Assembly: GCF_043290135.1 (NCBI RefSeq)
Contig: NC_134707.1
Location: 67,199,906 to 67,263,905, forward strand
Source of the DNA: Rhipicephalus microplus
Lineage: Eukaryota > Arthropoda > Arachnida > Ixodida > Ixodidae
Reading direction: 5' to 3'
Length of the DNA: 64,000 nucleotides
Numbering within the stretch: the first letter of the stretch is position 1; the number at the start of each line of letters is the position of its first letter. A program made the position numbers and the translations under genes. The notes under the pieces are model-generated. The model was not told the origin of the DNA and searched no databases. It saw nothing but the letters and a program-made list of their open reading frames with translations. Below are positions 1 to 64,000 of the stretch, in pieces.

Positions 1-177
1 ATAAGAGGGACAATTAATCATCTGCCCGCTCATAATAAGTTCACGTGCTACGTGACGCCAAAACATGCGAATAAGAGTGTTTTCACACTCGTTGTTTGGC
101 TTAAGGATGGCGCTGACTGTCACTCCTACTTCTAAATTCACATATAAACCCCAAAAAAAGTGTATGGAAGGACGGCC

Positions 178-250
178 GCTGTGATAGCTCAGTGGTTAAA
201 GCATCGAACGCGTTATTCGAAGGTCGTAGGTTCGATTCTTGCTCACAGCT
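178..250 (+). tRNA. tRNA-like gene, nominal Thr(CGT)
   Basis: G22A breaks the last D-stem pair; C62T gives a G-T wobble in the T stem. The flank reads GTGTATGGA, so the outer inverted repeat is broken. Confidence 0.6.
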
Positions 251-641
251 TGTAATTTTTTCATCCACTTTTCTTTCTTCTTTCTTCTTATTTACATTCG
301 ATTGGTTCTAATAACTTCCCCTGTACATTCCTTGGCATTACTGTCTGTTATATCTCAGTAATATTGTGTTAAACCACGGAAATACGAGCCCTTAGGTATA
401 CACTTCTCTCCCTTAATTCATTGAACGAGGGTCTCGTACTGGCAGACTTGGTGTGTTTAGGTTGTATAAGAGGGACAATTATTCAGCTGCCCGCTCATTA
501 TAAGTTCACGTGCTACTTGACGCCAAAACATGCGAATAAGAGTGTTTTCACACTCGTTGTTTGTCTTATAGATGGCGCTGACTGTCACTCCTACTTCTAA
601 ATTCACATATAGACCCCCAAAAAGTGGATGGAGGGACGGCC

Positions 642-714
642 GCTGTGATAGCTCAGTGGTTAGAGCTTCGAAGGCGTTATTCGAAGGTCGTAGGTTCGAT
701 TCCTGCTCACAGCT
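642..714 (+). tRNA. tRNA-like gene, nominal Thr(CGT)
   Basis: A26T and C32G; the loop is GGCGTTA. All stems are intact. Confidence 0.65.
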
Positions 715-1106
715 GGTAATTTTTTCATCCACTTTTCTTTCTTCTTTCTTCTTATTTACATTCCATTGGTTCTAATAACTTCCCCTGTACATTCCTTGGC
801 ATTACTGTCTGTTAAATCTCATTATTATTGTGTTAAAGCACGGAAATACGAGCCCTTAGGTATACACTTCTCTGCCTTATTTCATTGAATAAGGGTCTCG
901 TACTGGCAGACTTGGTGTGTTTAGGTTGTATAAGAGGGACAATTAATCAGCTGCCCGCTCATAATAAATTCACGTGCTACGTGACGCCAAAACATGCGAA
1001 TAAGAGTGTTTTCACACTCGTTGTTTGGCCTATAGATGGCGCTGACTGTCACTCCTACTTCTAAATTCACATATAAACCCCCCAAAAAGTGGATGGAGGG
1101 ACGGCC

Positions 1107-1179
1107 GCTGTGATAGCTCAGTGGTTAGAGCATCGAACGCGTTATTCGAAGGTCGTAGGTTCGATTCCTGCTAACAGCT
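1107..1179 (+). tRNA. tRNA-like gene, nominal Thr(CGT)
   Basis: C67A gives a G6-A67 mismatch in the acceptor stem. Confidence 0.6.
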
Positions 1180-1571
1180 GGTAATTTTTTCATCCACTTT
1201 TCTTTCTTCTTTCTTCTTATTTACATTCGATTGGTTCTAATAACTTCCCCTGTACATTCCTTGGCATTACTGTCTGTTATATCTCAGTAATATTGTGTTA
1301 AACCACGGAAAGACGAGCCCTTAGGTATACACTTCCCTCCCTTATTTCATTGAACGAGGGTCTCGTACTGGCAGACTTGGTGTGTTTAGGTTGTATAAGA
1401 GGGACAATTATTCAGCTGCCCGCTCATTATAAGTTCACCTGCTACGTGACGCCAAAACATGCGAATAAAAGTGTTTTCACACTCGTTGTTTGGCTTATAG
1501 ATGGCGCTGACTGTCACTCCTACTTCTAAATTCACATATAGACCCCCAGAAAAGTGGATGGAGGGACGGCC

Positions 1572-1644
1572 GCTGTGATAGCTCAGTGGTTAGAGCATCG
1601 AACGCGTTATTCGAAGGTCGTAAGTTCGATTCCATCTCACAGCT
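1572..1644 (+). pseudogene. tRNA-like copy with broken T arm
   Basis: G52A, T63A and G64T destroy three T-stem pairs and alter the first part of the B box. Confidence 0.6.
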
Positions 1645-2028
1645 GGTAATTTTTTCATCCACTTTTCTTTCTTCTTATATACATTCCATTGGTTCAAATA
1701 ACTTCCCCTGTACATTCCTTGGCATTACTGTCTGTTATATCTCAGTAATATTGTGTTAAACCACGGAAATACGAGCCCTTAGGTATACACTTCTCTCCCT
1801 TTTTTCATTGAACGAGGGTCTCGTACTGGCAGACTTGGTGTGTTTAGGTTGTATAAGAGGGACAATTAATCATCTGCCCGCTCATAATAAGTTCACGTGC
1901 TACGTGACGCCAAAACATGCGAATAAGAGTGTTCTCACACTCGTTGTTTGGCTTATAGATGGCGCTGACTGTCACTACTACTTCTAAATTCACATATAAA
2001 CCCCAAAAAAGTGGATGGAGGGACGGCC

Positions 2029-2101
2029 GCTGTGATAGCTCAGTGGTTAGAGCATCGAACGCGTTATTCGAAGGTCGTAGGTTCGATTCCTGCTCACAGC
2101 T
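2029..2101 (+). tRNA. tRNA-like gene, consensus
   Basis: First exact consensus copy in the window, in a short-class unit. Confidence 0.75.
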
Positions 2102-2487
2102 GGTAATTTTTTCATCCACTTTTCTTTCTTCTTATATACATTCCATTGATTCAAATAACTTCCCCTGTACATTTCTTGGCATTACTGTCTGTTATATCTC
2201 AGTAATATTGTGTTAAACCACGGAAATACGAGCCCTTATGTATACACTTCTCTCCCTTATTTCATTGAACGAGGGTCTCGTACTGGCAGACTTGGTGTGT
2301 TTAGGTTGTATAAGAGGGACAGTTAATCAGCTGCCCGCTCATAATAAGTTCACGTGCTACGTGACGCCAAAACATGCGAATAAGAGTGTTTTCACACTCG
2401 TTGTTTGGCTTATAGATGGCGCTGACTGTCACTCCTACTTCTAAATTCACATATAAACCCCCAAAAAAAGTGGATGGAGGGACGGCC

Positions 2488-2560
2488 GCTGTGATAGCTC
2501 AGTGGTTACAGCATCGAACGCGTTATTCGAAGGTCGTAGGTTCGATTCCTGCTCACAGCT
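2488..2560 (+). tRNA. tRNA-like gene, nominal Thr(CGT)
   Basis: G22C breaks one D-stem pair. Confidence 0.6.
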
Positions 2561-2952
2561 GGTAATTTTTTCATCCACTTTCCTTTCTTCTTTCTTCGTA
2601 TTTACATTCGATTGGTTCTAATAACTTCCCCTGTACATTCCTTGGCATTACTGTCTGTTAAATCTCATTAATATTGTGTTAAACCACGGAAATACGAGCC
2701 CTTAGGTATACACTTCTCTCCCTTATTTCAATGAACGATGGTCTCGTACTGGCAGACTTGGTGTGTTTAGGTTGTATAAGAGGGACAATTAATCAGCTGC
2801 CCGCTCATAATAGGTTCACGTGCTACGTGACGCCAAAACATGCGAATAAGAGTGTTTTCACACTCGTTGTTTGGCTTATAGATGGCGCTGACTGTCACTC
2901 CTACTTCTAAATTCACATATAAACCCCCAAAAAAGTGGATGGAGGGACGGCC

Positions 2953-3025
2953 GCTGTGATAGCTCAGTGGTTAGAGCATCGAACGCGTTATTCGAAGGTC
3001 GTAGGTTCGATTCCTGCTCACAGCT
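2953..3025 (+). tRNA. tRNA-like gene, consensus
   Basis: Exact consensus; the terminator is T5 (AATATTTTTC). Confidence 0.75.
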
Positions 3026-3419
3026 GGTAATATTTTTCATCCACTTTTCTTTCTTCTTTCTTCTTATTTACATTCCAATGGTTCTAATAACTTCCCCTGT
3101 ACATTCCTTGGCATTACTGTCTGTTAAATCTCATTAATATTGTGTTAAACCACGGAAATACGAGCCCTTAGGTATACACTTCTCTCCCTTATTTCATTGA
3201 ACGAGGGTCTCGTACTGGCAGACTTGGTGTGTTTAGGTTGTATAAGAGAGACAATTAATCAGCTGCCCGCTCATAATAAGTTCACGCGCTACGTGACGCC
3301 AAAACATGCGAATAAGAGTGTTTTCACACTCGTTGTTTGGCTTATAGATGGCGCTGACTGTCACTCCTACTTCTAAATTCACATATAGACCCCCAAAAAA
3401 AGTGGATGGAGGGACGGCC

Positions 3420-3492
3420 GCTGTGATAGCTCAGTGGTTAGAGCATCGAACGCGTTATTCGAAGGTCGTAGGTTCGATTCCTGCTCACAGCT
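3420..3492 (+). tRNA. tRNA-like gene, consensus
   Basis: Exact consensus with a T7 terminator. Confidence 0.75.
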
Positions 3493-3886
3493 GGTAATTT
3501 TTTTCATCCACTTTTCTTTCTTCTTTCTTCTTATTTACATTCCAATGGTTCTAATAACTTCCCCTGTACATTCCTTGGCATTACTGTCTGTTAAATCTCA
3601 TTAATATTGTGTTAAACCACGGAAATACGAGCCCTTAGGTATACACTTCTCTCCCTTATTTCATTGAATGAGGGTCTCGTACTGGCAGACTTGGTGTGTT
3701 TAGGTTGTATAAGAGGGACAATTAATCAGCTGCCCGCTCATAATAAGTTCACGTGCTACGTGACGCCAAAACATGCGAATAAGAGTGTTCTCACACTCGT
3801 TGTTTGGCTTAATAATGGCGCTGACTGTCACTCCTACTTCTAAATTCACATATAAACCCCCAAAAAAAGTGGATGGAGGGACGGCC

Positions 3887-3959
3887 GCTGTGATAGCTCA
3901 GTGGTTAGAGCATTGAACGCGTTATTTGAAGGTCGTAGGTTCGATTCCTGCTAACAGCT
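3887..3959 (+). tRNA. tRNA-like gene, nominal Thr(CGT)
   Basis: C28T and C41T leave two wobble pairs in the anticodon stem; C67A mismatches the acceptor stem. Confidence 0.5.
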
Positions 3960-4341
3960 GGTAATTTTTTCATTTTTCTTTCTTCTTATATACATTCCAT
4001 TGGTTCAAATAACTTCCCCTGTACATTCCTTGGCATTACTGTCTGTTATATCTCAGTAATATTGTGTTAAACCACGGAAATACGAGCCCTTAGGTATACA
4101 CTTCTCTCCCTTATTTCATTGAACGAGGGTCTCGTACTGGCAGACTTGGTGTGTTTAGGTTGTATAAGAGCGACAGTTAATCAGCTGCCCGCTCATAATA
4201 AGTTCACGTGCTACGTGACGCCAAAACATGCGAATAAGAGTGTTTTCACACTCGTTGTTTGGCTTATAGATGGCGCTGACTGTCACTCCTACTTCTAAAT
4301 TCACATATAAACCCCCAAAAAAAGTGGATGGAGGGACGGCC

Positions 4342-4414
4342 GCTGTGATAGCTCAGTGGTTAAAGCATCGAACGCGTTATTCGAAGGTCGTAGGTTCGAT
4401 TCCTGCTCACAGCT
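4342..4414 (+). tRNA. tRNA-like gene, nominal Thr(CGT)
   Basis: G22A only. Confidence 0.6.
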
Positions 4415-4805
4415 GGTAATTTTTTCATCCACTTTTCTTTTTTCTTTCTTCTTATTTACATTCCATTGGTTCTAATAACTTCCCCTGTACATTCCTTGGC
4501 ATTACTCTGTTATATCGCATTAATATTGTGTTAAACCACGGAAATACGAGCCCTTAGGTATACACTTCTCTCCCTTTTTTCATTGAACGAGGGTCTCGTA
4601 CTGGCAGACTTGGTGTGTTTAGGTTGTATAAGAGGGACAATTAATCAGCTTCCCGCTCATAATAAATTCACGTGCTACGTGACGCCAAAACATGCGAATA
4701 AGAGTGTTTTCACACTCGTTGTTTGGCTTATAGATGGCGCTGACTGTCACTCCTACTTCTAAATTCACATATAGACCCCCCAAAAAAGTGGATGGAGGGA
4801 CGGCC

Positions 4806-4878
4806 GCTGTGATAGCTCAGTGGTCAGAGCATCGAACGCTTTATTCGAAGGTCGTAGGTTCGATTCCTGCTCGCAGCT
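4806..4878 (+). tRNA. tRNA-like gene, nominal anticodon CTT
   Basis: G35T changes the nominal anticodon to CTT (Lys). It also has a D-loop T to C change and A68G (wobble). Confidence 0.55.
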
Positions 4879-5270
4879 GGTAATTTTTTCATCCACTTTT
4901 CTTTCTTCTTTCTCCTTATTTACAATCCATTGGTTCTAATAACTTCCCCTGTACATTCCTTGGCATTACTGTCTGTTAAATCTCATTAATATTGTGTTAA
5001 AGCACGGAAATACGAGCCCTTAGGTATACACTTCTCTGCCTTATTTCATTGATTAAGGGTCTCGTACTGGCAGACTTGGTGTGTTTAGGTTGTATAAGAG
5101 GGACAATTATTCAGCTGCCCGCTCATTATAAGTTCACGTGCTACGTGACGCCAAAACATGCGAATAAGAGTGTTTTCACACTCGTTGTTTGGCTTATAGA
5201 TGGCGCTGACTGTCACTCCTACTTCTAAATTCACATATAGACCCCCAGAAAAGTGGATGGAGGGACGGCC

Positions 5271-5343
5271 GCTGTGATAGCTCAGTGGTTAGAGCATCGA
5301 ACGCGTTATTCGAAGGTCGTAGGTTCGATTCCTGCTCACAGCT
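5271..5343 (+). tRNA. tRNA-like gene, consensus
   Basis: Exact consensus. Confidence 0.75.
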
Positions 5344-5728
5344 GGTAATTTTTTCATCCACTTTTCTTTCTTCTTATATACATTCCATTGGTTCAAATAA
5401 CTTCCCCTGTACATTCCTTGGCATTACTGTCTGTTATATCTCAGTAATATTGTGTTAAACCACGGAAATACGAGCCCTTAGGTATACACTTCTCTCCCTT
5501 ATTTCATTGAAGGAGGGTCTCGTACTGGCAGACTTGGTGTGTTTAGGTTGTATAAGAGGGACAGTTAATCAGCTGCCCGCTCATAATAAGTTCACGTGCT
5601 ACGTGACGCCAAAACATACGAATAAGAGTGTTCTCACACTCGTTGTTTGGCTTAAGGATGGCGCTGACTGTCACTCCTACTTCTAAATTCACATATAAAC
5701 CCCAAAAAAAGTGTATGGAAGGACGGCC

Positions 5729-5801
5729 GCTGTGATAGCTCAGTGGTTAAAGCATCGAACGCGTTATTCGAAGGTCGTAGGTTCGATTCCTGCTCACAGC
5801 T
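5729..5801 (+). tRNA. tRNA-like gene, nominal Thr(CGT)
   Basis: G22A; GTGTATGGA flank. Confidence 0.6.
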
Positions 5802-6194
5802 GGTAATTTTTTCATCCACTTTTCTTTTTTCTTTCTTCTTATTTACATTCCATTGGTTCTAATAACTTCCCCTGTACATTCCTTGGCATTACTGTCTGTT
5901 ATATCGCATTAATATTGTGTTAAACCACGGAAATACGAGCACTTAGGTATACACTTCTCTCCCTTTTTTCATTGAACGAGGGTCTCGTACTGGCAGACTT
6001 GGTGTGTTTAGGTTGTATAAGAGGGACAATTAATCAGCTGCCCGCTCATAATAAATTCACGTGCTACGTGACGCCAAAACATGCGAATAAGAGTGTTTTC
6101 ACACTCGTTGTTTGGCTTATAGATGGCGCTGACTGTCACTCCTACTTCTAAATTCACATATAGACCCCCCAAAAAAGTGGATGGAGGGACGGCC

Positions 6195-6267
6195 GCTGTG
6201 ATAGCACAGTGGTTAGAGCACCGAACGCGTTATTCGAAGGTCGTAGGTTCGATTCCTGCTAACAGCT
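6195..6267 (+). pseudogene. tRNA-like copy with several stem mismatches
   Basis: T12A, T27C and C67A give one mismatch each in the D, anticodon and acceptor stems. Confidence 0.55.
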
Positions 6268-6659
6268 GGTAATTTTTTCATCCACTTTTCTTTCTTCTTT
6301 CTTCTTATTTACATTCGATTGGTTCTAATAACTTCCCCTGTACATTCCTTGGCATTACTGTCTGTTATATCTCAGTAATATTGTGTTAAACCACGGAAAG
6401 ACGAGCCCTTAGGTATACACTTCCCTCCCTTATTTCATTGAACGAGGGTCTCGTACTGGCAGACTTGGTGTGTTTAGGTTGTATAAGAGGGACAATTATT
6501 CAGCTGCCCGCTCATTATAAGTTCACCTGCTACGTGACGCCAAAACATGCGAATAAAAGTGTTTTCACACTCGTTGTTTGGCTTATAGATGGCGCTGACT
6601 GTCACTCCTACTTCTAAATTCACATATAGACCCCCAGAAAAGTGGATGGAGGGACGGCC

Positions 6660-6732
6660 GCTGTGATAGCTCAGTGGTTAGAGCATCGAACGCGTTATTC
6701 GAAGGTCGTAAGTTCGATTCCATCTCACAGCT
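6660..6732 (+). pseudogene. tRNA-like copy with broken T arm
   Basis: Same G52A/T63A/G64T form as 1572. Confidence 0.6.
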
Positions 6733-7117
6733 GGTAATTTTTTCATCCACTTTTCTTTCTTCTTATATACATTCCATTGGTTCAAATAACTTCCCCTGTA
6801 CATTCCTTGGCATTACTGTCTGTTATATCTCAGTAATATTGTGTTAAACCACGGAAATACGAGCGCTTAGGTATACACTTCTCTCCCTTTTTTCATTGAA
6901 CGAGGGTCTCGTACTGGCAGACTTGGTGTGTTTAGGTTGTATAAGAGGGACAATTAATCATCTGCCCGCTCATAATAAGTTCACGTGCTACGTGACGCCA
7001 AAACATGCGAATAAGAGTGTTTTCACACTCGTTGTTTGGCTTAAGGATGGCGCTGACTGTCACTCCTACTTCTAAATTCACATATAAACCCCAAAAAAAG
7101 TGTATGGAAGGACGGCC

Positions 7118-7190
7118 GCTGTGATAGCTCAGTGGTTAAAGCATCGAACGCGTTATTCGAAGGTCGTAGGTTCGATTCTTGCTCACAGCT
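7118..7190 (+). tRNA. tRNA-like gene, nominal Thr(CGT)
   Basis: HOR partner of 178, same variants. Confidence 0.6.
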
Positions 7191-7581
7191 TGTAATTTTT
7201 TCATCCACTTTTCTTTCTTCTTTCTTCTTATTTACATTCGATTGGTTCTAATAACTTCCCCTGTACATTCCTTGGCATTACTGTCTGTTATATCTCAGTA
7301 ATATTGTGTTAAACCACGGAAATACGAGCCCTTAGGTATACACTTCTCTCCCTTAATTCATTGAACGAGGGTCTCGTACTGGCAGACTTGGTGTGTTTAG
7401 GTTGTATAAGAGGGACAATTATTCAGCTGCCCGCTCATTATAAGTTCACGTGCTACTTGACGCCAAAACATGCGAATAAGAGTGTTTTCACACTCGTTGT
7501 TTGTCTTATAGATGGCGCTGACTGTCACTCCTACTTCTAAATTCACATATAGACCCCCAAAAAGTGGATGGAGGGACGGCC

Positions 7582-7654
7582 GCTGTGATAGCTCAGTGGT
7601 TAGAGCTTCGAAGGCGTTATTCGAAGGTCGTAGGTTCGATTCCTGCTCACAGCT
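7582..7654 (+). tRNA. tRNA-like gene, nominal Thr(CGT)
   Basis: HOR partner of 642 (A26T, C32G). Confidence 0.65.
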
Positions 7655-8046
7655 GGTAATTTTTTCATCCACTTTTCTTTCTTCTTTCTTCTTATTTACA
7701 TTCCATTGGTTCTAATAACTTCCCCTGTACATTCCTTGGCATTACTGTCTGTTAAATCTCATTATTATTGTGTTAAAGCACGGAAATACGAGCCCTTAGG
7801 TATACACTTCTCTGCCTTATTTCATTGAATAAGGGTCTCGTACTGGCAGACTTGGTGTGTTTAGGTTGTATAAGAGGGACAATTAATCAGCTGCCCGCTC
7901 ATAATAAATTCACGTGCTACGTGACGCCAAAACATGCGAATAAGAGTGTTTTCACACTCGTTGTTTGGCCTATAGATGGCGCTGACTGTCACTCCTACTT
8001 CTAAATTCACATATAAACCCCCCAAAAAGTGGATGGAGGGACGGCC

Positions 8047-8119
8047 GCTGTGATAGCTCAGTGGTTAGAGCATCGAACGCGTTATTCGAAGGTCGTAGGT
8101 TCGATTCCTGCTAACAGCT
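8047..8119 (+). tRNA. tRNA-like gene, nominal Thr(CGT)
   Basis: HOR partner of 1107 (C67A). Confidence 0.6.
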
Positions 8120-8511
8120 GGTAATTTTTTCATCCACTTTTCTTTCTTCTTTCTTCTTATTTACATTCGATTGGTTCTAATAACTTCCCCTGTACATTCC
8201 TTGGCATTACTGTCTGTTATATCTCAGTAATATTGTGTTAAACCACGGAAAGACGAGCCCTTAGGTATACACTTCCCTCCCTTATTTCATTGAACGAGGG
8301 TCTCGTACTGGCAGACTTGGTGTGTTTAGGTTGTATAAGAGGGACAATTATTCAGCTGCCCGCTCATTATAAGTTCACCTGCTACGTGACGCCAAAACAT
8401 GCGAATAAAAGTGTTTTCACACTCGTTGTTTGGCTTATAGATGGCGCTGACTGTCACTCCTACTTCTAAATTCACATATAGACCCCCAGAAAAGTGGATG
8501 GAGGGACGGCC

Positions 8512-8584
8512 GCTGTGATAGCTCAGTGGTTAGAGCATCGAACGCGTTATTCGAAGGTCGTAAGTTCGATTCCATCTCACAGCT
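8512..8584 (+). pseudogene. tRNA-like copy with broken T arm
   Basis: HOR partner of 1572. Confidence 0.6.
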
Positions 8585-8968
8585 GGTAATTTTTTCATCC
8601 ACTTTTCTTTCTTCTTATATACATTCCATTGGTTCAAATAACTTCCCCTGTACATTCCTTGGCATTACTGTCTGTTATATCTCAGTAATATTGTGTTAAA
8701 CCACGGAAATACGAGCCCTTAGGTATACACTTCTCTCCCTTTTTTCATTGAACGAGGGTCTCGTACTGGCAGACTTGGTGTGTTTAGGTTGTATAAGAGG
8801 GACAATTAATCATCTGCCCGCTCATAATAAGTTCACGTGCTACGTGACGCCAAAACATGCGAATAAGAGTGTTCTCACACTCGTTGTTTGGCTTATAGAT
8901 GGCGCTGACTGTCACTACTACTTCTAAATTCACATATAAACCCCAAAAAAGTGGATGGAGGGACGGCC

Positions 8969-9041
8969 GCTGTGATAGCTCAGTGGTTAGAGCATCGAAC
9001 GCGTTATTCGAAGGTCGTAGGTTCGATTCCTGCTCACAGCT
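8969..9041 (+). tRNA. tRNA-like gene, consensus
   Basis: HOR partner of 2029. Confidence 0.75.
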
Positions 9042-9427
9042 GGTAATTTTTTCATCCACTTTTCTTTCTTCTTATATACATTCCATTGATTCAAATAACT
9101 TCCCCTGTACATTTCTTGGCATTACTGTCTGTTATATCTCAGTAATATTGTGTTAAACCACGGAAATACGAGCCCTTATGTATACACTTCTCTCCCTTAT
9201 TTCATTGAACGAGGGTCTCGTACTGGCAGACTTGGTGTGTTTAGGTTGTATAAGAGGGACAGTTAATCAGCTGCCCGCTCATAATAAGTTCACGTGCTAC
9301 GTGACGCCAAAACATGCGAATAAGAGTGTTTTCACACTCGTTGTTTGGCTTATAGATGGCGCTGACTGTCACTCCTACTTCTAAATTCACATATAAACCC
9401 CCAAAAAAAGTGGATGGAGGGACGGCC

Positions 9428-9500
9428 GCTGTGATAGCTCAGTGGTTACAGCATCGAACGCGTTATTCGAAGGTCGTAGGTTCGATTCCTGCTCACAGCT
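9428..9500 (+). tRNA. tRNA-like gene, nominal Thr(CGT)
   Basis: HOR partner of 2488 (G22C). Confidence 0.6.
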
Positions 9501-9892
9501 GGTAATTTTTTCATCCACTTTCCTTTCTTCTTTCTTCGTATTTACATTCGATTGGTTCTAATAACTTCCCCTGTACATTCCTTGGCATTACTGTCTGTTA
9601 AATCTCATTAATATTGTGTTAAACCACGGAAATACGAGCCCTTAGGTATACACTTCTCTCCCTTATTTCAATGAACGATGGTCTCGTACTGGCAGACTTG
9701 GTGTGTTTAGGTTGTATAAGAGGGACAATTAATCAGCTGCCCGCTCATAATAGGTTCACGTGCTACGTGACGCCAAAACATGCGAATAAGAGTGTTTTCA
9801 CACTCGTTGTTTGGCTTATAGATGGCGCTGACTGTCACTCCTACTTCTAAATTCACATATAAACCCCCAAAAAAGTGGATGGAGGGACGGCC

Positions 9893-9965
9893 GCTGTGAT
9901 AGCTCAGTGGTTAGAGCATCGAACGCGTTATTCGAAGGTCGTAGGTTCGATTCCTGCTCACAGCT
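9893..9965 (+). tRNA. tRNA-like gene, consensus
   Basis: HOR partner of 2953. Confidence 0.75.
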
Positions 9966-10359
9966 GGTAATATTTTTCATCCACTTTTCTTTCTTCTTTC
10001 TTCTTATTTACATTCCAATGGTTCTAATAACTTCCCCTGTACATTCCTTGGCATTACTGTCTGTTAAATCTCATTAATATTGTGTTAAACCACGGAAATA
10101 CGAGCCCTTAGGTATACACTTCTCTCCCTTATTTCATTGAACGAGGGTCTCGTACTGGCAGACTTGGTGTGTTTAGGTTGTATAAGAGAGACAATTAATC
10201 AGCTGCCCGCTCATAATAAGTTCACGCGCTACGTGACGCCAAAACATGCGAATAAGAGTGTTTTCACACTCGTTGTTTGGCTTATAGATGGCGCTGACTG
10301 TCACTCCTACTTCTAAATTCACATATAGACCCCCAAAAAAAGTGGATGGAGGGACGGCC

Positions 10360-10432
10360 GCTGTGATAGCTCAGTGGTTAGAGCATCGAACGCGTTATTC
10401 GAAGGTCGTAGGTTCGATTCCTGCTCACAGCT
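10360..10432 (+). tRNA. tRNA-like gene, consensus
   Basis: HOR partner of 3420. Confidence 0.75.
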
Positions 10433-10826
10433 GGTAATTTTTTTCATCCACTTTTCTTTCTTCTTTCTTCTTATTTACATTCCAATGGTTCTAATAACTT
10501 CCCCTGTACATTCCTTGGCATTACTGTCTGTTAAATCTCATTAATATTGTGTTAAACCACGGAAATACGAGCCCTTAGGTATACACTTCTCTCCCTTATT
10601 TCATTGAATGAGGGTCTCGTACTGGCAGACTTGGTGTGTTTAGGTTGTATAAGAGGGACAATTAATCAGCTGCCCGCTCATAATAAGTTCACGTGCTACG
10701 TGACGCCAAAACATGCGAATAAGAGTGTTCTCACACTCGTTGTTTGGCTTAATAATGGCGCTGACTGTCACTCCTACTTCTAAATTCACATATAAACCCC
10801 CAAAAAAAGTGGATGGAGGGACGGCC

Positions 10827-10899
10827 GCTGTGATAGCTCAGTGGTTAGAGCATTGAACGCGTTATTTGAAGGTCGTAGGTTCGATTCCTGCTAACAGCT
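10827..10899 (+). tRNA. tRNA-like gene, nominal Thr(CGT)
   Basis: HOR partner of 3887. Confidence 0.5.
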
Positions 10900-11281
10900 G
10901 GTAATTTTTTCATTTTTCTTTCTTCTTATATACATTCCATTGGTTCAAATAACTTCCCCTGTACATTCCTTGGCATTACTGTCTGTTATATCTCAGTAAT
11001 ATTGTGTTAAACCACGGAAATACGAGCCCTTAGGTATACACTTCTCTCCCTTATTTCATTGAACGAGGGTCTCGTACTGGCAGACTTGGTGTGTTTAGGT
11101 TGTATAAGAGCGACAGTTAATCAGCTGCCCGCTCATAATAAGTTCACGTGCTACGTGACGCCAAAACATGCGAATAAGAGTGTTTTCACACTCGTTGTTT
11201 GGCTTATAGATGGCGCTGACTGTCACTCCTACTTCTAAATTCACATATAAACCCCAAAAAAAAGTGGATGGAGGGACGGCC

Positions 11282-11354
11282 GCTGTGGTAGCTCAGTGGT
11301 TAAAGCATCGAACGCGTTATTCGAAGGTCGTAGGTTCGATTCCTGCTCACAGCT
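11282..11354 (+). tRNA. tRNA-like gene, nominal Thr(CGT)
   Basis: HOR partner of 4342, but with an added A7G (wobble at the base of the acceptor stem). Confidence 0.6.
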
Positions 11355-11744
11355 GGTAATTTTTTCATCCACTTTTTTTTTTCTTTCTTCTTATTTACAT
11401 TCCATTGGTTCTAATAACTTCCCCTGTACATTCCTTGGCATTACTCTGTTATATCGCATTAATATTGTGTTAAACCACGGAAATACGAGCCCTTAGGTAT
11501 ACACTTCTCTCCCTTTTTTCATTGAACGAGGGTCTCGTACTGGCAGACTTGGTGTGTTTAGGTTGTATAAGAGGGACAATTAATCAGCTTCCCGCTCATA
11601 ATAAATTCACGTGCTACGTGACGCCAAAACATGCGAATAAGAGTGTTTTCACACTCGTTGTTTGGCTTATAGATGGCGCTGACTGTCACTCCTACTTCTA
11701 AATTCACATATAGACCCCCCAAAAAAGTGGATGGAGGGACGGCC

Positions 11745-11817
11745 GCTGTGATAGCTCAGTGGTCAGAGCATCGAACGCGTTATTCGAAGGTCGTAGGTTC
11801 GATTCCTGCTCGCAGCT
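11745..11817 (+). tRNA. tRNA-like gene, nominal Thr(CGT)
   Basis: HOR partner of 4806 but keeps G35, so CGT. It has the D-loop C and A68G. Confidence 0.65.
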
Positions 11818-12209
11818 GGTAATTTTTTCATCCACTTTTCTTTCTTCTTTCTCCTTATTTACATTCCATTGGTTCTAATAACTTCCCCTGTACATTCCTT
11901 GGCATTACTGTCTGTTAAATCTCATTAATATTGTGTTAAAGCACGGAAATACGAGCCCTTAGGTATACACTTCTCTGCCTTATTTCATTGATTAAGGGTC
12001 TCGTACTGGCAGACTTGGTGTGTTTAGGTTGTATAAGAGGGACAATTATTCAGCTGCCCGCTCATTATAAGTTCACGTGCTACGTGACGCCAAAACATGC
12101 GAATAAGAGTGTTTTCACACTCGTTGTTTGGCTTATAGATGGCGCTGACTGTCACTCCTACTTCTAAATTCACATATAGACCCCCAGAAAAGTGGATGGA
12201 GGGACGGCC

Positions 12210-12282
12210 GCTGTGATAGCTCAGTGGTTAGAGCATCGAACGCGTTATTCGAAGGTCGTAGGTTCGATTCCTGCTCACAGCT
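12210..12282 (+). tRNA. tRNA-like gene, consensus
   Basis: Exact consensus; the tail has the private AAATGCTTCCCG variant. Confidence 0.75.
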
Positions 12283-12666
12283 GGTAATTTTTTCATCCAC
12301 TTTTCTTTCTTCTTATATACATTCCATTGGTTCAAATGCTTCCCGTGTACATTCCTTGGCATTACTGTCTGTTATATCTCAGTAATATTGTGTTAAACCA
12401 CGGAAATACGAGCCCTTAGGTATACACTTCTCTCCCTTATTTCATTGAACGAGGGTCTCGTACTGGCAGACTTGGTGTGTTTAGGTTGTATAAGAGGGAC
12501 AGTTAATCAGCTGCCCGCTCATAATAAGTTCACGTGCTACGTGACGCCAAAACATACGAATAAGAGTGTTCTCACACTCGTTGTTTGGCTTAAGGATGGC
12601 GCTGACTGTCACTCCTACTTCTAAATTCACATATAAACCCCAAAAAAAGTGTAGGGAAGGACGGCC

Positions 12667-12739
12667 GCTGTGATAGCTCAGTGGTTAAAGCATCGAACGC
12701 GTTATTCGAAGGTCGTAGGTTCGATTCCTGCTCACAGCT
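12667..12739 (+). tRNA. tRNA-like gene, nominal Thr(CGT)
   Basis: G22A; flank GTGTAGGGA. Confidence 0.6.
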
Positions 12740-13130
12740 GGTAATTTTTTCATCCACTTTTCTTTTTTCTTTCTTCTTATTTACATTCCATTGGTTCTAA
12801 TAACTTCCCCTGTACATTCCTTGGCATTACTGTCTGTTATATCGCATTAATATTGTGTTAAACCACGGAAATACGAGCCCTTAGGTATACACTTCTCTCC
12901 CTTTTTTCATTGAACGAGGGTCTCGTACTGGCAGACTTGGTGTGTTTAGGTTGTACAAGAGGGACAATTAATCAGCTGCCCGCTCATAATAAATTCACGT
13001 GCTACGTGACGCCAAAACATGCGAATAAGAGTGTTTTCACACTCGTTGTTTGTCTTATAGATGGCGCTGACTGTCACTCCTACTTCTAAATTCACATATA
13101 GACCCCCAAAAAGTGGATGGAGGGACGGCC

Positions 13131-13203
13131 GCTGTGATAGCTCAGTGGTTAGAGCTTCGAAGGCGTTATTCGAAGGTCGTAGGTTCGATTCCTGCTCACA
13201 GCT
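13131..13203 (+). tRNA. tRNA-like gene, nominal Thr(CGT)
   Basis: A26T and C32G, as in 642. It sits just after the register jump near 13.0 kb. Confidence 0.65.
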
Positions 13204-13595
13204 GGTAATTTTTTCATCCACTTTTCTTTCTTCTTTCTTCTTATTTACATTCCATTGGTTCTAATACCTTCCCCTGTACATTCCTTGGCATTACTGTCTG
13301 TTAAATCTCATTATTATTGTGTTAAAGCACGGAAATACGAGCCCTTAGGTATACACTTCTCTGCCTTATTTCATTGAATAAGGGTCTCGTACTGGCAGAC
13401 TTGGTGTGTTTAGGTTGTATAAGAGGGACAATTAATCAGCTGCCCGCTCATAATAAATTCACGTGCTACGTGACGCCAAAACATGCGAATAAGAGTGTTT
13501 TCACACTCGTTGTTTGGCCTATAGATGGCGCTGACTGTCACTCCTACTTCTAAATTCACATATAAACCCCCCAAAAAGTGGATGGAGGGACGGCC

Positions 13596-13668
13596 GCTGT
13601 GATAGCTCAGTGGTTAGAGCATCGAACGCGTTATTCGAAGGTCGTAGGTTCGATTCCTGCTAACAGCT
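13596..13668 (+). tRNA. tRNA-like gene, nominal Thr(CGT)
   Basis: C67A. Confidence 0.6.
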
Positions 13669-14060
13669 GGTAATTTTTTCATCCACTTTTCTTTCTTCTT
13701 TCTTCTTATTTACATTCGATTGGTTCTAATAACTTCCCCTGTACATTCCTTGGCATTACTGTCTGTTATATCTCAGTAATATTGTGTTAAACCACGGAAA
13801 GACGAGCCCTTAGGTATACACTTCTCTCCCTTATTTCATTGAACGAGGGTCTCGTACTGGCAGACTTGGTGTGTTTAGGTTGTATAAGAGGGACAATTAT
13901 TCAGCTGCCCGCTCATTATAAGTTCACCTGCTACGTGACGCCGAAACATGCGAATAAAAGTGTTTTCACACTCGTTGTTTGGCTTATAGATGGCGCTGAC
14001 TGTCACTCCTACTTCTAAATTCACATATAGACCCCCAGAAAAGTGGATGGAGGGACGGCC

Positions 14061-14133
14061 GCTGTGATAGCTCAGTGGTTAGAGCATCGAACGCGTTATT
14101 CGAAGGTCGTAGGTTCGATTCCATCTCACAGCT
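14061..14133 (+). tRNA. tRNA-like gene with weakened T stem
   Basis: T63A and G64T break two T-stem pairs; G52 is retained, so the B box is intact. Confidence 0.55.
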
Positions 14134-14519
14134 GGTAATTTTTTCATCCACTTTTCTTTCTTCTTATATACATTCCATTGGTTCAAATAACTTCCCCTGT
14201 ACATTCCTTGGCATTACTGTCTGTTATATCTCAGTAATATTGTGTTAAACCACGGAAATACGAGCCCTTAGGTATACACTTCTCTCCCTTATTTCATTGA
14301 ACGAGGGTCTCGTACTGGCAGACTTGGTGTGTTTAGGTTGTATAAGAGGGACAGTTAATCAGCTGCCCGCTCATAATAAGTTCACGTGCTACGTGACGCC
14401 AAAACATACGAATAAGAGTGTTCTCACACTCGTTGTTTGGCTTAAGGATGGCGCTGACTGTCACTCCTACTTCTAAATTCACATAAAAACCCCCAAAAAA
14501 AGTGTATGGAGGGACGGCC

Positions 14520-14592
14520 GCTGTGATAGCTCAGTGGTTAAAGCATCGAACGCGTTATTCGAAGGTCGTAGGTTCGATTCCTGCTCACAGCT
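14520..14592 (+). tRNA. tRNA-like gene, nominal Thr(CGT)
   Basis: G22A. Confidence 0.6.
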
Positions 14593-14985
14593 GGTAATTT
14601 TTTCATCCACTTTTCTTTTTTCTTTCTTCTTATTTACATTCCATTGGTTCTAATAACTTCCCCTGTACATTCCTTGGCATTACTGTCTGTTATATCGCAT
14701 TAATATTGTGTTAAACCACGGAAATACGAGCCCTTAGGTATACACTTCTCTCCCTTTTTTCATTGAACGAGGGTCTCGTACTGGCAGACTTGGTGTGTTT
14801 AGGTTGTATAAGAGGGACAATTAATCAGCTGCCCGCTCATAATAAATTCACGTGCTACGTGACGCCAAAACATGCGAATAAGAGTGTTTTCACACTCGTT
14901 GTTTGGCTTATAGATGGCGCTGACTGTCACTCCTACTTCTAAATTCACATATAGACCCCCAAAAAAAGTGGATGGAGGGACGGCC

Positions 14986-15058
14986 GCAGTGATAGCTCAG
15001 TGGTCAGAGCATCGAACGCGTTATTCGAAGGTCGTAGGTTCGATTCCTGCTCACAGCT
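14986..15058 (+). tRNA. tRNA-like gene, nominal Thr(CGT)
   Basis: T3A mismatches the acceptor stem; D-loop T to C. Confidence 0.55.
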
Positions 15059-15443
15059 GGTAATTTTTTCATCCACTTTTCTTTCTTCTTATATACATTC
15101 CATTGGTTCAAATAACTTCCCCTGTACATTCCTTGGCATTACTGTCTGTTATATCTCAGTAATATTGTGTTAAACCACGGAAATACGAGCCCTTAGGTAT
15201 ACACTTCTCTCCCTTATTTCATTGAACGAGGGTCTCGTACTGGCAGACTTGGTGTGTTTAGGTTGTATAAGAGGGACAGTTAATCAGCTGCCCGCTCATA
15301 ATAAGTTCACGTGCTACGTGACGCCAAAACATACGAATAAGAGTGTTCTCACACTCGTTGTTTGGCTTAAGGATGGCGCTGACTGTCACTCCTACTTCTA
15401 AATTCACATATAAACCCCAAAAAAAGTGTATGGAGGGACGGCC

Positions 15444-15516
15444 GCTGTGATAGCTCAGTGGTTAAAGCATCGAACGCGTTATTCGAAGGTCGTAGGCTCG
15501 ATTCCTGCTCACAGCT
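15444..15516 (+). tRNA. tRNA-like gene, nominal Thr(CGT)
   Basis: G22A and T54C (B box GGCTCGATTCC). Confidence 0.5.
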
Positions 15517-15909
15517 GGTAATTTTTTCATCCACTTTTCTTTTTTCTTTCTTCTTATTTACATTCCATTGGTTCTAATAACTTCCCCTGTACATTCCTTG
15601 GCATTACTGTCTGTTATATCGCATTAATATTGTGTTAAACCACGGAAATACGAGCCCTTAGGTATACACTTCTCTCCCTTTTTTCATTGAACGAGGGTCT
15701 CGTACTGGCAGACTTAGTGTGTTTAGGTTGTATAAGAGGGACAATTAATCAGCTGCCCACTCATAATAAATTCACGTGCTACGTGACGCCAAAACATGCG
15801 AATAAGAGTGTTTTCACACTCGTTGTTTGGCTTATAGATGGCGCTGACTGTCACTCCTACTTCTAAATTCACATATAGACCCCCAAAAAAAGTGGATGGA
15901 GGGACGGCC

Positions 15910-15982
15910 GCTGTGATAGCACAGTGGTTAGAGCACCGAACGCGTTATTCGAAGGTCGTAGGTTCGATTCTTGCTCACAGCT
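15910..15982 (+). tRNA. tRNA-like gene, nominal Thr(CGT)
   Basis: T12A, T27C and C62T. Confidence 0.5.
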
Positions 15983-16373
15983 GGTAATTTTTTCATCCAC
16001 TTTTCTTTCTTCTTTCTTCTTATTTACATTCGATTGGTTCTAATAACTTCCCCTGTACATTCCTTGGCATTACTGTCTGTTATATCTCAGTAATATTGTG
16101 TTAAACCACGGAAATACGAGCCCTTAGGTATACACTTCTCTCCCTTAATTCATTGAACGAGGGTCTCGTACTGGCAGACTTGGTGTGTTTAGGTTGTATA
16201 AGAGGGACAATTATTCAGCTGCCCGCTCATTATAAGTTCACGTGCTACTTGACGCCAAAACATGCGAAAAAGAGTGTTTTCACACTCGTTGTTTGTCTTA
16301 TAGATGGCGCTGACTGTCACTCCTACTTCTAAATTCACATATAGACCCCCAAAAAGTGGATGGAGGGACGGCC

Positions 16374-16446
16374 GCTGTGATAGCTCAGTGGTTAGAGCTT
16401 CGAAGGCGTTATTCGAAGGTCGTAGGTTCGATTCCTGCTCACAGCT
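16374..16446 (+). tRNA. tRNA-like gene, nominal Thr(CGT)
   Basis: A26T, C32G. Confidence 0.65.
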
Positions 16447-16830
16447 GGTAATTTTTTCATCCACTTTTCTTTCTTCTTATATACATTCCATTGGTTCAAA
16501 TGCTTCCCGTGTACATTCCTTGGCATTACTGTCTGTTATATCTCAGTAATATTGTGTTTAACCACGGAAATACGAGCCCTTAGGTATACACTTCTCTCCC
16601 TTATTTCATTGAACGAGGGTCTCGTACTGGCAGACTTGGTGTGTTTAGGTTGTATAAGAGGGACAGTTAATCAGCTGCCCGCTCATAATAAGTTCACGTG
16701 CTACGTGACGCCAAAACATACGAATAAGAGTGTTCTCACACTCGTTGTTTGGCTTAAGGATGGCGCTGACTGTCACTCCTACTTCTAAATTCACATATAA
16801 ACCCCAAAAAAAGTGTATGGAAGGACGGCC

Positions 16831-16903
16831 GCTGTGATAGCTCAGTGGTTAAAGCATCGAACGCGTTATTCGAAGGTCGTAGGTTCGATTCCTGCTCACA
16901 GCT
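16831..16903 (+). tRNA. tRNA-like gene, nominal Thr(CGT)
   Basis: G22A; GTGTATGGA flank. Confidence 0.6.
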
Positions 16904-17296
16904 GGTAATTTTTTCATCCACTTTTCTTTTTTCTTTCTTCTTATTTACATTCCATTGGTTCTAATAACTTCCCCTGTACATTCCTTGGCATTACTGTCTG
17001 TTATATCGCATTAATATTGTGTTAAACCACGGAAATACGAGCCCTTAGGTATACACTTCTCTCCCTTATTTCATTGAACGAGGGTCTCGTACTGGCAGAC
17101 TTGGTGTGTTTAGGTTGTATAAGAGGGACAGTTAATCAGCTGCCCGCTCATAATAAGTTCACGTGCTACGTGACGCCAAAACATGCGAATAAGAGTGTTT
17201 TCACACTCGTTGTTTGGCTTATAGATGGCGCTGACTGTCACTCCTACTTCTAAATTCACATATAAACCCCAAAAAAAAGTGGATGGAGGGACGGCC

Positions 17297-17369
17297 GCTG
17301 TGGTAGCTCAGTGGTTAAAGCATCGAACGCGTTATTCGAAGGTCGTAGGTTCGATTCCTGCTCACAGCT
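17297..17369 (+). tRNA. tRNA-like gene, nominal Thr(CGT)
   Basis: A7G, G22A. Confidence 0.6.
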
Positions 17370-17760
17370 GGTAATTTTTTCATCCACTTTTCTTTTTTCT
17401 TTCTTCTTATTTACATTCCATTGGTTCTAATAACTTCCCCTGTACATTCCTTGGCATTACTCTGTTATATCGCATTAATATTGTGTTAAACCACGGAAAT
17501 ACGAGCCCTTAGGTATACACTTCTCTCCCTTTTTTCATTGAACGAGGGTCTCGTACTGGCAGACTTGGTGTGTTTAGGTTGTATAAGAGGGACAATTAAT
17601 CAGCTTCCCGCTCATAATAAATTCACGTGCTACGTGACGCCAAAACATGCGAATAAGAGTGTTTTCACACTCGTTGTTTGGCTTATAGATGGCGCTGACT
17701 GTCACTCCTACTTCTAAATTCACATATAGACCCCCCAAAAAAGTGGATGGAGGGACGGCC

Positions 17761-17833
17761 GCTGTGATAGCTCAGTGGTCAGAGCATCGAACGCGTTATT
17801 CGAAGGTCGTAGGTTCGATTCCTGCTCGCAGCT
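17761..17833 (+). tRNA. tRNA-like gene, nominal Thr(CGT)
   Basis: D-loop T to C, A68G. Confidence 0.65.
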
Positions 17834-18224
17834 GGTAATTTTTTCATCCGCTTTTCTTTCTTCTTTCTCCTTATTTACATTCCATTGGTTCTAATAACTT
17901 CCCCTGTACATTCCTTGGCATTACTGTCTGTTAAATCTCATTAATATTGTGTTAAAGCACGGAAATACGAGCCCTTAGGTATACACTTCTCTGCCTTATT
18001 TCATTGATTAAGGGTCTCGTACTGGCAGACTTGGTGTGTTTAGGTTGTATAAGAGGGACAATTATTCAGCTGCCCGCTCATTATAAGTTCACGTGCTACT
18101 TGACGCCAAAACATGCGAAAAAGAGTGTTTTCACACTCGTTGTTTGTCTTATAGATGGCGCTGACTGTCACTCCTACTTCTAAATTCACATATAGACCCC
18201 CAAAAAGTGGATGGAGGGACGGCC

Positions 18225-18297
18225 GCTGTGATAGCTCAGTGGTTAGAGCTTCGAAGGCGTTATTCGAAGGTCGTAGGTTCGATTCCTGCTCACAGCT
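18225..18297 (+). tRNA. tRNA-like gene, nominal Thr(CGT)
   Basis: A26T, C32G. Confidence 0.65.
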
Positions 18298-18682
18298 GGT
18301 AATTTTTTCATCCACTTTTCTTTCTTCTTATATACATTCCATTGGTTCAAATGCTTCCCGTGTACATTCCTTGGCATTACTGTCTGTTATATCGCATTAA
18401 TATTGTGTTAAACCACGGAAATACGAGCCCTTAGGTATACACTTCTCTCCCTTATTTCATTGAACGAGGGTCTCGTACTGGCAGACTTGGTGTGTTTAGG
18501 TTGTATAAGAGGGACAGTTAATCAGCTGCCCGCTCATAATAAGTTCACGTGCTACGTGACGCCAAAACATGCGAATAAGAGTGTTTTCACACTCGTTGTT
18601 TGGCTTATAGATGGCGCTGACTGTCACTCCTACTTCTAAATTCACATATAAACCCCAAAAAAAAGTGGATGGAGGGACGGCC

Positions 18683-18755
18683 GCTGTGGTAGCTCAGTGG
18701 TTAAAGCACCGAACGCGTTATTCGAAGGTCGTAGGTTCGATTCTTGCTCACAGCT
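18683..18755 (+). tRNA. Chimeric tRNA-like gene
   Basis: The 5' part carries A7G and G22A (type 17297), while the 3' part carries T27C and C62T (type 15910). The exchange point lies inside the gene. Confidence 0.55.
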
Positions 18756-19146
18756 GGTAATTTTTTCATCCACTTTTCTTTCTTCTTTCTTCTTATTTAC
18801 ATTCGATTGGTTCTAATAACTTCCCCTGTACATTCCTTGGCATTACTGTCTGTTATATCTCAGTAATATTGTGTTAAACCACGGAAATACGAGCCCTTAG
18901 GTATACACTTCTCTCCCTTAATTCATTGAACGAGGGTCTCGTACTGGCAGACTTGGTGTGTTTAGGTTGTATAAGAGGGACAATTATTCAGCTGCCCGCT
19001 CATTATAAGTTCACGTGCTACTTGACGCCAAAACATGCGAAAAAGAGTGTTTTCACACTCGTTGTTTGTCTTATAGATGGCGCTGACTGTCACTCCTACT
19101 TCTAAATTCACATATAGACCCCCAAAAAGTGGATGGAGGGACGGCC

Positions 19147-19219
19147 GCTGTGATAGCTCAGTGGTTAGAGCTTCGAAGGCGTTATTCGAAGGTCGTAGGT
19201 TCGATTCCTGCTCACAGCT
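19147..19219 (+). tRNA. tRNA-like gene, nominal Thr(CGT)
   Basis: A26T, C32G; +2,773 partner of 16374. Confidence 0.65.
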
Positions 19220-19603
19220 GGTAATTTTTTCATCCACTTTTCTTTCTTCTTATATACATTCCATTGGTTCAAATGCTTCCCGTGTACATTCCTTGGCATT
19301 ACTGTCTGTTATATCTCAGTAATATTGTGTTAAACCACGGAAATACGAGCCCTTAGGTATACACTTCTCTCCCTTATTTCATTGAACGAGGGTCTCGTAC
19401 TGGCAGACTTGGTGTGTTTAGGTTGTATAAGAGGGACAGTTAATCAGCTGCCCGCTCATAATAAGTTCACGTGCTACGTGACGCCAAAACATACGAATAA
19501 GAGTGTTCTCACACTCGTTGTTTGGCTTAAGGATGGCGCTGACTGTCACTCCTACTTCTAAATTCACATATAAACCCCAAAAAAAGTGTATGGAAGGACG
19601 GCC

Positions 19604-19676
19604 GCTGTGATAGCTCAGTGGTTAAAGCATCGAACGCGTTATTCGAAGGTCGTAGGTTCGATTCCTGCTCACAGCT
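19604..19676 (+). tRNA. tRNA-like gene, nominal Thr(CGT)
   Basis: G22A; partner of 16831. Confidence 0.6.
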
Positions 19677-20069
19677 GGTAATTTTTTCATCCACTTTTCT
19701 TTTTTCTTTCTTCTTATTTACATTCCATTGGTTCTAATAACTTCCCCTGTACATTCCTTGGCATTACTGTCTGTTATATCGCATTAATATTGTGTTAAAC
19801 CACGGAAATACGAGCCCTTAGGTATACACTTCTCTCCCTTATTTCATTGAACGAGGGTCTCGTACTGGCAGACTTGGTGTGTTTAGGTTGTATAAGAGGG
19901 ACAGTTAATCAGCTGCCCGCTCATAATAAGTTCACGTGCTACGTGACGCCAAAACATGCGAATAAGAGTGTTTTCACACTCGTTGTTTGGCTTATAGATG
20001 GCGCTGACTGTCACTCCTACTTCTAAATTCACATATAAACCCCAAAAAAAAGTGGATGGAGGGACGGCC

Positions 20070-20142
20070 GCTGTGGTAGCTCAGTGGTTAAAGCATCGAA
20101 CGCGTTATTCGAAGGTCGTAGGTTCGATTCCTGCTCACAGCT
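20070..20142 (+). tRNA. tRNA-like gene, nominal Thr(CGT)
   Basis: A7G, G22A; partner of 17297. Confidence 0.6.
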
Positions 20143-20533
20143 GGTAATTTTTTCATCCACTTTTCTTTTTTCTTTCTTCTTATTTACATTCCATTGGTTC
20201 TAATAACTTCCCCTGTACATTCCTTGGCATTACTCTGTTATATCGCATTAATATTGTGTTAAACCACGGAAATACGAGCCCTTAGGTATACACTTCTCTC
20301 CCTTTTTTCATTGAACGAGGGTCTCGTACTGGCAGACTTGGTGTGTTTAGGTTGTATAAGAGGGACAATTAATCAGCTTCCCGCTCATAATAAATTCACG
20401 TGCTACGTGACGCCAAAACATGCGAATAAGAGTGTTTTCACACTCGTTGTTTGGCTTATAGATGGCGCTGACTGTCACTCCTACTTCTAAATTCACATAT
20501 AGACCCCCCAAAAAAGTGGATGGAGGGACGGCC

Positions 20534-20606
20534 GCTGTGATAGCTCAGTGGTCAGAGCATCGAACGCGTTATTCGAAGGTCGTAGGTTCGATTCCTGCTC
20601 GCAGCT
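20534..20606 (+). tRNA. tRNA-like gene, nominal Thr(CGT)
   Basis: D-loop C, A68G; partner of 17761 and 11745. Confidence 0.65.
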
Positions 20607-20998
20607 GGTAATTTTTTCATCCGCTTTTCTTTCTTCTTTCTCCTTATTTACATTCCATTGGTTCTAATAACTTCCCCTGTACATTCCTTGGCATTACTGT
20701 CTGTTAAATCTCATTAATATTGTGTTAAAGCACGGAAATACGAGCCCTTAGGTATACACTTCTCTGCCTTATTTCATTGATTAAGGGTCTCGTACTGGCA
20801 GACTTGGTGTGTTTAGGTTGTATAAGAGGGACAATTATTCAGCTGCCCGCTCATTATAAGTTCACGTGCTACGTGACGCCAAAACATGCGAATAAGAGTG
20901 TTTTCACACTCGTTGTTTGGCTTATAGATGGCGCTGACTGTCACTCCTACTTCTAAATTCACATATAGACGCCCAGAAAAGTGGATGGAGGGACGGCC

Positions 20999-21071
20999 GC
21001 TGTGATAGCTCAGTGGTTAGAGCATCGAACGCGTTATTCGAAGGTCGTAGGTTCGATTCCTGCTCACAGCT
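20999..21071 (+). tRNA. tRNA-like gene, consensus
   Basis: Exact consensus; partner of 12210. Confidence 0.75.
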
Positions 21072-21455
21072 GGTAATTTTTTCATCCACTTTTCTTTCTT
21101 CTTATATACATTCCATTGGTTCAAATGCTTCCCGTGTACATTCCTTGGCATTACTGTCTGTTATATCTCAGTAATATTGTGTTAAACCACGGAAATACGA
21201 GCCCTTAGGTATACACTTCTCTCCCTTATTTCATTGAACGAGGGTCTCGTACTGGCAGACTTGGTGTGTTTAGGTTGTATAAGAGGGACAGTTAATCAGC
21301 TGCCCGCTCATAATAAGTTCACGTGCTACGTGACGCCAAAACATACGAATAAGAGTGTTCTCACACTCGTTGTTTGGCTTAAGGATGGCGCTGACTGTCA
21401 CTCCTACTTCTAAATTCACATATAAACCCCAAAAAAAGTGTATGGAAGGACGGCC

Positions 21456-21528
21456 GCTGTGATAGCTCAGTGGTTAAAGCATCGAACGCGTTATTCGAAG
21501 GTCGTAGGTTCGATTCCTGCTCACAGCT
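21456..21528 (+). tRNA. tRNA-like gene, nominal Thr(CGT)
   Basis: G22A; partner of 12667. Confidence 0.6.
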
Positions 21529-21919
21529 GGTAATTTTTTCATCCACTTTTCTTTTTTCTTTCTTCTTATTTACATTCCATTGGTTCTAATAACTTCCCCT
21601 GTACATTCCTTGGCATTACTGTCTGTTATATCGCATTAATATTGTGTTAAACCACGGAAATACGAGCCCTTAGGTATACACTTCTCTCCCTTTTTTCATT
21701 GAACGAGGGTCTCGTACTGGCAGACTTGGTGTGTTTAGGTTGTATAAGAGGGACAATTAATCAGCTGCCCGCTCATAATAAATTCACGTGCTACGTGACG
21801 CCAAAACATGCGAATAAGAGTGTTTTCACACTCGTTGTTTGTCTTATAGATGGCGCTGACTGTCACTCCTACTTCTAAATTCACATATAGACCCCCAAAA
21901 AGTGGATGGAGGGACGGCC

Positions 21920-21992
21920 GCTGTGATAGCTCAGTGGTTAGAGCTTCGAAGGCGTTATTCGAAGGTCGTAGGTTCGATTGCTGCTCACAGCT
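21920..21992 (+). tRNA. tRNA-like gene, nominal Thr(CGT)
   Basis: A26T, C32G, plus C61G, which breaks the G53-C61 pair and the B box. Confidence 0.5.
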
Positions 21993-22384
21993 GGTAATTT
22001 TTTCATCCACTTTTCTTTCTTCTTTCTTCTTATTTACATTCCATTGGTTCTAATAACTTCCCCTGTACATTCCTTGGCATTACTGTCTGTTAAATCTCAT
22101 TATTATTGTGTTAAAGCACGGAAATACGAGCCCTTAGGTATACACTTCTCTGCCTTATTTCATTGAATAAGGGTCTCGTACTGGCAGACTTGGTGTGTTT
22201 AGGTTGTATAAGAGGGACAATTAATCAGCTGCCCGCTCATAATAAATTCACGTGCTACGTGACGCCAAAACATGCGAATAAGAGTGTTTTCACACTCGTT
22301 GTTTGGCCTATAGATGGCGCTGACTGTCACTCCTACTTCTAAATTCACATATAAACCCCCCAAAAAGTGGATGGAGGGACGGCC

Positions 22385-22457
22385 GCTGTGATAGCTCAGT
22401 GGTTAGAGCATCGAACGCGTTATTCGAAGGTCGTAGGTTCGATTCCTGCTAACAGCT
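22385..22457 (+). tRNA. tRNA-like gene, nominal Thr(CGT)
   Basis: C67A; partner of 13596. Confidence 0.6.
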
Positions 22458-22849
22458 GGTAATTTTTTCATCCACTTTTCTTTCTTCTTTCTTCTTATTT
22501 ACATTCGATTGGTTCTAATAACTTCCCCTGTACATTCCTTGGCATTACTGTCTGTTATATCTCAGTAATATTGTGTTAAACCACGGAAAGACGAGCCCTT
22601 AGGTATACACTTCTCTCCCTTATTTCATTGAACGAGGGTCTCGTACTGGCAGACTTGGTGTGTTTAGGTTGTATAAGAGGGACAATTATTCAGCTGCCCG
22701 CTCATTATAAGTTCACCTGCTACGTGACGCCAAAACATGCGAATAAAAGTGTTTTCACACTCGTTGTTTGGCTTATAGATGGCGCTGACTGTCACTCCTA
22801 CTTCTAAATTCACATATAGACCCCCAGAAAAGTGGATGGAGGGACGGCC

Positions 22850-22922
22850 GCTGTGATAGCTCAGTGGTTAGAGCATCGAACGCGTTATTCGAAGGTCGTA
22901 GGTTCGATTCCATCTCACAGCT
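22850..22922 (+). tRNA. tRNA-like gene with weakened T stem
   Basis: T63A, G64T; partner of 14061. Confidence 0.55.
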
Positions 22923-23308
22923 GGTAATTTTTTCATCCACTTTTCTTTCTTCTTATATACATTCCATTGGTTCAAATAACTTCCCCTGTACATTCCTTGG
23001 CATTACTGTCTGTTATATCTCAGTAATATTGTGTTAAACCACGGAAATACGAGCCCTTAGGTATACACTTCTCTCCCTTATTTCATTGAACGAGGGTCTC
23101 GTACTGGCAGACTTGGTGTGTTTAGGTTGTATAAGAGGGACAGTTAATCAGCTGCCCGCTCATAATAAGTTCACGTGCTACGTGACGCCAAAACATACGA
23201 ATAAGAGTGTTCTCACACTCGTTGTTTGGCTTAAGGATGGCGCTGACTGTCACTCCTACTTCTAAATTCACATATAAACCCCCAAAAAAAGTGTATGGAG
23301 GGACGGCC

Positions 23309-23381
23309 GCTGTGATAGCTCAGTGGTTAAAGCATCGAACGCGTTATTCGAAGGTCGTAGGTTCGATTCCTGCTCACAGCT
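23309..23381 (+). tRNA. tRNA-like gene, nominal Thr(CGT)
   Basis: G22A; partner of 14520. Confidence 0.6.
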
Positions 23382-23774
23382 GGTAATTTTTTCATCCACT
23401 TTTCTTTTTTCTTTCTTCTTATTTACATTCCATTGGTTCTAATAACTTCCCCTGTACATTCCTTGGCATTACTGTCTGTTATATCGCATTAATATTGTGT
23501 TAAACCACGGAAATACGAGCCCTTAGGTATACACTTCTCTCCCTTTTTTCATTGAACGAGGGTCTCGTACTGGCAGACTTGGTGTGTTTAGGTTGTATAA
23601 GAGGGACAATTAATCAGCTGCCCGCTCATAATAAATTCACGTGCTACGTGACGCCAAAACATGCGAATAAGAGTGTTTTCACACTCGTTGTTTGGCTTAT
23701 AGATGGCGCTGACTGTCACTCCTACTTCTAAATTCACATATAGACCCCCAAAAAAAGTGGATGGAGGGACGGCC

Positions 23775-23847
23775 GCTGTGATAGCTCAGTGGTCAGAGCA
23801 TCGAACGCGTTATTCGAAGGTCGTAGGTTCGATTCCTGCTCACAGCT
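23775..23847 (+). tRNA. tRNA-like gene, nominal Thr(CGT)
   Basis: D-loop C only. It lacks the T3A of its partner 14986. Confidence 0.7.
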
Positions 23848-24232
23848 GGTAATTTTTTCATCCACTTTTCTTTCTTCTTATATACATTCCATTGGTTCAA
23901 ATAACTTCCCCTGTACATTCCTTGGCATTACTGTCTGTTATATCTCAGTAATATTGTGTTAAACCACGGAAATACGAGCCCTTAGGTATACACTTCTCTC
24001 CCTTATTTCATTGAACGAGGGTCTCGTACTGGCAGACTTGGTGTGTTTAGGTTGTATAAGAGGGACAGTTAATCAGCTGCCCGCTCATAATAAGTTCACG
24101 TGCTACGTGACGCCAAAACATACGAATAAGAGTGTTCTCACACTCGTTGTTTGGCTTAAGGATGGCGCTGACTGTCACTCCTACTTCTAAATTCACATAT
24201 AAACCCCAAAAAAAGTGTATGGAGGGACGGCC

Positions 24233-24305
24233 GCTGTGATAGCTCAGTGGTTAAAGCATCGAACGCGTTATTCGAAGGTCGTAGGCTCGATTCCTGCTCA
24301 CAGCT
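24233..24305 (+). tRNA. tRNA-like gene, nominal Thr(CGT)
   Basis: G22A, T54C; partner of 15444. Confidence 0.5.
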
Positions 24306-24698
24306 GGTAATTTTTTCATCCACTTTTCTTTTTTCTTTCTTCTTATTTACATTCCATTGGTTCTAATAACTTCCCCTGTACATTCCTTGGCATTACTGTC
24401 TGTTATATCGCATTAATATTGTGTTAAACCACGGAAATACGAGCCCTTAGGTATACACTTCTCTCCCTTTTTTCATTGAACGAGGGTCTCGTACTGGCAG
24501 ACTTGGTGTGTTTAGGTTGTATAAGAGGGACAATTAATCAGCTGCCCGCTCATAATAAATTCACGTGCTACGTGACGCCAAAACATGCGAATAAGAGTGT
24601 TTTCACACTCGTTGTTTGGCTTATAGATGGCGCTGACTGTCACTCCTACTTCTAAATTCACATATAGACCCCCAAAAAAAGTGGATGGAGGGACGGCC

Positions 24699-24771
24699 GC
24701 TGTGATAGCACAGTGGTTAGAGCACCGAACGCGTTATTCGAAGGTCGTAGGTTCGATTCTTGCTCACAGCT
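24699..24771 (+). tRNA. tRNA-like gene, nominal Thr(CGT)
   Basis: T12A, T27C, C62T; partner of 15910. Confidence 0.5.
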
Positions 24772-25162
24772 GGTAATTTTTTCATCCACTTTTCTTTCTT
24801 CTTTCTTCTTATTTACATTCGATTGGTTCTAATAACTTCCCCTGTACATTCCTTGGCATTACTGTCTGTTATATCTCAGTAATATTGTGTTAAACCACGG
24901 AAATACGAGCCCTTAGGTATACACTTCTCTCCCTTAATTCATTGAACGAGGGTCTCGTACTGGCAGACTTGGTGTGTTTAGGTTGTATAAGAGGGACAAT
25001 TATTCAGCTGCCCGCTCATTATAAGTTCACGTGCTACTTGACGCCAAAACATGCGAAAAAGAGTGTTTTCACACTCGTTGTTTGTCTTATAGATGGCGCT
25101 GACTGTCACTCCTACTTCTAAATTCACATATAGACCCCCAAAAAGTGGATGGAGGGACGGCC

Positions 25163-25235
25163 GCTGTGATAGCTCAGTGGTTAGAGCTTCGAAGGCGTTA
25201 TTCGAAGGTCGTAGGTTCGATTCCTGCTCACAGCG
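25163..25235 (+). tRNA. tRNA-like gene, nominal Thr(CGT)
   Basis: A26T, C32G, and the discriminator is G instead of T. Confidence 0.6.
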
Positions 25236-25627
25236 GGTAATTTTTTCATCCACTTTTCTTTCTTCTTTCTTCTTATTTACATTCCATTGGTTCTAATAAC
25301 TTCCCCTGTACATTCCTTGGCATTACTGTCTGTTAAATCTCATTATTATTGTGTTAAAGCACGGAAATACGAGCCCTTAGGTATACACTTCTCTGCCTTA
25401 TTTCATTGAATAAGGGTCTCGTACTGGCAGACTTGGTGTGTTTAGGTTGTATAAGAGGGACAATTAATCAGCTGCCCGCTCATAATAAATTCACGTGCTA
25501 CGTGACGCCAAAACATGCGAATAAGAGTGTTTTCACACTCGTTGTTTGGCCTATAGATGGCGCTGACTGTCACTCCTACTTCTAAATTCACATATAAACC
25601 CCCCAAAAAGTGGATGGAGGGACGGCC

Positions 25628-25700
25628 GCTGTGATAGCTCAGTGGTTAGAGCATCGAACGCGTTATTCGAAGGTCGTAGGTTCGATTCCTGCTAACAGCT
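25628..25700 (+). tRNA. tRNA-like gene, nominal Thr(CGT)
   Basis: C67A; T5 terminator. Confidence 0.6.
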
Positions 25701-26092
25701 GGTAACTTTTTCATCCACTTTTCTTTCTTCTTTCTTCTTATTTACATTCGATTGGTTCTAATAACTTCCCCTGTACATTCCTTGGCATTACTGTCTGTTA
25801 TATCTCAGTAATATTGTGTTAAACCACGGAAAGACGAGCCCTTAGGTATACACTTCTCTCCCTTATTTCATTGAACGAGGGTCTCGTACTGGCAGACTTG
25901 GTGTGTTTAGGTTGTATAAGAGGGACAATTATTCAGCTGCCCGCTCATTATAAGTTCACGTGCTACGTGACGCCAAAACATGCGAATAAAAGTGTTTTCA
26001 CACTCGTTGTTTGGCTTATAGATGGCGCTGACTGTCACTCCTACTTCTAAATTCACATATAGACCCCCAGAAAAGTGGATTGAGGGACGGCC

Positions 26093-26165
26093 GCTGTGAT
26101 AGCTCAGTGGTTAGAGCATCGAACGCGTTATTCGAAGGTCGTAGGTTCGATTCCATCTCACAGCT
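26093..26165 (+). tRNA. tRNA-like gene with weakened T stem
   Basis: T63A, G64T; the flank reads GTGGATTGAG. Confidence 0.55.
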
Positions 26166-26551
26166 GGTAATTTTTTCATCCACTTTTCTTTCTTCTTATA
26201 TACATTCCATTGGTTCAAATAACTTCCCCTGTACATTCCTTGGCATTACTGTCTGTTATATCTCAGTAATATTGTGTTAAACCACGGAAATACGAGCCCT
26301 TAGGTATACACTTCTCTCCCTTATTTCATTGAACGAGGGTCTCGTACTGGCAGACTTGGTGTGTTTAGGTTGTATAAGAGGGACAGTTAATCAGCTGCCC
26401 GCTCATAATAAGTTCACGTGCTACGTGACGCCAAAACATACGAATAAGAGTGTTCTCACACTCGTTGTTTGGCTTAAGGATGGCGCTGACTGTCACTCCT
26501 ACTTCTAAATTCACATATAAACCCCCAAAAAAAGTGTATGGAGGGACGGCC

Positions 26552-26624
26552 GCTGTGATAGCTCAGTGGTTAAAGCATCGAACGCGTTATTCGAAGGTCG
26601 TAGGTTCGATTCCTGCTCACAGCT
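26552..26624 (+). tRNA. tRNA-like gene, nominal Thr(CGT)
   Basis: G22A. Confidence 0.6.
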
Positions 26625-27016
26625 GGTAATTTTTTCATCCACTTTTCTTTTTTCTTTCTTCTTATTTACATTCCATTGGTTCTAATAACTTCCCCTGTAC
26701 ATTCCTTGGCATTACTGTCTGTTATATCGCATTAATATTGTGTTAAACCACGGAAATACGAGCCCTTAGGTATACACTTCTCTCCCTTTTTTCATTGAAC
26801 GAGGGTCTCGTACTGGCAGACTTGGTGTGTTTAGGTTGTATAAGAGGGACAATTAATCAGCTGCCCGCTCATAATAAGTTCACGTGCTACGTGACGCCAA
26901 AACATGCGAATAAGAGTGTTTTCACACTCGTTGTTTGGCTTATAGATGGCGCTGACTGTCACTCCTACTTCTCAATTCACATATAAACCCCAAAAAAAGT
27001 GGATGGAGGGACGGCC

Positions 27017-27089
27017 GCTGTGATAGCTCAGTCATTAGAGCATTGAACGCGTTATTCAAAGGTCGTAGGTTCAATTCCTGCTCACAGCT
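27017..27089 (+). tRNA. tRNA-like gene with compensatory anticodon-stem change
   Basis: C28T and G42A together turn a C-G pair into T-A. G18C and G19A remove the D-loop GG; G57A. Confidence 0.5.
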
Positions 27090-27480
27090 GGTAATTTTTT
27101 CATCCACTTTTCTTTCTTCTTTCTTCTTATTTACATTCCATTGGTTCTAATACATTCCCCTGTACATTCCTTGGCATTACTGTCTGTTATATCTCATTAT
27201 TATTGTGTTAAACCACGGAAATACGAGCCCTTAGGTATACACTTCTCTCCCTTATTTCATTGAACGAGGGTCTCGTACTGGCAGACTTGGTGTGTTTAGG
27301 TTGTATAAGAGGGACAATTGATCAGCTGCCCGCTCATAATAAGTTCACGTGCTACGTGACGCCAAAACATGCGAATAAGAATGTTTTCACACTCGTTGTT
27401 TGGCTTATAGATGGCGCTGACTATCACTCCTACTTCTAAATTCACTTATAAACCCCAAAAAAGTGGATGGAGGGACGGCC

Positions 27481-27553
27481 GCTGTAATAGCTCAATGGTT
27501 AGAGCATCGAACGCGCTATTTGAAGGTCGTAGGTTCGATTCCTGCTCACAGCT
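27481..27553 (+). tRNA. tRNA-like gene, nominal anticodon CGC
   Basis: G6A, G15A, T36C (anticodon CGC, Ala), C41T wobble; T5 terminator. Confidence 0.5.
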
Positions 27554-27950
27554 GGTAAGTTTTTCATCCACTTTTTTTCTTCTTTCTTCTTATTTACATT
27601 CCATTGGTTCTAATAACTTCCCCTGTACATTCCTTGGCATTACATTACTGTCTGTTATATCTCATTAATATTGTGTTAAACCACGGAAATACGAGCCCTT
27701 AGGTATACACTTCTCTCCCTTAATTCATTGAACGAGGGTCTCGTACTGGCAGACTTGGTGTGTTTAGGTTGTATAAGAGGGACAATTAATCAGCTGCCCG
27801 CTCATAATAAGTTCACGTGCTACGTGACGCCAAAACATGCGAATAAGAGTGTTTTCACACTCGTTGTTTGGCTTATAGATGGCGCTGACTGTCACGCCTA
27901 CTTCTAAATTCACATATAAACCCCAAAAAAAAGTGGATGGAGGGACGGCC

Positions 27951-28023
27951 GCTGTGATAGCTCAGTGGTTAGAGCATCGAACGCGCTATTCGAAGGTCGC
28001 AGGTTCGATTCCTGCTCACAGCT
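27951..28023 (+). tRNA. tRNA-like gene, nominal anticodon CGC
   Basis: T36C. T50C converts the T-G wobble of the T stem into C-G, so all four stems are fully Watson-Crick. Confidence 0.65.
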
Positions 28024-28418
28024 GGTAATTTTTTCATCCACTTTTTTTTCTTCTTTCTTCTTATTTACATTCCATTGGTTCTAATAACTTCCCCTGTACA
28101 TTCCTTGGCATTACTGTCTGTTATATCTCAGTAATATTGTGTTAAACCACGGAAATACGAGCCCTTAGGTATACACTTCTCTCCCTTATTTCATTGAACG
28201 AGGGTCTCGTACTGGCAGACTTGGTGTGTTTAGGTTGTATAAGAGGGACAATTAATCAGCTGCCCACTCATAATAAGTTCACGTGCTACGTGACGCCAAA
28301 ACATGCGAATAAGAGTGTTTTCACACTCGTTGTTTGGCTTATAGATGACGCTGACTGTCACTCCTACTTCTAAATTCACATATAAACCCCCCAAAAAAAA
28401 GTGGATGGAGGGACGGCC

Positions 28419-28491
28419 GCTGTGATAGCTCAGTGGTTAGAGCATCGAACGCGTTATTCGAAGGTCGTAGGTTCGATTCCTGCTCACAGCT
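28419..28491 (+). tRNA. tRNA-like gene, consensus
   Basis: Exact consensus. Confidence 0.75.
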
Positions 28492-28884
28492 GGTAATTTT
28501 TTCATCCACTTTTCTTTCTTCTTTCTTCCTATTTACATTCCATTGGTTCTAATAACTTCCCCTGTACATTCCTTGACATTACTGTCTGTTATATCTCATT
28601 ATTATTGTGTTAAACCACGGAAATACGAGCCCTTAGGTATACACTTCTCTCCCTTTTTTCATTGAACGAGGGTCTCGTACTGGCAGACTTGGTGTGTTTA
28701 GGTTGTATAAGAGGGACAATTAATCAGCTGCCCGCTAATAATAAATTCACGTGCTACGTGACGCCAAAACATGCGAATAAGACTGTTTTCACACTCGTTG
28801 TTTCGCTTATAGATGGCGCTGACTGTCACTCCTACTTCTAAATTCACATATAGACACCCAAAAAAAGCGGATGGAGGGACGGCC

Positions 28885-28957
28885 GCTGTGATAGCTCAGT
28901 GGTTAGAGCATCGAACGCGTTATTCGAAGGTCGTAGGTTCGATTCGTGCTCACAGCT
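28885..28957 (+). tRNA. tRNA-like gene, nominal Thr(CGT)
   Basis: C62G breaks one T-stem pair and the B box. Confidence 0.55.
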
Positions 28958-29348
28958 GGTAATTTTTTCATCCACTTTTCTTTCTTCTTTCTCCTTGTTT
29001 ACATTCCATTGGTTCTAATAACTTCCCCAGTACATTCCTTGGCATTACTGTCTGTTAAATCTCATTAATATTGTGTTAAAGCACGGAAATACGAGCCCTT
29101 AGGTATACACTTCTCTCCCTTATTTCATTGAATAAGGGTCTCGTACTGGCAGACTTGGTGTGTTTAGGTTGTATAAGAGGGAAAATTATTCAGCTGCCCG
29201 CTCATAATAAGTTCACGTGCTACGTGACGCCAAAACATGCAAATAAGAGTGTTTTCACACTCGTTGTTTGGCCTATAGATGGCGCTGACTGTCACTCCTA
29301 CTTCTAAATTCACATATAAACTCCAAAAAAATGGATGGAGGGACGGCC

Positions 29349-29421
29349 GCTGTGATAGCTCAGTGGTTAGAGCATTGAACGCGTTATTCGAAGGTCGTAG
29401 GTTCGATTCCTGCTCACAGCT
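29349..29421 (+). tRNA. tRNA-like gene, nominal Thr(CGT)
   Basis: C28T gives a T-G wobble, a possible intermediate of the 27017 double change. T4 terminator. Confidence 0.65.
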
Positions 29422-29814
29422 GGTAATTTTCTCATCCACTTTTCTTTCTTCTTTCTTCTTATTTACATTCCATTGGTTCCAATAACTTCCCCTGTACATT
29501 CCTTGGCATTACTGTCTGTTATATCTCATTATTATTGTGTTAAACCACGGAAATACGAGCCCTTAGGTATACACTTCTCTCCCTTTTTTCATTGAACGAG
29601 GGTCTCGTACTGGCCGACTTGGTGTGTTTAGGTTGTATAAGAGGGACAATTAATCAGCTGCCCGCTTATAATAAATTCACGTGCTACGTGACGCCAAAAC
29701 ATGCGAATAAGGGTGTTTTCACACTCGTTATTTGGCTTATACATGGCGCTGACTGTTATTCCTACTTCTAAATTCACATATAGACCCCCCAAAAAAGTAG
29801 ATGGAGGGACGGCC

Positions 29815-29887
29815 GCTGTGATAGCTCAGTGGTTAGAGCATCAAACGCGTTATTAGAAAGTCGTAGGTTCGATTCCTGCTCACAGCT
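29815..29887 (+). pseudogene. tRNA-like copy with damaged anticodon stem
   Basis: G29A, C41A and G45A leave a central A-A mismatch. Confidence 0.5.
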
Positions 29888-30280
29888 GGTAATTTTTTCA
29901 TCAACTTTTCTTTCTTCTTTCTTCCTGTTTACATTCCATTGGTTCTAATAACTTTCCGTGTACATTCCTTGGCATTACAGTCTGTTATATCTCAGTAATA
30001 TTGTGTTAAACCGCGGAAAGACGAGCCCTTAGGTATACACTTCTCTCCCTTATTTCATTGAACGAGGGTCTCGTACTGGCAGACTTGGTGTGTTTAGGTT
30101 GTATAAGAGGGACAATTAATCAGCTGCCCGCTCATAATAAGTTCACGTGCTACGTGACGCCAAAACATGCGAATAAGAGTGTTTTCAAACTCGTTGTTTG
30201 GCTTATAGATGGCGCTGACTGTCACTCCTAGTTCTAAATTCACATATAAACCCCCAAAAAAAGTGGATGGAGGGACGGCC

Positions 30281-30353
30281 GCTGTGATAGCACAGAGGTT
30301 AGAGCATCAAACGCGTTATTCGAAGGTCGTAGGTTCGATTCCTGCTCACAGCT
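30281..30353 (+). tRNA. tRNA-like gene, nominal Thr(CGT)
   Basis: T12A, T16A, G29A. Confidence 0.5.
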
Positions 30354-30744
30354 GGTAATTTTTTCATCCACTTTTCTTTCTTCTTTCTTCTTATTTACAT
30401 TCCATTGGTTCTAATAACTTCCACTGTACATTCCTTGGCATTACTGTCTGTTATATCTCATTAATATTGTGTTAAACCACGGAAATACGAGCCCTTAGGT
30501 ATACACTTCTCATCCTTTTTCATTGAACGAGGGTCTCGTACTTGCAGACTTGGTGTGTTTAGGTTGTATAAGAGGGACAATTAATCAGCTGCCCCCTCAT
30601 AATAAATTCACGTGCTACGTGACGCCAAAACATGCGAATAAGAGTGTTTTCACACTCGTTGTTTGGCTTATAGATGGCGCTGACCTTCACTCCTACTTAT
30701 AAATTCACATATAAACCCCAAAAAAAGTGGATGGAGGGACGGCC

Positions 30745-30817
30745 GCTGTGATAGCTCAGTGGTCAGAGCATCGAACGCGTTATTCGAAGGTCGTAGGTTC
30801 GATTCCTGCTCACAGCT
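30745..30817 (+). tRNA. tRNA-like gene, nominal Thr(CGT)
   Basis: D-loop C only. Confidence 0.7.
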
Positions 30818-31209
30818 GGTAATTTTTTCATCCACTTTTCTTTCTTCTTTCTCCTTATTTACATTCCATTGGTTCTAATAACTTCCCCTGTACATTCCTT
30901 GGCATTACTGTCTGTTAAATCTCATTAATATTGTGTTAAAGCACGGAAATACGAGTCCTTAGGTATACACTTCTCTGCCTTATTTCATTGAATAAGGGTC
31001 TCGTACTGGCAGACTTGGTGTGTTTAGGTTGTATAAGAGGGACAATTAATCAGCTGCCCGCTCATAATAAGTTCACGTGCTACGTGACGCCAAAACATGC
31101 GAATAAGAGTGTTTTCACACTCGTTGTTTGGCTTATAGATGGCGCTGACTGTCACTCCTACTTCTCAATTCACATATAAACCCCAAAAAAAGTGGATGGA
31201 GGGACGGCC

Positions 31210-31282
31210 GCTGTGATAGCTCAGTCATTAGAGCATTGAACGCGTTATTCAAAGGTCGTAGGTTCAATTCCTGCTCACAGCT
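31210..31282 (+). tRNA. tRNA-like gene with compensatory anticodon-stem change
   Basis: Partner of 27017; followed by a T8 run. Confidence 0.5.
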
Positions 31283-31674
31283 GGTTATTTTTTTTATCCA
31301 CTTTTCTTTCTTCTTTCTTCTTATTTACATTCCATTGGTTCTAATACATTCCCCTGTACATTCCTTGGCATTACTGTCTGTTATATCTCATTATTATTGT
31401 GTTAAACCACGGAAATACGAGCCCTTAGGTATACACTTCTCTCCCTTATTTCATTGAACGAGGGTCTCGTACTGGCAGACTTGGTGTGTTTAGGTTGTAT
31501 AAGAGGGACAATTGATCAGCTGCCCGCTCATAATAAGTTCACGTGCTACGTGACGCCAAAACATGCGAATAAGAATGTTTTCACACTCGTTGTTTGGCTT
31601 ATAGATGGCGCTGACTGTCACTCCTACTTCTAAATTCACTTATAAACCCCAAAAAAGTGGATGGAGGGACGGCC

Positions 31675-31747
31675 GCTGTAATAGCTCAATGGTTAGAGCA
31701 TCGAACGCGCTATTTGAAGGTCGTAGGTTCGATTCCTGCTCACAGCT
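31675..31747 (+). tRNA. tRNA-like gene, nominal anticodon CGC
   Basis: Partner of 27481. Confidence 0.5.
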
Positions 31748-32139
31748 GGTAAGTTTTTCATCCACTTTTTTTCTTCTTTCTTCTTATTTACATTCCATTG
31801 GTTCTAATAACTTCCCCTGTACATTCCTTGGCATTACTGTCTGTTATATCTCATTAATATTGTGTTAAACCACGGAAATACGAGCCCTTAGGTATACACT
31901 TCTCTCCCTTAATTCATTGAACGAGGGTCTCGTACTGGCAGACTTGGTGTGTTTAGGTTGTATAAGAGGGACAATTAATCAGCTGCCCGCTCATAATAAG
32001 TTCACGTGCTACGTGACGCCAAAACATGCGAATAAGAGTGTTTTCACACTCGTTGTTTGGCTTATAGATGGCGCTGACTGTCACGCCTACTTCTAAATTC
32101 ACATATAAACCCCAAAAAAAAGTGGATGGAGGGACGGCC

Positions 32140-32212
32140 GCTGTGATAGCTCAGTGGTTAGAGCATCGAACGCGCTATTCGAAGGTCGTAGGTTCGATTC
32201 CTGCTCACAGCT
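32140..32212 (+). tRNA. tRNA-like gene, nominal anticodon CGC
   Basis: T36C; lacks the T50C of its partner 27951. Confidence 0.6.
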
Positions 32213-32604
32213 GGTAATTTTTTCATCCACTTTTTTTTCTTCTTTCTTCTTATTTACATTCCATTGGTTCTAATAACTTCCCCTGTACATTCCTTGGCAT
32301 TACTGTCTGTTATATCTCGTTAATATTGTGTTAAACCACGGAAATACGAGCCCTTAGGTATACACGTCTCTCCCTTATTTCATTGAATAAGGGTCTCGTA
32401 CTGGCAGACTTGGTGTGTTTAGGTTGTATAAGAGGGACAATTAATCAGCTGCCCGCTCATAATAAGTTAACGTGCTACGTGACGCCAAAACATGCGAATA
32501 AGAGTGTTTTCACACTCGTTGTTTGGCTTATAGATGGCGCTGACTGTCACTCCTACTTCTAAATTCACATATAAACCCCAAAAAAAGTGGATGGAGGGAC
32601 GGCC

Positions 32605-32677
32605 GCTGTGATAGCTCAGTGGTTTGAGCATGGATTGCGTTATTCGAAGGTCGTAGGTTCGATTCCTGCTCACAGCT
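32605..32677 (+). pseudogene. tRNA-like copy with damaged anticodon arm
   Basis: A21T, C28G, A31T and C32T (loop TGCGTTA); two stem pairs are lost. This is the unit inserted in the 31-34 kb block. Confidence 0.5.
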
Positions 32678-33071
32678 GGTAATTTTTCATCCACTTTTCG
32701 TTCTTCTTTCTTCTTATTTACATTCCATTGGTTCTAATAACTTCCCCTGTACATTCCTTGGCATTACTGTCTGTTATATCTCAGTAATATTGTGTTAAAC
32801 CACGGAAATACGAGCCCTTAGGTATACACTTCTCTCCCTTATTTCATTGAACGAGGGTCTCGTACTGGCAGACTTGGTGTGTTTAGGTTGTATAAGAGGG
32901 ACAATTAATCAGCTGCCCACTCATAATAAGTTCACGTGCTACGTGACGCCAAAACATGCGAATAAGAGTGTTTTCACACTCGTTGTTTGGCTTATAGATG
33001 ACGCTGACTGTCACTCCTACTTCTAAATTCACATATAAACCCCCCAAAAAAAAGTGGATGGAGGGACGGCC

Positions 33072-33144
33072 GCTGTGATAGCTCAGTGGTTAGAGCATCG
33101 AACGCGTTATTCGAAGGTCGTAGGTTCGATTCCTGCTCACAGCT
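33072..33144 (+). tRNA. tRNA-like gene, consensus
   Basis: Exact consensus; partner of 28419. Confidence 0.75.
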
Positions 33145-33537
33145 GGTAATTTTTTCATCCACTTTTCTTTCTTCTTTCTTCCTATTTACATTCCATTGGT
33201 TCTAATAACTTCCCCTGTACATTCCTTGACATTACTGTCTGTTATATCTCATTATTATTGTGTTAAACCACGGAAATACGAGCCCTTAGGTATACACTTC
33301 TCTCCCTTTTTTCATTGAACGAGGGTCTCGTACTGGCAGACTTGGTGTGTTTAGGTTGTATAAGAGGGACAATTAATCAGCTGCCCGCTAATAATAAATT
33401 CACGTGCTACGTGACGCCAAAACATGCGAATAAGACTGTTTTCACACTCGTTGTTTCGCTTATAGATGGCGCTGACTGTCACTCCTACTTCTAAATTCAC
33501 ATATAGACACCCAAAAAAAGCGGATGGAGGGACGGCC

Positions 33538-33610
33538 GCTGTGATAGCTCAGTGGTTAGAGCATCGAACGCGTTATTCGAAGGTCGTAGGTTCGATTCGT
33601 GCTCACAGCT
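33538..33610 (+). tRNA. tRNA-like gene, nominal Thr(CGT)
   Basis: C62G; partner of 28885. Confidence 0.55.
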
Positions 33611-34003
33611 GGTAATTTTTTCATCCACTTTTCTTTCTTCTTTCTCCTTGTTTACATTCCATTGGTTCTAATAACTTCCCCAGTACATTCCTTGGCATTA
33701 CTGTCTGTTATATCTCATTAATATTGTGTTAAACCACGGAAATACGAGCCCTTAGGTATACACTTCTCTCCCTTTTTTCATTGAACGAGGGTCTCGTACT
33801 GGCCGACTTGGTGTGTTTAGGTTGTATAAGAGGGACAATTAATCAGCTGCCCGCTTATAATAAATTCACGTGCTACGTGACGCCAAAACATGCGAATAGG
33901 GGTGTTTTCACACTCGTTATTTGGCTTATACATGGCGCTGACTGTTATTCCTACTTCTAAATTCACATATAGACCCCCCAAAAAAGTAGATGGAGGGACG
34001 GCC

Positions 34004-34076
34004 GCTGTGATAGCTCAGTGGTTAGAGCATCAAACGCGTTATTAGAAAGTCGTAGGTTCAATTCCTGCTCACAGCT
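34004..34076 (+). pseudogene. tRNA-like copy with damaged anticodon stem
   Basis: G29A, C41A, G45A, G57A; partner of 29815. The terminator is cut to T4 by a G. Confidence 0.5.
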
Positions 34077-34468
34077 GGTAATTTTGTCATCCACTTTTCT
34101 TTCTTCTTTCTTCTTATGTACATTCCAATGGTTCTAATAACTTCCCCTATACATTCCTTGGCATTACTGTCTGTTATATCTCATTAATATTGTGTTAAAC
34201 CACGGAAATACGAGCCCTTAGGTATACACTTCTCTCCCTTATTTCATTGAACGAGGGTCTCGTACTGGCAGACTTGGTGTGTTTAGGTTGTATAAGAGGG
34301 ACAATTGATCAGCTGCCGGCTCATAATAAGTTCACGTGCTAAGTGACGCCAAAACATGCGAATAAGAGTGTTTTCACACTCGTTGTTTGGCTTATAGATG
34401 GCGCTGACTGTCACTCCTACTTCTAAATTCACATATAAACCCCAAAAAAAGTGGACGGAGGGACGGCC

Positions 34469-34541
34469 GCTGTGATAGCTCAGTGGTTAGAGCATCGAAC
34501 GCGTTATCCGAAGGTCGTAGGTTCGATTCCTGCTCACAGCT
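34469..34541 (+). tRNA. tRNA-like gene, nominal Thr(CGT)
   Basis: T40C mismatches A30. Confidence 0.6.
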
Positions 34542-34932
34542 GGTAATTTTTTCATCCACTTTTCTTTCTTATTTCTTCTTATTTACATTCGATTGGTTCT
34601 AATAACTTCCCCTGTACATTCCTTGGCACTTTTCTGTTATATCTCATTAATATTGTGTTAAACCACGGAAATACGAGCCCTTAGGTATACACTTCTCTCC
34701 CTTAATTCATTGAACGAGGGTCTCGTACTGGCAGACTTGGTGTGTTTAGGTTGTATAAGAGGGACAATTATTCAGCTGCCCGCTCATAATAAGTTCACGT
34801 GCTACGTGACGCCAAAACATGCGAATAAGAGTGTTTTCACACTCGTTGTTTGGCTTATAGATGGCGCTGACTGTCACTCCTAGTTCTAAATTCACATATA
34901 AACCCCAAAAAGAAGTGGATGGAGGGACGGCC

Positions 34933-35005
34933 GCTGTGATAGCTCAGTGGTTAGAGCATCCAACGCGTTATTCGAAGGTCATAGGTTTGATTCCTGCTCA
35001 CAGCT
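34933..35005 (+). pseudogene. tRNA-like copy with damaged B box
   Basis: G29C, G49A and C56T; TGTTTTC terminator. Confidence 0.5.
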
Positions 35006-35397
35006 GGTAATGTTTTCATCCACTTTTCTTTCTTCTTTCTTCTTATATACATTCCATTGGTTCTAATAACTTCCCCTGTACATTCCTTGGCATTACTGTC
35101 TGTTATATCTCAGTAATATTGTGTTAAACCATGGAAATACGAGCCCTTAGGTATACACTTCTCTCCCTTATTTCATTGAACGAGGGTCTCGTACTGGCAG
35201 ACTTGATGTGTTTAGGTTGTATAAGAGGGACAATTAATCAGCTGCCCGCTCATAATAAGCTCACGTGCTACGTGACGCCAAAACATGCGAATAAGAGTGT
35301 TTTCACACTCGTTGTTTGGCATATAGTTGGCGCTGACTGTCACTCCTACTTCTAAATTCACATATAAACCCCAAAAAAAGTGGATGGAGGGACGGCC

Positions 35398-35470
35398 GCT
35401 GTGATAGCTCAGTGGTTAGAGCATCGAACGCGTTATTCGAAGGTCGTAGGTTCGATTCCTGCTCACAGCT
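35398..35470 (+). tRNA. tRNA-like gene, consensus
   Basis: Exact consensus. Confidence 0.75.
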
Positions 35471-35862
35471 GGTAATTTTTTCATCCACTTTTCTTTCTTC
35501 TTTCTTCTTATTTACATTCCATTGGTTCTAATAACTTCCCATGTACATTCCTTGGCATTACTGTCTGTTATATCTCATTAATATTGTGTTAATCCACGGA
35601 AATACGAGCCCTTAGGTATACACTTCTCTCCCTTTTTTCATTGAACGAGGGTCTCGTACTGGCAGACTTGGTGTGTTTAGGTTGTATAAGAGGGACAATT
35701 AATCAGCTGCCCGCTCATAATAAATTCACGTGCTACGTGACGCCAAAACATGCGAATAAGAGTGTTTTCACACTCGTTGTTTGCCTTATAGATGGCGCTG
35801 ACTGTCACTCCTACTTCTAAATTCACATATAAACCCCAAAAAAAGTGGATGGAGGGACGGCT

Positions 35863-35935
35863 GCTGTGATAGCTCAGTCGTTAGAGCATCGAACGCGTTA
35901 TTCAAAGGTCGTAGGTTCAATTCCTGCTCACAGCT
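35863..35935 (+). tRNA. tRNA-like gene, nominal Thr(CGT)
   Basis: G18C, G42A (C28-A42 mismatch), G57A. It carries one half of the compensatory pair seen in 38653. Confidence 0.5.
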
Positions 35936-36326
35936 GGTAATTTTTTCATCCACTTTTCTTTCTTCTTTATGCTTATTTACATTCCATTGGTTCTAATAAC
36001 TTCCCCTATACAATCCTTGGCATTACTGTCTGTTATATCTCATTAATATTGTGTTAAACCACGGAAATACGAGCCCTTAGGTATACACTTCTCTCCCTTA
36101 TTTCATTGAACGAGGGTCTCGTACTGACAGACTTGGTGTGTTTAGGTTGTATAAGAGGGACAATTGATCAGCTGCCCGCTCATAATAAGTTCACGCGCTA
36201 CGTGACGCCAAAACATGCGAATAAGAGTGTTTTCACACTCGTTGTTTGGCTTATAGATGGCACTGACTGTCACTCCTACTTCTAAATTCACATATAAACC
36301 CCAAAAAAGTGGATGGAGGGACGGCC

Positions 36327-36399
36327 GCTGTGATAGCTCAGTGGTTAGAGCATCTAACGCGTTATTCGAAGGTCGTAGGTTCGATTCCCGCTCACAGCT
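36327..36399 (+). tRNA. tRNA-like gene, nominal Thr(CGT)
   Basis: G29T and T63C, one mismatch each in the anticodon and T stems. Confidence 0.5.
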
Positions 36400-36790
36400 G
36401 GTAATTTTTTCATCCACTTTTCTTTCTTCTTTCTTCTTATTTACATTCCATTGGTTCTAATAACTTCCCCTGTACATTCCTTGGCATTACTGTCTGTTAT
36501 ATCTCAGTAATATTGTGTTAAACCACGAAAATACGAGCCCTTAGGTATACACTTCTCTCCCTTATTTCATTGAACGAGGGTCTCGTACTGGCAGACTTGG
36601 TGTGTTTAGGTTGTATAAGAGGGACAATTAATCAGCTGCCCGCTCATAATAAGTTCACGTGCTACGTGACGCCAAAACATGCGAATAAGAGTGTTTTCAC
36701 ACTCGTTGTTTGGCTTATAGATGGCACTGACTGTCACTCCTACTTTTAAATTCACATATAAACCCCAAAAAAGTGGATGGAGGGACGGCC

Positions 36791-36863
36791 GCTGTGATAG
36801 CTCAGTGGTTAGAGCATCGAAAGCGTTATTCGAAGGTCGTAGGTTCGATTCCTGCTCACAGCT
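36791..36863 (+). tRNA. tRNA-like gene, nominal Thr(CGT)
   Basis: C32A; loop AGCGTTA. Confidence 0.65.
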
Positions 36864-37256
36864 GGTAATTTTTTCATCCACTTTTCTTTCTTCTTTCTTC
36901 TTATTTACATTCCATTGGTTCTAATAACTTCCCCTGTACATTCCTTGGCATTACTGTCTGTTATATCTCATTAATATTGTGTTAAACCACGGAAATACGA
37001 GCCCTTAGGTATACACTTCTCTCCCTTTTTTCATTGAACGAGGGTCTCGTACTGGCAGACTTGGTGTGTTTAGGTTGTATAAGAGGCACAATTAATCAGC
37101 TGCCCACTCATAATAAATTCACGTGCTACGTGACGCCAAAACATGCGAATAAGAGTGTTTTCACACTCGTTGTTTGGCTTATAGATGGCGCTGACTGTCA
37201 CTCCTACTTCTAAATTCACATATAGACCCCCAAAAAAAGTGGATGGAGGGACGGCC

Positions 37257-37329
37257 GCTGTGATAGATCAGTGGTTAGAGCATCGAACACGTTATTCGAA
37301 GGTCGTAGGTTCGATTTCTGCTCACAGCT
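37257..37329 (+). tRNA. tRNA-like gene, GATC/A33 subfamily
   Basis: C11A breaks the D stem and the A box; G33A; C61T wobble. Confidence 0.45.
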
Positions 37330-37721
37330 GGTAATTTTTTCATCCACTTTTCTTTCTTCTGTCTTCTTATTTACATTCCATTGGTTCTAATAACTTCCCC
37401 TGTACATTCCTTGGCATTACTGTCTGTTATATCTCAGTAATATTGTGTTAAACCACGAAAATACGAGCCCTTAGGTATACACTTCTCTCCCTTATTTCAT
37501 TGAACGAGGGTCTCGTACTGGCAGACTTGGTGTGTTTAGGTTGTATAAGAGGGACAATTAATCAGCTGCCCGCTCATAATAAGTTCACGTGCTACGTGAC
37601 GCCAAAACATGCGAATAAGAGTGTTTTCACACTCGTTGTTTGGCTTATAGATGGCACTGACTGTCACTCCTACTTCTAAATTCACATATAAACCCCCAAA
37701 AAAGTGGATGGAGGGACGGCC

Positions 37722-37794
37722 GCTGTGATAGATCAGTGGTTAGAGCATCGACCGCGTTATTCGAAGGTCGTAGGTTCGATTCCTGCTCACAGCT
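37722..37794 (+). tRNA. tRNA-like gene, GATC subfamily
   Basis: C11A and A31C; G33 is kept. Confidence 0.45.
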
Positions 37795-38187
37795 GGTAAT
37801 TTTTTCATCCACTTTTCTTTCTTCTTTCTTCCTATTTACATTCCATTGGTTCTAATAACTTCCCCTGTACATTCCTTGGCATTACTGTCTGTTATATCTC
37901 ATTAATATTGTGTTAAACCACGGAAATACGAGCCCTTAGGTATACACTTCTCTCCCTTTTTTCATTGAACGAGGGTCTCGTACTGGCAGACTTGGTGTGT
38001 TTAGGTTGTATAAGAGGGACAATTAATCAGCTGCCCACTCATAATAAATTCACGTGCTACGTGACGCCAAAACATGCGAATAAGAGTGTTTTCACACTCG
38101 TTGTTTGGCTTATAGATGGCGCTGACTGTCACTCCTAATTCTAAATTCACATATAGACCCCCAAAAAAAGTGGATGGAGGGACGGCC

Positions 38188-38260
38188 GCTGTGATAGATC
38201 AGTGGTTAGAGCATCGAACACGTTATTCGAAGGTCGTAGTTTCGATTCCTGCTCACAGCT
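38188..38260 (+). pseudogene. tRNA-like copy, GATC/A33 with G53T
   Basis: C11A, G33A and G53T hit both internal promoter boxes. Confidence 0.5.
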
Positions 38261-38652
38261 GGTAATTTTTTCATCCACTTTTCTTTCTTCTGTCTTCTTA
38301 TTTACATTCCATTGGTTCTAATAACTTCCCCTGTACAATCCTTGGCATTACTGTCTGTTATATCTCATTAATATTGTGTTAAACCACGGAAATACGAGCC
38401 CTTAGGTATACACTTCTCTCCCTTTTTTCATTGAACGAGGGTCTCGTACTGGCAGACTTGGTGTGTTTAGGTTGTATAAGAGGGACAATTGATCAGCTGC
38501 CCGCTCATAATAAATTCACGTGCTATGTGACGCCAAAACATGCGAATAAGAGTGTTTTCACACTCGTTGTTTGCCTTATAGATGGCGCTGACTGTCACTC
38601 CTACTTCTAAATTCACATATAAACCCCAAAAAAAGTGGATGGACGGACGGCT

Positions 38653-38725
38653 GCTGTGATAGCTCAGTCGTTAGAGCATTGAACGCGTTATTCAAAGGTC
38701 GTAGGTTCAATTCCTGCTCACAGCT
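38653..38725 (+). tRNA. tRNA-like gene with compensatory anticodon-stem change
   Basis: C28T with G42A; G18C, G57A. Confidence 0.5.
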
Positions 38726-39116
38726 GGTAATTTTTTCATCCACTTTTCTTTCTTCTTTATGCTTATTTACATTCCATTGGTTCTAATAACTTCCCCTATA
38801 CAATCCTTGGCATTACTGTCTGTTATATCTCATTAATATTGTGTTAAACCACGGAAATACGAGCCCTTAGGTATACACTTCTCTCCCTTATTTCATTGAA
38901 CGAGGGTCTCGTACTGACAGACTTGGTGTGTTTAGGTTGTATAAGAGGGACAATTGATCAGCTGCCCGCTCATAATAAGTTCACGCGCTACGTGACGCCA
39001 AAACATGCGAATAAGAGTGTTTTCACACTCGTTGTTTGGCTTATAGATGGCACTGACTGTCACTCCTACTTCTAAATTCACATATAAACCCCAAAAAAGT
39101 GGATGGAGGGACGGCC

Positions 39117-39189
39117 GCTGTGATAGCTCAGTGGTTAGAGCATCTAACGCGTTATTCGAAGGTCGTAGGTTCAATTCCCGCTCACAGCT
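39117..39189 (+). tRNA. tRNA-like gene, nominal Thr(CGT)
   Basis: G29T, G57A, T63C; partner of 36327. Confidence 0.5.
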
Positions 39190-39582
39190 GGTAATTTTTT
39201 CATCCACTTTTCTTTCTTCTTTCTTCTTATTTACATTCCATTGGTTCTAATAACTTTCCCTGTACATTCCTTGGCACTACTGTCTGTTATATCTCATTAA
39301 TATTGTGTTAATCCACGAAAATACGAGCCCTTAGGTATACACTTCTCTCCCTTAATTCATTGAACGAGGGTCTCGTACTGGCAGACTTGGTGTGTTTAGG
39401 TTGTATAAGAGGGACAATTAATCAGCTGCCCGCTCATAATAAGTTCACGTGCTACGTGACGCCAAAACATGCGAATAAGAGTGTTTTCACACTCGTTGTT
39501 TGGCTTATAGATGGCGCTGACTGTCACTCCTACTTCTAAATTCACATATAAACCCCCATAAAGAGTGGATGGAGGGACGGCC

Positions 39583-39655
39583 GCTGTGATAGCTCAGTGG
39601 TTAGAGCATCGAACGCGTTATTCGAAGGTCGTAGGTTCGATTCCTGCTCACAGCT
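39583..39655 (+). tRNA. tRNA-like gene, consensus
   Basis: Exact consensus; TGTTTTC terminator. Confidence 0.75.
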
Positions 39656-40047
39656 GGTAATGTTTTCATCCACTTTTCTTTCTTCTTCCTTCTTATTTAC
39701 ATTCCATTGGTTCTAATAACTTCCCCTGTACATTCCTTGGCATTACTGTCTGTTATATCTCATTAATATTGTGTTAAACCACGGAAATACGAGCCCTTAG
39801 GTATACACTTCTCTCCCTTTTTTCATTGAACGAGGGTCTCGTACTGGCAGACTTGGTGTGTTTAGGTTGTATAAGAGGGACAATTAATCAGCTGCCCACT
39901 CATAATAAATTCACGTGCTACGTGACGCCAAAACATGCGAATAAGATTGTTTTCACACTCGTTGTTTGGCTTATAGATGGCGCTGACTGTCACTCCTACT
40001 TCTAAATTCACATATAGACCCCCAAAAAAGTGGATGGAGGGACGGCC

Positions 40048-40120
40048 GCTGTGATAGATCAGTGGTTAGAGCATCGAACACGTTATTCGAAGGTCGTAGG
40101 TTCGATTCCTGCTCACAGCT
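40048..40120 (+). tRNA. tRNA-like gene, GATC/A33 subfamily
   Basis: C11A, G33A. Confidence 0.45.
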
Positions 40121-40511
40121 GGTAATTTTTTCATCCACTTTTCTTTCTTCTGTCTTCTTATTTACATTCCATTGGTTCTAATAACTTCCCCTGTACATTC
40201 CTTGGCATTACTGTCTGTTATATCTCAGTAATATTGTGTTAAACCACGAAAATACGAGCCCTTAGGTATACACTTCTCTCCCTTATTTCATTGAACGAGG
40301 GTCTCGTACTGGCAGACTTGGTGTGTTTAGGTTGTATAAGAGGGACAATTAATCAGCTGGCCGCTCATAATAAGTTCACGTGCTACGTGACGCCAAAACA
40401 TGCGAATAAGAGTGTTTTCACACTCGTTGTTTGGCTTATAGATGGCACTCACTGTCACTCCTACTTCTAAATTCACATATAAACCCCAAAAAAGTGGATG
40501 GAGGGACGGCC

Positions 40512-40584
40512 GCTGTGATAGCTCAGTGGTTAGAGCATCGAACGCGTTATTCGAAGGTCGTAGGTTCGATTCCTGCTCACAGCT
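40512..40584 (+). tRNA. tRNA-like gene, consensus
   Basis: Exact consensus. Confidence 0.75.
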
Positions 40585-40977
40585 GGTAATTTTTTCATCC
40601 ACTTTTCTTTCTTCTTTCTTCTTATTTACATTCCATTGGTTCTAATAACTACCCCTGTACATTCCTTGGCATTACTGTCTGTTATATCTCATTAATATTG
40701 TGTTAAACCACGGAAATACGAGCCCTTAGGTATACACTTCTCTCCCTTTTTTCATTGAACGAGGGTCTCGTACTGGCAGACTTGGTGTGTTTAGGTTGTA
40801 TAAGAGGGACAATTAATCAGCTGCCCACTCATAATAAATTCACGTGCTACTTGACGCCAAAACATGCGAATAAGAGTGTTTTCACACTCGTTGTTTGGCT
40901 TATAGATGGCGCTGACTGTCACTCCTAATTCTAAATTCACATATAGACCCCCAAAAAAAGTGGATGGAGGGACGGCC

Positions 40978-41050
40978 GCTGTGATAGATCAGTGGTTAGA
41001 GCATCGAACACGTTATTCGAAGGTCGTAGTTTCGATTCCTGCTCACAGCT
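40978..41050 (+). pseudogene. tRNA-like copy, GATC/A33 with G53T
   Basis: Same form as 38188. Confidence 0.5.
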
Positions 41051-41443
41051 GGTAATTTTTTCATCCACTTTTCTTTCTTCTGTCTTCTTATTTACATTCC
41101 ATTGGTTCTAATAACTTCCCCTGTACATTCCTTGGCATTACTGTCTGTTATATCTCATTAATATTGTGTTAAACCACGGAAATACGAGCCCTTAGGTATA
41201 CACTTCTCTCCCTTTTTTCATTGAACGAGGGTCTCGTACTGGCAGACTTGGTGTGTTTAGGTTGTATAAGAGGGACAATTGATCAGCTGCCCGCTCATAA
41301 TGAGTTCACGTGCTACGTGACGCCAAAACATGCGAATAAGTGTGTTTTCACACTCGTTGTTTGGCTTATAGATGGCGCTGACTGTCACTCCTACTTCTAA
41401 ATTCACATATAAACCCCCCAAAAAAGTGGATGGAGGGACGGCC

Positions 41444-41516
41444 GCTGTGATAGCTCAGTGGTTAGAGCATCGAACGCGTTATTCGAAGGTCGTAGGTTCG
41501 ATTCCTGCTCACAGCT
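41444..41516 (+). tRNA. tRNA-like gene, consensus
   Basis: Exact consensus; TGTTTTC terminator. Confidence 0.75.
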
Positions 41517-41908
41517 GGTAATGTTTTCATCCACTTTTCTTTCTTCTTCCTTCTTATTTACATTCCATTGGTTCTAATAACTTCCCCTGTACATTCCTTG
41601 GCATTACTGTCTGTTATATCTCATTAATATTGTGTTAAACCACGGAAATACGAGCCCTTAGGTATACACTTCTCTCCCTTTTTTCATTGAACGAGGGTCT
41701 CGTACTGGCAGACTTGGTGTGTTTAGGTTGTATAAGAGGGACAATTAATCAGCTGCCCACTCATAATGAATTCACGTGCTACGTGACGCCAAAACATGCG
41801 AATAAGAGTGTTTTCACACTCGTTGTTTGGCTTATAGATGGCGCTGACTGTCACTCCTACTTCTAAATTCACATATAGACCCCCAAAAAAGTGGATGGAG
41901 GGACGGCC

Positions 41909-41981
41909 GCTGTGATAGATCAGTGGTTAGAGCATCGAACACGTTATTCGAAGGTCGTAGGTTCGATTCCTGCTCACAGCT
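41909..41981 (+). tRNA. tRNA-like gene, GATC/A33 subfamily
   Basis: C11A, G33A. Confidence 0.45.
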
Positions 41982-42373
41982 GGTAATTTTTTCATCCACT
42001 TTTCTTTCTTCTGTCTTCTTATTTACATTCCATTGGTTCTAATAACTTCCCCTGTACATTCCTTGGCATTACTGTCTGTTATATCTCAGTAATATTGTGT
42101 TAAACCACGAAAATACGAGCCCTTAGGTATACACTTCTCTCCCTTATTTCATTGAACGAGGGTCTCGTACTGGCAGACTTGGTGTGTTTAGGTTGTATAA
42201 GAGGGACAATTAATCAGCTGCCCGCTCATAATAAGTTCACGTGCTACGTGACGCCAAAACATGCGAATAAGAGTGTTTTCACACTCGTTGTTTGGCTTAT
42301 AGATGGCACTCACTGTCACTCCTACTTCTAAATTCACATATAAACCCCAAAAAAAGTGGATGGAGGGACGGCC

Positions 42374-42446
42374 GCTGTGATAGCTCAGTGGTTAGAGCAT
42401 CGAACGCGTTATTGGAAGGTCGTAGGTTCGATTCCTGCTCACAGCT
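42374..42446 (+). tRNA. tRNA-like gene, nominal Thr(CGT)
   Basis: C41G mismatch only. Confidence 0.6.
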
Positions 42447-42839
42447 GGTAATTTTTTCATCCACTTTTCTTTCTTCTTTCTTCTTATTTACATTCCATTG
42501 GTTCTAATAACTACCCCTGTACATTCCTTGGCATTACTGTCTGTTATATCTCATTAATATTGTGTTAAACCACGGAAATACGAGCTCTTAGGTATACACT
42601 TCTCTCCCTTTTTTCATTGAACGAGGGTCTCGTACTGGCAGACTTGGTGTGTTTAGGTTGTATAAGAGGGACAATTAATCAGCTGCCCACTCATAATAAA
42701 TTCACGTGCTACGTGACGCCAAAACATGCGAATAAGAGTGTTTTCACACTCGTTGTTTGGCTTATAGATGGCGCTGACTGTCACTCCTAATTCTAAATTC
42801 ACATATAGACCCCCAAAAAAAGTGGATGGAGGGACGGCC

Positions 42840-42911
42840 GCTGTGATAGATCAGTGGTTAGAGCATCGAACACGTTATTCGAAGGTCGTATTTCGATTCC
42901 TGCTCACAGCT
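42840..42911 (+). pseudogene. tRNA-like copy with T-stem deletion
   Basis: GATC/A33 type, 72 nt: one base is missing from the T stem, which breaks the B box. Confidence 0.55.
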
Positions 42912-43302
42912 GGTAATTTTTTCATCCACTTTTCTTTCTTCTGTCTTCTTATTTACATTCCATTGGTTCTAATAACTTCCCCTGTACATTCCTTGGCATT
43001 ACTGTCTGTTATATCTCATTAATATTGTGTTAAACCACGGAAATACGAGCCCTTAGGTATACACTTCTCTCCCTTTTTTCATTGAACGAGGGTCTCGTAC
43101 TGGCAGACTTGGTGTGTTTAGGTTGTATAAGAGGGACAATTGATCAGCTGCCCGCTCATAATAAGTTTACCTGCTACGTGACGCCAAACATGCGAATAAG
43201 AGTGTTTTCACACTCGTTGTTTGGCTTATAGATGGCGCTGACTGTCACTCCTACTTCTAAATTCACATATAAACCCCAAAAAAAGTGGATGGAGGGACGG
43301 CC

Positions 43303-43375
43303 ACTGTGATAGCTCAGCGGTTAGAGCATCGAACGCGTTATTCGAAGGTCGTAGGTTGGATTCCTGCTCACAGCT
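43303..43375 (+). pseudogene. tRNA-like copy, C56G subfamily
   Basis: G1A, T16C and C56G; the B box reads GGTTGGATTCC. Confidence 0.55.
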
Positions 43376-43766
43376 GGTAATTTTTTCATCCACTTTTCTT
43401 TCTTCTTTCTTCTTATTTACATTCCATTGGTTCTAATAACTTCCCCTGTACATTCCTTGGCATTACTGTCTGTTATATCTCATTATTATGTGTTAAACCA
43501 CGGAAATACGAGCCCTTAGGTATACACTTCTCTCCCTTAATTCATTGAACGAGGGTCTCGTACTGGCAGACTTGGTGTGTTTAGGTTGTATAAGAGGGAC
43601 AATTAATCAGCTGCCCGCTCCTAATAAGTTCACGTGCTACGTGACTCCAAAACATGCGAATAAGAGTGTTTTCACACTCATTGTTTGGCTTATAGATGGC
43701 GCTGACTGTCACTCCTACTTCTAAATTCACATATAAACCCCAAAAAAAGTGGATGGAGGGACGGCC

Positions 43767-43839
43767 GCTGTGATAGCTCAGTGGTTAGAGCATCGAACGC
43801 GTTATTCGAAGGTCGTAGGTTCGATTCCTGCTCACAGCT
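43767..43839 (+). tRNA. tRNA-like gene, consensus
   Basis: Exact consensus; TGTTTTC terminator. Confidence 0.75.
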
Positions 43840-44231
43840 GGTAATGTTTTCATCCACTTTTCTTTCTTATTTCTTCTTATTTACATTCCATTGGTTCTAA
43901 TAACTTCCCCTATACATTCCTTGGCATTACTGTCTGTTATATCTCATTAATATTGTGTTAAACCACGGAAATACGAGCCCTTAGGTATACACTTCTCTCC
44001 CTTATTTCATTGAACGAGGGTCTCGTACTGGCAGACTTGGTGTGTTTAGGTTGTATAAGAGGGACAATTGATCAGCTGCCGGCTCATAATAAGTTCACGT
44101 GCTAAGTGACGCCAAAACATGCGAATAAGAGTGTTTTCACACTCGTTGTTTGGCTTATAGATGGCGCTGACTGTCACTCCTACTTCTAAATTCACATATA
44201 AACCCCAAAAAAAGTGGACGGAGGGACGGCC

Positions 44232-44304
44232 GCTGTGATAGCTCAGTGGTTAGAGCATCGAACGCGTTATCCGAAGGTCGTAGGTTCGATTCCTGCTCAC
44301 AGCT
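44232..44304 (+). tRNA. tRNA-like gene, nominal Thr(CGT)
   Basis: T40C; partner of 34469. Confidence 0.6.
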
Positions 44305-44694
44305 GGTAATTTTTTCATCCACTTTTCTTTCTTATTTCTTCTTATTTACATTCGATTGGTTTTTATAACTTCCCCTGTACATTCCTTGGCACTTTTCTGT
44401 TATATCTCATTAATATTGTGTTAAACCACGGAAATACGAGCCCTTAGGTATACACTTCTCTCCCTTAATTCATTGAACGAGGGTCTCGTACTGGCAGACT
44501 TGGTGTGTTTAGGTTGTATAAGAGGGACAATTATTCAGCTGCCCGCTCATAATAAGTTCACGTGCTACGTGACGCCAAAACATGCGAATAAGAGTGTTTT
44601 CACACTCGTTGTTTGGCATATAGTTGGCGCTGACTGTCACTCCTACTTCTAAATTCACATATAAACCCCAAAAAAAGTGGATGGAGGGACGGCC

Positions 44695-44767
44695 GCTGTG
44701 ATAGCTCAGTGGTTAGAGCATCGAACGCGTTATTCGAAGGTCGTAGGTTCGATTCCTGCTCACAGCT
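44695..44767 (+). tRNA. tRNA-like gene, consensus
   Basis: Exact consensus; partner of 35398. Confidence 0.75.
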
Positions 44768-45159
44768 GGTAATTTTTTCATCCACTTTTCTTTCTTCTTT
44801 CTTCTTATTTACATTCCATTAGTTCTAATAAATTCCCATGTACATTCCTTGGCATTACTGTCTGTTATATCTCATTATTATTGTGTTAATCCACGGAAAT
44901 ACGAGCCCTTAGGTATACACTTCTCTCCCTTTTTTCATTGAACGAGGGTCTCGTACTGGCAGACTTGGTGTGTTTAGGTTGTATAAGAGGGACAATTAAT
45001 CAGCTGCCCGCTCATAATAAATTCACGTGCTACGTGACGCCAAAACATGCGAATAAGAGTGTTTTCACACTCGTTGTTTGCCTTATAGATGGCGCTGACT
45101 GTCACTCCTACTTCTAAATTCACATATAAACCCCAAAAAAAGTGGATGGAGGGACGGCT

Positions 45160-45232
45160 GCTGTGATAGCTCAGTCGTTAGAGCATCGAACGCGTTATTC
45201 AAATGTCGTAGGTTCAATTCCTGCTCACAGCT
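45160..45232 (+). tRNA. tRNA-like gene, nominal Thr(CGT)
   Basis: G18C, G42A, G45T, G57A; partner of 35863. Confidence 0.45.
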
Positions 45233-45624
45233 GGTAATTTTTTCATCCACTTTTCTTTCTTCTTTATGCTTATTTACATTCCATTGGTTCTAATAACTTC
45301 CCCTATACAATCCTTGGCATTACTGTCTGTTATATCTCATTAATATTGTGTTAAACCACGGAAATACGAGCCCTTAGGTATACACTTCTCTCCCTTATTT
45401 CATTGAACGAGGGTCTCGTACTGACAGACTTGGTGTGTTTAGGTTGTATAAGAGGGACAATTGATCAGCTGCCCGCTCATAATAAGTTCACGCGCTACGT
45501 GACGCCAAAACATGCGAATAAGAGTGTTTTCACACTCGTTGTTTGGCTTATAGATGGCGCTGACTGTCACTCCTACTTCTAAATTCACATATAAACCCCA
45601 AAAAAAGTGGATGGAGGGACGGCC

Positions 45625-45697
45625 GCTGTGATAGCTCAGTGGTTAGAGCATCGAACGCGTTATACGAAGGTCGTAGGTTCGATTCCTGCTCACAGCT
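45625..45697 (+). tRNA. tRNA-like gene, nominal Thr(CGT)
   Basis: T40A mismatch. First unit of the 8,371-bp HOR; TGTTTTC terminator. Confidence 0.6.
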
Positions 45698-46089
45698 GGT
45701 AATGTTTTCATCCACTTTTCTTTCTTATTTCTTCTTATTTACATTCCATTGGTTCTAATAACTTACCCTGTACATTCATTGGCATTACTGTCTGTTATAT
45801 CTCAGTAATATTGTGTTAAACCACGGAAATACGAGCCCTTAGGTGTACACTTCTCTCCCTTATTTTATTGAACGAGGGCCTCGTACTGGCAGACTCGGTG
45901 TGTTTAGGTTGTATAAGAAGGACAATTAATCAGCTGCCCGCTCATAATAAGTTCACGTGCTACGTGACGCCAAAACATGCGAATAAGAGTGTTTTCACAC
46001 TCGTTGTTTGGCTTATAGATGGCACTGACTGTCACTCCTACTTCTAAATTCACACATAAACCCCAAAAAAAGTGGATGGAGGGACGGCC

Positions 46090-46162
46090 GCTGTGATAGC
46101 TCAGTGGTTAGAGCATCGAACGCGTTATTCGAAGGTCGTAGGTTCGATTCCTGCTCACAGCT
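46090..46162 (+). tRNA. tRNA-like gene, consensus
   Basis: Exact consensus; TTTTTTTTAATTAC follows in the pyrimidine tract. Confidence 0.75.
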
Positions 46163-46554
46163 GGTAATTTTTTCATCCACTTTTCTTTCTTCTTTTTTTT
46201 AATTACACTCCATTGGTTCTAATAAGTTCCCCTGTACATACCTTGGCATTACTGTCTGTTATATCTCATTAATATTGTGTTAAACCACGGAAATACGAGC
46301 CCTTAGGTATACACTTCTCTCCCTTTTTTCATTGAACGAGGGTCTCGTACTGGCAGACTTGGTGTGTTTAGGTTGTATAAGAGGGACAATTAATCAGCTG
46401 CCCACTCATAATAAATTCACGTGCTACGTGACGCCAAAACATGCGAATAAGAGTGTTTTCACACTCGTTGTTTGGCTTATAGATGGCGCTGACTGTCACT
46501 CCTACTTCTAAATTCACATATAGACCCCCAAAAAAAGTGGATGGAGGGACGGCC

Positions 46555-46627
46555 GCTGTGATAGATCAGTGGTTAGAGCATCGAACACGTTATTCGAAGG
46601 TCGTAGGTTCGATTCCTGCTCACAGCT
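46555..46627 (+). tRNA. tRNA-like gene, GATC/A33 subfamily
   Basis: C11A, G33A. Confidence 0.45.
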
Positions 46628-47019
46628 GGTAATTTTTTCATCCACTTTTCTTTCTTCTGTCTTCTTATTTACATTCCATTGGTTCTAATAACTTCCCCTG
46701 TACATTCCTTGGCATTACTGTCTGTTATATCTCAGTAATATTGTGTTAAACCACGAAAATACGAGCCCTTAGGTATACACTTCTCTCCCTTATTTCATTG
46801 AACGAGGGTCTCGTACTGGCAGACTTGGTGTGTTTAGGTTGTATAAGAGGGACAATTAATCAGCTGCCCGCTCATAATAAGTTCACGTGCTACGTGACGC
46901 CAAAACATGCGAATAAGAGTGTTTTCAGACTTGTTGTTTGGCTTATAGATGGCACTCACTGTCACTCCTACTTCTAAATTCACATATAAACCCCAAAAAA
47001 AGTGGATGGAGGGACGGCC

Positions 47020-47092
47020 GCTGTGATAGCTCAGTGGTTAGAGCATCGAACGCGTTATTCGAAGGTCGTAGGTTCGATTCCTGCTCACAGCT
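47020..47092 (+). tRNA. tRNA-like gene, consensus
   Basis: Exact consensus. Confidence 0.75.
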
Positions 47093-47484
47093 GGTAATTT
47101 TTTCATCCACTTTTCTTTCTTCTTTCTTCTTATTTTCATTCCATTGGTTCTAATAACTTCCCCTGTACATTCCTTGGCATTACTGTCTGTTATATCTCAT
47201 TAATATTGTGTTAAACCACGGAAATACGAGCCCTTAGGTATACACTTCTCTCCCTTTTTTCATTGAACGAGGGTCTCGTACTGGCAGACTTGGTGTGTTT
47301 AGGTTGTATATGAGGGACAATTAATCAGCTGCCCACTCATAATAAATTCACGTGCTACGTTACGCCAAAACATGCGAATAAGAGTGTTTTCACACTCGTT
47401 GTTTGGCTTATAGATGGCGCTGACTGTCACTCCTAATTCTAAATTCACATATAACCCCCAAAAAAAGTGAATGGAGGGACGGCC

Positions 47485-47557
47485 GCTGTGATAGATCAGT
47501 GGTTAGAGCATCGAACACGTTATTCGAAGGTCGTAGTTTCGATTCCTGCTCACAGCT
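47485..47557 (+). pseudogene. tRNA-like copy, GATC/A33 with G53T
   Basis: Same form as 38188. Confidence 0.5.
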
Positions 47558-47949
47558 GGTAATTTTTTCATCCACTTTTCTTTCTTCTGTCTTCTTATTT
47601 ACATTCCATTGGTTCTAATAACTTCCCCTGTACATTCCTTGGCATTACTGTCTGTTATATCTCATTAATATTGTGTTAAACCACGGAAATACGAGCCCTT
47701 AGGTATACACTTCTCTCACTTTTTTCATTGAACGAGGGTCTCGTACTGGCAGACTTGGTGTGTTTAGGTTGTATAAAAGGGACAATTGATCAGCTGCCCG
47801 CTCATAATAAGTTTACATGCTACGTGACGCCAAAACATGCGAATAAGAGTGTTTTCACACTCGTTGTTTGGCTTATAGATGGCGCTGACTGTCACTCCTA
47901 CTTCTAAATTCACATATAAACCCCAAAAAAAGTGGATGGAGGGACGGCC

Positions 47950-48022
47950 GCTGTGATAGCTCAGCGGTTAGAGCATCGAACGCGTTATTCGAAGGTCGTA
48001 GGTTGGATTCCTGCTCACAGCT
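47950..48022 (+). pseudogene. tRNA-like copy, C56G subfamily
   Basis: T16C, C56G; T7 run. Confidence 0.55.
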
Positions 48023-48413
48023 GGTAATTTTTTTATCCACTTTTCTTTCTTCTTTCTTCTTATTTACATTCCATTGGTTCTAATAACTTCCCCTGTACAT
48101 TCCTTGGCATTACTGTCTGTTATATCTCATTATTATGTGTTAAACCACGGAAATACGAGCCCTTAGGTATACACTTCTCTCCCTTAATTCATTGAACGAG
48201 GGTCTCGTACTGGCAGACTTGGTGTGTTTAGGTTGTATAAGAGGGACAATTAATCAGCTGCCCGCTCCTAATAAGTTCACGTGCTACGTGACTCCAAAAC
48301 ATGCGAATAAGAGTGTTTTCACACTCATTGTTTGGCTTATAGATGGCGCTGACTGTCACTCCTACTTCTAAATTCACATATAAACCCCAAAAAAAGTGGA
48401 TGGAGGGACGGCC

Positions 48414-48486
48414 GCTGTGATAGCTCAGTGGTTAGAGCATCGAACGCGTTATTCGAAGGTCGTAGGTTCGATTTCTGCTCACAGCT
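48414..48486 (+). tRNA. tRNA-like gene, nominal Thr(CGT)
   Basis: C61T wobble only. Confidence 0.6.
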
Positions 48487-48878
48487 GGTAATGTTTTCAT
48501 CCACTTTTCTTTCTTATTTCTTCTTATTTACATTCCATTGGTTCTAATAACTTACCCTGTACATTCATTGGCATTACTGTCTGTTATATCTGAGTAATAT
48601 TGTGTTAAACCACGGAAATACGAGCCCTTAGGTGTACACTTCTCTCCCTTATTTCATTGAACGAGGGCCTCGTACTGGCAGACTCGGTGTGTTTAGGTTG
48701 TATAAGAAGGACAATTAATCAGCTGCCCGCTCATAATAAGTTCACGTGCTACGTGACGCCAAAACATGCGAATAAGAGTGTTTTCACACTCGTTGTTTGG
48801 CTTATAGATGGCACTGACTGTCACTCCTACTTCTAAATTCACATATAAACCCCAAAAAAAGTGGATGGAGGGACGGCC

Positions 48879-48951
48879 GCTGTGACAGCTCAGTGGTTAG
48901 AGCATCGAACGCGTTATTCGAAGGTCGTAGGTTCGATTCCTGCTCACAGCT
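48879..48951 (+). tRNA. tRNA-like gene, nominal Thr(CGT)
   Basis: T8C changes the invariant T8 and the first base of the A box. Confidence 0.55.
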
Positions 48952-49344
48952 GGTAATTTTTTCATCCACTTTTCTTTCTTCTTTTTTCTTATTTACACTC
49001 CATTGGTTCTAATAAGTTCCCCTGTACATTCCTTGGCATTACTGTCTGTTATATCTCATTAATATTGTGTTAAACCACGGAAATACGAGCCCTTAGGTAT
49101 ACACTTCTCTCCCTTTTTTCATTGAACGAGGGTCTCGTACTGGCAGACTTGGTGTGTTTAGGTTGTATAAGAGGGACAATTAATCAGCTGCCCGCTCATA
49201 ATAAATTCACGTGCTACGTGACGCCAAAACATGCCAATAAGAGTGTTTTCACACTCGTTGTTTGGCTTATAGATGGCGCTGACTGTCACTCCTAATTCTA
49301 AATTCACATATAAACCCCAAAAAAAAGTGGATGGAGGGACGGCC

Positions 49345-49417
49345 GCTGTGATAGCTCAGTGGTTAGAGCATCGAACACGTTATTCGAAGGTCGTAGGTTC
49401 GATTCCTGCTCACAGCT
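49345..49417 (+). tRNA. tRNA-like gene, A33 form
   Basis: G33A with an intact D arm. Confidence 0.65.
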
Positions 49418-49809
49418 GGTAATTTTTTCATCCACTTTTCTTTCTTCTTTCTCCTTATTTACATTCCATTGGTTCTAATAACTTCCCCTGTACATTCCTT
49501 GGCATTACTGTCTGTTATATCTCAGTAATATTGTGTTAAACCACGGAAAGACGAGCCCTTAGGTATACACTTCTCTCCCTTATTTCATTGAACGAGGGTC
49601 TCGTACTGGCAGACTTGGTGTGTTTAGGTTGTATAAGAGGGACAATTAATCTGCTGCCCGCTCATAATAAGTTCACGTGCTACGTGACGCCAAAACATTC
49701 GAATAAGAGTGTTTTCACAATCGTTGTTTGGCTTATAGATGGCACTGACTGTCACTCCTACTTCTAAATTCACACATAAACCCCCAAAAAAGTGGATGGA
49801 GGGACGGCC

Positions 49810-49882
49810 GCTGTGATAGCTCAGTGGTTGGAGCATCAAACGCGTTATTCGAAGGTCGTAGGTTCGATTCCTGCTCACAGCT
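49810..49882 (+). tRNA. tRNA-like gene, nominal Thr(CGT)
   Basis: A21G, G29A. Confidence 0.5.
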
Positions 49883-50274
49883 GGTAATTTTTTCATCCAC
49901 TTTTCTTTCTTCTTTCTCCTTATTTACATTCCATTGGTTCTTATAACTTCCCCTGTACATTCCTTGGAATTACTGTCTGTTATATCTCAGTAATATTGTG
50001 TTAAACCACGGAAAGACGAGCCCTTAGGAATACACTTCTCTCCCTTATTTCATTGAACGAGGGTCTCGTACTGGCAGACTTGGTGTGTTTAGGTTGTATA
50101 AGAGGGACAATTGATCAGCTGCCCGCTCATAATAAGTTTACGTGCTACGTGACGCCAAAACATGCGAATAAGAGTGTTTTCACACTCGTTGTTTGGCTTA
50201 TAGATGGCGCTGACTGTCACTCCTACTTCTAAATTCACATATAAACCCCAAAAAAAGTGGATGGAGGGACGGCC

Positions 50275-50347
50275 GCTGTGATAGCTCAGCGGTCAGAGCA
50301 TCGAACGCGTTATTCGAAGGTCGTAGGTTGGATTCCTGCTCACAGCT
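50275..50347 (+). pseudogene. tRNA-like copy, C56G subfamily
   Basis: T16C, D-loop C, C56G. Confidence 0.55.
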
Positions 50348-50739
50348 GGTAATTTTTTCATCCACTTTTCTTTCTCCTTTCTTCTTATTTACATTCCATT
50401 GGTTCTAATAACTTCCCCTGTACATTCCTTGGCATTACTGTCTGTTATATCTCAGTAATATTGTGTTAAACCACGGAAATACGAGCCCTTAGGTATACAC
50501 TTCTCTCCCTTATTTCATTGAACAAGGGTCTCGTACTGGCAGACTTGGTGTGTTTAGGTTGTATAAGAGGGACAATTAATCAGCTGCCCGCTCATAATAA
50601 GTTCACGTGCTACGTGACACCAAAACATGCGAATAAGAGTGTTTTCACACTCGTTGTTTGGCTTATAGATGGCACTGACTGTCACTCCTACTTCTAAATT
50701 CACATATAAACCCCAAAAAAAGTGGAGGGAGGGACGGCC

Positions 50740-50812
50740 GCTGTGATAGCTCAGTGGTTAAAGCATCGAACGCGTTATTCGAAGGTCGTAGGTTCGATTC
50801 CTGCTCACAGCT
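50740..50812 (+). tRNA. tRNA-like gene, nominal Thr(CGT)
   Basis: G22A; flank GTGGAGGGA. Confidence 0.6.
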
Positions 50813-51204
50813 GGTAATTTTTTCATCCACTTTTCTTTCTTCTTTCTTCTTATTTACACTCCATTGGTTCTAATAACTTCCCCTGTACATTCCTTGGCAT
50901 TACTGTCTGTTATATCTCAGTAATATTGTGTTAAACCACGGAAATACGAGCCCTTAGGTATACACTTCTCTCCCTTATTTCATTGAACGAGGGTCTCGTA
51001 CTGGCAGATTTGGTGTGTTTAGGTTGTATAAGAGGGACAATTAATCAGCTGCCCGCTCATAATAAGTTCACGTGCTACGTGACGCCAAAACATGCGAATA
51101 AGAGTGTTTTCACAATCGTTGTTTGGCTTATAGATGGCACTGACTGTCACTCCTACTTCTAAATTCACATATAAACCCCCAAAAAAGTGGATGGAGGGAC
51201 GGCC

Positions 51205-51277
51205 GCTGTGATAGCTCAGTGGTTAGAGCATCAAACGCGTTATTCGAAGGTCGTAGGTTCGATTCCTGCTCACAGCT
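51205..51277 (+). tRNA. tRNA-like gene, nominal Thr(CGT)
   Basis: G29A. Confidence 0.6.
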
Positions 51278-51669
51278 GGTAATTTTTTCATCCACTTTTC
51301 TTTATTCTTTCTCCTTATTTACATTCCATTGGTTCTTATAACTTCCCCTGTACATTCCTTGGAATTACTGTCTGTTATATCTCAGTAATATTGTGTTAAA
51401 CCACGGAAAGACGAGCCCTTAGGTATACACTTCTCTCTCTTATTTCATTGAACGAGGGTCTCGTACTGGCAGACTTGGTGTGTTTAGGTTGTATAAGAGG
51501 GACAATTGATCAGCTGCCCGCTCATAATAAGTTTACGTGCTACGTGACGCCAAAACATGCGAATAAGAGTGTTTTCACACTCGTTGTTTGGCTTATAGAT
51601 GGCGCTGACTGTCACTCCTACTTCTAAATTCACATATAAACCCCAAAAAAAGTGGATGGAGGGACGGCC

Positions 51670-51742
51670 GCTGTGATAGCTCAGCGGTCAGAGCATCGAA
51701 CGCGTTATTCGAAGGTCGTAGGTTGGATTCCTGCTCACAGCT
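51670..51742 (+). pseudogene. tRNA-like copy, C56G subfamily
   Basis: T16C, D-loop C, C56G. Confidence 0.55.
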
Positions 51743-52133
51743 GGTAATTTTTTCATCCACTTTTCTTTCTCCTTTCTTCTTATTTACATTCCATTGGTTC
51801 TAATAACTTCCCCTGTACATTCCTTGGCATTACTGTCTGTTATATCTCAGTAATATTGTGTTAAACCACGGAAATACGAGCCCTTAGGTATACACTTCTC
51901 TCCCTTATTTCATTGAACAAGGGTCTCGTACTGGCAGACTTGGTGTGTTTAGGTTGTATAAGAGGGACAATTAATCAGCTGCCCGCTCATAATAAGTTCA
52001 CGTGCTACGTGACACCAAAACATGCGAATAAGAGTGTTTTCACTGTCGTTGTTTGGCTTATAGATGGCACTGACTGTCACTCCTACTTCTAAATTCACAT
52101 ATAAACCCCAAAAAAGTGGATGGAGGGACGGCC

Positions 52134-52206
52134 GCTGTGATAGCTCAGTGGTTAGAGCATCAAACGCGTTATTCGAAGGTCGTAGGTTTGATTCCTGCTC
52201 ACAGCT
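52134..52206 (+). tRNA. tRNA-like gene with altered B box
   Basis: G29A, C56T. Confidence 0.5.
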
Positions 52207-52599
52207 GGTAATTTTTTCATCCACTTTTCTTTCTTCTTTCTTCTTATTTACATTCCATTGGATCTAATAACTTCCCCTGTACATTCCTTGGCATTACTGT
52301 TTTTTATATCTCATTAAAATTGTGTTAAACCACGGAAATACGAGCCCTTAGGTATACACTTCTCTCCCTTATTTCATTGAACGAGGGTCTCCTACTGGCA
52401 GACTTGGTGTGTTTAGGTTGTATAAGAGGGACAATTGATCAGCTGCCCGCTCATAATAAGTTTACGTGCTACGTGACGCCAAAACATGCGAATAAGAGTG
52501 TTTTCACACTCGTTGTTTGGCTTATAGATGGCGCTGACTGTCACTCCTACTTCTAAATTCACATATAAACCCCAAAAAAAAGTGGATGGAGGGACGGCC

Positions 52600-52672
52600 G
52601 CTGTGATAGCTCAGCGGTCAGAGCATCGAACGCGTTATTCGAAGGTCGTAGGTTGGATTCCTGCTCACAGCT
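52600..52672 (+). pseudogene. tRNA-like copy, C56G subfamily
   Basis: T16C, D-loop C, C56G. Confidence 0.55.
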
Positions 52673-53063
52673 GGTAATTTTTTCATCCACTTTTCTTTGT
52701 CCTTTCTTCTTATTTACATTCCATTGGTTCTAATAACTTCCCCTGTACATTCCTTGGCATTACTGTCTGTTATATCTCAGTAATATTGTGTTAAACCACG
52801 GAAATACGAGCCCTTAGGTATACACTTCTCTCCCTTATTTAATTGAACAAGGGTCTCGTACTGGCAGACTTGGTGTGTTTAGGTTGTATAAGAGGGACAA
52901 TTAATCAGCTGCCCGCTCATAATAAGTTCACGTGCTACGTGACACCAAAACATGCGAATAAGAGTGTTTTCACACTCGTTGTTTGGCTTATAGATGGCAC
53001 TGACTGTCACTCCTACTTCTAAATTCACATATAAACCCCAAAAAAGTGGATGGAGGGACGGCC

Positions 53064-53136
53064 GCTGTGATAGCTCAGTGGTTAGAGCATCGAACGCGTT
53101 ATTCGAAGGTCGTAGGTTCGATTCCTGCTCACAGCT
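53064..53136 (+). tRNA. tRNA-like gene, consensus
   Basis: Exact consensus. Confidence 0.75.
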
Positions 53137-53391
53137 GGTAATTTTTTCATCCACTTTTCTTTCTTATTTCTTCTTATTTACATTCCATTTGTTCTAATAA
53201 CTTCCCCTGTACATTCCTTGGCATTACTGTTTGTTATATCTCATTAAAATTGTGTTAAACCACGGAAATACGAGCCCTTAGGTATACACTTCTCTCCCTT
53301 ATTTCATTGAACGAGGGTCTCCTACTGGCAGACTTGGTGTGTTTAGGTTGTATAAGAGGGACAATTAATCAGCTGCCCGCTCATAATAAGT

Positions 53392-53406
53392 TCACGTGCT
53401 ACGTGA
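53392..53406. repeat. Dyad 2: TCACGT-GCT-ACGTGA
   Basis: A perfect 6-bp inverted repeat with a 3-nt centre that includes the palindrome CACGTG, the classical bHLH E-box core. It is kept in most units. A TTTACGTG variant disrupts it in part of 43-62 kb. Protein binding is not shown by sequence. Confidence 0.65.
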
Positions 53407-53425
53407 CGCCAAAACATGCGAATAA

Positions 53426-53441
53426 GAGTGTTTTCACACTC
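53426..53441. repeat. Dyad 3: GAGTGT-TTTC-ACACTC
   Basis: A perfect 6-bp inverted repeat around a 4-nt centre, 19 bp after dyad 2. Many units before 25 kb change only the centre (TTCTC), leaving the arms intact. ACAATC and AAGTGT variants break one pair. Confidence 0.65.
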
Positions 53442-53530
53442 GTTGTTTGGCTTATAGATGGCGCTGACTGTCACTCCTACTTCTAAATTCACATATAAAC
53501 CCCCCAAAAAAAGTGGATGGAGGGACGGCC

Positions 53531-53603
53531 GCTGTGATAGCTCAGTGGTTAGAGCATCGAACGCGTTATTCGAAGGTCGTAGGTTCGATTCCTGCTCACA
53601 GCT
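53531..53603 (+). tRNA. tRNA-like gene, consensus
   Basis: Exact consensus; the right inverted-repeat arm is mutated. Confidence 0.75.
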
Positions 53604-53995
53604 GGTAATTTTTTCATGCACTTTTCTTTCTTCTTTCTCCTTATTTACATTCCAATGGTTCTAATAACTTCCCCTGTACATTCCTTGGCATTACTGTCTG
53701 TTATATCTCAGTAATATTGTGTTAAACCACGGAAATACGAGCCCTTAGGTATACACTTCTCTCCCTTATTTCATTGAACGAGGGTCTCGTACTGGCAGAC
53801 TTGGTGTGTTTAGGTTGTATAAGAGGGACAATTAATCAGCTGCCCGCTCATAATAAGTTCACGTGCTACGTGACGCCAAAACATGCGAATAAGAGTGTTT
53901 TCACAATCGTTGTTTGGCTTATAGATGGCGCTGACTGTCACTCCTACTTCTAAATTCACATATAAACCCCAAAAAAAGTGGATGGAGGGACGGCC
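53604..53995. repeat. Example of the inter-tRNA spacer (~392 bp)
   Basis: This is a typical stretch between two tRNA-like genes. In order it holds: the T6 terminator, one arm of the outer inverted repeat (here mutated to CATGCAC), a pyrimidine tract, an AT-rich segment, the ACGAG/CTCGT dyad, a CAGCTG site, the TCACGT/ACGTGA dyad, the GAGTGT/ACACTC dyad (imperfect here), a TATA-like ATATAAA, a poly-A run and the second inverted-repeat arm. The other 136 complete spacers in the window have the same content. I see no protein gene in them. Confidence 0.85.
53778..53790. repeat. Dyad 1: ACGAG-GGT-CTCGT
   Basis: A perfect 5-bp inverted repeat with a 3-nt centre. It is present in most units; the GAATAAGGG and CTCCTAC variants break it. 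Confidence 0.6.
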
Positions 53996-54068
53996 GCTGT
54001 GATAGCTCAGTGGTTAGAGCATCGAACGCGTTATACGAAGGTCGTAGGTTCGATTCCTGCTCACAGCT
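53996..54068 (+). tRNA. tRNA-like gene, nominal Thr(CGT)
   Basis: T40A; 8,371-bp partner of 45625. Confidence 0.6.
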
Positions 54069-54460
54069 GGTAATGTTTTCATCCACTTTTCTTTCTTATT
54101 TCTTCTTATTTACATTCCATTGGTTCTAATAACTTACCCTGTACATTCATTGGCATTACTGTCTGTTATATCTCAGTAATATTGTGTTAAACCACGGAAA
54201 TACGAGCCCTTAGGTGTACACTTCTCTCCCTTATTTTATTGAACGAGGGCCTCGTACTGGCAGACTCGGTGTGTTTAGGTTGTATAAGAAGGACAATTAA
54301 TCAGCTGCCCGCTCATAATAAGTTCACGTGCTACGTGACGCCAAAACATGCGAATAAGAGTGTTTTCACACTCGTTGTTTGGCTTATAGATGGCACTGAC
54401 TGTCACTCCTACTTCTAAATTCACACATAAACCCCAAAAAAAGTGGATGGAGGGACGGCC

Positions 54461-54533
54461 GCTGTGATAGCTCAGTGGTTAGAGCATCGAACGCGTTATT
54501 CGAAGGTCGTAGGTTCGATTCCTGCTCACAGCT
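54461..54533 (+). tRNA. tRNA-like gene, consensus
   Basis: Partner of 46090. Confidence 0.75.
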
Positions 54534-54925
54534 GGTAATTTTTTCATCCACTTTTCTTTCTTCTTTTTTTTAATTACACTCCATTGGTTCTAATAAGTTC
54601 CCCTGTACATACCTTGGCATTACTGTCTGTTATATCTCATTAATATTGTGTTAAACCACGGAAATACGAGCCCTTAGGTATACACTTCTCTCCCTTTTTT
54701 CATTGAACGAGGGTCTCGTACTGGCAGACTTGGTGTGTTTAGGTTGTATAAGAGGGACAATTAATCAGCTGCCCACTCATAATAAATTCACGTGCTACGT
54801 GACGCCAAAACATGCGAATAAGAGTGTTTTCACACTCGTTGTTTGGCTTATAGATGGCGCTGACTGTCACTCCTACTTCTAAATTCACATATAGACCCCC
54901 CAAAAAAGTGGATGGAGGGACGGCC

Positions 54926-54998
54926 GCTGTGATAGATCAGTGGTTAGAGCATCGAACACGTTATTCGAAGGTCGTAGGTTCGATTCCTGCTCACAGCT
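54926..54998 (+). tRNA. tRNA-like gene, GATC/A33 subfamily
   Basis: Partner of 46555. Confidence 0.45.
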
Positions 54999-55390
54999 GG
55001 TAATTTTTTCATCCACTTTTCTTTCTTCTGTCTTCTTATTTACATTCCATTGGTTCTAATAACTTCCCCTGTACATTCCTTGGCATTACTGTCTGTTATA
55101 TCTCAGTAATATTGTGTTAAACCACGAAAATACGAGCCCTTAGGTATACACTTCTCTCCCTTATTTCATTGAACGAGGGTCTCGTACTGGCAGACTTGGT
55201 GTGTTTAGGTTGTATAAGAGGGACAATTAATCAGCTGCCCGCTCATAATAAGTTCACGTGCTACGTGACGCCAAAACATGCGAATAAGAGTGTTTTCAGA
55301 CTTGTTGTTTGGCTTATAGATGGCACTCACTGTCACTCCTACTTCTAAATTCACATATAAACCCCAAAAAAAGTGGATGGAGGGACGGCC

Positions 55391-55463
55391 GCTGTGATAG
55401 CTCAGTGGTTAGAGCATCGAACGCGTTATTCGAAGGTCGTAGGTTCGATTCCTGCTCACAGCT
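55391..55463 (+). tRNA. tRNA-like gene, consensus
   Basis: Partner of 47020. Confidence 0.75.
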
Positions 55464-55855
55464 GGTAATTTTTTCATCCACTTTTCTTTCTTCTTTCTTC
55501 TTATTTTCATTCCATTGGTTCTAATAACTTCCCCTGTACATTCCTTGGCATTACTGTCTGTTATATCTCATTAATATTGTGTTAAACCACGGAAATACGA
55601 GCCCTTAGGTATACACTTCTCTCCCTTTTTTCATTGAACGAGGGTCTCGTACTGGCAGACTTGGTGTGTTTAGGTTGTATATGAGGGACAATTAATCAGC
55701 TGCCCACTCATAATAAATTCACGTGCTACGTTACGCCAAAACATGCGAATAAGAGTGTTTTCACACTCGTTGTTTGGCTTATAGATGGCGCTGACTGTCA
55801 CTCCTAATTCTAAATTCACATATAACCCCCAAAAAAAGTGAATGGAGGGACGGCC

Positions 55856-55928
55856 GCTGTGATAGATCAGTGGTTAGAGCATCGAACACGTTATTCGAAG
55901 GTCGTAGTTTCGATTCCTGCTCACAGCT
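55856..55928 (+). pseudogene. tRNA-like copy, GATC/A33 with G53T
   Basis: Partner of 47485. Confidence 0.5.
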
Positions 55929-56320
55929 GGTAATTTTTTCATCCACTTTTCTTTCTTCTGTCTTCTTATTTACATTCCATTGGTTCTAATAACTTCCCCT
56001 GTACATTCCTTGGCATTACTGTCTGTTATATCTCATTAATATTGTGTTAAACCACGGAAATACGAGCCCTTAGGTATACACTTCTCTCACTTTTTTCATT
56101 GAACGAGGGTCTCGTACTGGCAGACTTGGTGTGTTTAGGTTGTATAAAAGGGACAATTGATCAGCTGCCCGCTCATAATAAGTTTACATGCTACGTGACG
56201 CCAAAACATGCGAATAAGAGTGTTTTCACACTCGTTGTTTGGCTTATAGATGGCGCTGACTGTCACTCCTACTTCTAAATTCACATATAAACCCCAAAAA
56301 AAGTGGATGGAGGGACGGCC

Positions 56321-56393
56321 GCTGTGATAGCTCAGCGGTTAGAGCATCGAACGCGTTATTCGAAGGTCGTAGGTTGGATTCCTGCTCACAGCT
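56321..56393 (+). pseudogene. tRNA-like copy, C56G subfamily
   Basis: Partner of 47950. Confidence 0.55.
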
Positions 56394-56784
56394 GGTAATT
56401 TTTTTATCCACTTTTCTTTCTTCTTTCTTCTTATTTACATTCCATTGGTTCTAATAACTTCCCCTGTACATTCCTTGGCATTACTGTCTGTTATATCTCA
56501 TTATTATGTGTTAAACCACGGAAATACGAGCCCTTAGGTATACACTTCTCTCCCTTAATTCATTGAACGAGGGTCTCGTACTGGCAGACTTGGTGTGTTT
56601 AGGTTGTATAAGAGGGACAATTAATCAGCTGCCCGCTCCTAATAAGTTCACGTGCTACGTGACTCCAAAACATGCGAATAAGAGTGTTTTCACACTCATT
56701 GTTTGGCTTATAGATGGCGCTGACTGTCACTCCTACTTCTAAATTCACATATAAACCCCAAAAAAAGTGGATGGAGGGACGGCC

Positions 56785-56857
56785 GCTGTGATAGCTCAGT
56801 GGTTAGAGCATCGAACGCGTTATTCGAAGGTCGTAGGTTCGATTTCTGCTCACAGCT
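56785..56857 (+). tRNA. tRNA-like gene, nominal Thr(CGT)
   Basis: Partner of 48414 (C61T). Confidence 0.6.
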
Positions 56858-57249
56858 GGTAATGTTTTCATCCACTTTTCTTTCTTATTTCTTCTTATTT
56901 ACATTCCATTGGTTCTAATAACTTACCCTGTACATTCATTGGCATTACTGTCTGTTATATCTGAGTAATATTGTGTTAAACCACGGAAATACGAGCCCTT
57001 AGGTGTACACTTCTCTCCCTTATTTCATTGAACGAGGGCCTCGTACTGGCAGACTCGGTGTGTTTAGGTTGTATAAGAAGGACAATTAATCAGCTGCCCG
57101 CTCATAATAAGTTCACGTGCTACGTGACGCCAAAACATGCGAATAAGAGTGTTTTCACACTCGTTGTTTGGCTTATAGATGGCACTGACTGTCACTCCTA
57201 CTTCTAAATTCACATATAAACCCCAAAAAAAGTGGATGGAGGGACGGCC

Positions 57250-57322
57250 GCTGTGACAGCTCAGTGGTTAGAGCATCGAACGCGTTATTCGAAGGTCGTA
57301 GGTTCGATTCCTGCTCACAGCT
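57250..57322 (+). tRNA. tRNA-like gene, nominal Thr(CGT)
   Basis: Partner of 48879 (T8C). Confidence 0.55.
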
Positions 57323-57715
57323 GGTAATTTTTTCATCCACTTTTCTTTCTTCTTTTTTCTTATTTACACTCCATTGGTTCTAATAAGTTCCCCTGTACAT
57401 TCCTTGGCATTACTGTCTGTTATATCTCATTAATATTGTGTTAAACCACGGAAATACGAGCCCTTAGGTATACACTTCTCTCCCTTTTTTCATTGAACGA
57501 GGGTCTCGTACTGGCAGACTTGGTGTGTTTAGGTTGTATAAGAGGGACAATTAATCAGCTGCCCGCTCATAATAAATTCACGTGCTACGTGACGCCAAAA
57601 CATGCCAATAAGAGTGTTTTCACACTCGTTGTTTGGCTTATAGATGGCGCTGACTGTCACTCCTAATTCTAAATTCACATATAAACCCCAAAAAAAAGTG
57701 GATGGAGGGACGGCC

Positions 57716-57788
57716 GCTGTGATAGCTCAGTGGTTAGAGCATCGAACACGTTATTCGAAGGTCGTAGGTTCGATTCCTGCTCACAGCT
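57716..57788 (+). tRNA. tRNA-like gene, A33 form
   Basis: Partner of 49345. Confidence 0.65.
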
Positions 57789-58180
57789 GGTAATTTTTTC
57801 ATCCACTTTTCTTTCTTCTTTCTCCTTATTTACATTCCATTGGTTCTAATAACTTCCCCTGTACATTCCTTGGCATTACTGTCTGTTATATCTCAGTAAT
57901 ATTGTGTTAAACCACGGAAAGACGAGCCCTTAGGTATACACTTCTCTCCCTTATTTCATTGAACGAGGGTCTCGTACTGGCAGACTTGGTGTGTTTAGGT
58001 TGTATAAGAGGGACAATTAATCTGCTGCCCGCTCATAATAAGTTCACGTGCTACGTGACGCCAAAACATGCGAATAAGAGTGTTTTCACAATCGTTGTTT
58101 GGCTTATAGATGGCACTGACTGTCACTCCTACTTCTAAATTCACACATAAACCCCCAAAAAAGTGGATGGAGGGACGGCC

Positions 58181-58253
58181 GCTGTGATAGCTCAGTGGTT
58201 GGAGCATCAAACGCGTTATTCGAAGGTCGTAGGTTCGATTCCTGCTCACAGCT
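58181..58253 (+). tRNA. tRNA-like gene, nominal Thr(CGT)
   Basis: Partner of 49810 (A21G, G29A). Confidence 0.5.
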
Positions 58254-58645
58254 GGTAATTTTTTCATCCACTTTTCTTTCTTCTTTCTCCTTATTTACAT
58301 TCCATTGGTTCTTATAACTTCCCCTGTACATTCCTTGGAATTACTGTCTGTTATATCTCAGTAATATTGTGTTAAACCACGGAAAGACGAGCCCTTAGGA
58401 ATACACTTCTCTCCCTTATTTCATTGAACGAGGGTCTCGTACTGGCAGACTTGGTGTGTTTAGGTTGTATAAGAGGGACAATTGATCAGCTGCCCGCTCA
58501 TAATAAGTTTACGTGCTACGTGACGCCAAAACATGCGAATAAGAGTGTTTTCACACTCGTTGTTTGGCTTATAGATGGCGCTGACTGTCACTCCTACTTC
58601 TAAATTCACATATAAACCCCAAAAAAAGTGGATGGAGGGACGGCC

Positions 58646-58718
58646 GCTGTGATAGCTCAGCGGTCAGAGCATCGAACGCGTTATTCGAAGGTCGTAGGTT
58701 GGATTCCTGCTCACAGCT
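58646..58718 (+). pseudogene. tRNA-like copy, C56G subfamily
   Basis: Partner of 50275. Confidence 0.55.
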
Positions 58719-59110
58719 GGTAATTTTTTCATCCACTTTTCTTTCTCCTTTCTTCTTATTTACATTCCATTGGTTCTAATAACTTCCCCTGTACATTCCT
58801 TGGCATTACTGTCTGTTATATCTCAGTAATATTGTGTTAAACCACGGAAATACGAGCCCTTAGGTATACACTTCTCTCCCTTATTTCATTGAACAAGGGT
58901 CTCGTACTGGCAGACTTGGTGTGTTTAGGTTGTATAAGAGGGACAATTAATCAGCTGCCCGCTCATAATAAGTTCACGTGCTACGTGACACCAAAACATG
59001 CGAATAAGAGTGTTTTCACACTCGTTGTTTGGCTTATAGATGGCACTGACTGTCACTCCTACTTCTAAATTCACATATAAACCCCAAAAAAAGTGGAGGG
59101 AGGGACGGCC

Positions 59111-59183
59111 GCTGTGATAGCTCAGTGGTTAAAGCATCGAACGCGTTATTCGAAGGTCGTAGGTTCGATTCCTGCTCACAGCT
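59111..59183 (+). tRNA. tRNA-like gene, nominal Thr(CGT)
   Basis: Partner of 50740 (G22A). Confidence 0.6.
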
Positions 59184-59575
59184 GGTAATTTTTTCATCCA
59201 CTTTTCTTTCTTCTTTCTTCTTATTTACACTCCATTGGTTCTAATAACTTCCCCTGTACATTCCTTGGCATTACTGTCTGTTATATCTCAGTAATATTGT
59301 GTTAAACCACGGAAATACGAGCCCTTAGGTATACACTTCTCTCCCTTATTTCATTGAACGAGGGTCTCGTACTGGCAGATTTGGTGTGTTTAGGTTGTAT
59401 AAGAGGGACAATTAATCAGCTGCCCGCTCATAATAAGTTCACGTGCTACGTGACGCCAAAACATGCGAATAAGAGTGTTTTCACAATCGTTGTTTGGCTT
59501 ATAGATGGCACTGACTGTCACTCCTACTTCTAAATTCACATATAAACCCCCAAAAAAGTGGATGGAGGGACGGCC

Positions 59576-59648
59576 GCTGTGATAGCTCAGTGGTTAGAGC
59601 ATCAAACGCGTTATTCGAAGGTCGTAGGTTCGATTCCTGCTCACAGCT
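59576..59648 (+). tRNA. tRNA-like gene, nominal Thr(CGT)
   Basis: Partner of 51205 (G29A). Confidence 0.6.
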
Positions 59649-60040
59649 GGTAATTTTTTCATCCACTTTTCTTTATTCTTTCTCCTTATTTACATTCCAT
59701 TGGTTCTTATAACTTCCCCTGTACATTCCTTGGAATTACTGTCTGTTATATCTCAGTAATATTGTGTTAAACCACGGAAAGACGAGCCCTTAGGTATACA
59801 CTTCTCTCTCTTATTTCATTGAACGAGGGTCTCGTACTGGCAGACTTGGTGTGTTTAGGTTGTATAAGAGGGACAATTGATCAGCTGCCCGCTCATAATA
59901 AGTTTACGTGCTACGTGACGCCAAAACATGCGAATAAGAGTGTTTTCACACTCGTTGTTTGGCTTATAGATGGCGCTGACTGTCACTCCTACTTCTAAAT
60001 TCACATATAAACCCCAAAAAAAGTGGATGGAGGGACGGCC

Positions 60041-60113
60041 GCTGTGATAGCTCAGCGGTCAGAGCATCGAACGCGTTATTCGAAGGTCGTAGGTTGGATT
60101 CCTGCTCACAGCT
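60041..60113 (+). pseudogene. tRNA-like copy, C56G subfamily
   Basis: Partner of 51670. Confidence 0.55.
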
Positions 60114-60504
60114 GGTAATTTTTTCATCCACTTTTCTTTCTCCTTTCTTCTTATTTACATTCCATTGGTTCTAATAACTTCCCCTGTACATTCCTTGGCA
60201 TTACTGTCTGTTATATCTCAGTAATATTGTGTTAAACCACGGAAATACGAGCCCTTAGGTATACACTTCTCTCCCTTATTTCATTGAACAAGGGTCTCGT
60301 ACTGGCAGACTTGGTGTGTTTAGGTTGTATAAGAGGGACAATTAATCAGCTGCCCGCTCATAATAAGTTCACGTGCTACGTGACACCAAAACATGCGAAT
60401 AAGAGTGTTTTCACTGTCGTTGTTTGGCTTATAGATGGCACTGACTGTCACTCCTACTTCTAAATTCACATATAAACCCCAAAAAAGTGGATGGAGGGAC
60501 GGCC

Positions 60505-60577
60505 GCTGTGATAGCTCAGTGGTTAGAGCATCAAACGCGTTATTCGAAGGTCGTAGGTTTGATTCCTGCTCACAGCT
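60505..60577 (+). tRNA. tRNA-like gene with altered B box
   Basis: Partner of 52134 (G29A, C56T). Confidence 0.5.
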
Positions 60578-60970
60578 GGTAATTTTTTCATCCACTTTTC
60601 TTTCTTCTTTCTTCTTATTTACATTCCATTGGATCTAATAACTTCCCCTGTACATTCCTTGGCATTACTGTTTTTTATATCTCATTAAAATTGTGTTAAA
60701 CCACGGAAATACGAGCCCTTAGGTATACACTTCTCTCCCTTATTTCATTGAACGAGGGTCTCCTACTGGCAGACTTGGTGTGTTTAGGTTGTATAAGAGG
60801 GACAATTGATCAGCTGCCCGCTCATAATAAGTTTACGTGCTACGTGACGCCAAAACATGCGAATAAGAGTGTTTTCACACTCGTTGTTTGGCTTATAGAT
60901 GGCGCTGACTGTCACTCCTACTTCTAAATTCACATATAAACCCCAAAAAAAAGTGGATGGAGGGACGGCC

Positions 60971-61043
60971 GCTGTGATAGCTCAGCGGTCAGAGCATCGA
61001 ACGCGTTATTCGAAGGTCGTAGGTTGGATTCCTGCTCACAGCT
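60971..61043 (+). pseudogene. tRNA-like copy, C56G subfamily
   Basis: Partner of 52600. Confidence 0.55.
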
Positions 61044-61434
61044 GGTAATTTTTTCATCCACTTTTCTTTGTCCTTTCTTCTTATTTACATTCCATTGGTT
61101 CTAATAACTTCCCCTGTACATTCCTTGGCATTACTGTCTGTTATATCTCAGTAATATTGTGTTAAACCACGGAAATACGAGCCCTTAGGTATACACTTCT
61201 CTCCCTTATTTAATTGAACAAGGGTCTCGTACTGGCAGACTTGGTGTGTTTAGGTTGTATAAGAGGGACAATTAATCAGCTGCCCGCTCATAATAAGTTC
61301 ACGTGCTACGTGACACCAAAACATGCGAATAAGAGTGTTTTCACACTCGTTGTTTGGCTTATAGATGGCACTGACTGTCACTCCTACTTCTAAATTCACA
61401 TATAAACCCCAAAAAAGTGGATGGAGGGACGGCC

Positions 61435-61507
61435 GCTGTGATAGCTCAGTGGTTAGAGCATCGAACGCGTTATTCGAAGGTCGTAGGTTCGATTCCTGCT
61501 CACAGCT
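61435..61507 (+). tRNA. tRNA-like gene, consensus
   Basis: Partner of 53064. Confidence 0.75.
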
Positions 61508-61901
61508 GGTAATTTTTTCATCCACTTTTCTTTCTTATTTCTTCTTATTTACATTCCATTTGTTCTAATAACTTCCCCTGTACATTCCTTGGCATTACTG
61601 TTTGTTATATCTCATTAAAATTGTGTTAAACCACGGAAATACGAGCCCTTAGGTATACACTTCTCTCCCTTATTTCATTGAACGAGGGTCTCCTACTGGC
61701 AGACTTGGTGTGTTTAGGTTGTATAAGAGGGACAATTAATCAGCTGCCCGCTCATAATAAGTTCACGTGCTACGTGACGCCAAAACATGCGAATAAGAGT
61801 GTTTTCACACTCGTTGTTTGGCTTATAGATGGCGCTGACTGTCACTCCTACTTCTAAATTCACATATAAACCCCCCAAAAAAAGTGGATGGAGGGACGGC
61901 C

Positions 61902-61974
61902 GCTGTGATAGCTCAGTGGTTAGAGCATCGAACGCGTTATTCGAAGGTCGTAGGTTCGATTCCTGCTCACAGCT
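61902..61974 (+). tRNA. tRNA-like gene, consensus
   Basis: Partner of 53531; last unit of the second 8,371-bp copy. Confidence 0.75.
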
Positions 61975-62365
61975 GGTAATTTTTTCATGCACTTTTCTTT
62001 CTTCTTTCTCCTTATTTACATTCCAATGGTTCTAATAACTTCCCCTGTACATTCCTTGGCATTACTGTCTGTTATATCTCAGTAATATTGTGTTAAACCA
62101 CGGAAATACGAGCCCTTAGGTATACACTTCTCTCCCTTATTTCATTGAACGAGGGTCTCGTACTGGCAGACTTGGTGTGTTTAGGTTGTATAAGAGGGAC
62201 AATTAATCAGCTGCCCGCTCATAATAAGTTCACGTGCTACGTGACGCCAAAACATGCGAATAAGAGTGTTTTCACAATCGTTGTTTGGCTTATAGATGGC
62301 ACTGACTGTCATCCTACTTCTAAATTCACATATAAACCCCCAAAAAAGTGGATGGAGGGACGGCC

Positions 62366-62438
62366 GCTGTGATAGCTCAGTAGTTAGAGCATCGAACGCG
62401 TTATTCGAAGGTCGTAGGTTTGATTCCTGCTCACAGCT
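62366..62438 (+). tRNA. tRNA-like gene with altered B box
   Basis: G18A and C56T. Confidence 0.5.
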
Positions 62439-62829
62439 GGTAATTTTTTCATCCACTTTTCTTTCTTCTTTCTCCTTATTTACATTCCATTGGTTCTAAT
62501 AACTTCCCCTGTACATTCCTTGGCATTACTGTCTGTTATATCTCAGTACTATTGTGTTAAACCACGGAAAGACGAGCCCTTAGGTATACACTTCTCGCCC
62601 TTATTTCATTGAACGAGGGTCTCGTACTGGCAGACTTGGTGTGTTTAGGTTGTATAAGAGGGACAATTGATTAGCTGCCCGCTCATAATAAGTTTACGTG
62701 CTACGTGACGCCAAAACATGCGAGTAAGAGTGTTTTCACACTCGTTGTTTGGCTTATAGATGGCGCTGACTGTCACTCCTACTTCTAAATTCACGTATAA
62801 ACCCCAAAAAAGTGGATGGAGGGACGGCC

Positions 62830-62902
62830 GCTGTGATAGCTCAGTGGTTAGAGCATCGAACGCGTTATTCGAAGGTCGTAGGTTCGATTCCTGCTCACAG
62901 CT
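62830..62902 (+). tRNA. tRNA-like gene, consensus
   Basis: Exact consensus. Confidence 0.75.
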
Positions 62903-63258
62903 GGTAATTTTTTCATCCACTTTTCTTTCTTCTTTCTCCTTATTTACATTCCATTGGTTCTAATAACTTCCCCTGTACATTCCTTGGCATTACTGTCTGT
63001 TATATCTCAGTAATATTGTGTTAAACCACGGAAATAACGGCCCTTAGGTATACACTTCTCTCCCTTATTTCATTGAACGAGGGTCTCGTACTGGCAGACT
63101 TGGTGTGTTTAGGTTGTATAAGAGGGACAATTAATCAGCTGCCCGCTCATAATAAGTTCACGTGCTACGTGACGCCAAAACATGCGAATAAGAGTGTTTT
63201 CACAATCGTTGTTTGGCTTATAGATGGCACTGACTGTCACTCCTACTTCTAAATTCAC

Positions 63259-63265
63259 ATATAAA
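63259..63265 (+). promoter_or_regulatory. TATA-like element upstream of tRNA-like gene
   Basis: ATATAAA ends 30 bp before the first tRNA base. Nearly every unit has this or the ATATAGA variant at the same distance. Upstream TATA-like boxes assist TFIIIB placement in several eukaryotes. The functional role here is inferred. Confidence 0.45.
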
Positions 63266-63301
63266 CCCCCAAAAAAGTGGATGGAGGGACGGCCGCTGTG
63301 A

Positions 63302-63312
63302 TAGCTCAGTGG
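63302..63312 (+). promoter_or_regulatory. A box (internal Pol III promoter)
   Basis: TAGCTCAGTGG matches the TRGYNNARNNG consensus at tRNA positions 8-19. The GATC subfamily (C11A) and the GTCATTA subfamily (G18C, G19A) deviate at key bases. Confidence 0.8.
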
Positions 63313-63345
63313 TTAGAGCATCGAACGCGTTATTCGAAGGTCGTA

Positions 63346-63356
63346 GGTTCGATTCC
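63346..63356 (+). promoter_or_regulatory. B box (internal Pol III promoter)
   Basis: GGTTCGATTCC is a perfect match to the GGTTCGANTCC consensus, 33 bp after the end of the A box, a normal tRNA-gene spacing. Confidence 0.85.
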
Positions 63357-63372
63357 TGCTCACAGCTGGTAA

Positions 63373-63378
63373 TTTTTT
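63373..63378 (+). terminator. Pol III terminator (T6)
   Basis: Six T residues on the coding strand begin 5 nt after the discriminator base. Across the array the run varies from T4 (TGTTTTC units) to T8. Only the unit at 63760 has it split to TTTATT. Confidence 0.8.
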
Positions 63379-63384
63379 CATCCA

Positions 63385-63406
63385 CTTTTCTTTCTTCTTT
63401 CTTCTT
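63385..63406 (+). repeat. Pure pyrimidine tract
   Basis: Twenty-two consecutive C/T residues follow the terminator. An 8-bp deletion inside it (followed by TATATACA) makes the short monomer class. Confidence 0.7.
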
Positions 63407-63759
63407 ATTTACATTCCATTGGTTCTAATAACTTCCCTTGTACATTCCTTGGCATTACTGTCTGTTATATCTCATTAATATTGTGTTAAACCACGGAAAT
63501 ACGAGCCCTTAGGTATACACTTCTCTCCCTTTTTTCATTGAACGAGGGTCTCGTACTGGCAGACTTGGTGTGTTTAGGTTGTATAAGAGGGACAATTAAT
63601 CAGCTGCCCGCTCATAATAAATTCACGTGCTACGTGACGCCAAAACATGCGAATAAGAGTGTTTTCACACTCGTTGTTTGGCTTATAGATGGCGCTGACT
63701 GTCACTCCTACTTCTAAATTCACATATAGACCCCTAAAAAAGGAGATGGAGGGACGGCC

Positions 63760-63832
63760 GCTGTGATAGCTCAGTGGTTAGAGCATCGAACAAGTTATTT
63801 GAAGGTCGTAGGTTCGATTCCTGCTCACAGCT
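63760..63832 (+). tRNA. tRNA-like gene, nominal anticodon AGT
   Basis: G33A, C34A and C41T make the loop CAAGTTA, nominal anticodon AGT (also Thr). The terminator run is broken (TTTATT). Confidence 0.5.
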
Positions 63833-64000
63833 GGTAATTTATTCATCCACTTTTCTTTCTTCTTTCTCCTTATTTACATTCCATTGGTTCTAATAACTTC
63901 CCCTGTACATTCCTTGGCATTACTGTCTGTTATATCTCAGTAATATTGTGTTAAACCACGGAAAGACGAGCCTTTAGGTATACACTTCTCTCCCTTATTT

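Follow-up and report, generated by a model that had tools for sequence, protein, structure and literature searches.

The 64,000-nucleotide stretch of Rhipicephalus microplus DNA analysed here (the window) lies within a long satellite array, and the repeat unit of this array is also a dispersed, retroelement-like family in the same genome. We favour, with moderate confidence, the interpretation that the window is a satellite grown from a non-autonomous, retrozyme-like tandem element, probably mobilised by Penelope-like elements (PLEs), that carries a tRNA-shaped RNA polymerase III (Pol III) cassette.

A satellite with a tRNA-shaped gene in every unit

Tandem Repeats Finder covers the whole window with a single row (period 465, 137.9 copies, 95% matches). 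The parts of the array that were read place its start between C8:66,976,000 and 66,977,346 and its end at 67,355,959, which gives it a length of ~379 kb on one chromosome of a 3.26-Gb genome. Two block duplications are visible in the window, one near its start and another among units 100-115, 14 of which equal the unit 18 further on. The window contains no open frame of more than 120 codons, the unit encodes nothing, and a viral-contig scan returned 0. The right end of the array, the only edge read, has no (AT)n, and the array itself thus gives no display of insertion into (AT)n. The features of the window, with one unit as an example, are as follows.

1..64000, + strand: 138 tandem units of ~465 bp, all oriented alike, within the ~379-kb array
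1..11400, + strand: recent block duplication, units 1-9 (from ~1) identical to units 16-24 (to ~11,400)
49309..49314, + strand: TATA-like hexamer of the example unit, read in the sequence
49345..49417, + strand: tRNA-shaped gene of the example unit (61.3 bits)
49352..49362, + strand: A box TAGCTCAGTGG of the example unit, read in the sequence
49376..49382, + strand: anticodon loop CACGTTA of the example unit, with A at position 33, read in the sequence
49396..49406, + strand: B box GGTTCGATTCC of the example unit, read in the sequence
49423..49428, + strand: T-run (terminator-like) of the example unit, read in the sequence
49520..49525, + strand: site of the minor outer-end class (consensus ~353-358); 15/52 ends of dispersed copies at 353-369
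49583..49583, + strand: site of the main outer-end class (consensus 416), followed by (AT)n in dispersed copies, whereas here the tandem unit continues; 31/52 ends at 414-421

The initial annotation, made from the letters of the window, had described a tRNA-shaped gene in all 138 units, usually accompanied by A and B boxes, a TATA-like element and a T-run terminator, and this description is confirmed. The covariance model RF00005 of Rfam, whose gathering score is 29 bits, matched every unit on the + strand with 31.5-63.7 bits, and ARAGORN made 137 tRNA calls in the window, the unit without a call (at 42840) being the one with the lowest Rfam score. A T-run of at least four lies right behind the tRNA-shaped gene in 138/138 units, and a TATA-like hexamer (TATAAA, TATATA or TATAGA) is found ~35 bp upstream in 131. 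An A box was recognised in 113 units by our own pattern, the exact B box GGTTCGANTCC is present in 97, and the acceptor arms GCTGTGA/TCACAGC in 118; the cloverleaf is the computed minimum-energy fold of the tRNA part of the consensus. The covariance scores are not low: consensus-like copies have 61.1 bits, and the normal-looking tRNA-Thr genes of the same genome reach 75.3 bits at most.

Where the annotation spoke of a "complete" tRNA gene, the wording is not supported if decoding was meant. T at position 33 (U33), to our knowledge universal in decoding tRNAs, occurs in 0/138 units, and most units have G there. The anticodon loop reads CGCGTTA in 110/138 units, which is not a normal anticodon loop, and the label Thr-CGT depends on it. 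Within the array, the tRNA part ranks 361 of 392 sliding windows in diversity, from low to high, and outside CpG its value is 0.0372 versus 0.0349 for the flanks. Variation in the tRNA part is no lower than in the remainder of the unit, and within the array there is no sign of constraint on it. From its sequence features, the unit is probably a tRNA-shaped Pol III cassette rather than a decoding gene, and an ordinary decoding tRNA appears unlikely.

One could suppose that the array is a working tRNA gene cluster amplified for dosage, as in tandem tRNA arrays elsewhere. The intact cloverleaf, the promoter-like boxes and the T-run would suit such a cluster, and the normal-looking tRNA-Thr genes of this genome do form tandem arrays on C4. 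We nevertheless reject a decoding cluster, and consider amplification for dosage very improbable, because T33 is absent from every unit and conservation is no higher in the tRNA part than in the sequence around it.

Dispersed copies of the unit

A 41-base motif of the unit occurs 918 times in forward and 575 times in reverse orientation across the genome, with 0 matches for the reversed control. Copies lie on many contigs, as single, tandem and head-to-head inserts inside (AT)n microsatellites, and (AT)n is seen at their outer ends wherever these are shown. Exact junctions from consensus 416 into (AT)n number 276 in the genome (control 0). When BLAST matches below 88% identity, ends at locus edges and ends next to N were left out before counting, 52 outer ends could be placed at 30 loci; 31 of them fall at consensus 414-421 and 15 at 353-369, so that the two classes, at points ~58 nt apart in the unit, take up 46/52, with 6 elsewhere. 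At the 22 loci chosen without regard to the 3' end, the corresponding counts are 22/39 and 12/39. Among the head-to-head pairs that could be assessed, 13/15 have one end of each class, the exceptions being L022 and L067, and both arms may copy the same part of the unit (e.g. L013 and L020). Inserts of several units reach at least 16 units, and the copies take in unit sequence upstream of the tRNA, which is central in the unit. The unit is thus a dispersed, retroelement-like family, a fact invisible from the window, and the contrast that the initial annotation drew with tRNA-derived SINEs, which usually lack an intact acceptor arm and a terminator right behind it, is to that extent incomplete.

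The 5' ends were considered separately. Among the fetched loci, 16/48 lie at consensus 203-250, within the tRNA (scan test P = 0.001, 1000 simulations), although the choice of this interval was guided by the data themselves and some of the 48 ends are edges of nested inserts. Genome-wide, 5'-cut junctions in a 13-nt window in the tRNA were found at 33 distinct places (87 raw matches), versus 31 places (66 raw) in an AT-matched control window, for most of which the matched letters were not displayed. Given this near equality, we dropped the idea that reverse transcription is halted in the T loop by a methylated A.

A search of two units against Rfam with E up to 10 gave no ribozyme family, and CTGANGA is absent from either strand of the consensus; as these searches found no ribozyme in the unit, we rejected a ribozyme-bearing retrozyme. 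Other Rfam rows below the gathering score (plastid, miRNA and others), in units and in PLE ends, were attributed to chance or to the opposite strand of the tRNA.

Penelope-like elements of the genome

PLEs are abundant, with 150 matches scored of 6117 candidates; a 911-aa open frame appears in 24 rows among these scored matches, one of them with an internal stop. PLE neighbours within 10 kb are arranged head-to-head in 23/27 cases and in tandem in 4, with 0 tail-to-tail. On C1, PLE end motifs run into (AT)4 within 10 nt at 29/74 places by a flexible pattern, and a pattern with a fixed 4-nt gap gives only 7 places; the other 45/74 have no (AT)4 after them, and some of these may be internal pLTRs. 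Both the Penelope retrotransposons of this genome and the unit land in (AT)n repeats.

Three PLE fragments gave no Pfam family at the curated cut-off, and in a related tick protein of 295 aa GIY-YIG is matched only weakly (E = 0.013), below that cut-off; the PLE label of the fragments comes in part from motifs taken as characteristic. No relatives were found for one of the fragments, and its matches to solved structures, which are designed repeat proteins, were set aside as spurious. An Rfam search of the PLE ends listed no hammerhead; a hammerhead-like core was seen by eye in L075. The unit and the PLE flanks that were read share no sequence, and we therefore infer the enzyme from architecture and target alone.

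Origin of the satellite

In the origin that we favour, tandem units would be transcribed through, yielding a multi-unit RNA. The (AT)n microsatellites in which the copies lie would be opened by a reverse transcriptase, in all likelihood the one encoded by the PLEs of this genome, and copying would begin inside the unit at two favoured points, close to consensus 358 and 416, where the outer ends cluster. The outcome would be the tandem, 5'-cut and head-to-head copies seen between (AT)n tracts. At C8 one such tandem insert may have been enlarged into the ~379-kb array, in keeping with the block duplications in the window. The tRNA cassette would probably serve the element, not decoding, either as an internal promoter or as a module that processes or protects its RNA.

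A rival with some claim to attention, though we hold it to be unlikely, is that a LINE-dependent, tRNA-related SINE family turned tandem and became the satellite, with head-to-head copies formed by ordinary twin priming. Such a family would have dispersed copies that are cut at varying points on the 5' side and favour one 3' end, as found here; twin priming does also produce head-to-head arms, and the SINE-derived satellites of squamates offer a precedent in the available part of PMC10702118. On the other hand, the tRNA is placed centrally in the unit and not at a 5' head, and the copies span sequence upstream of it and extend past the T-run to consensus 416, which excludes as template a transcript made by Pol III from the tRNA gene. 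The inserts of many units, the two end classes and the copying of the same part by both arms are likewise atypical of SINEs. Spread at the DNA level, by satellite fragments or circles captured at (AT)n breaks via microhomology, would fit the AT often common to junctions and unit, as well as the roughly equal numbers of 5'-cut junctions inside and outside the tRNA at AT-matched places. Two preferred outer ends, with one of each in 13/15 pairs, are unexpected under such capture, which we regard as quite improbable. It is also improbable, though somewhat less so, that the array is a structural satellite (an insulator, fork barrier, or TFIIIC or centromere platform) that persists because of its Pol III sites, a role compatible with the origin that we favour. 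The regular Pol III-like boxes of a long array would suit this role, as would a GATGGCGC core present 106 times in the window, which resembles CTCF sites; against it stand the lack of constraint in the tRNA part and the co-existing dispersed mobile form, which accounts for the tRNA without a structural role.

Returning to mobilisation by PLEs, we tentatively suggest, as a more specific and rather doubtful proposal, that the element may be a "tRNA retrozyme": mobilised by Penelope, arranged in tandem and giving rise to satellite DNA, it would have a tRNA gene in place of the hammerhead ribozyme of known retrozymes. Cutting, closing or protecting the multi-unit RNA might then fall to RNase P, RNase Z and tRNA ligase of the host instead of self-cleavage, a processing step that is purely conjectural. 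Judged on titles and abstract openings, with most subscription papers outside this scope, the literature yielded nothing on this repeat, on tRNA-bearing PLE elements or on a link to PLEs.

The origin of satellite DNA is mostly guesswork. In this case a single genome contains the unit of the satellite, the dispersed copies of that unit and a likely source of the enzyme, and the step from retroelement to satellite thus becomes testable. If the proposed origin is true, Penelope reverse transcriptases can move tandem RNAs without a ribozyme, and the unit, with two preferred start points and one kind of target, would be a simple substrate for testing such ribozyme-free mobilisation.

Comparison with known systems

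Satellites bearing tRNA sequences are known from newt and Xenopus (PMC10702118, in the part available, as for the satellites that follow), and with a long tandem array and a tRNA-like segment in each unit the present array belongs with them in kind, not by sequence homology. The PolIII/TAN ("Hirt") repeat of the newt Cynops pyrrhogaster is tandem, of similar size (~360 nt), has a tRNA-like sequence as does our unit, and can be transcribed in vitro; compared by description only, it differs in belonging to another lineage and in that no dispersed form of PLE type is mentioned in that part of the source (PMC10702118). OAX, or satellite I, of Xenopus has a longer unit than the one here, again by description only, and its link to a mobile element is described as unconfirmed (PMC10702118). 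The SINE-derived satellites of squamates come, as our unit probably does, from tRNA-related retroelements, but they consist of SINE pieces, the snake unit being 67 nt and only part of the head (PMC10702118). The Ruka SINE of ticks is also a tRNA-like Pol III element; set against the unit by description, it is ~180-195 bp, serine-tRNA-like and interspersed (PMC3160391, part available).

Animal retrozymes, according to the available part of PMC7229834, are non-autonomous retroelements with short tandem repeats of 150-450 bp, from dimers to large multimers, and the unit resembles them in combining short tandem units with retroelement-like dispersal. They bear type I hammerhead ribozymes and yield circular RNA (PMC7229834), whereas the unit has a tRNA cassette and no ribozyme was found in it. 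PLEs of the Penelope/Poseidon type encode a reverse transcriptase and a GIY-YIG endonuclease, unlike the unit, which encodes nothing. The available parts of PMC11167929 and PMC3846280 give as traits of PLEs AT-rich targets and tandem and head-to-head copies, and as their signature a pair of start points, the stretch between which may be present as a tail. The unit shares this architecture: it inserts into AT-rich sequence, occurs as tandem or partial tandem and head-to-head copies, and has two start points with the tail on one inverted arm.

A tandem array with a tRNA-shaped gene in every unit

Our preferred reading is that the satellite arose by amplification of a mobile non-autonomous element with a tRNA-shaped Pol III cassette in each unit. 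We searched 3.26 Gb of genome in 1202 contigs, in which the window lies at C8:67,199,906-67,263,905, and the entire window proved to be a single tandem array (137.9 copies, period 465, 95% matches), with 138 units found by a fuzzy scan and 137 matches (at most 3 mismatches) to a 41-base motif from the non-tRNA part of the unit. On C8 the array starts between 66,976,000 (locus L061, which lacks the unit) and 66,977,346, the first motif listed, and ends at 67,355,959, followed by other sequence without (AT)n; this extent is taken from the two edges, with the interior sampled in parts. Recent block duplication is indicated by identical units in the window: units 1-9 and units 16-24 have the same sequence, and in the range 100-115 exact matches link 14 of 16 units with the one lying 18 positions further on. 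The window contains neither (AT)6, by pattern scan, nor stop-free frames of more than 120 codons.

The initial annotation had proposed a complete Pol III tRNA gene in each monomer. A tRNA-shaped gene is indeed present on the plus strand of 138 of 138 units, all of which pass the threshold of the Rfam tRNA covariance model (31.5-63.7 bits), and a T-run of at least four follows it in every unit; ARAGORN reports 137 tRNA genes in the window, and the tRNA part folds like a tRNA. The promoter-like elements are usual, as had been claimed, with a TATA-like hexamer upstream in 131 units, an A box by our own pattern in 113 and an exact B box in 97. None of the 138 units has T at position 33, which to our knowledge is universal among decoding tRNAs. 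Among 109 distinct sequences from 137 full units, the tRNA part shows no conservation (mean diversity rank 361 of 392 sliding windows, ordered from low to high); CpG sites account for part of this diversity, and outside CpG the tRNA part and the rest are equal (0.0372 vs 0.0349).

Elsewhere in the unit, CACGTG lies at consensus 42-47 (117 occurrences in the window) and a GATGGCGC core, which we take to be similar to insect CTCF sites, at 106-113 (106 occurrences).

A separate tRNA array lies on C4, where the best-scored matches span 107,956,494-108,169,750.

C4:107963000-107967999, locus L065: 5 kb read, units of about 190 bp

ARAGORN finds 14 genes here (13 Thr and 1 Met, 41.7-75.3 bits). The tRNA-Thr genes look normal, with CGT and TGT, and those inspected visually carry T33, their loops reading CTCGTAA or CTTGTAA.

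Dispersed copies and their ends

Genome-wide, the 41-base motif has 918 forward and 575 reverse matches, with 0 for the reversed control. We fetched 20 of at least 26 motif clusters outside C8, two short arrays (C7 and C10) and 8 loci among 100 listed of 276 3'-junction places. Chains in these dispersed loci range from 0.05 unit to at least 16 units. Several loci also hold relatives that have diverged further (about 70-85% alike in most cases), three of which (in L020, L023 and L024) still score 33-38 bits as tRNA.

Other sequences interrupt or adjoin some copies. A LINE-like insert (by look; it ends in an A run) at L022:3974-5229 lies within the tRNA gene of one unit, bordered in this one case by a 14-bp repeat, GCTGTGATAGCTCA, that is part of the tRNA gene, and about 634 bp of unrelated sequence at L016:4436-5069 splits one arm at a unit's T-run. 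Copies in L011, L012, L023, L025 and L027 lie in (AT)n near Gypsy-type gag/pol frames, as judged by eye; among named protein matches, a Gypsy-type query from a flanking transposon gave 62% over 90% with Rhipicephalus sanguineus and 70% over 44% with R. microplus, and a fragment of a Penelope-like element (PLE) gave 42% over 85% with Ixodes hexagonus, all pointing to ticks.

Using unit matches of at least 88% identity in 30 loci, we placed 52 outer ends: 31 at consensus 414-421, 15 at 353-369 and 6 elsewhere. The 22 loci not picked by their 3' end gave 22, 12 and 5 of 39 ends, respectively. Both main classes continue into (AT)n, a few ends beginning with a short different stretch, and the simple copies displayed have (AT)n on the 5' side too; in L066 the 5' side is limited to a short TATATATA. 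A genome-wide search for consensus 416 joined exactly to (AT)n gave 276 occurrences, against 0 for the control. Both outer ends could be placed in 15 head-to-head pairs, and 13 of these have one end in each class.

Head-to-head pairs with one end per class
L012, L013, L016, L017, L019, L020, L021
L026, L028, L029, L068, L071, L073

The L016 pair is counted after bridging the insert in its arm, and another L012 pair, truncated by the locus edge, is outside the 15. The two misfits end at consensus 406 and 416 (L022) and at 261, within the T-run, and 416 (L067).

The short inverted arm of L067 (1102-1123) stops in the T-run behind the tRNA, where a copy made from a Pol III transcript that had terminated would also stop; this is a single case. 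We also considered that a methylated T-loop base halts reverse transcriptase within the tRNA, but dropped the idea because junctions were about as frequent in an AT-matched control window (31 distinct places) as in the tRNA window (33).

Penelope-like elements of the genome

A PLE fragment adjoins the dispersed copy in L023. Among the best 150 scored matches of 6117 candidates to this fragment, 24 have a 911-aa open frame, one with an internal stop. PLE neighbours no more than 10 kb apart (n=27) are head-to-head in 23 cases, tandem in 4 and tail-to-tail in 0. The end motif of this family occurs 1136 times in the genome; of the 74 places listed for C1 as far as 139.3 Mb, 29 have (AT)4 within the next 10 nt, and among these 74 places 18 neighbours no more than 6 kb apart comprise 12 head-to-head, 5 tandem and 1 tail-to-tail. 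In L075 a single PLE end could be read through into (AT)n. Two end sequences from this locus, the second classed as PLE-like by eye only, have matches in 6 of 32 loci (L019, L020, L022, L023, L064 and L067).

The end motif is also found repeatedly in close head-to-head pairs with a spacing of only about 130-145 bp, which would fit common solo pairs of inverted terminal repeats (pLTRs).

C1:16457088/16457231, -/+, close PLE end motif pair
C1:21675987/21676124, -/+, close PLE end motif pair

A PLE-like end in L075 (1278-1304 and 1513-1575) carries, by eye, a hammerhead-like core, CTGATGA ... GAAAC, which neither the pattern scan nor Rfam reported.

Comparison with known systems

According to PMC11167929, a PLE tested in vitro begins reverse transcription at two adjacent RNA-internal sites, and the stretch between them accounts for the "tail" that some genomic copies carry; targets are AT-rich, each of the two DNA strands is cut and extended, and the proposed template is multi-copy RNA. 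Rotifer PLEs are described with inverted pLTRs, one optionally with a tail (PMC3846280). The dispersed units resemble PLEs in their AT target, two end classes, one-arm tail, and copies both in tandem and head-to-head, from which we infer both-strand cutting at unit insertions. Comparing the unit with the PLE flanks that were read gave no convincing homology, so the link rests on target, architecture and start pattern rather than on shared sequence. The unit is probably a non-autonomous element driven by a PLE, with enzyme, transcription and any chromatin role all putative.

Tandem repeats bearing tRNA are already known from newt and Xenopus (PMC10702118), and tandem retrozymes bearing ribozymes from animals (PMC7229834). 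The unit family unites traits of tRNA-bearing tandem repeats and of retrozymes with PLE-type insertion.
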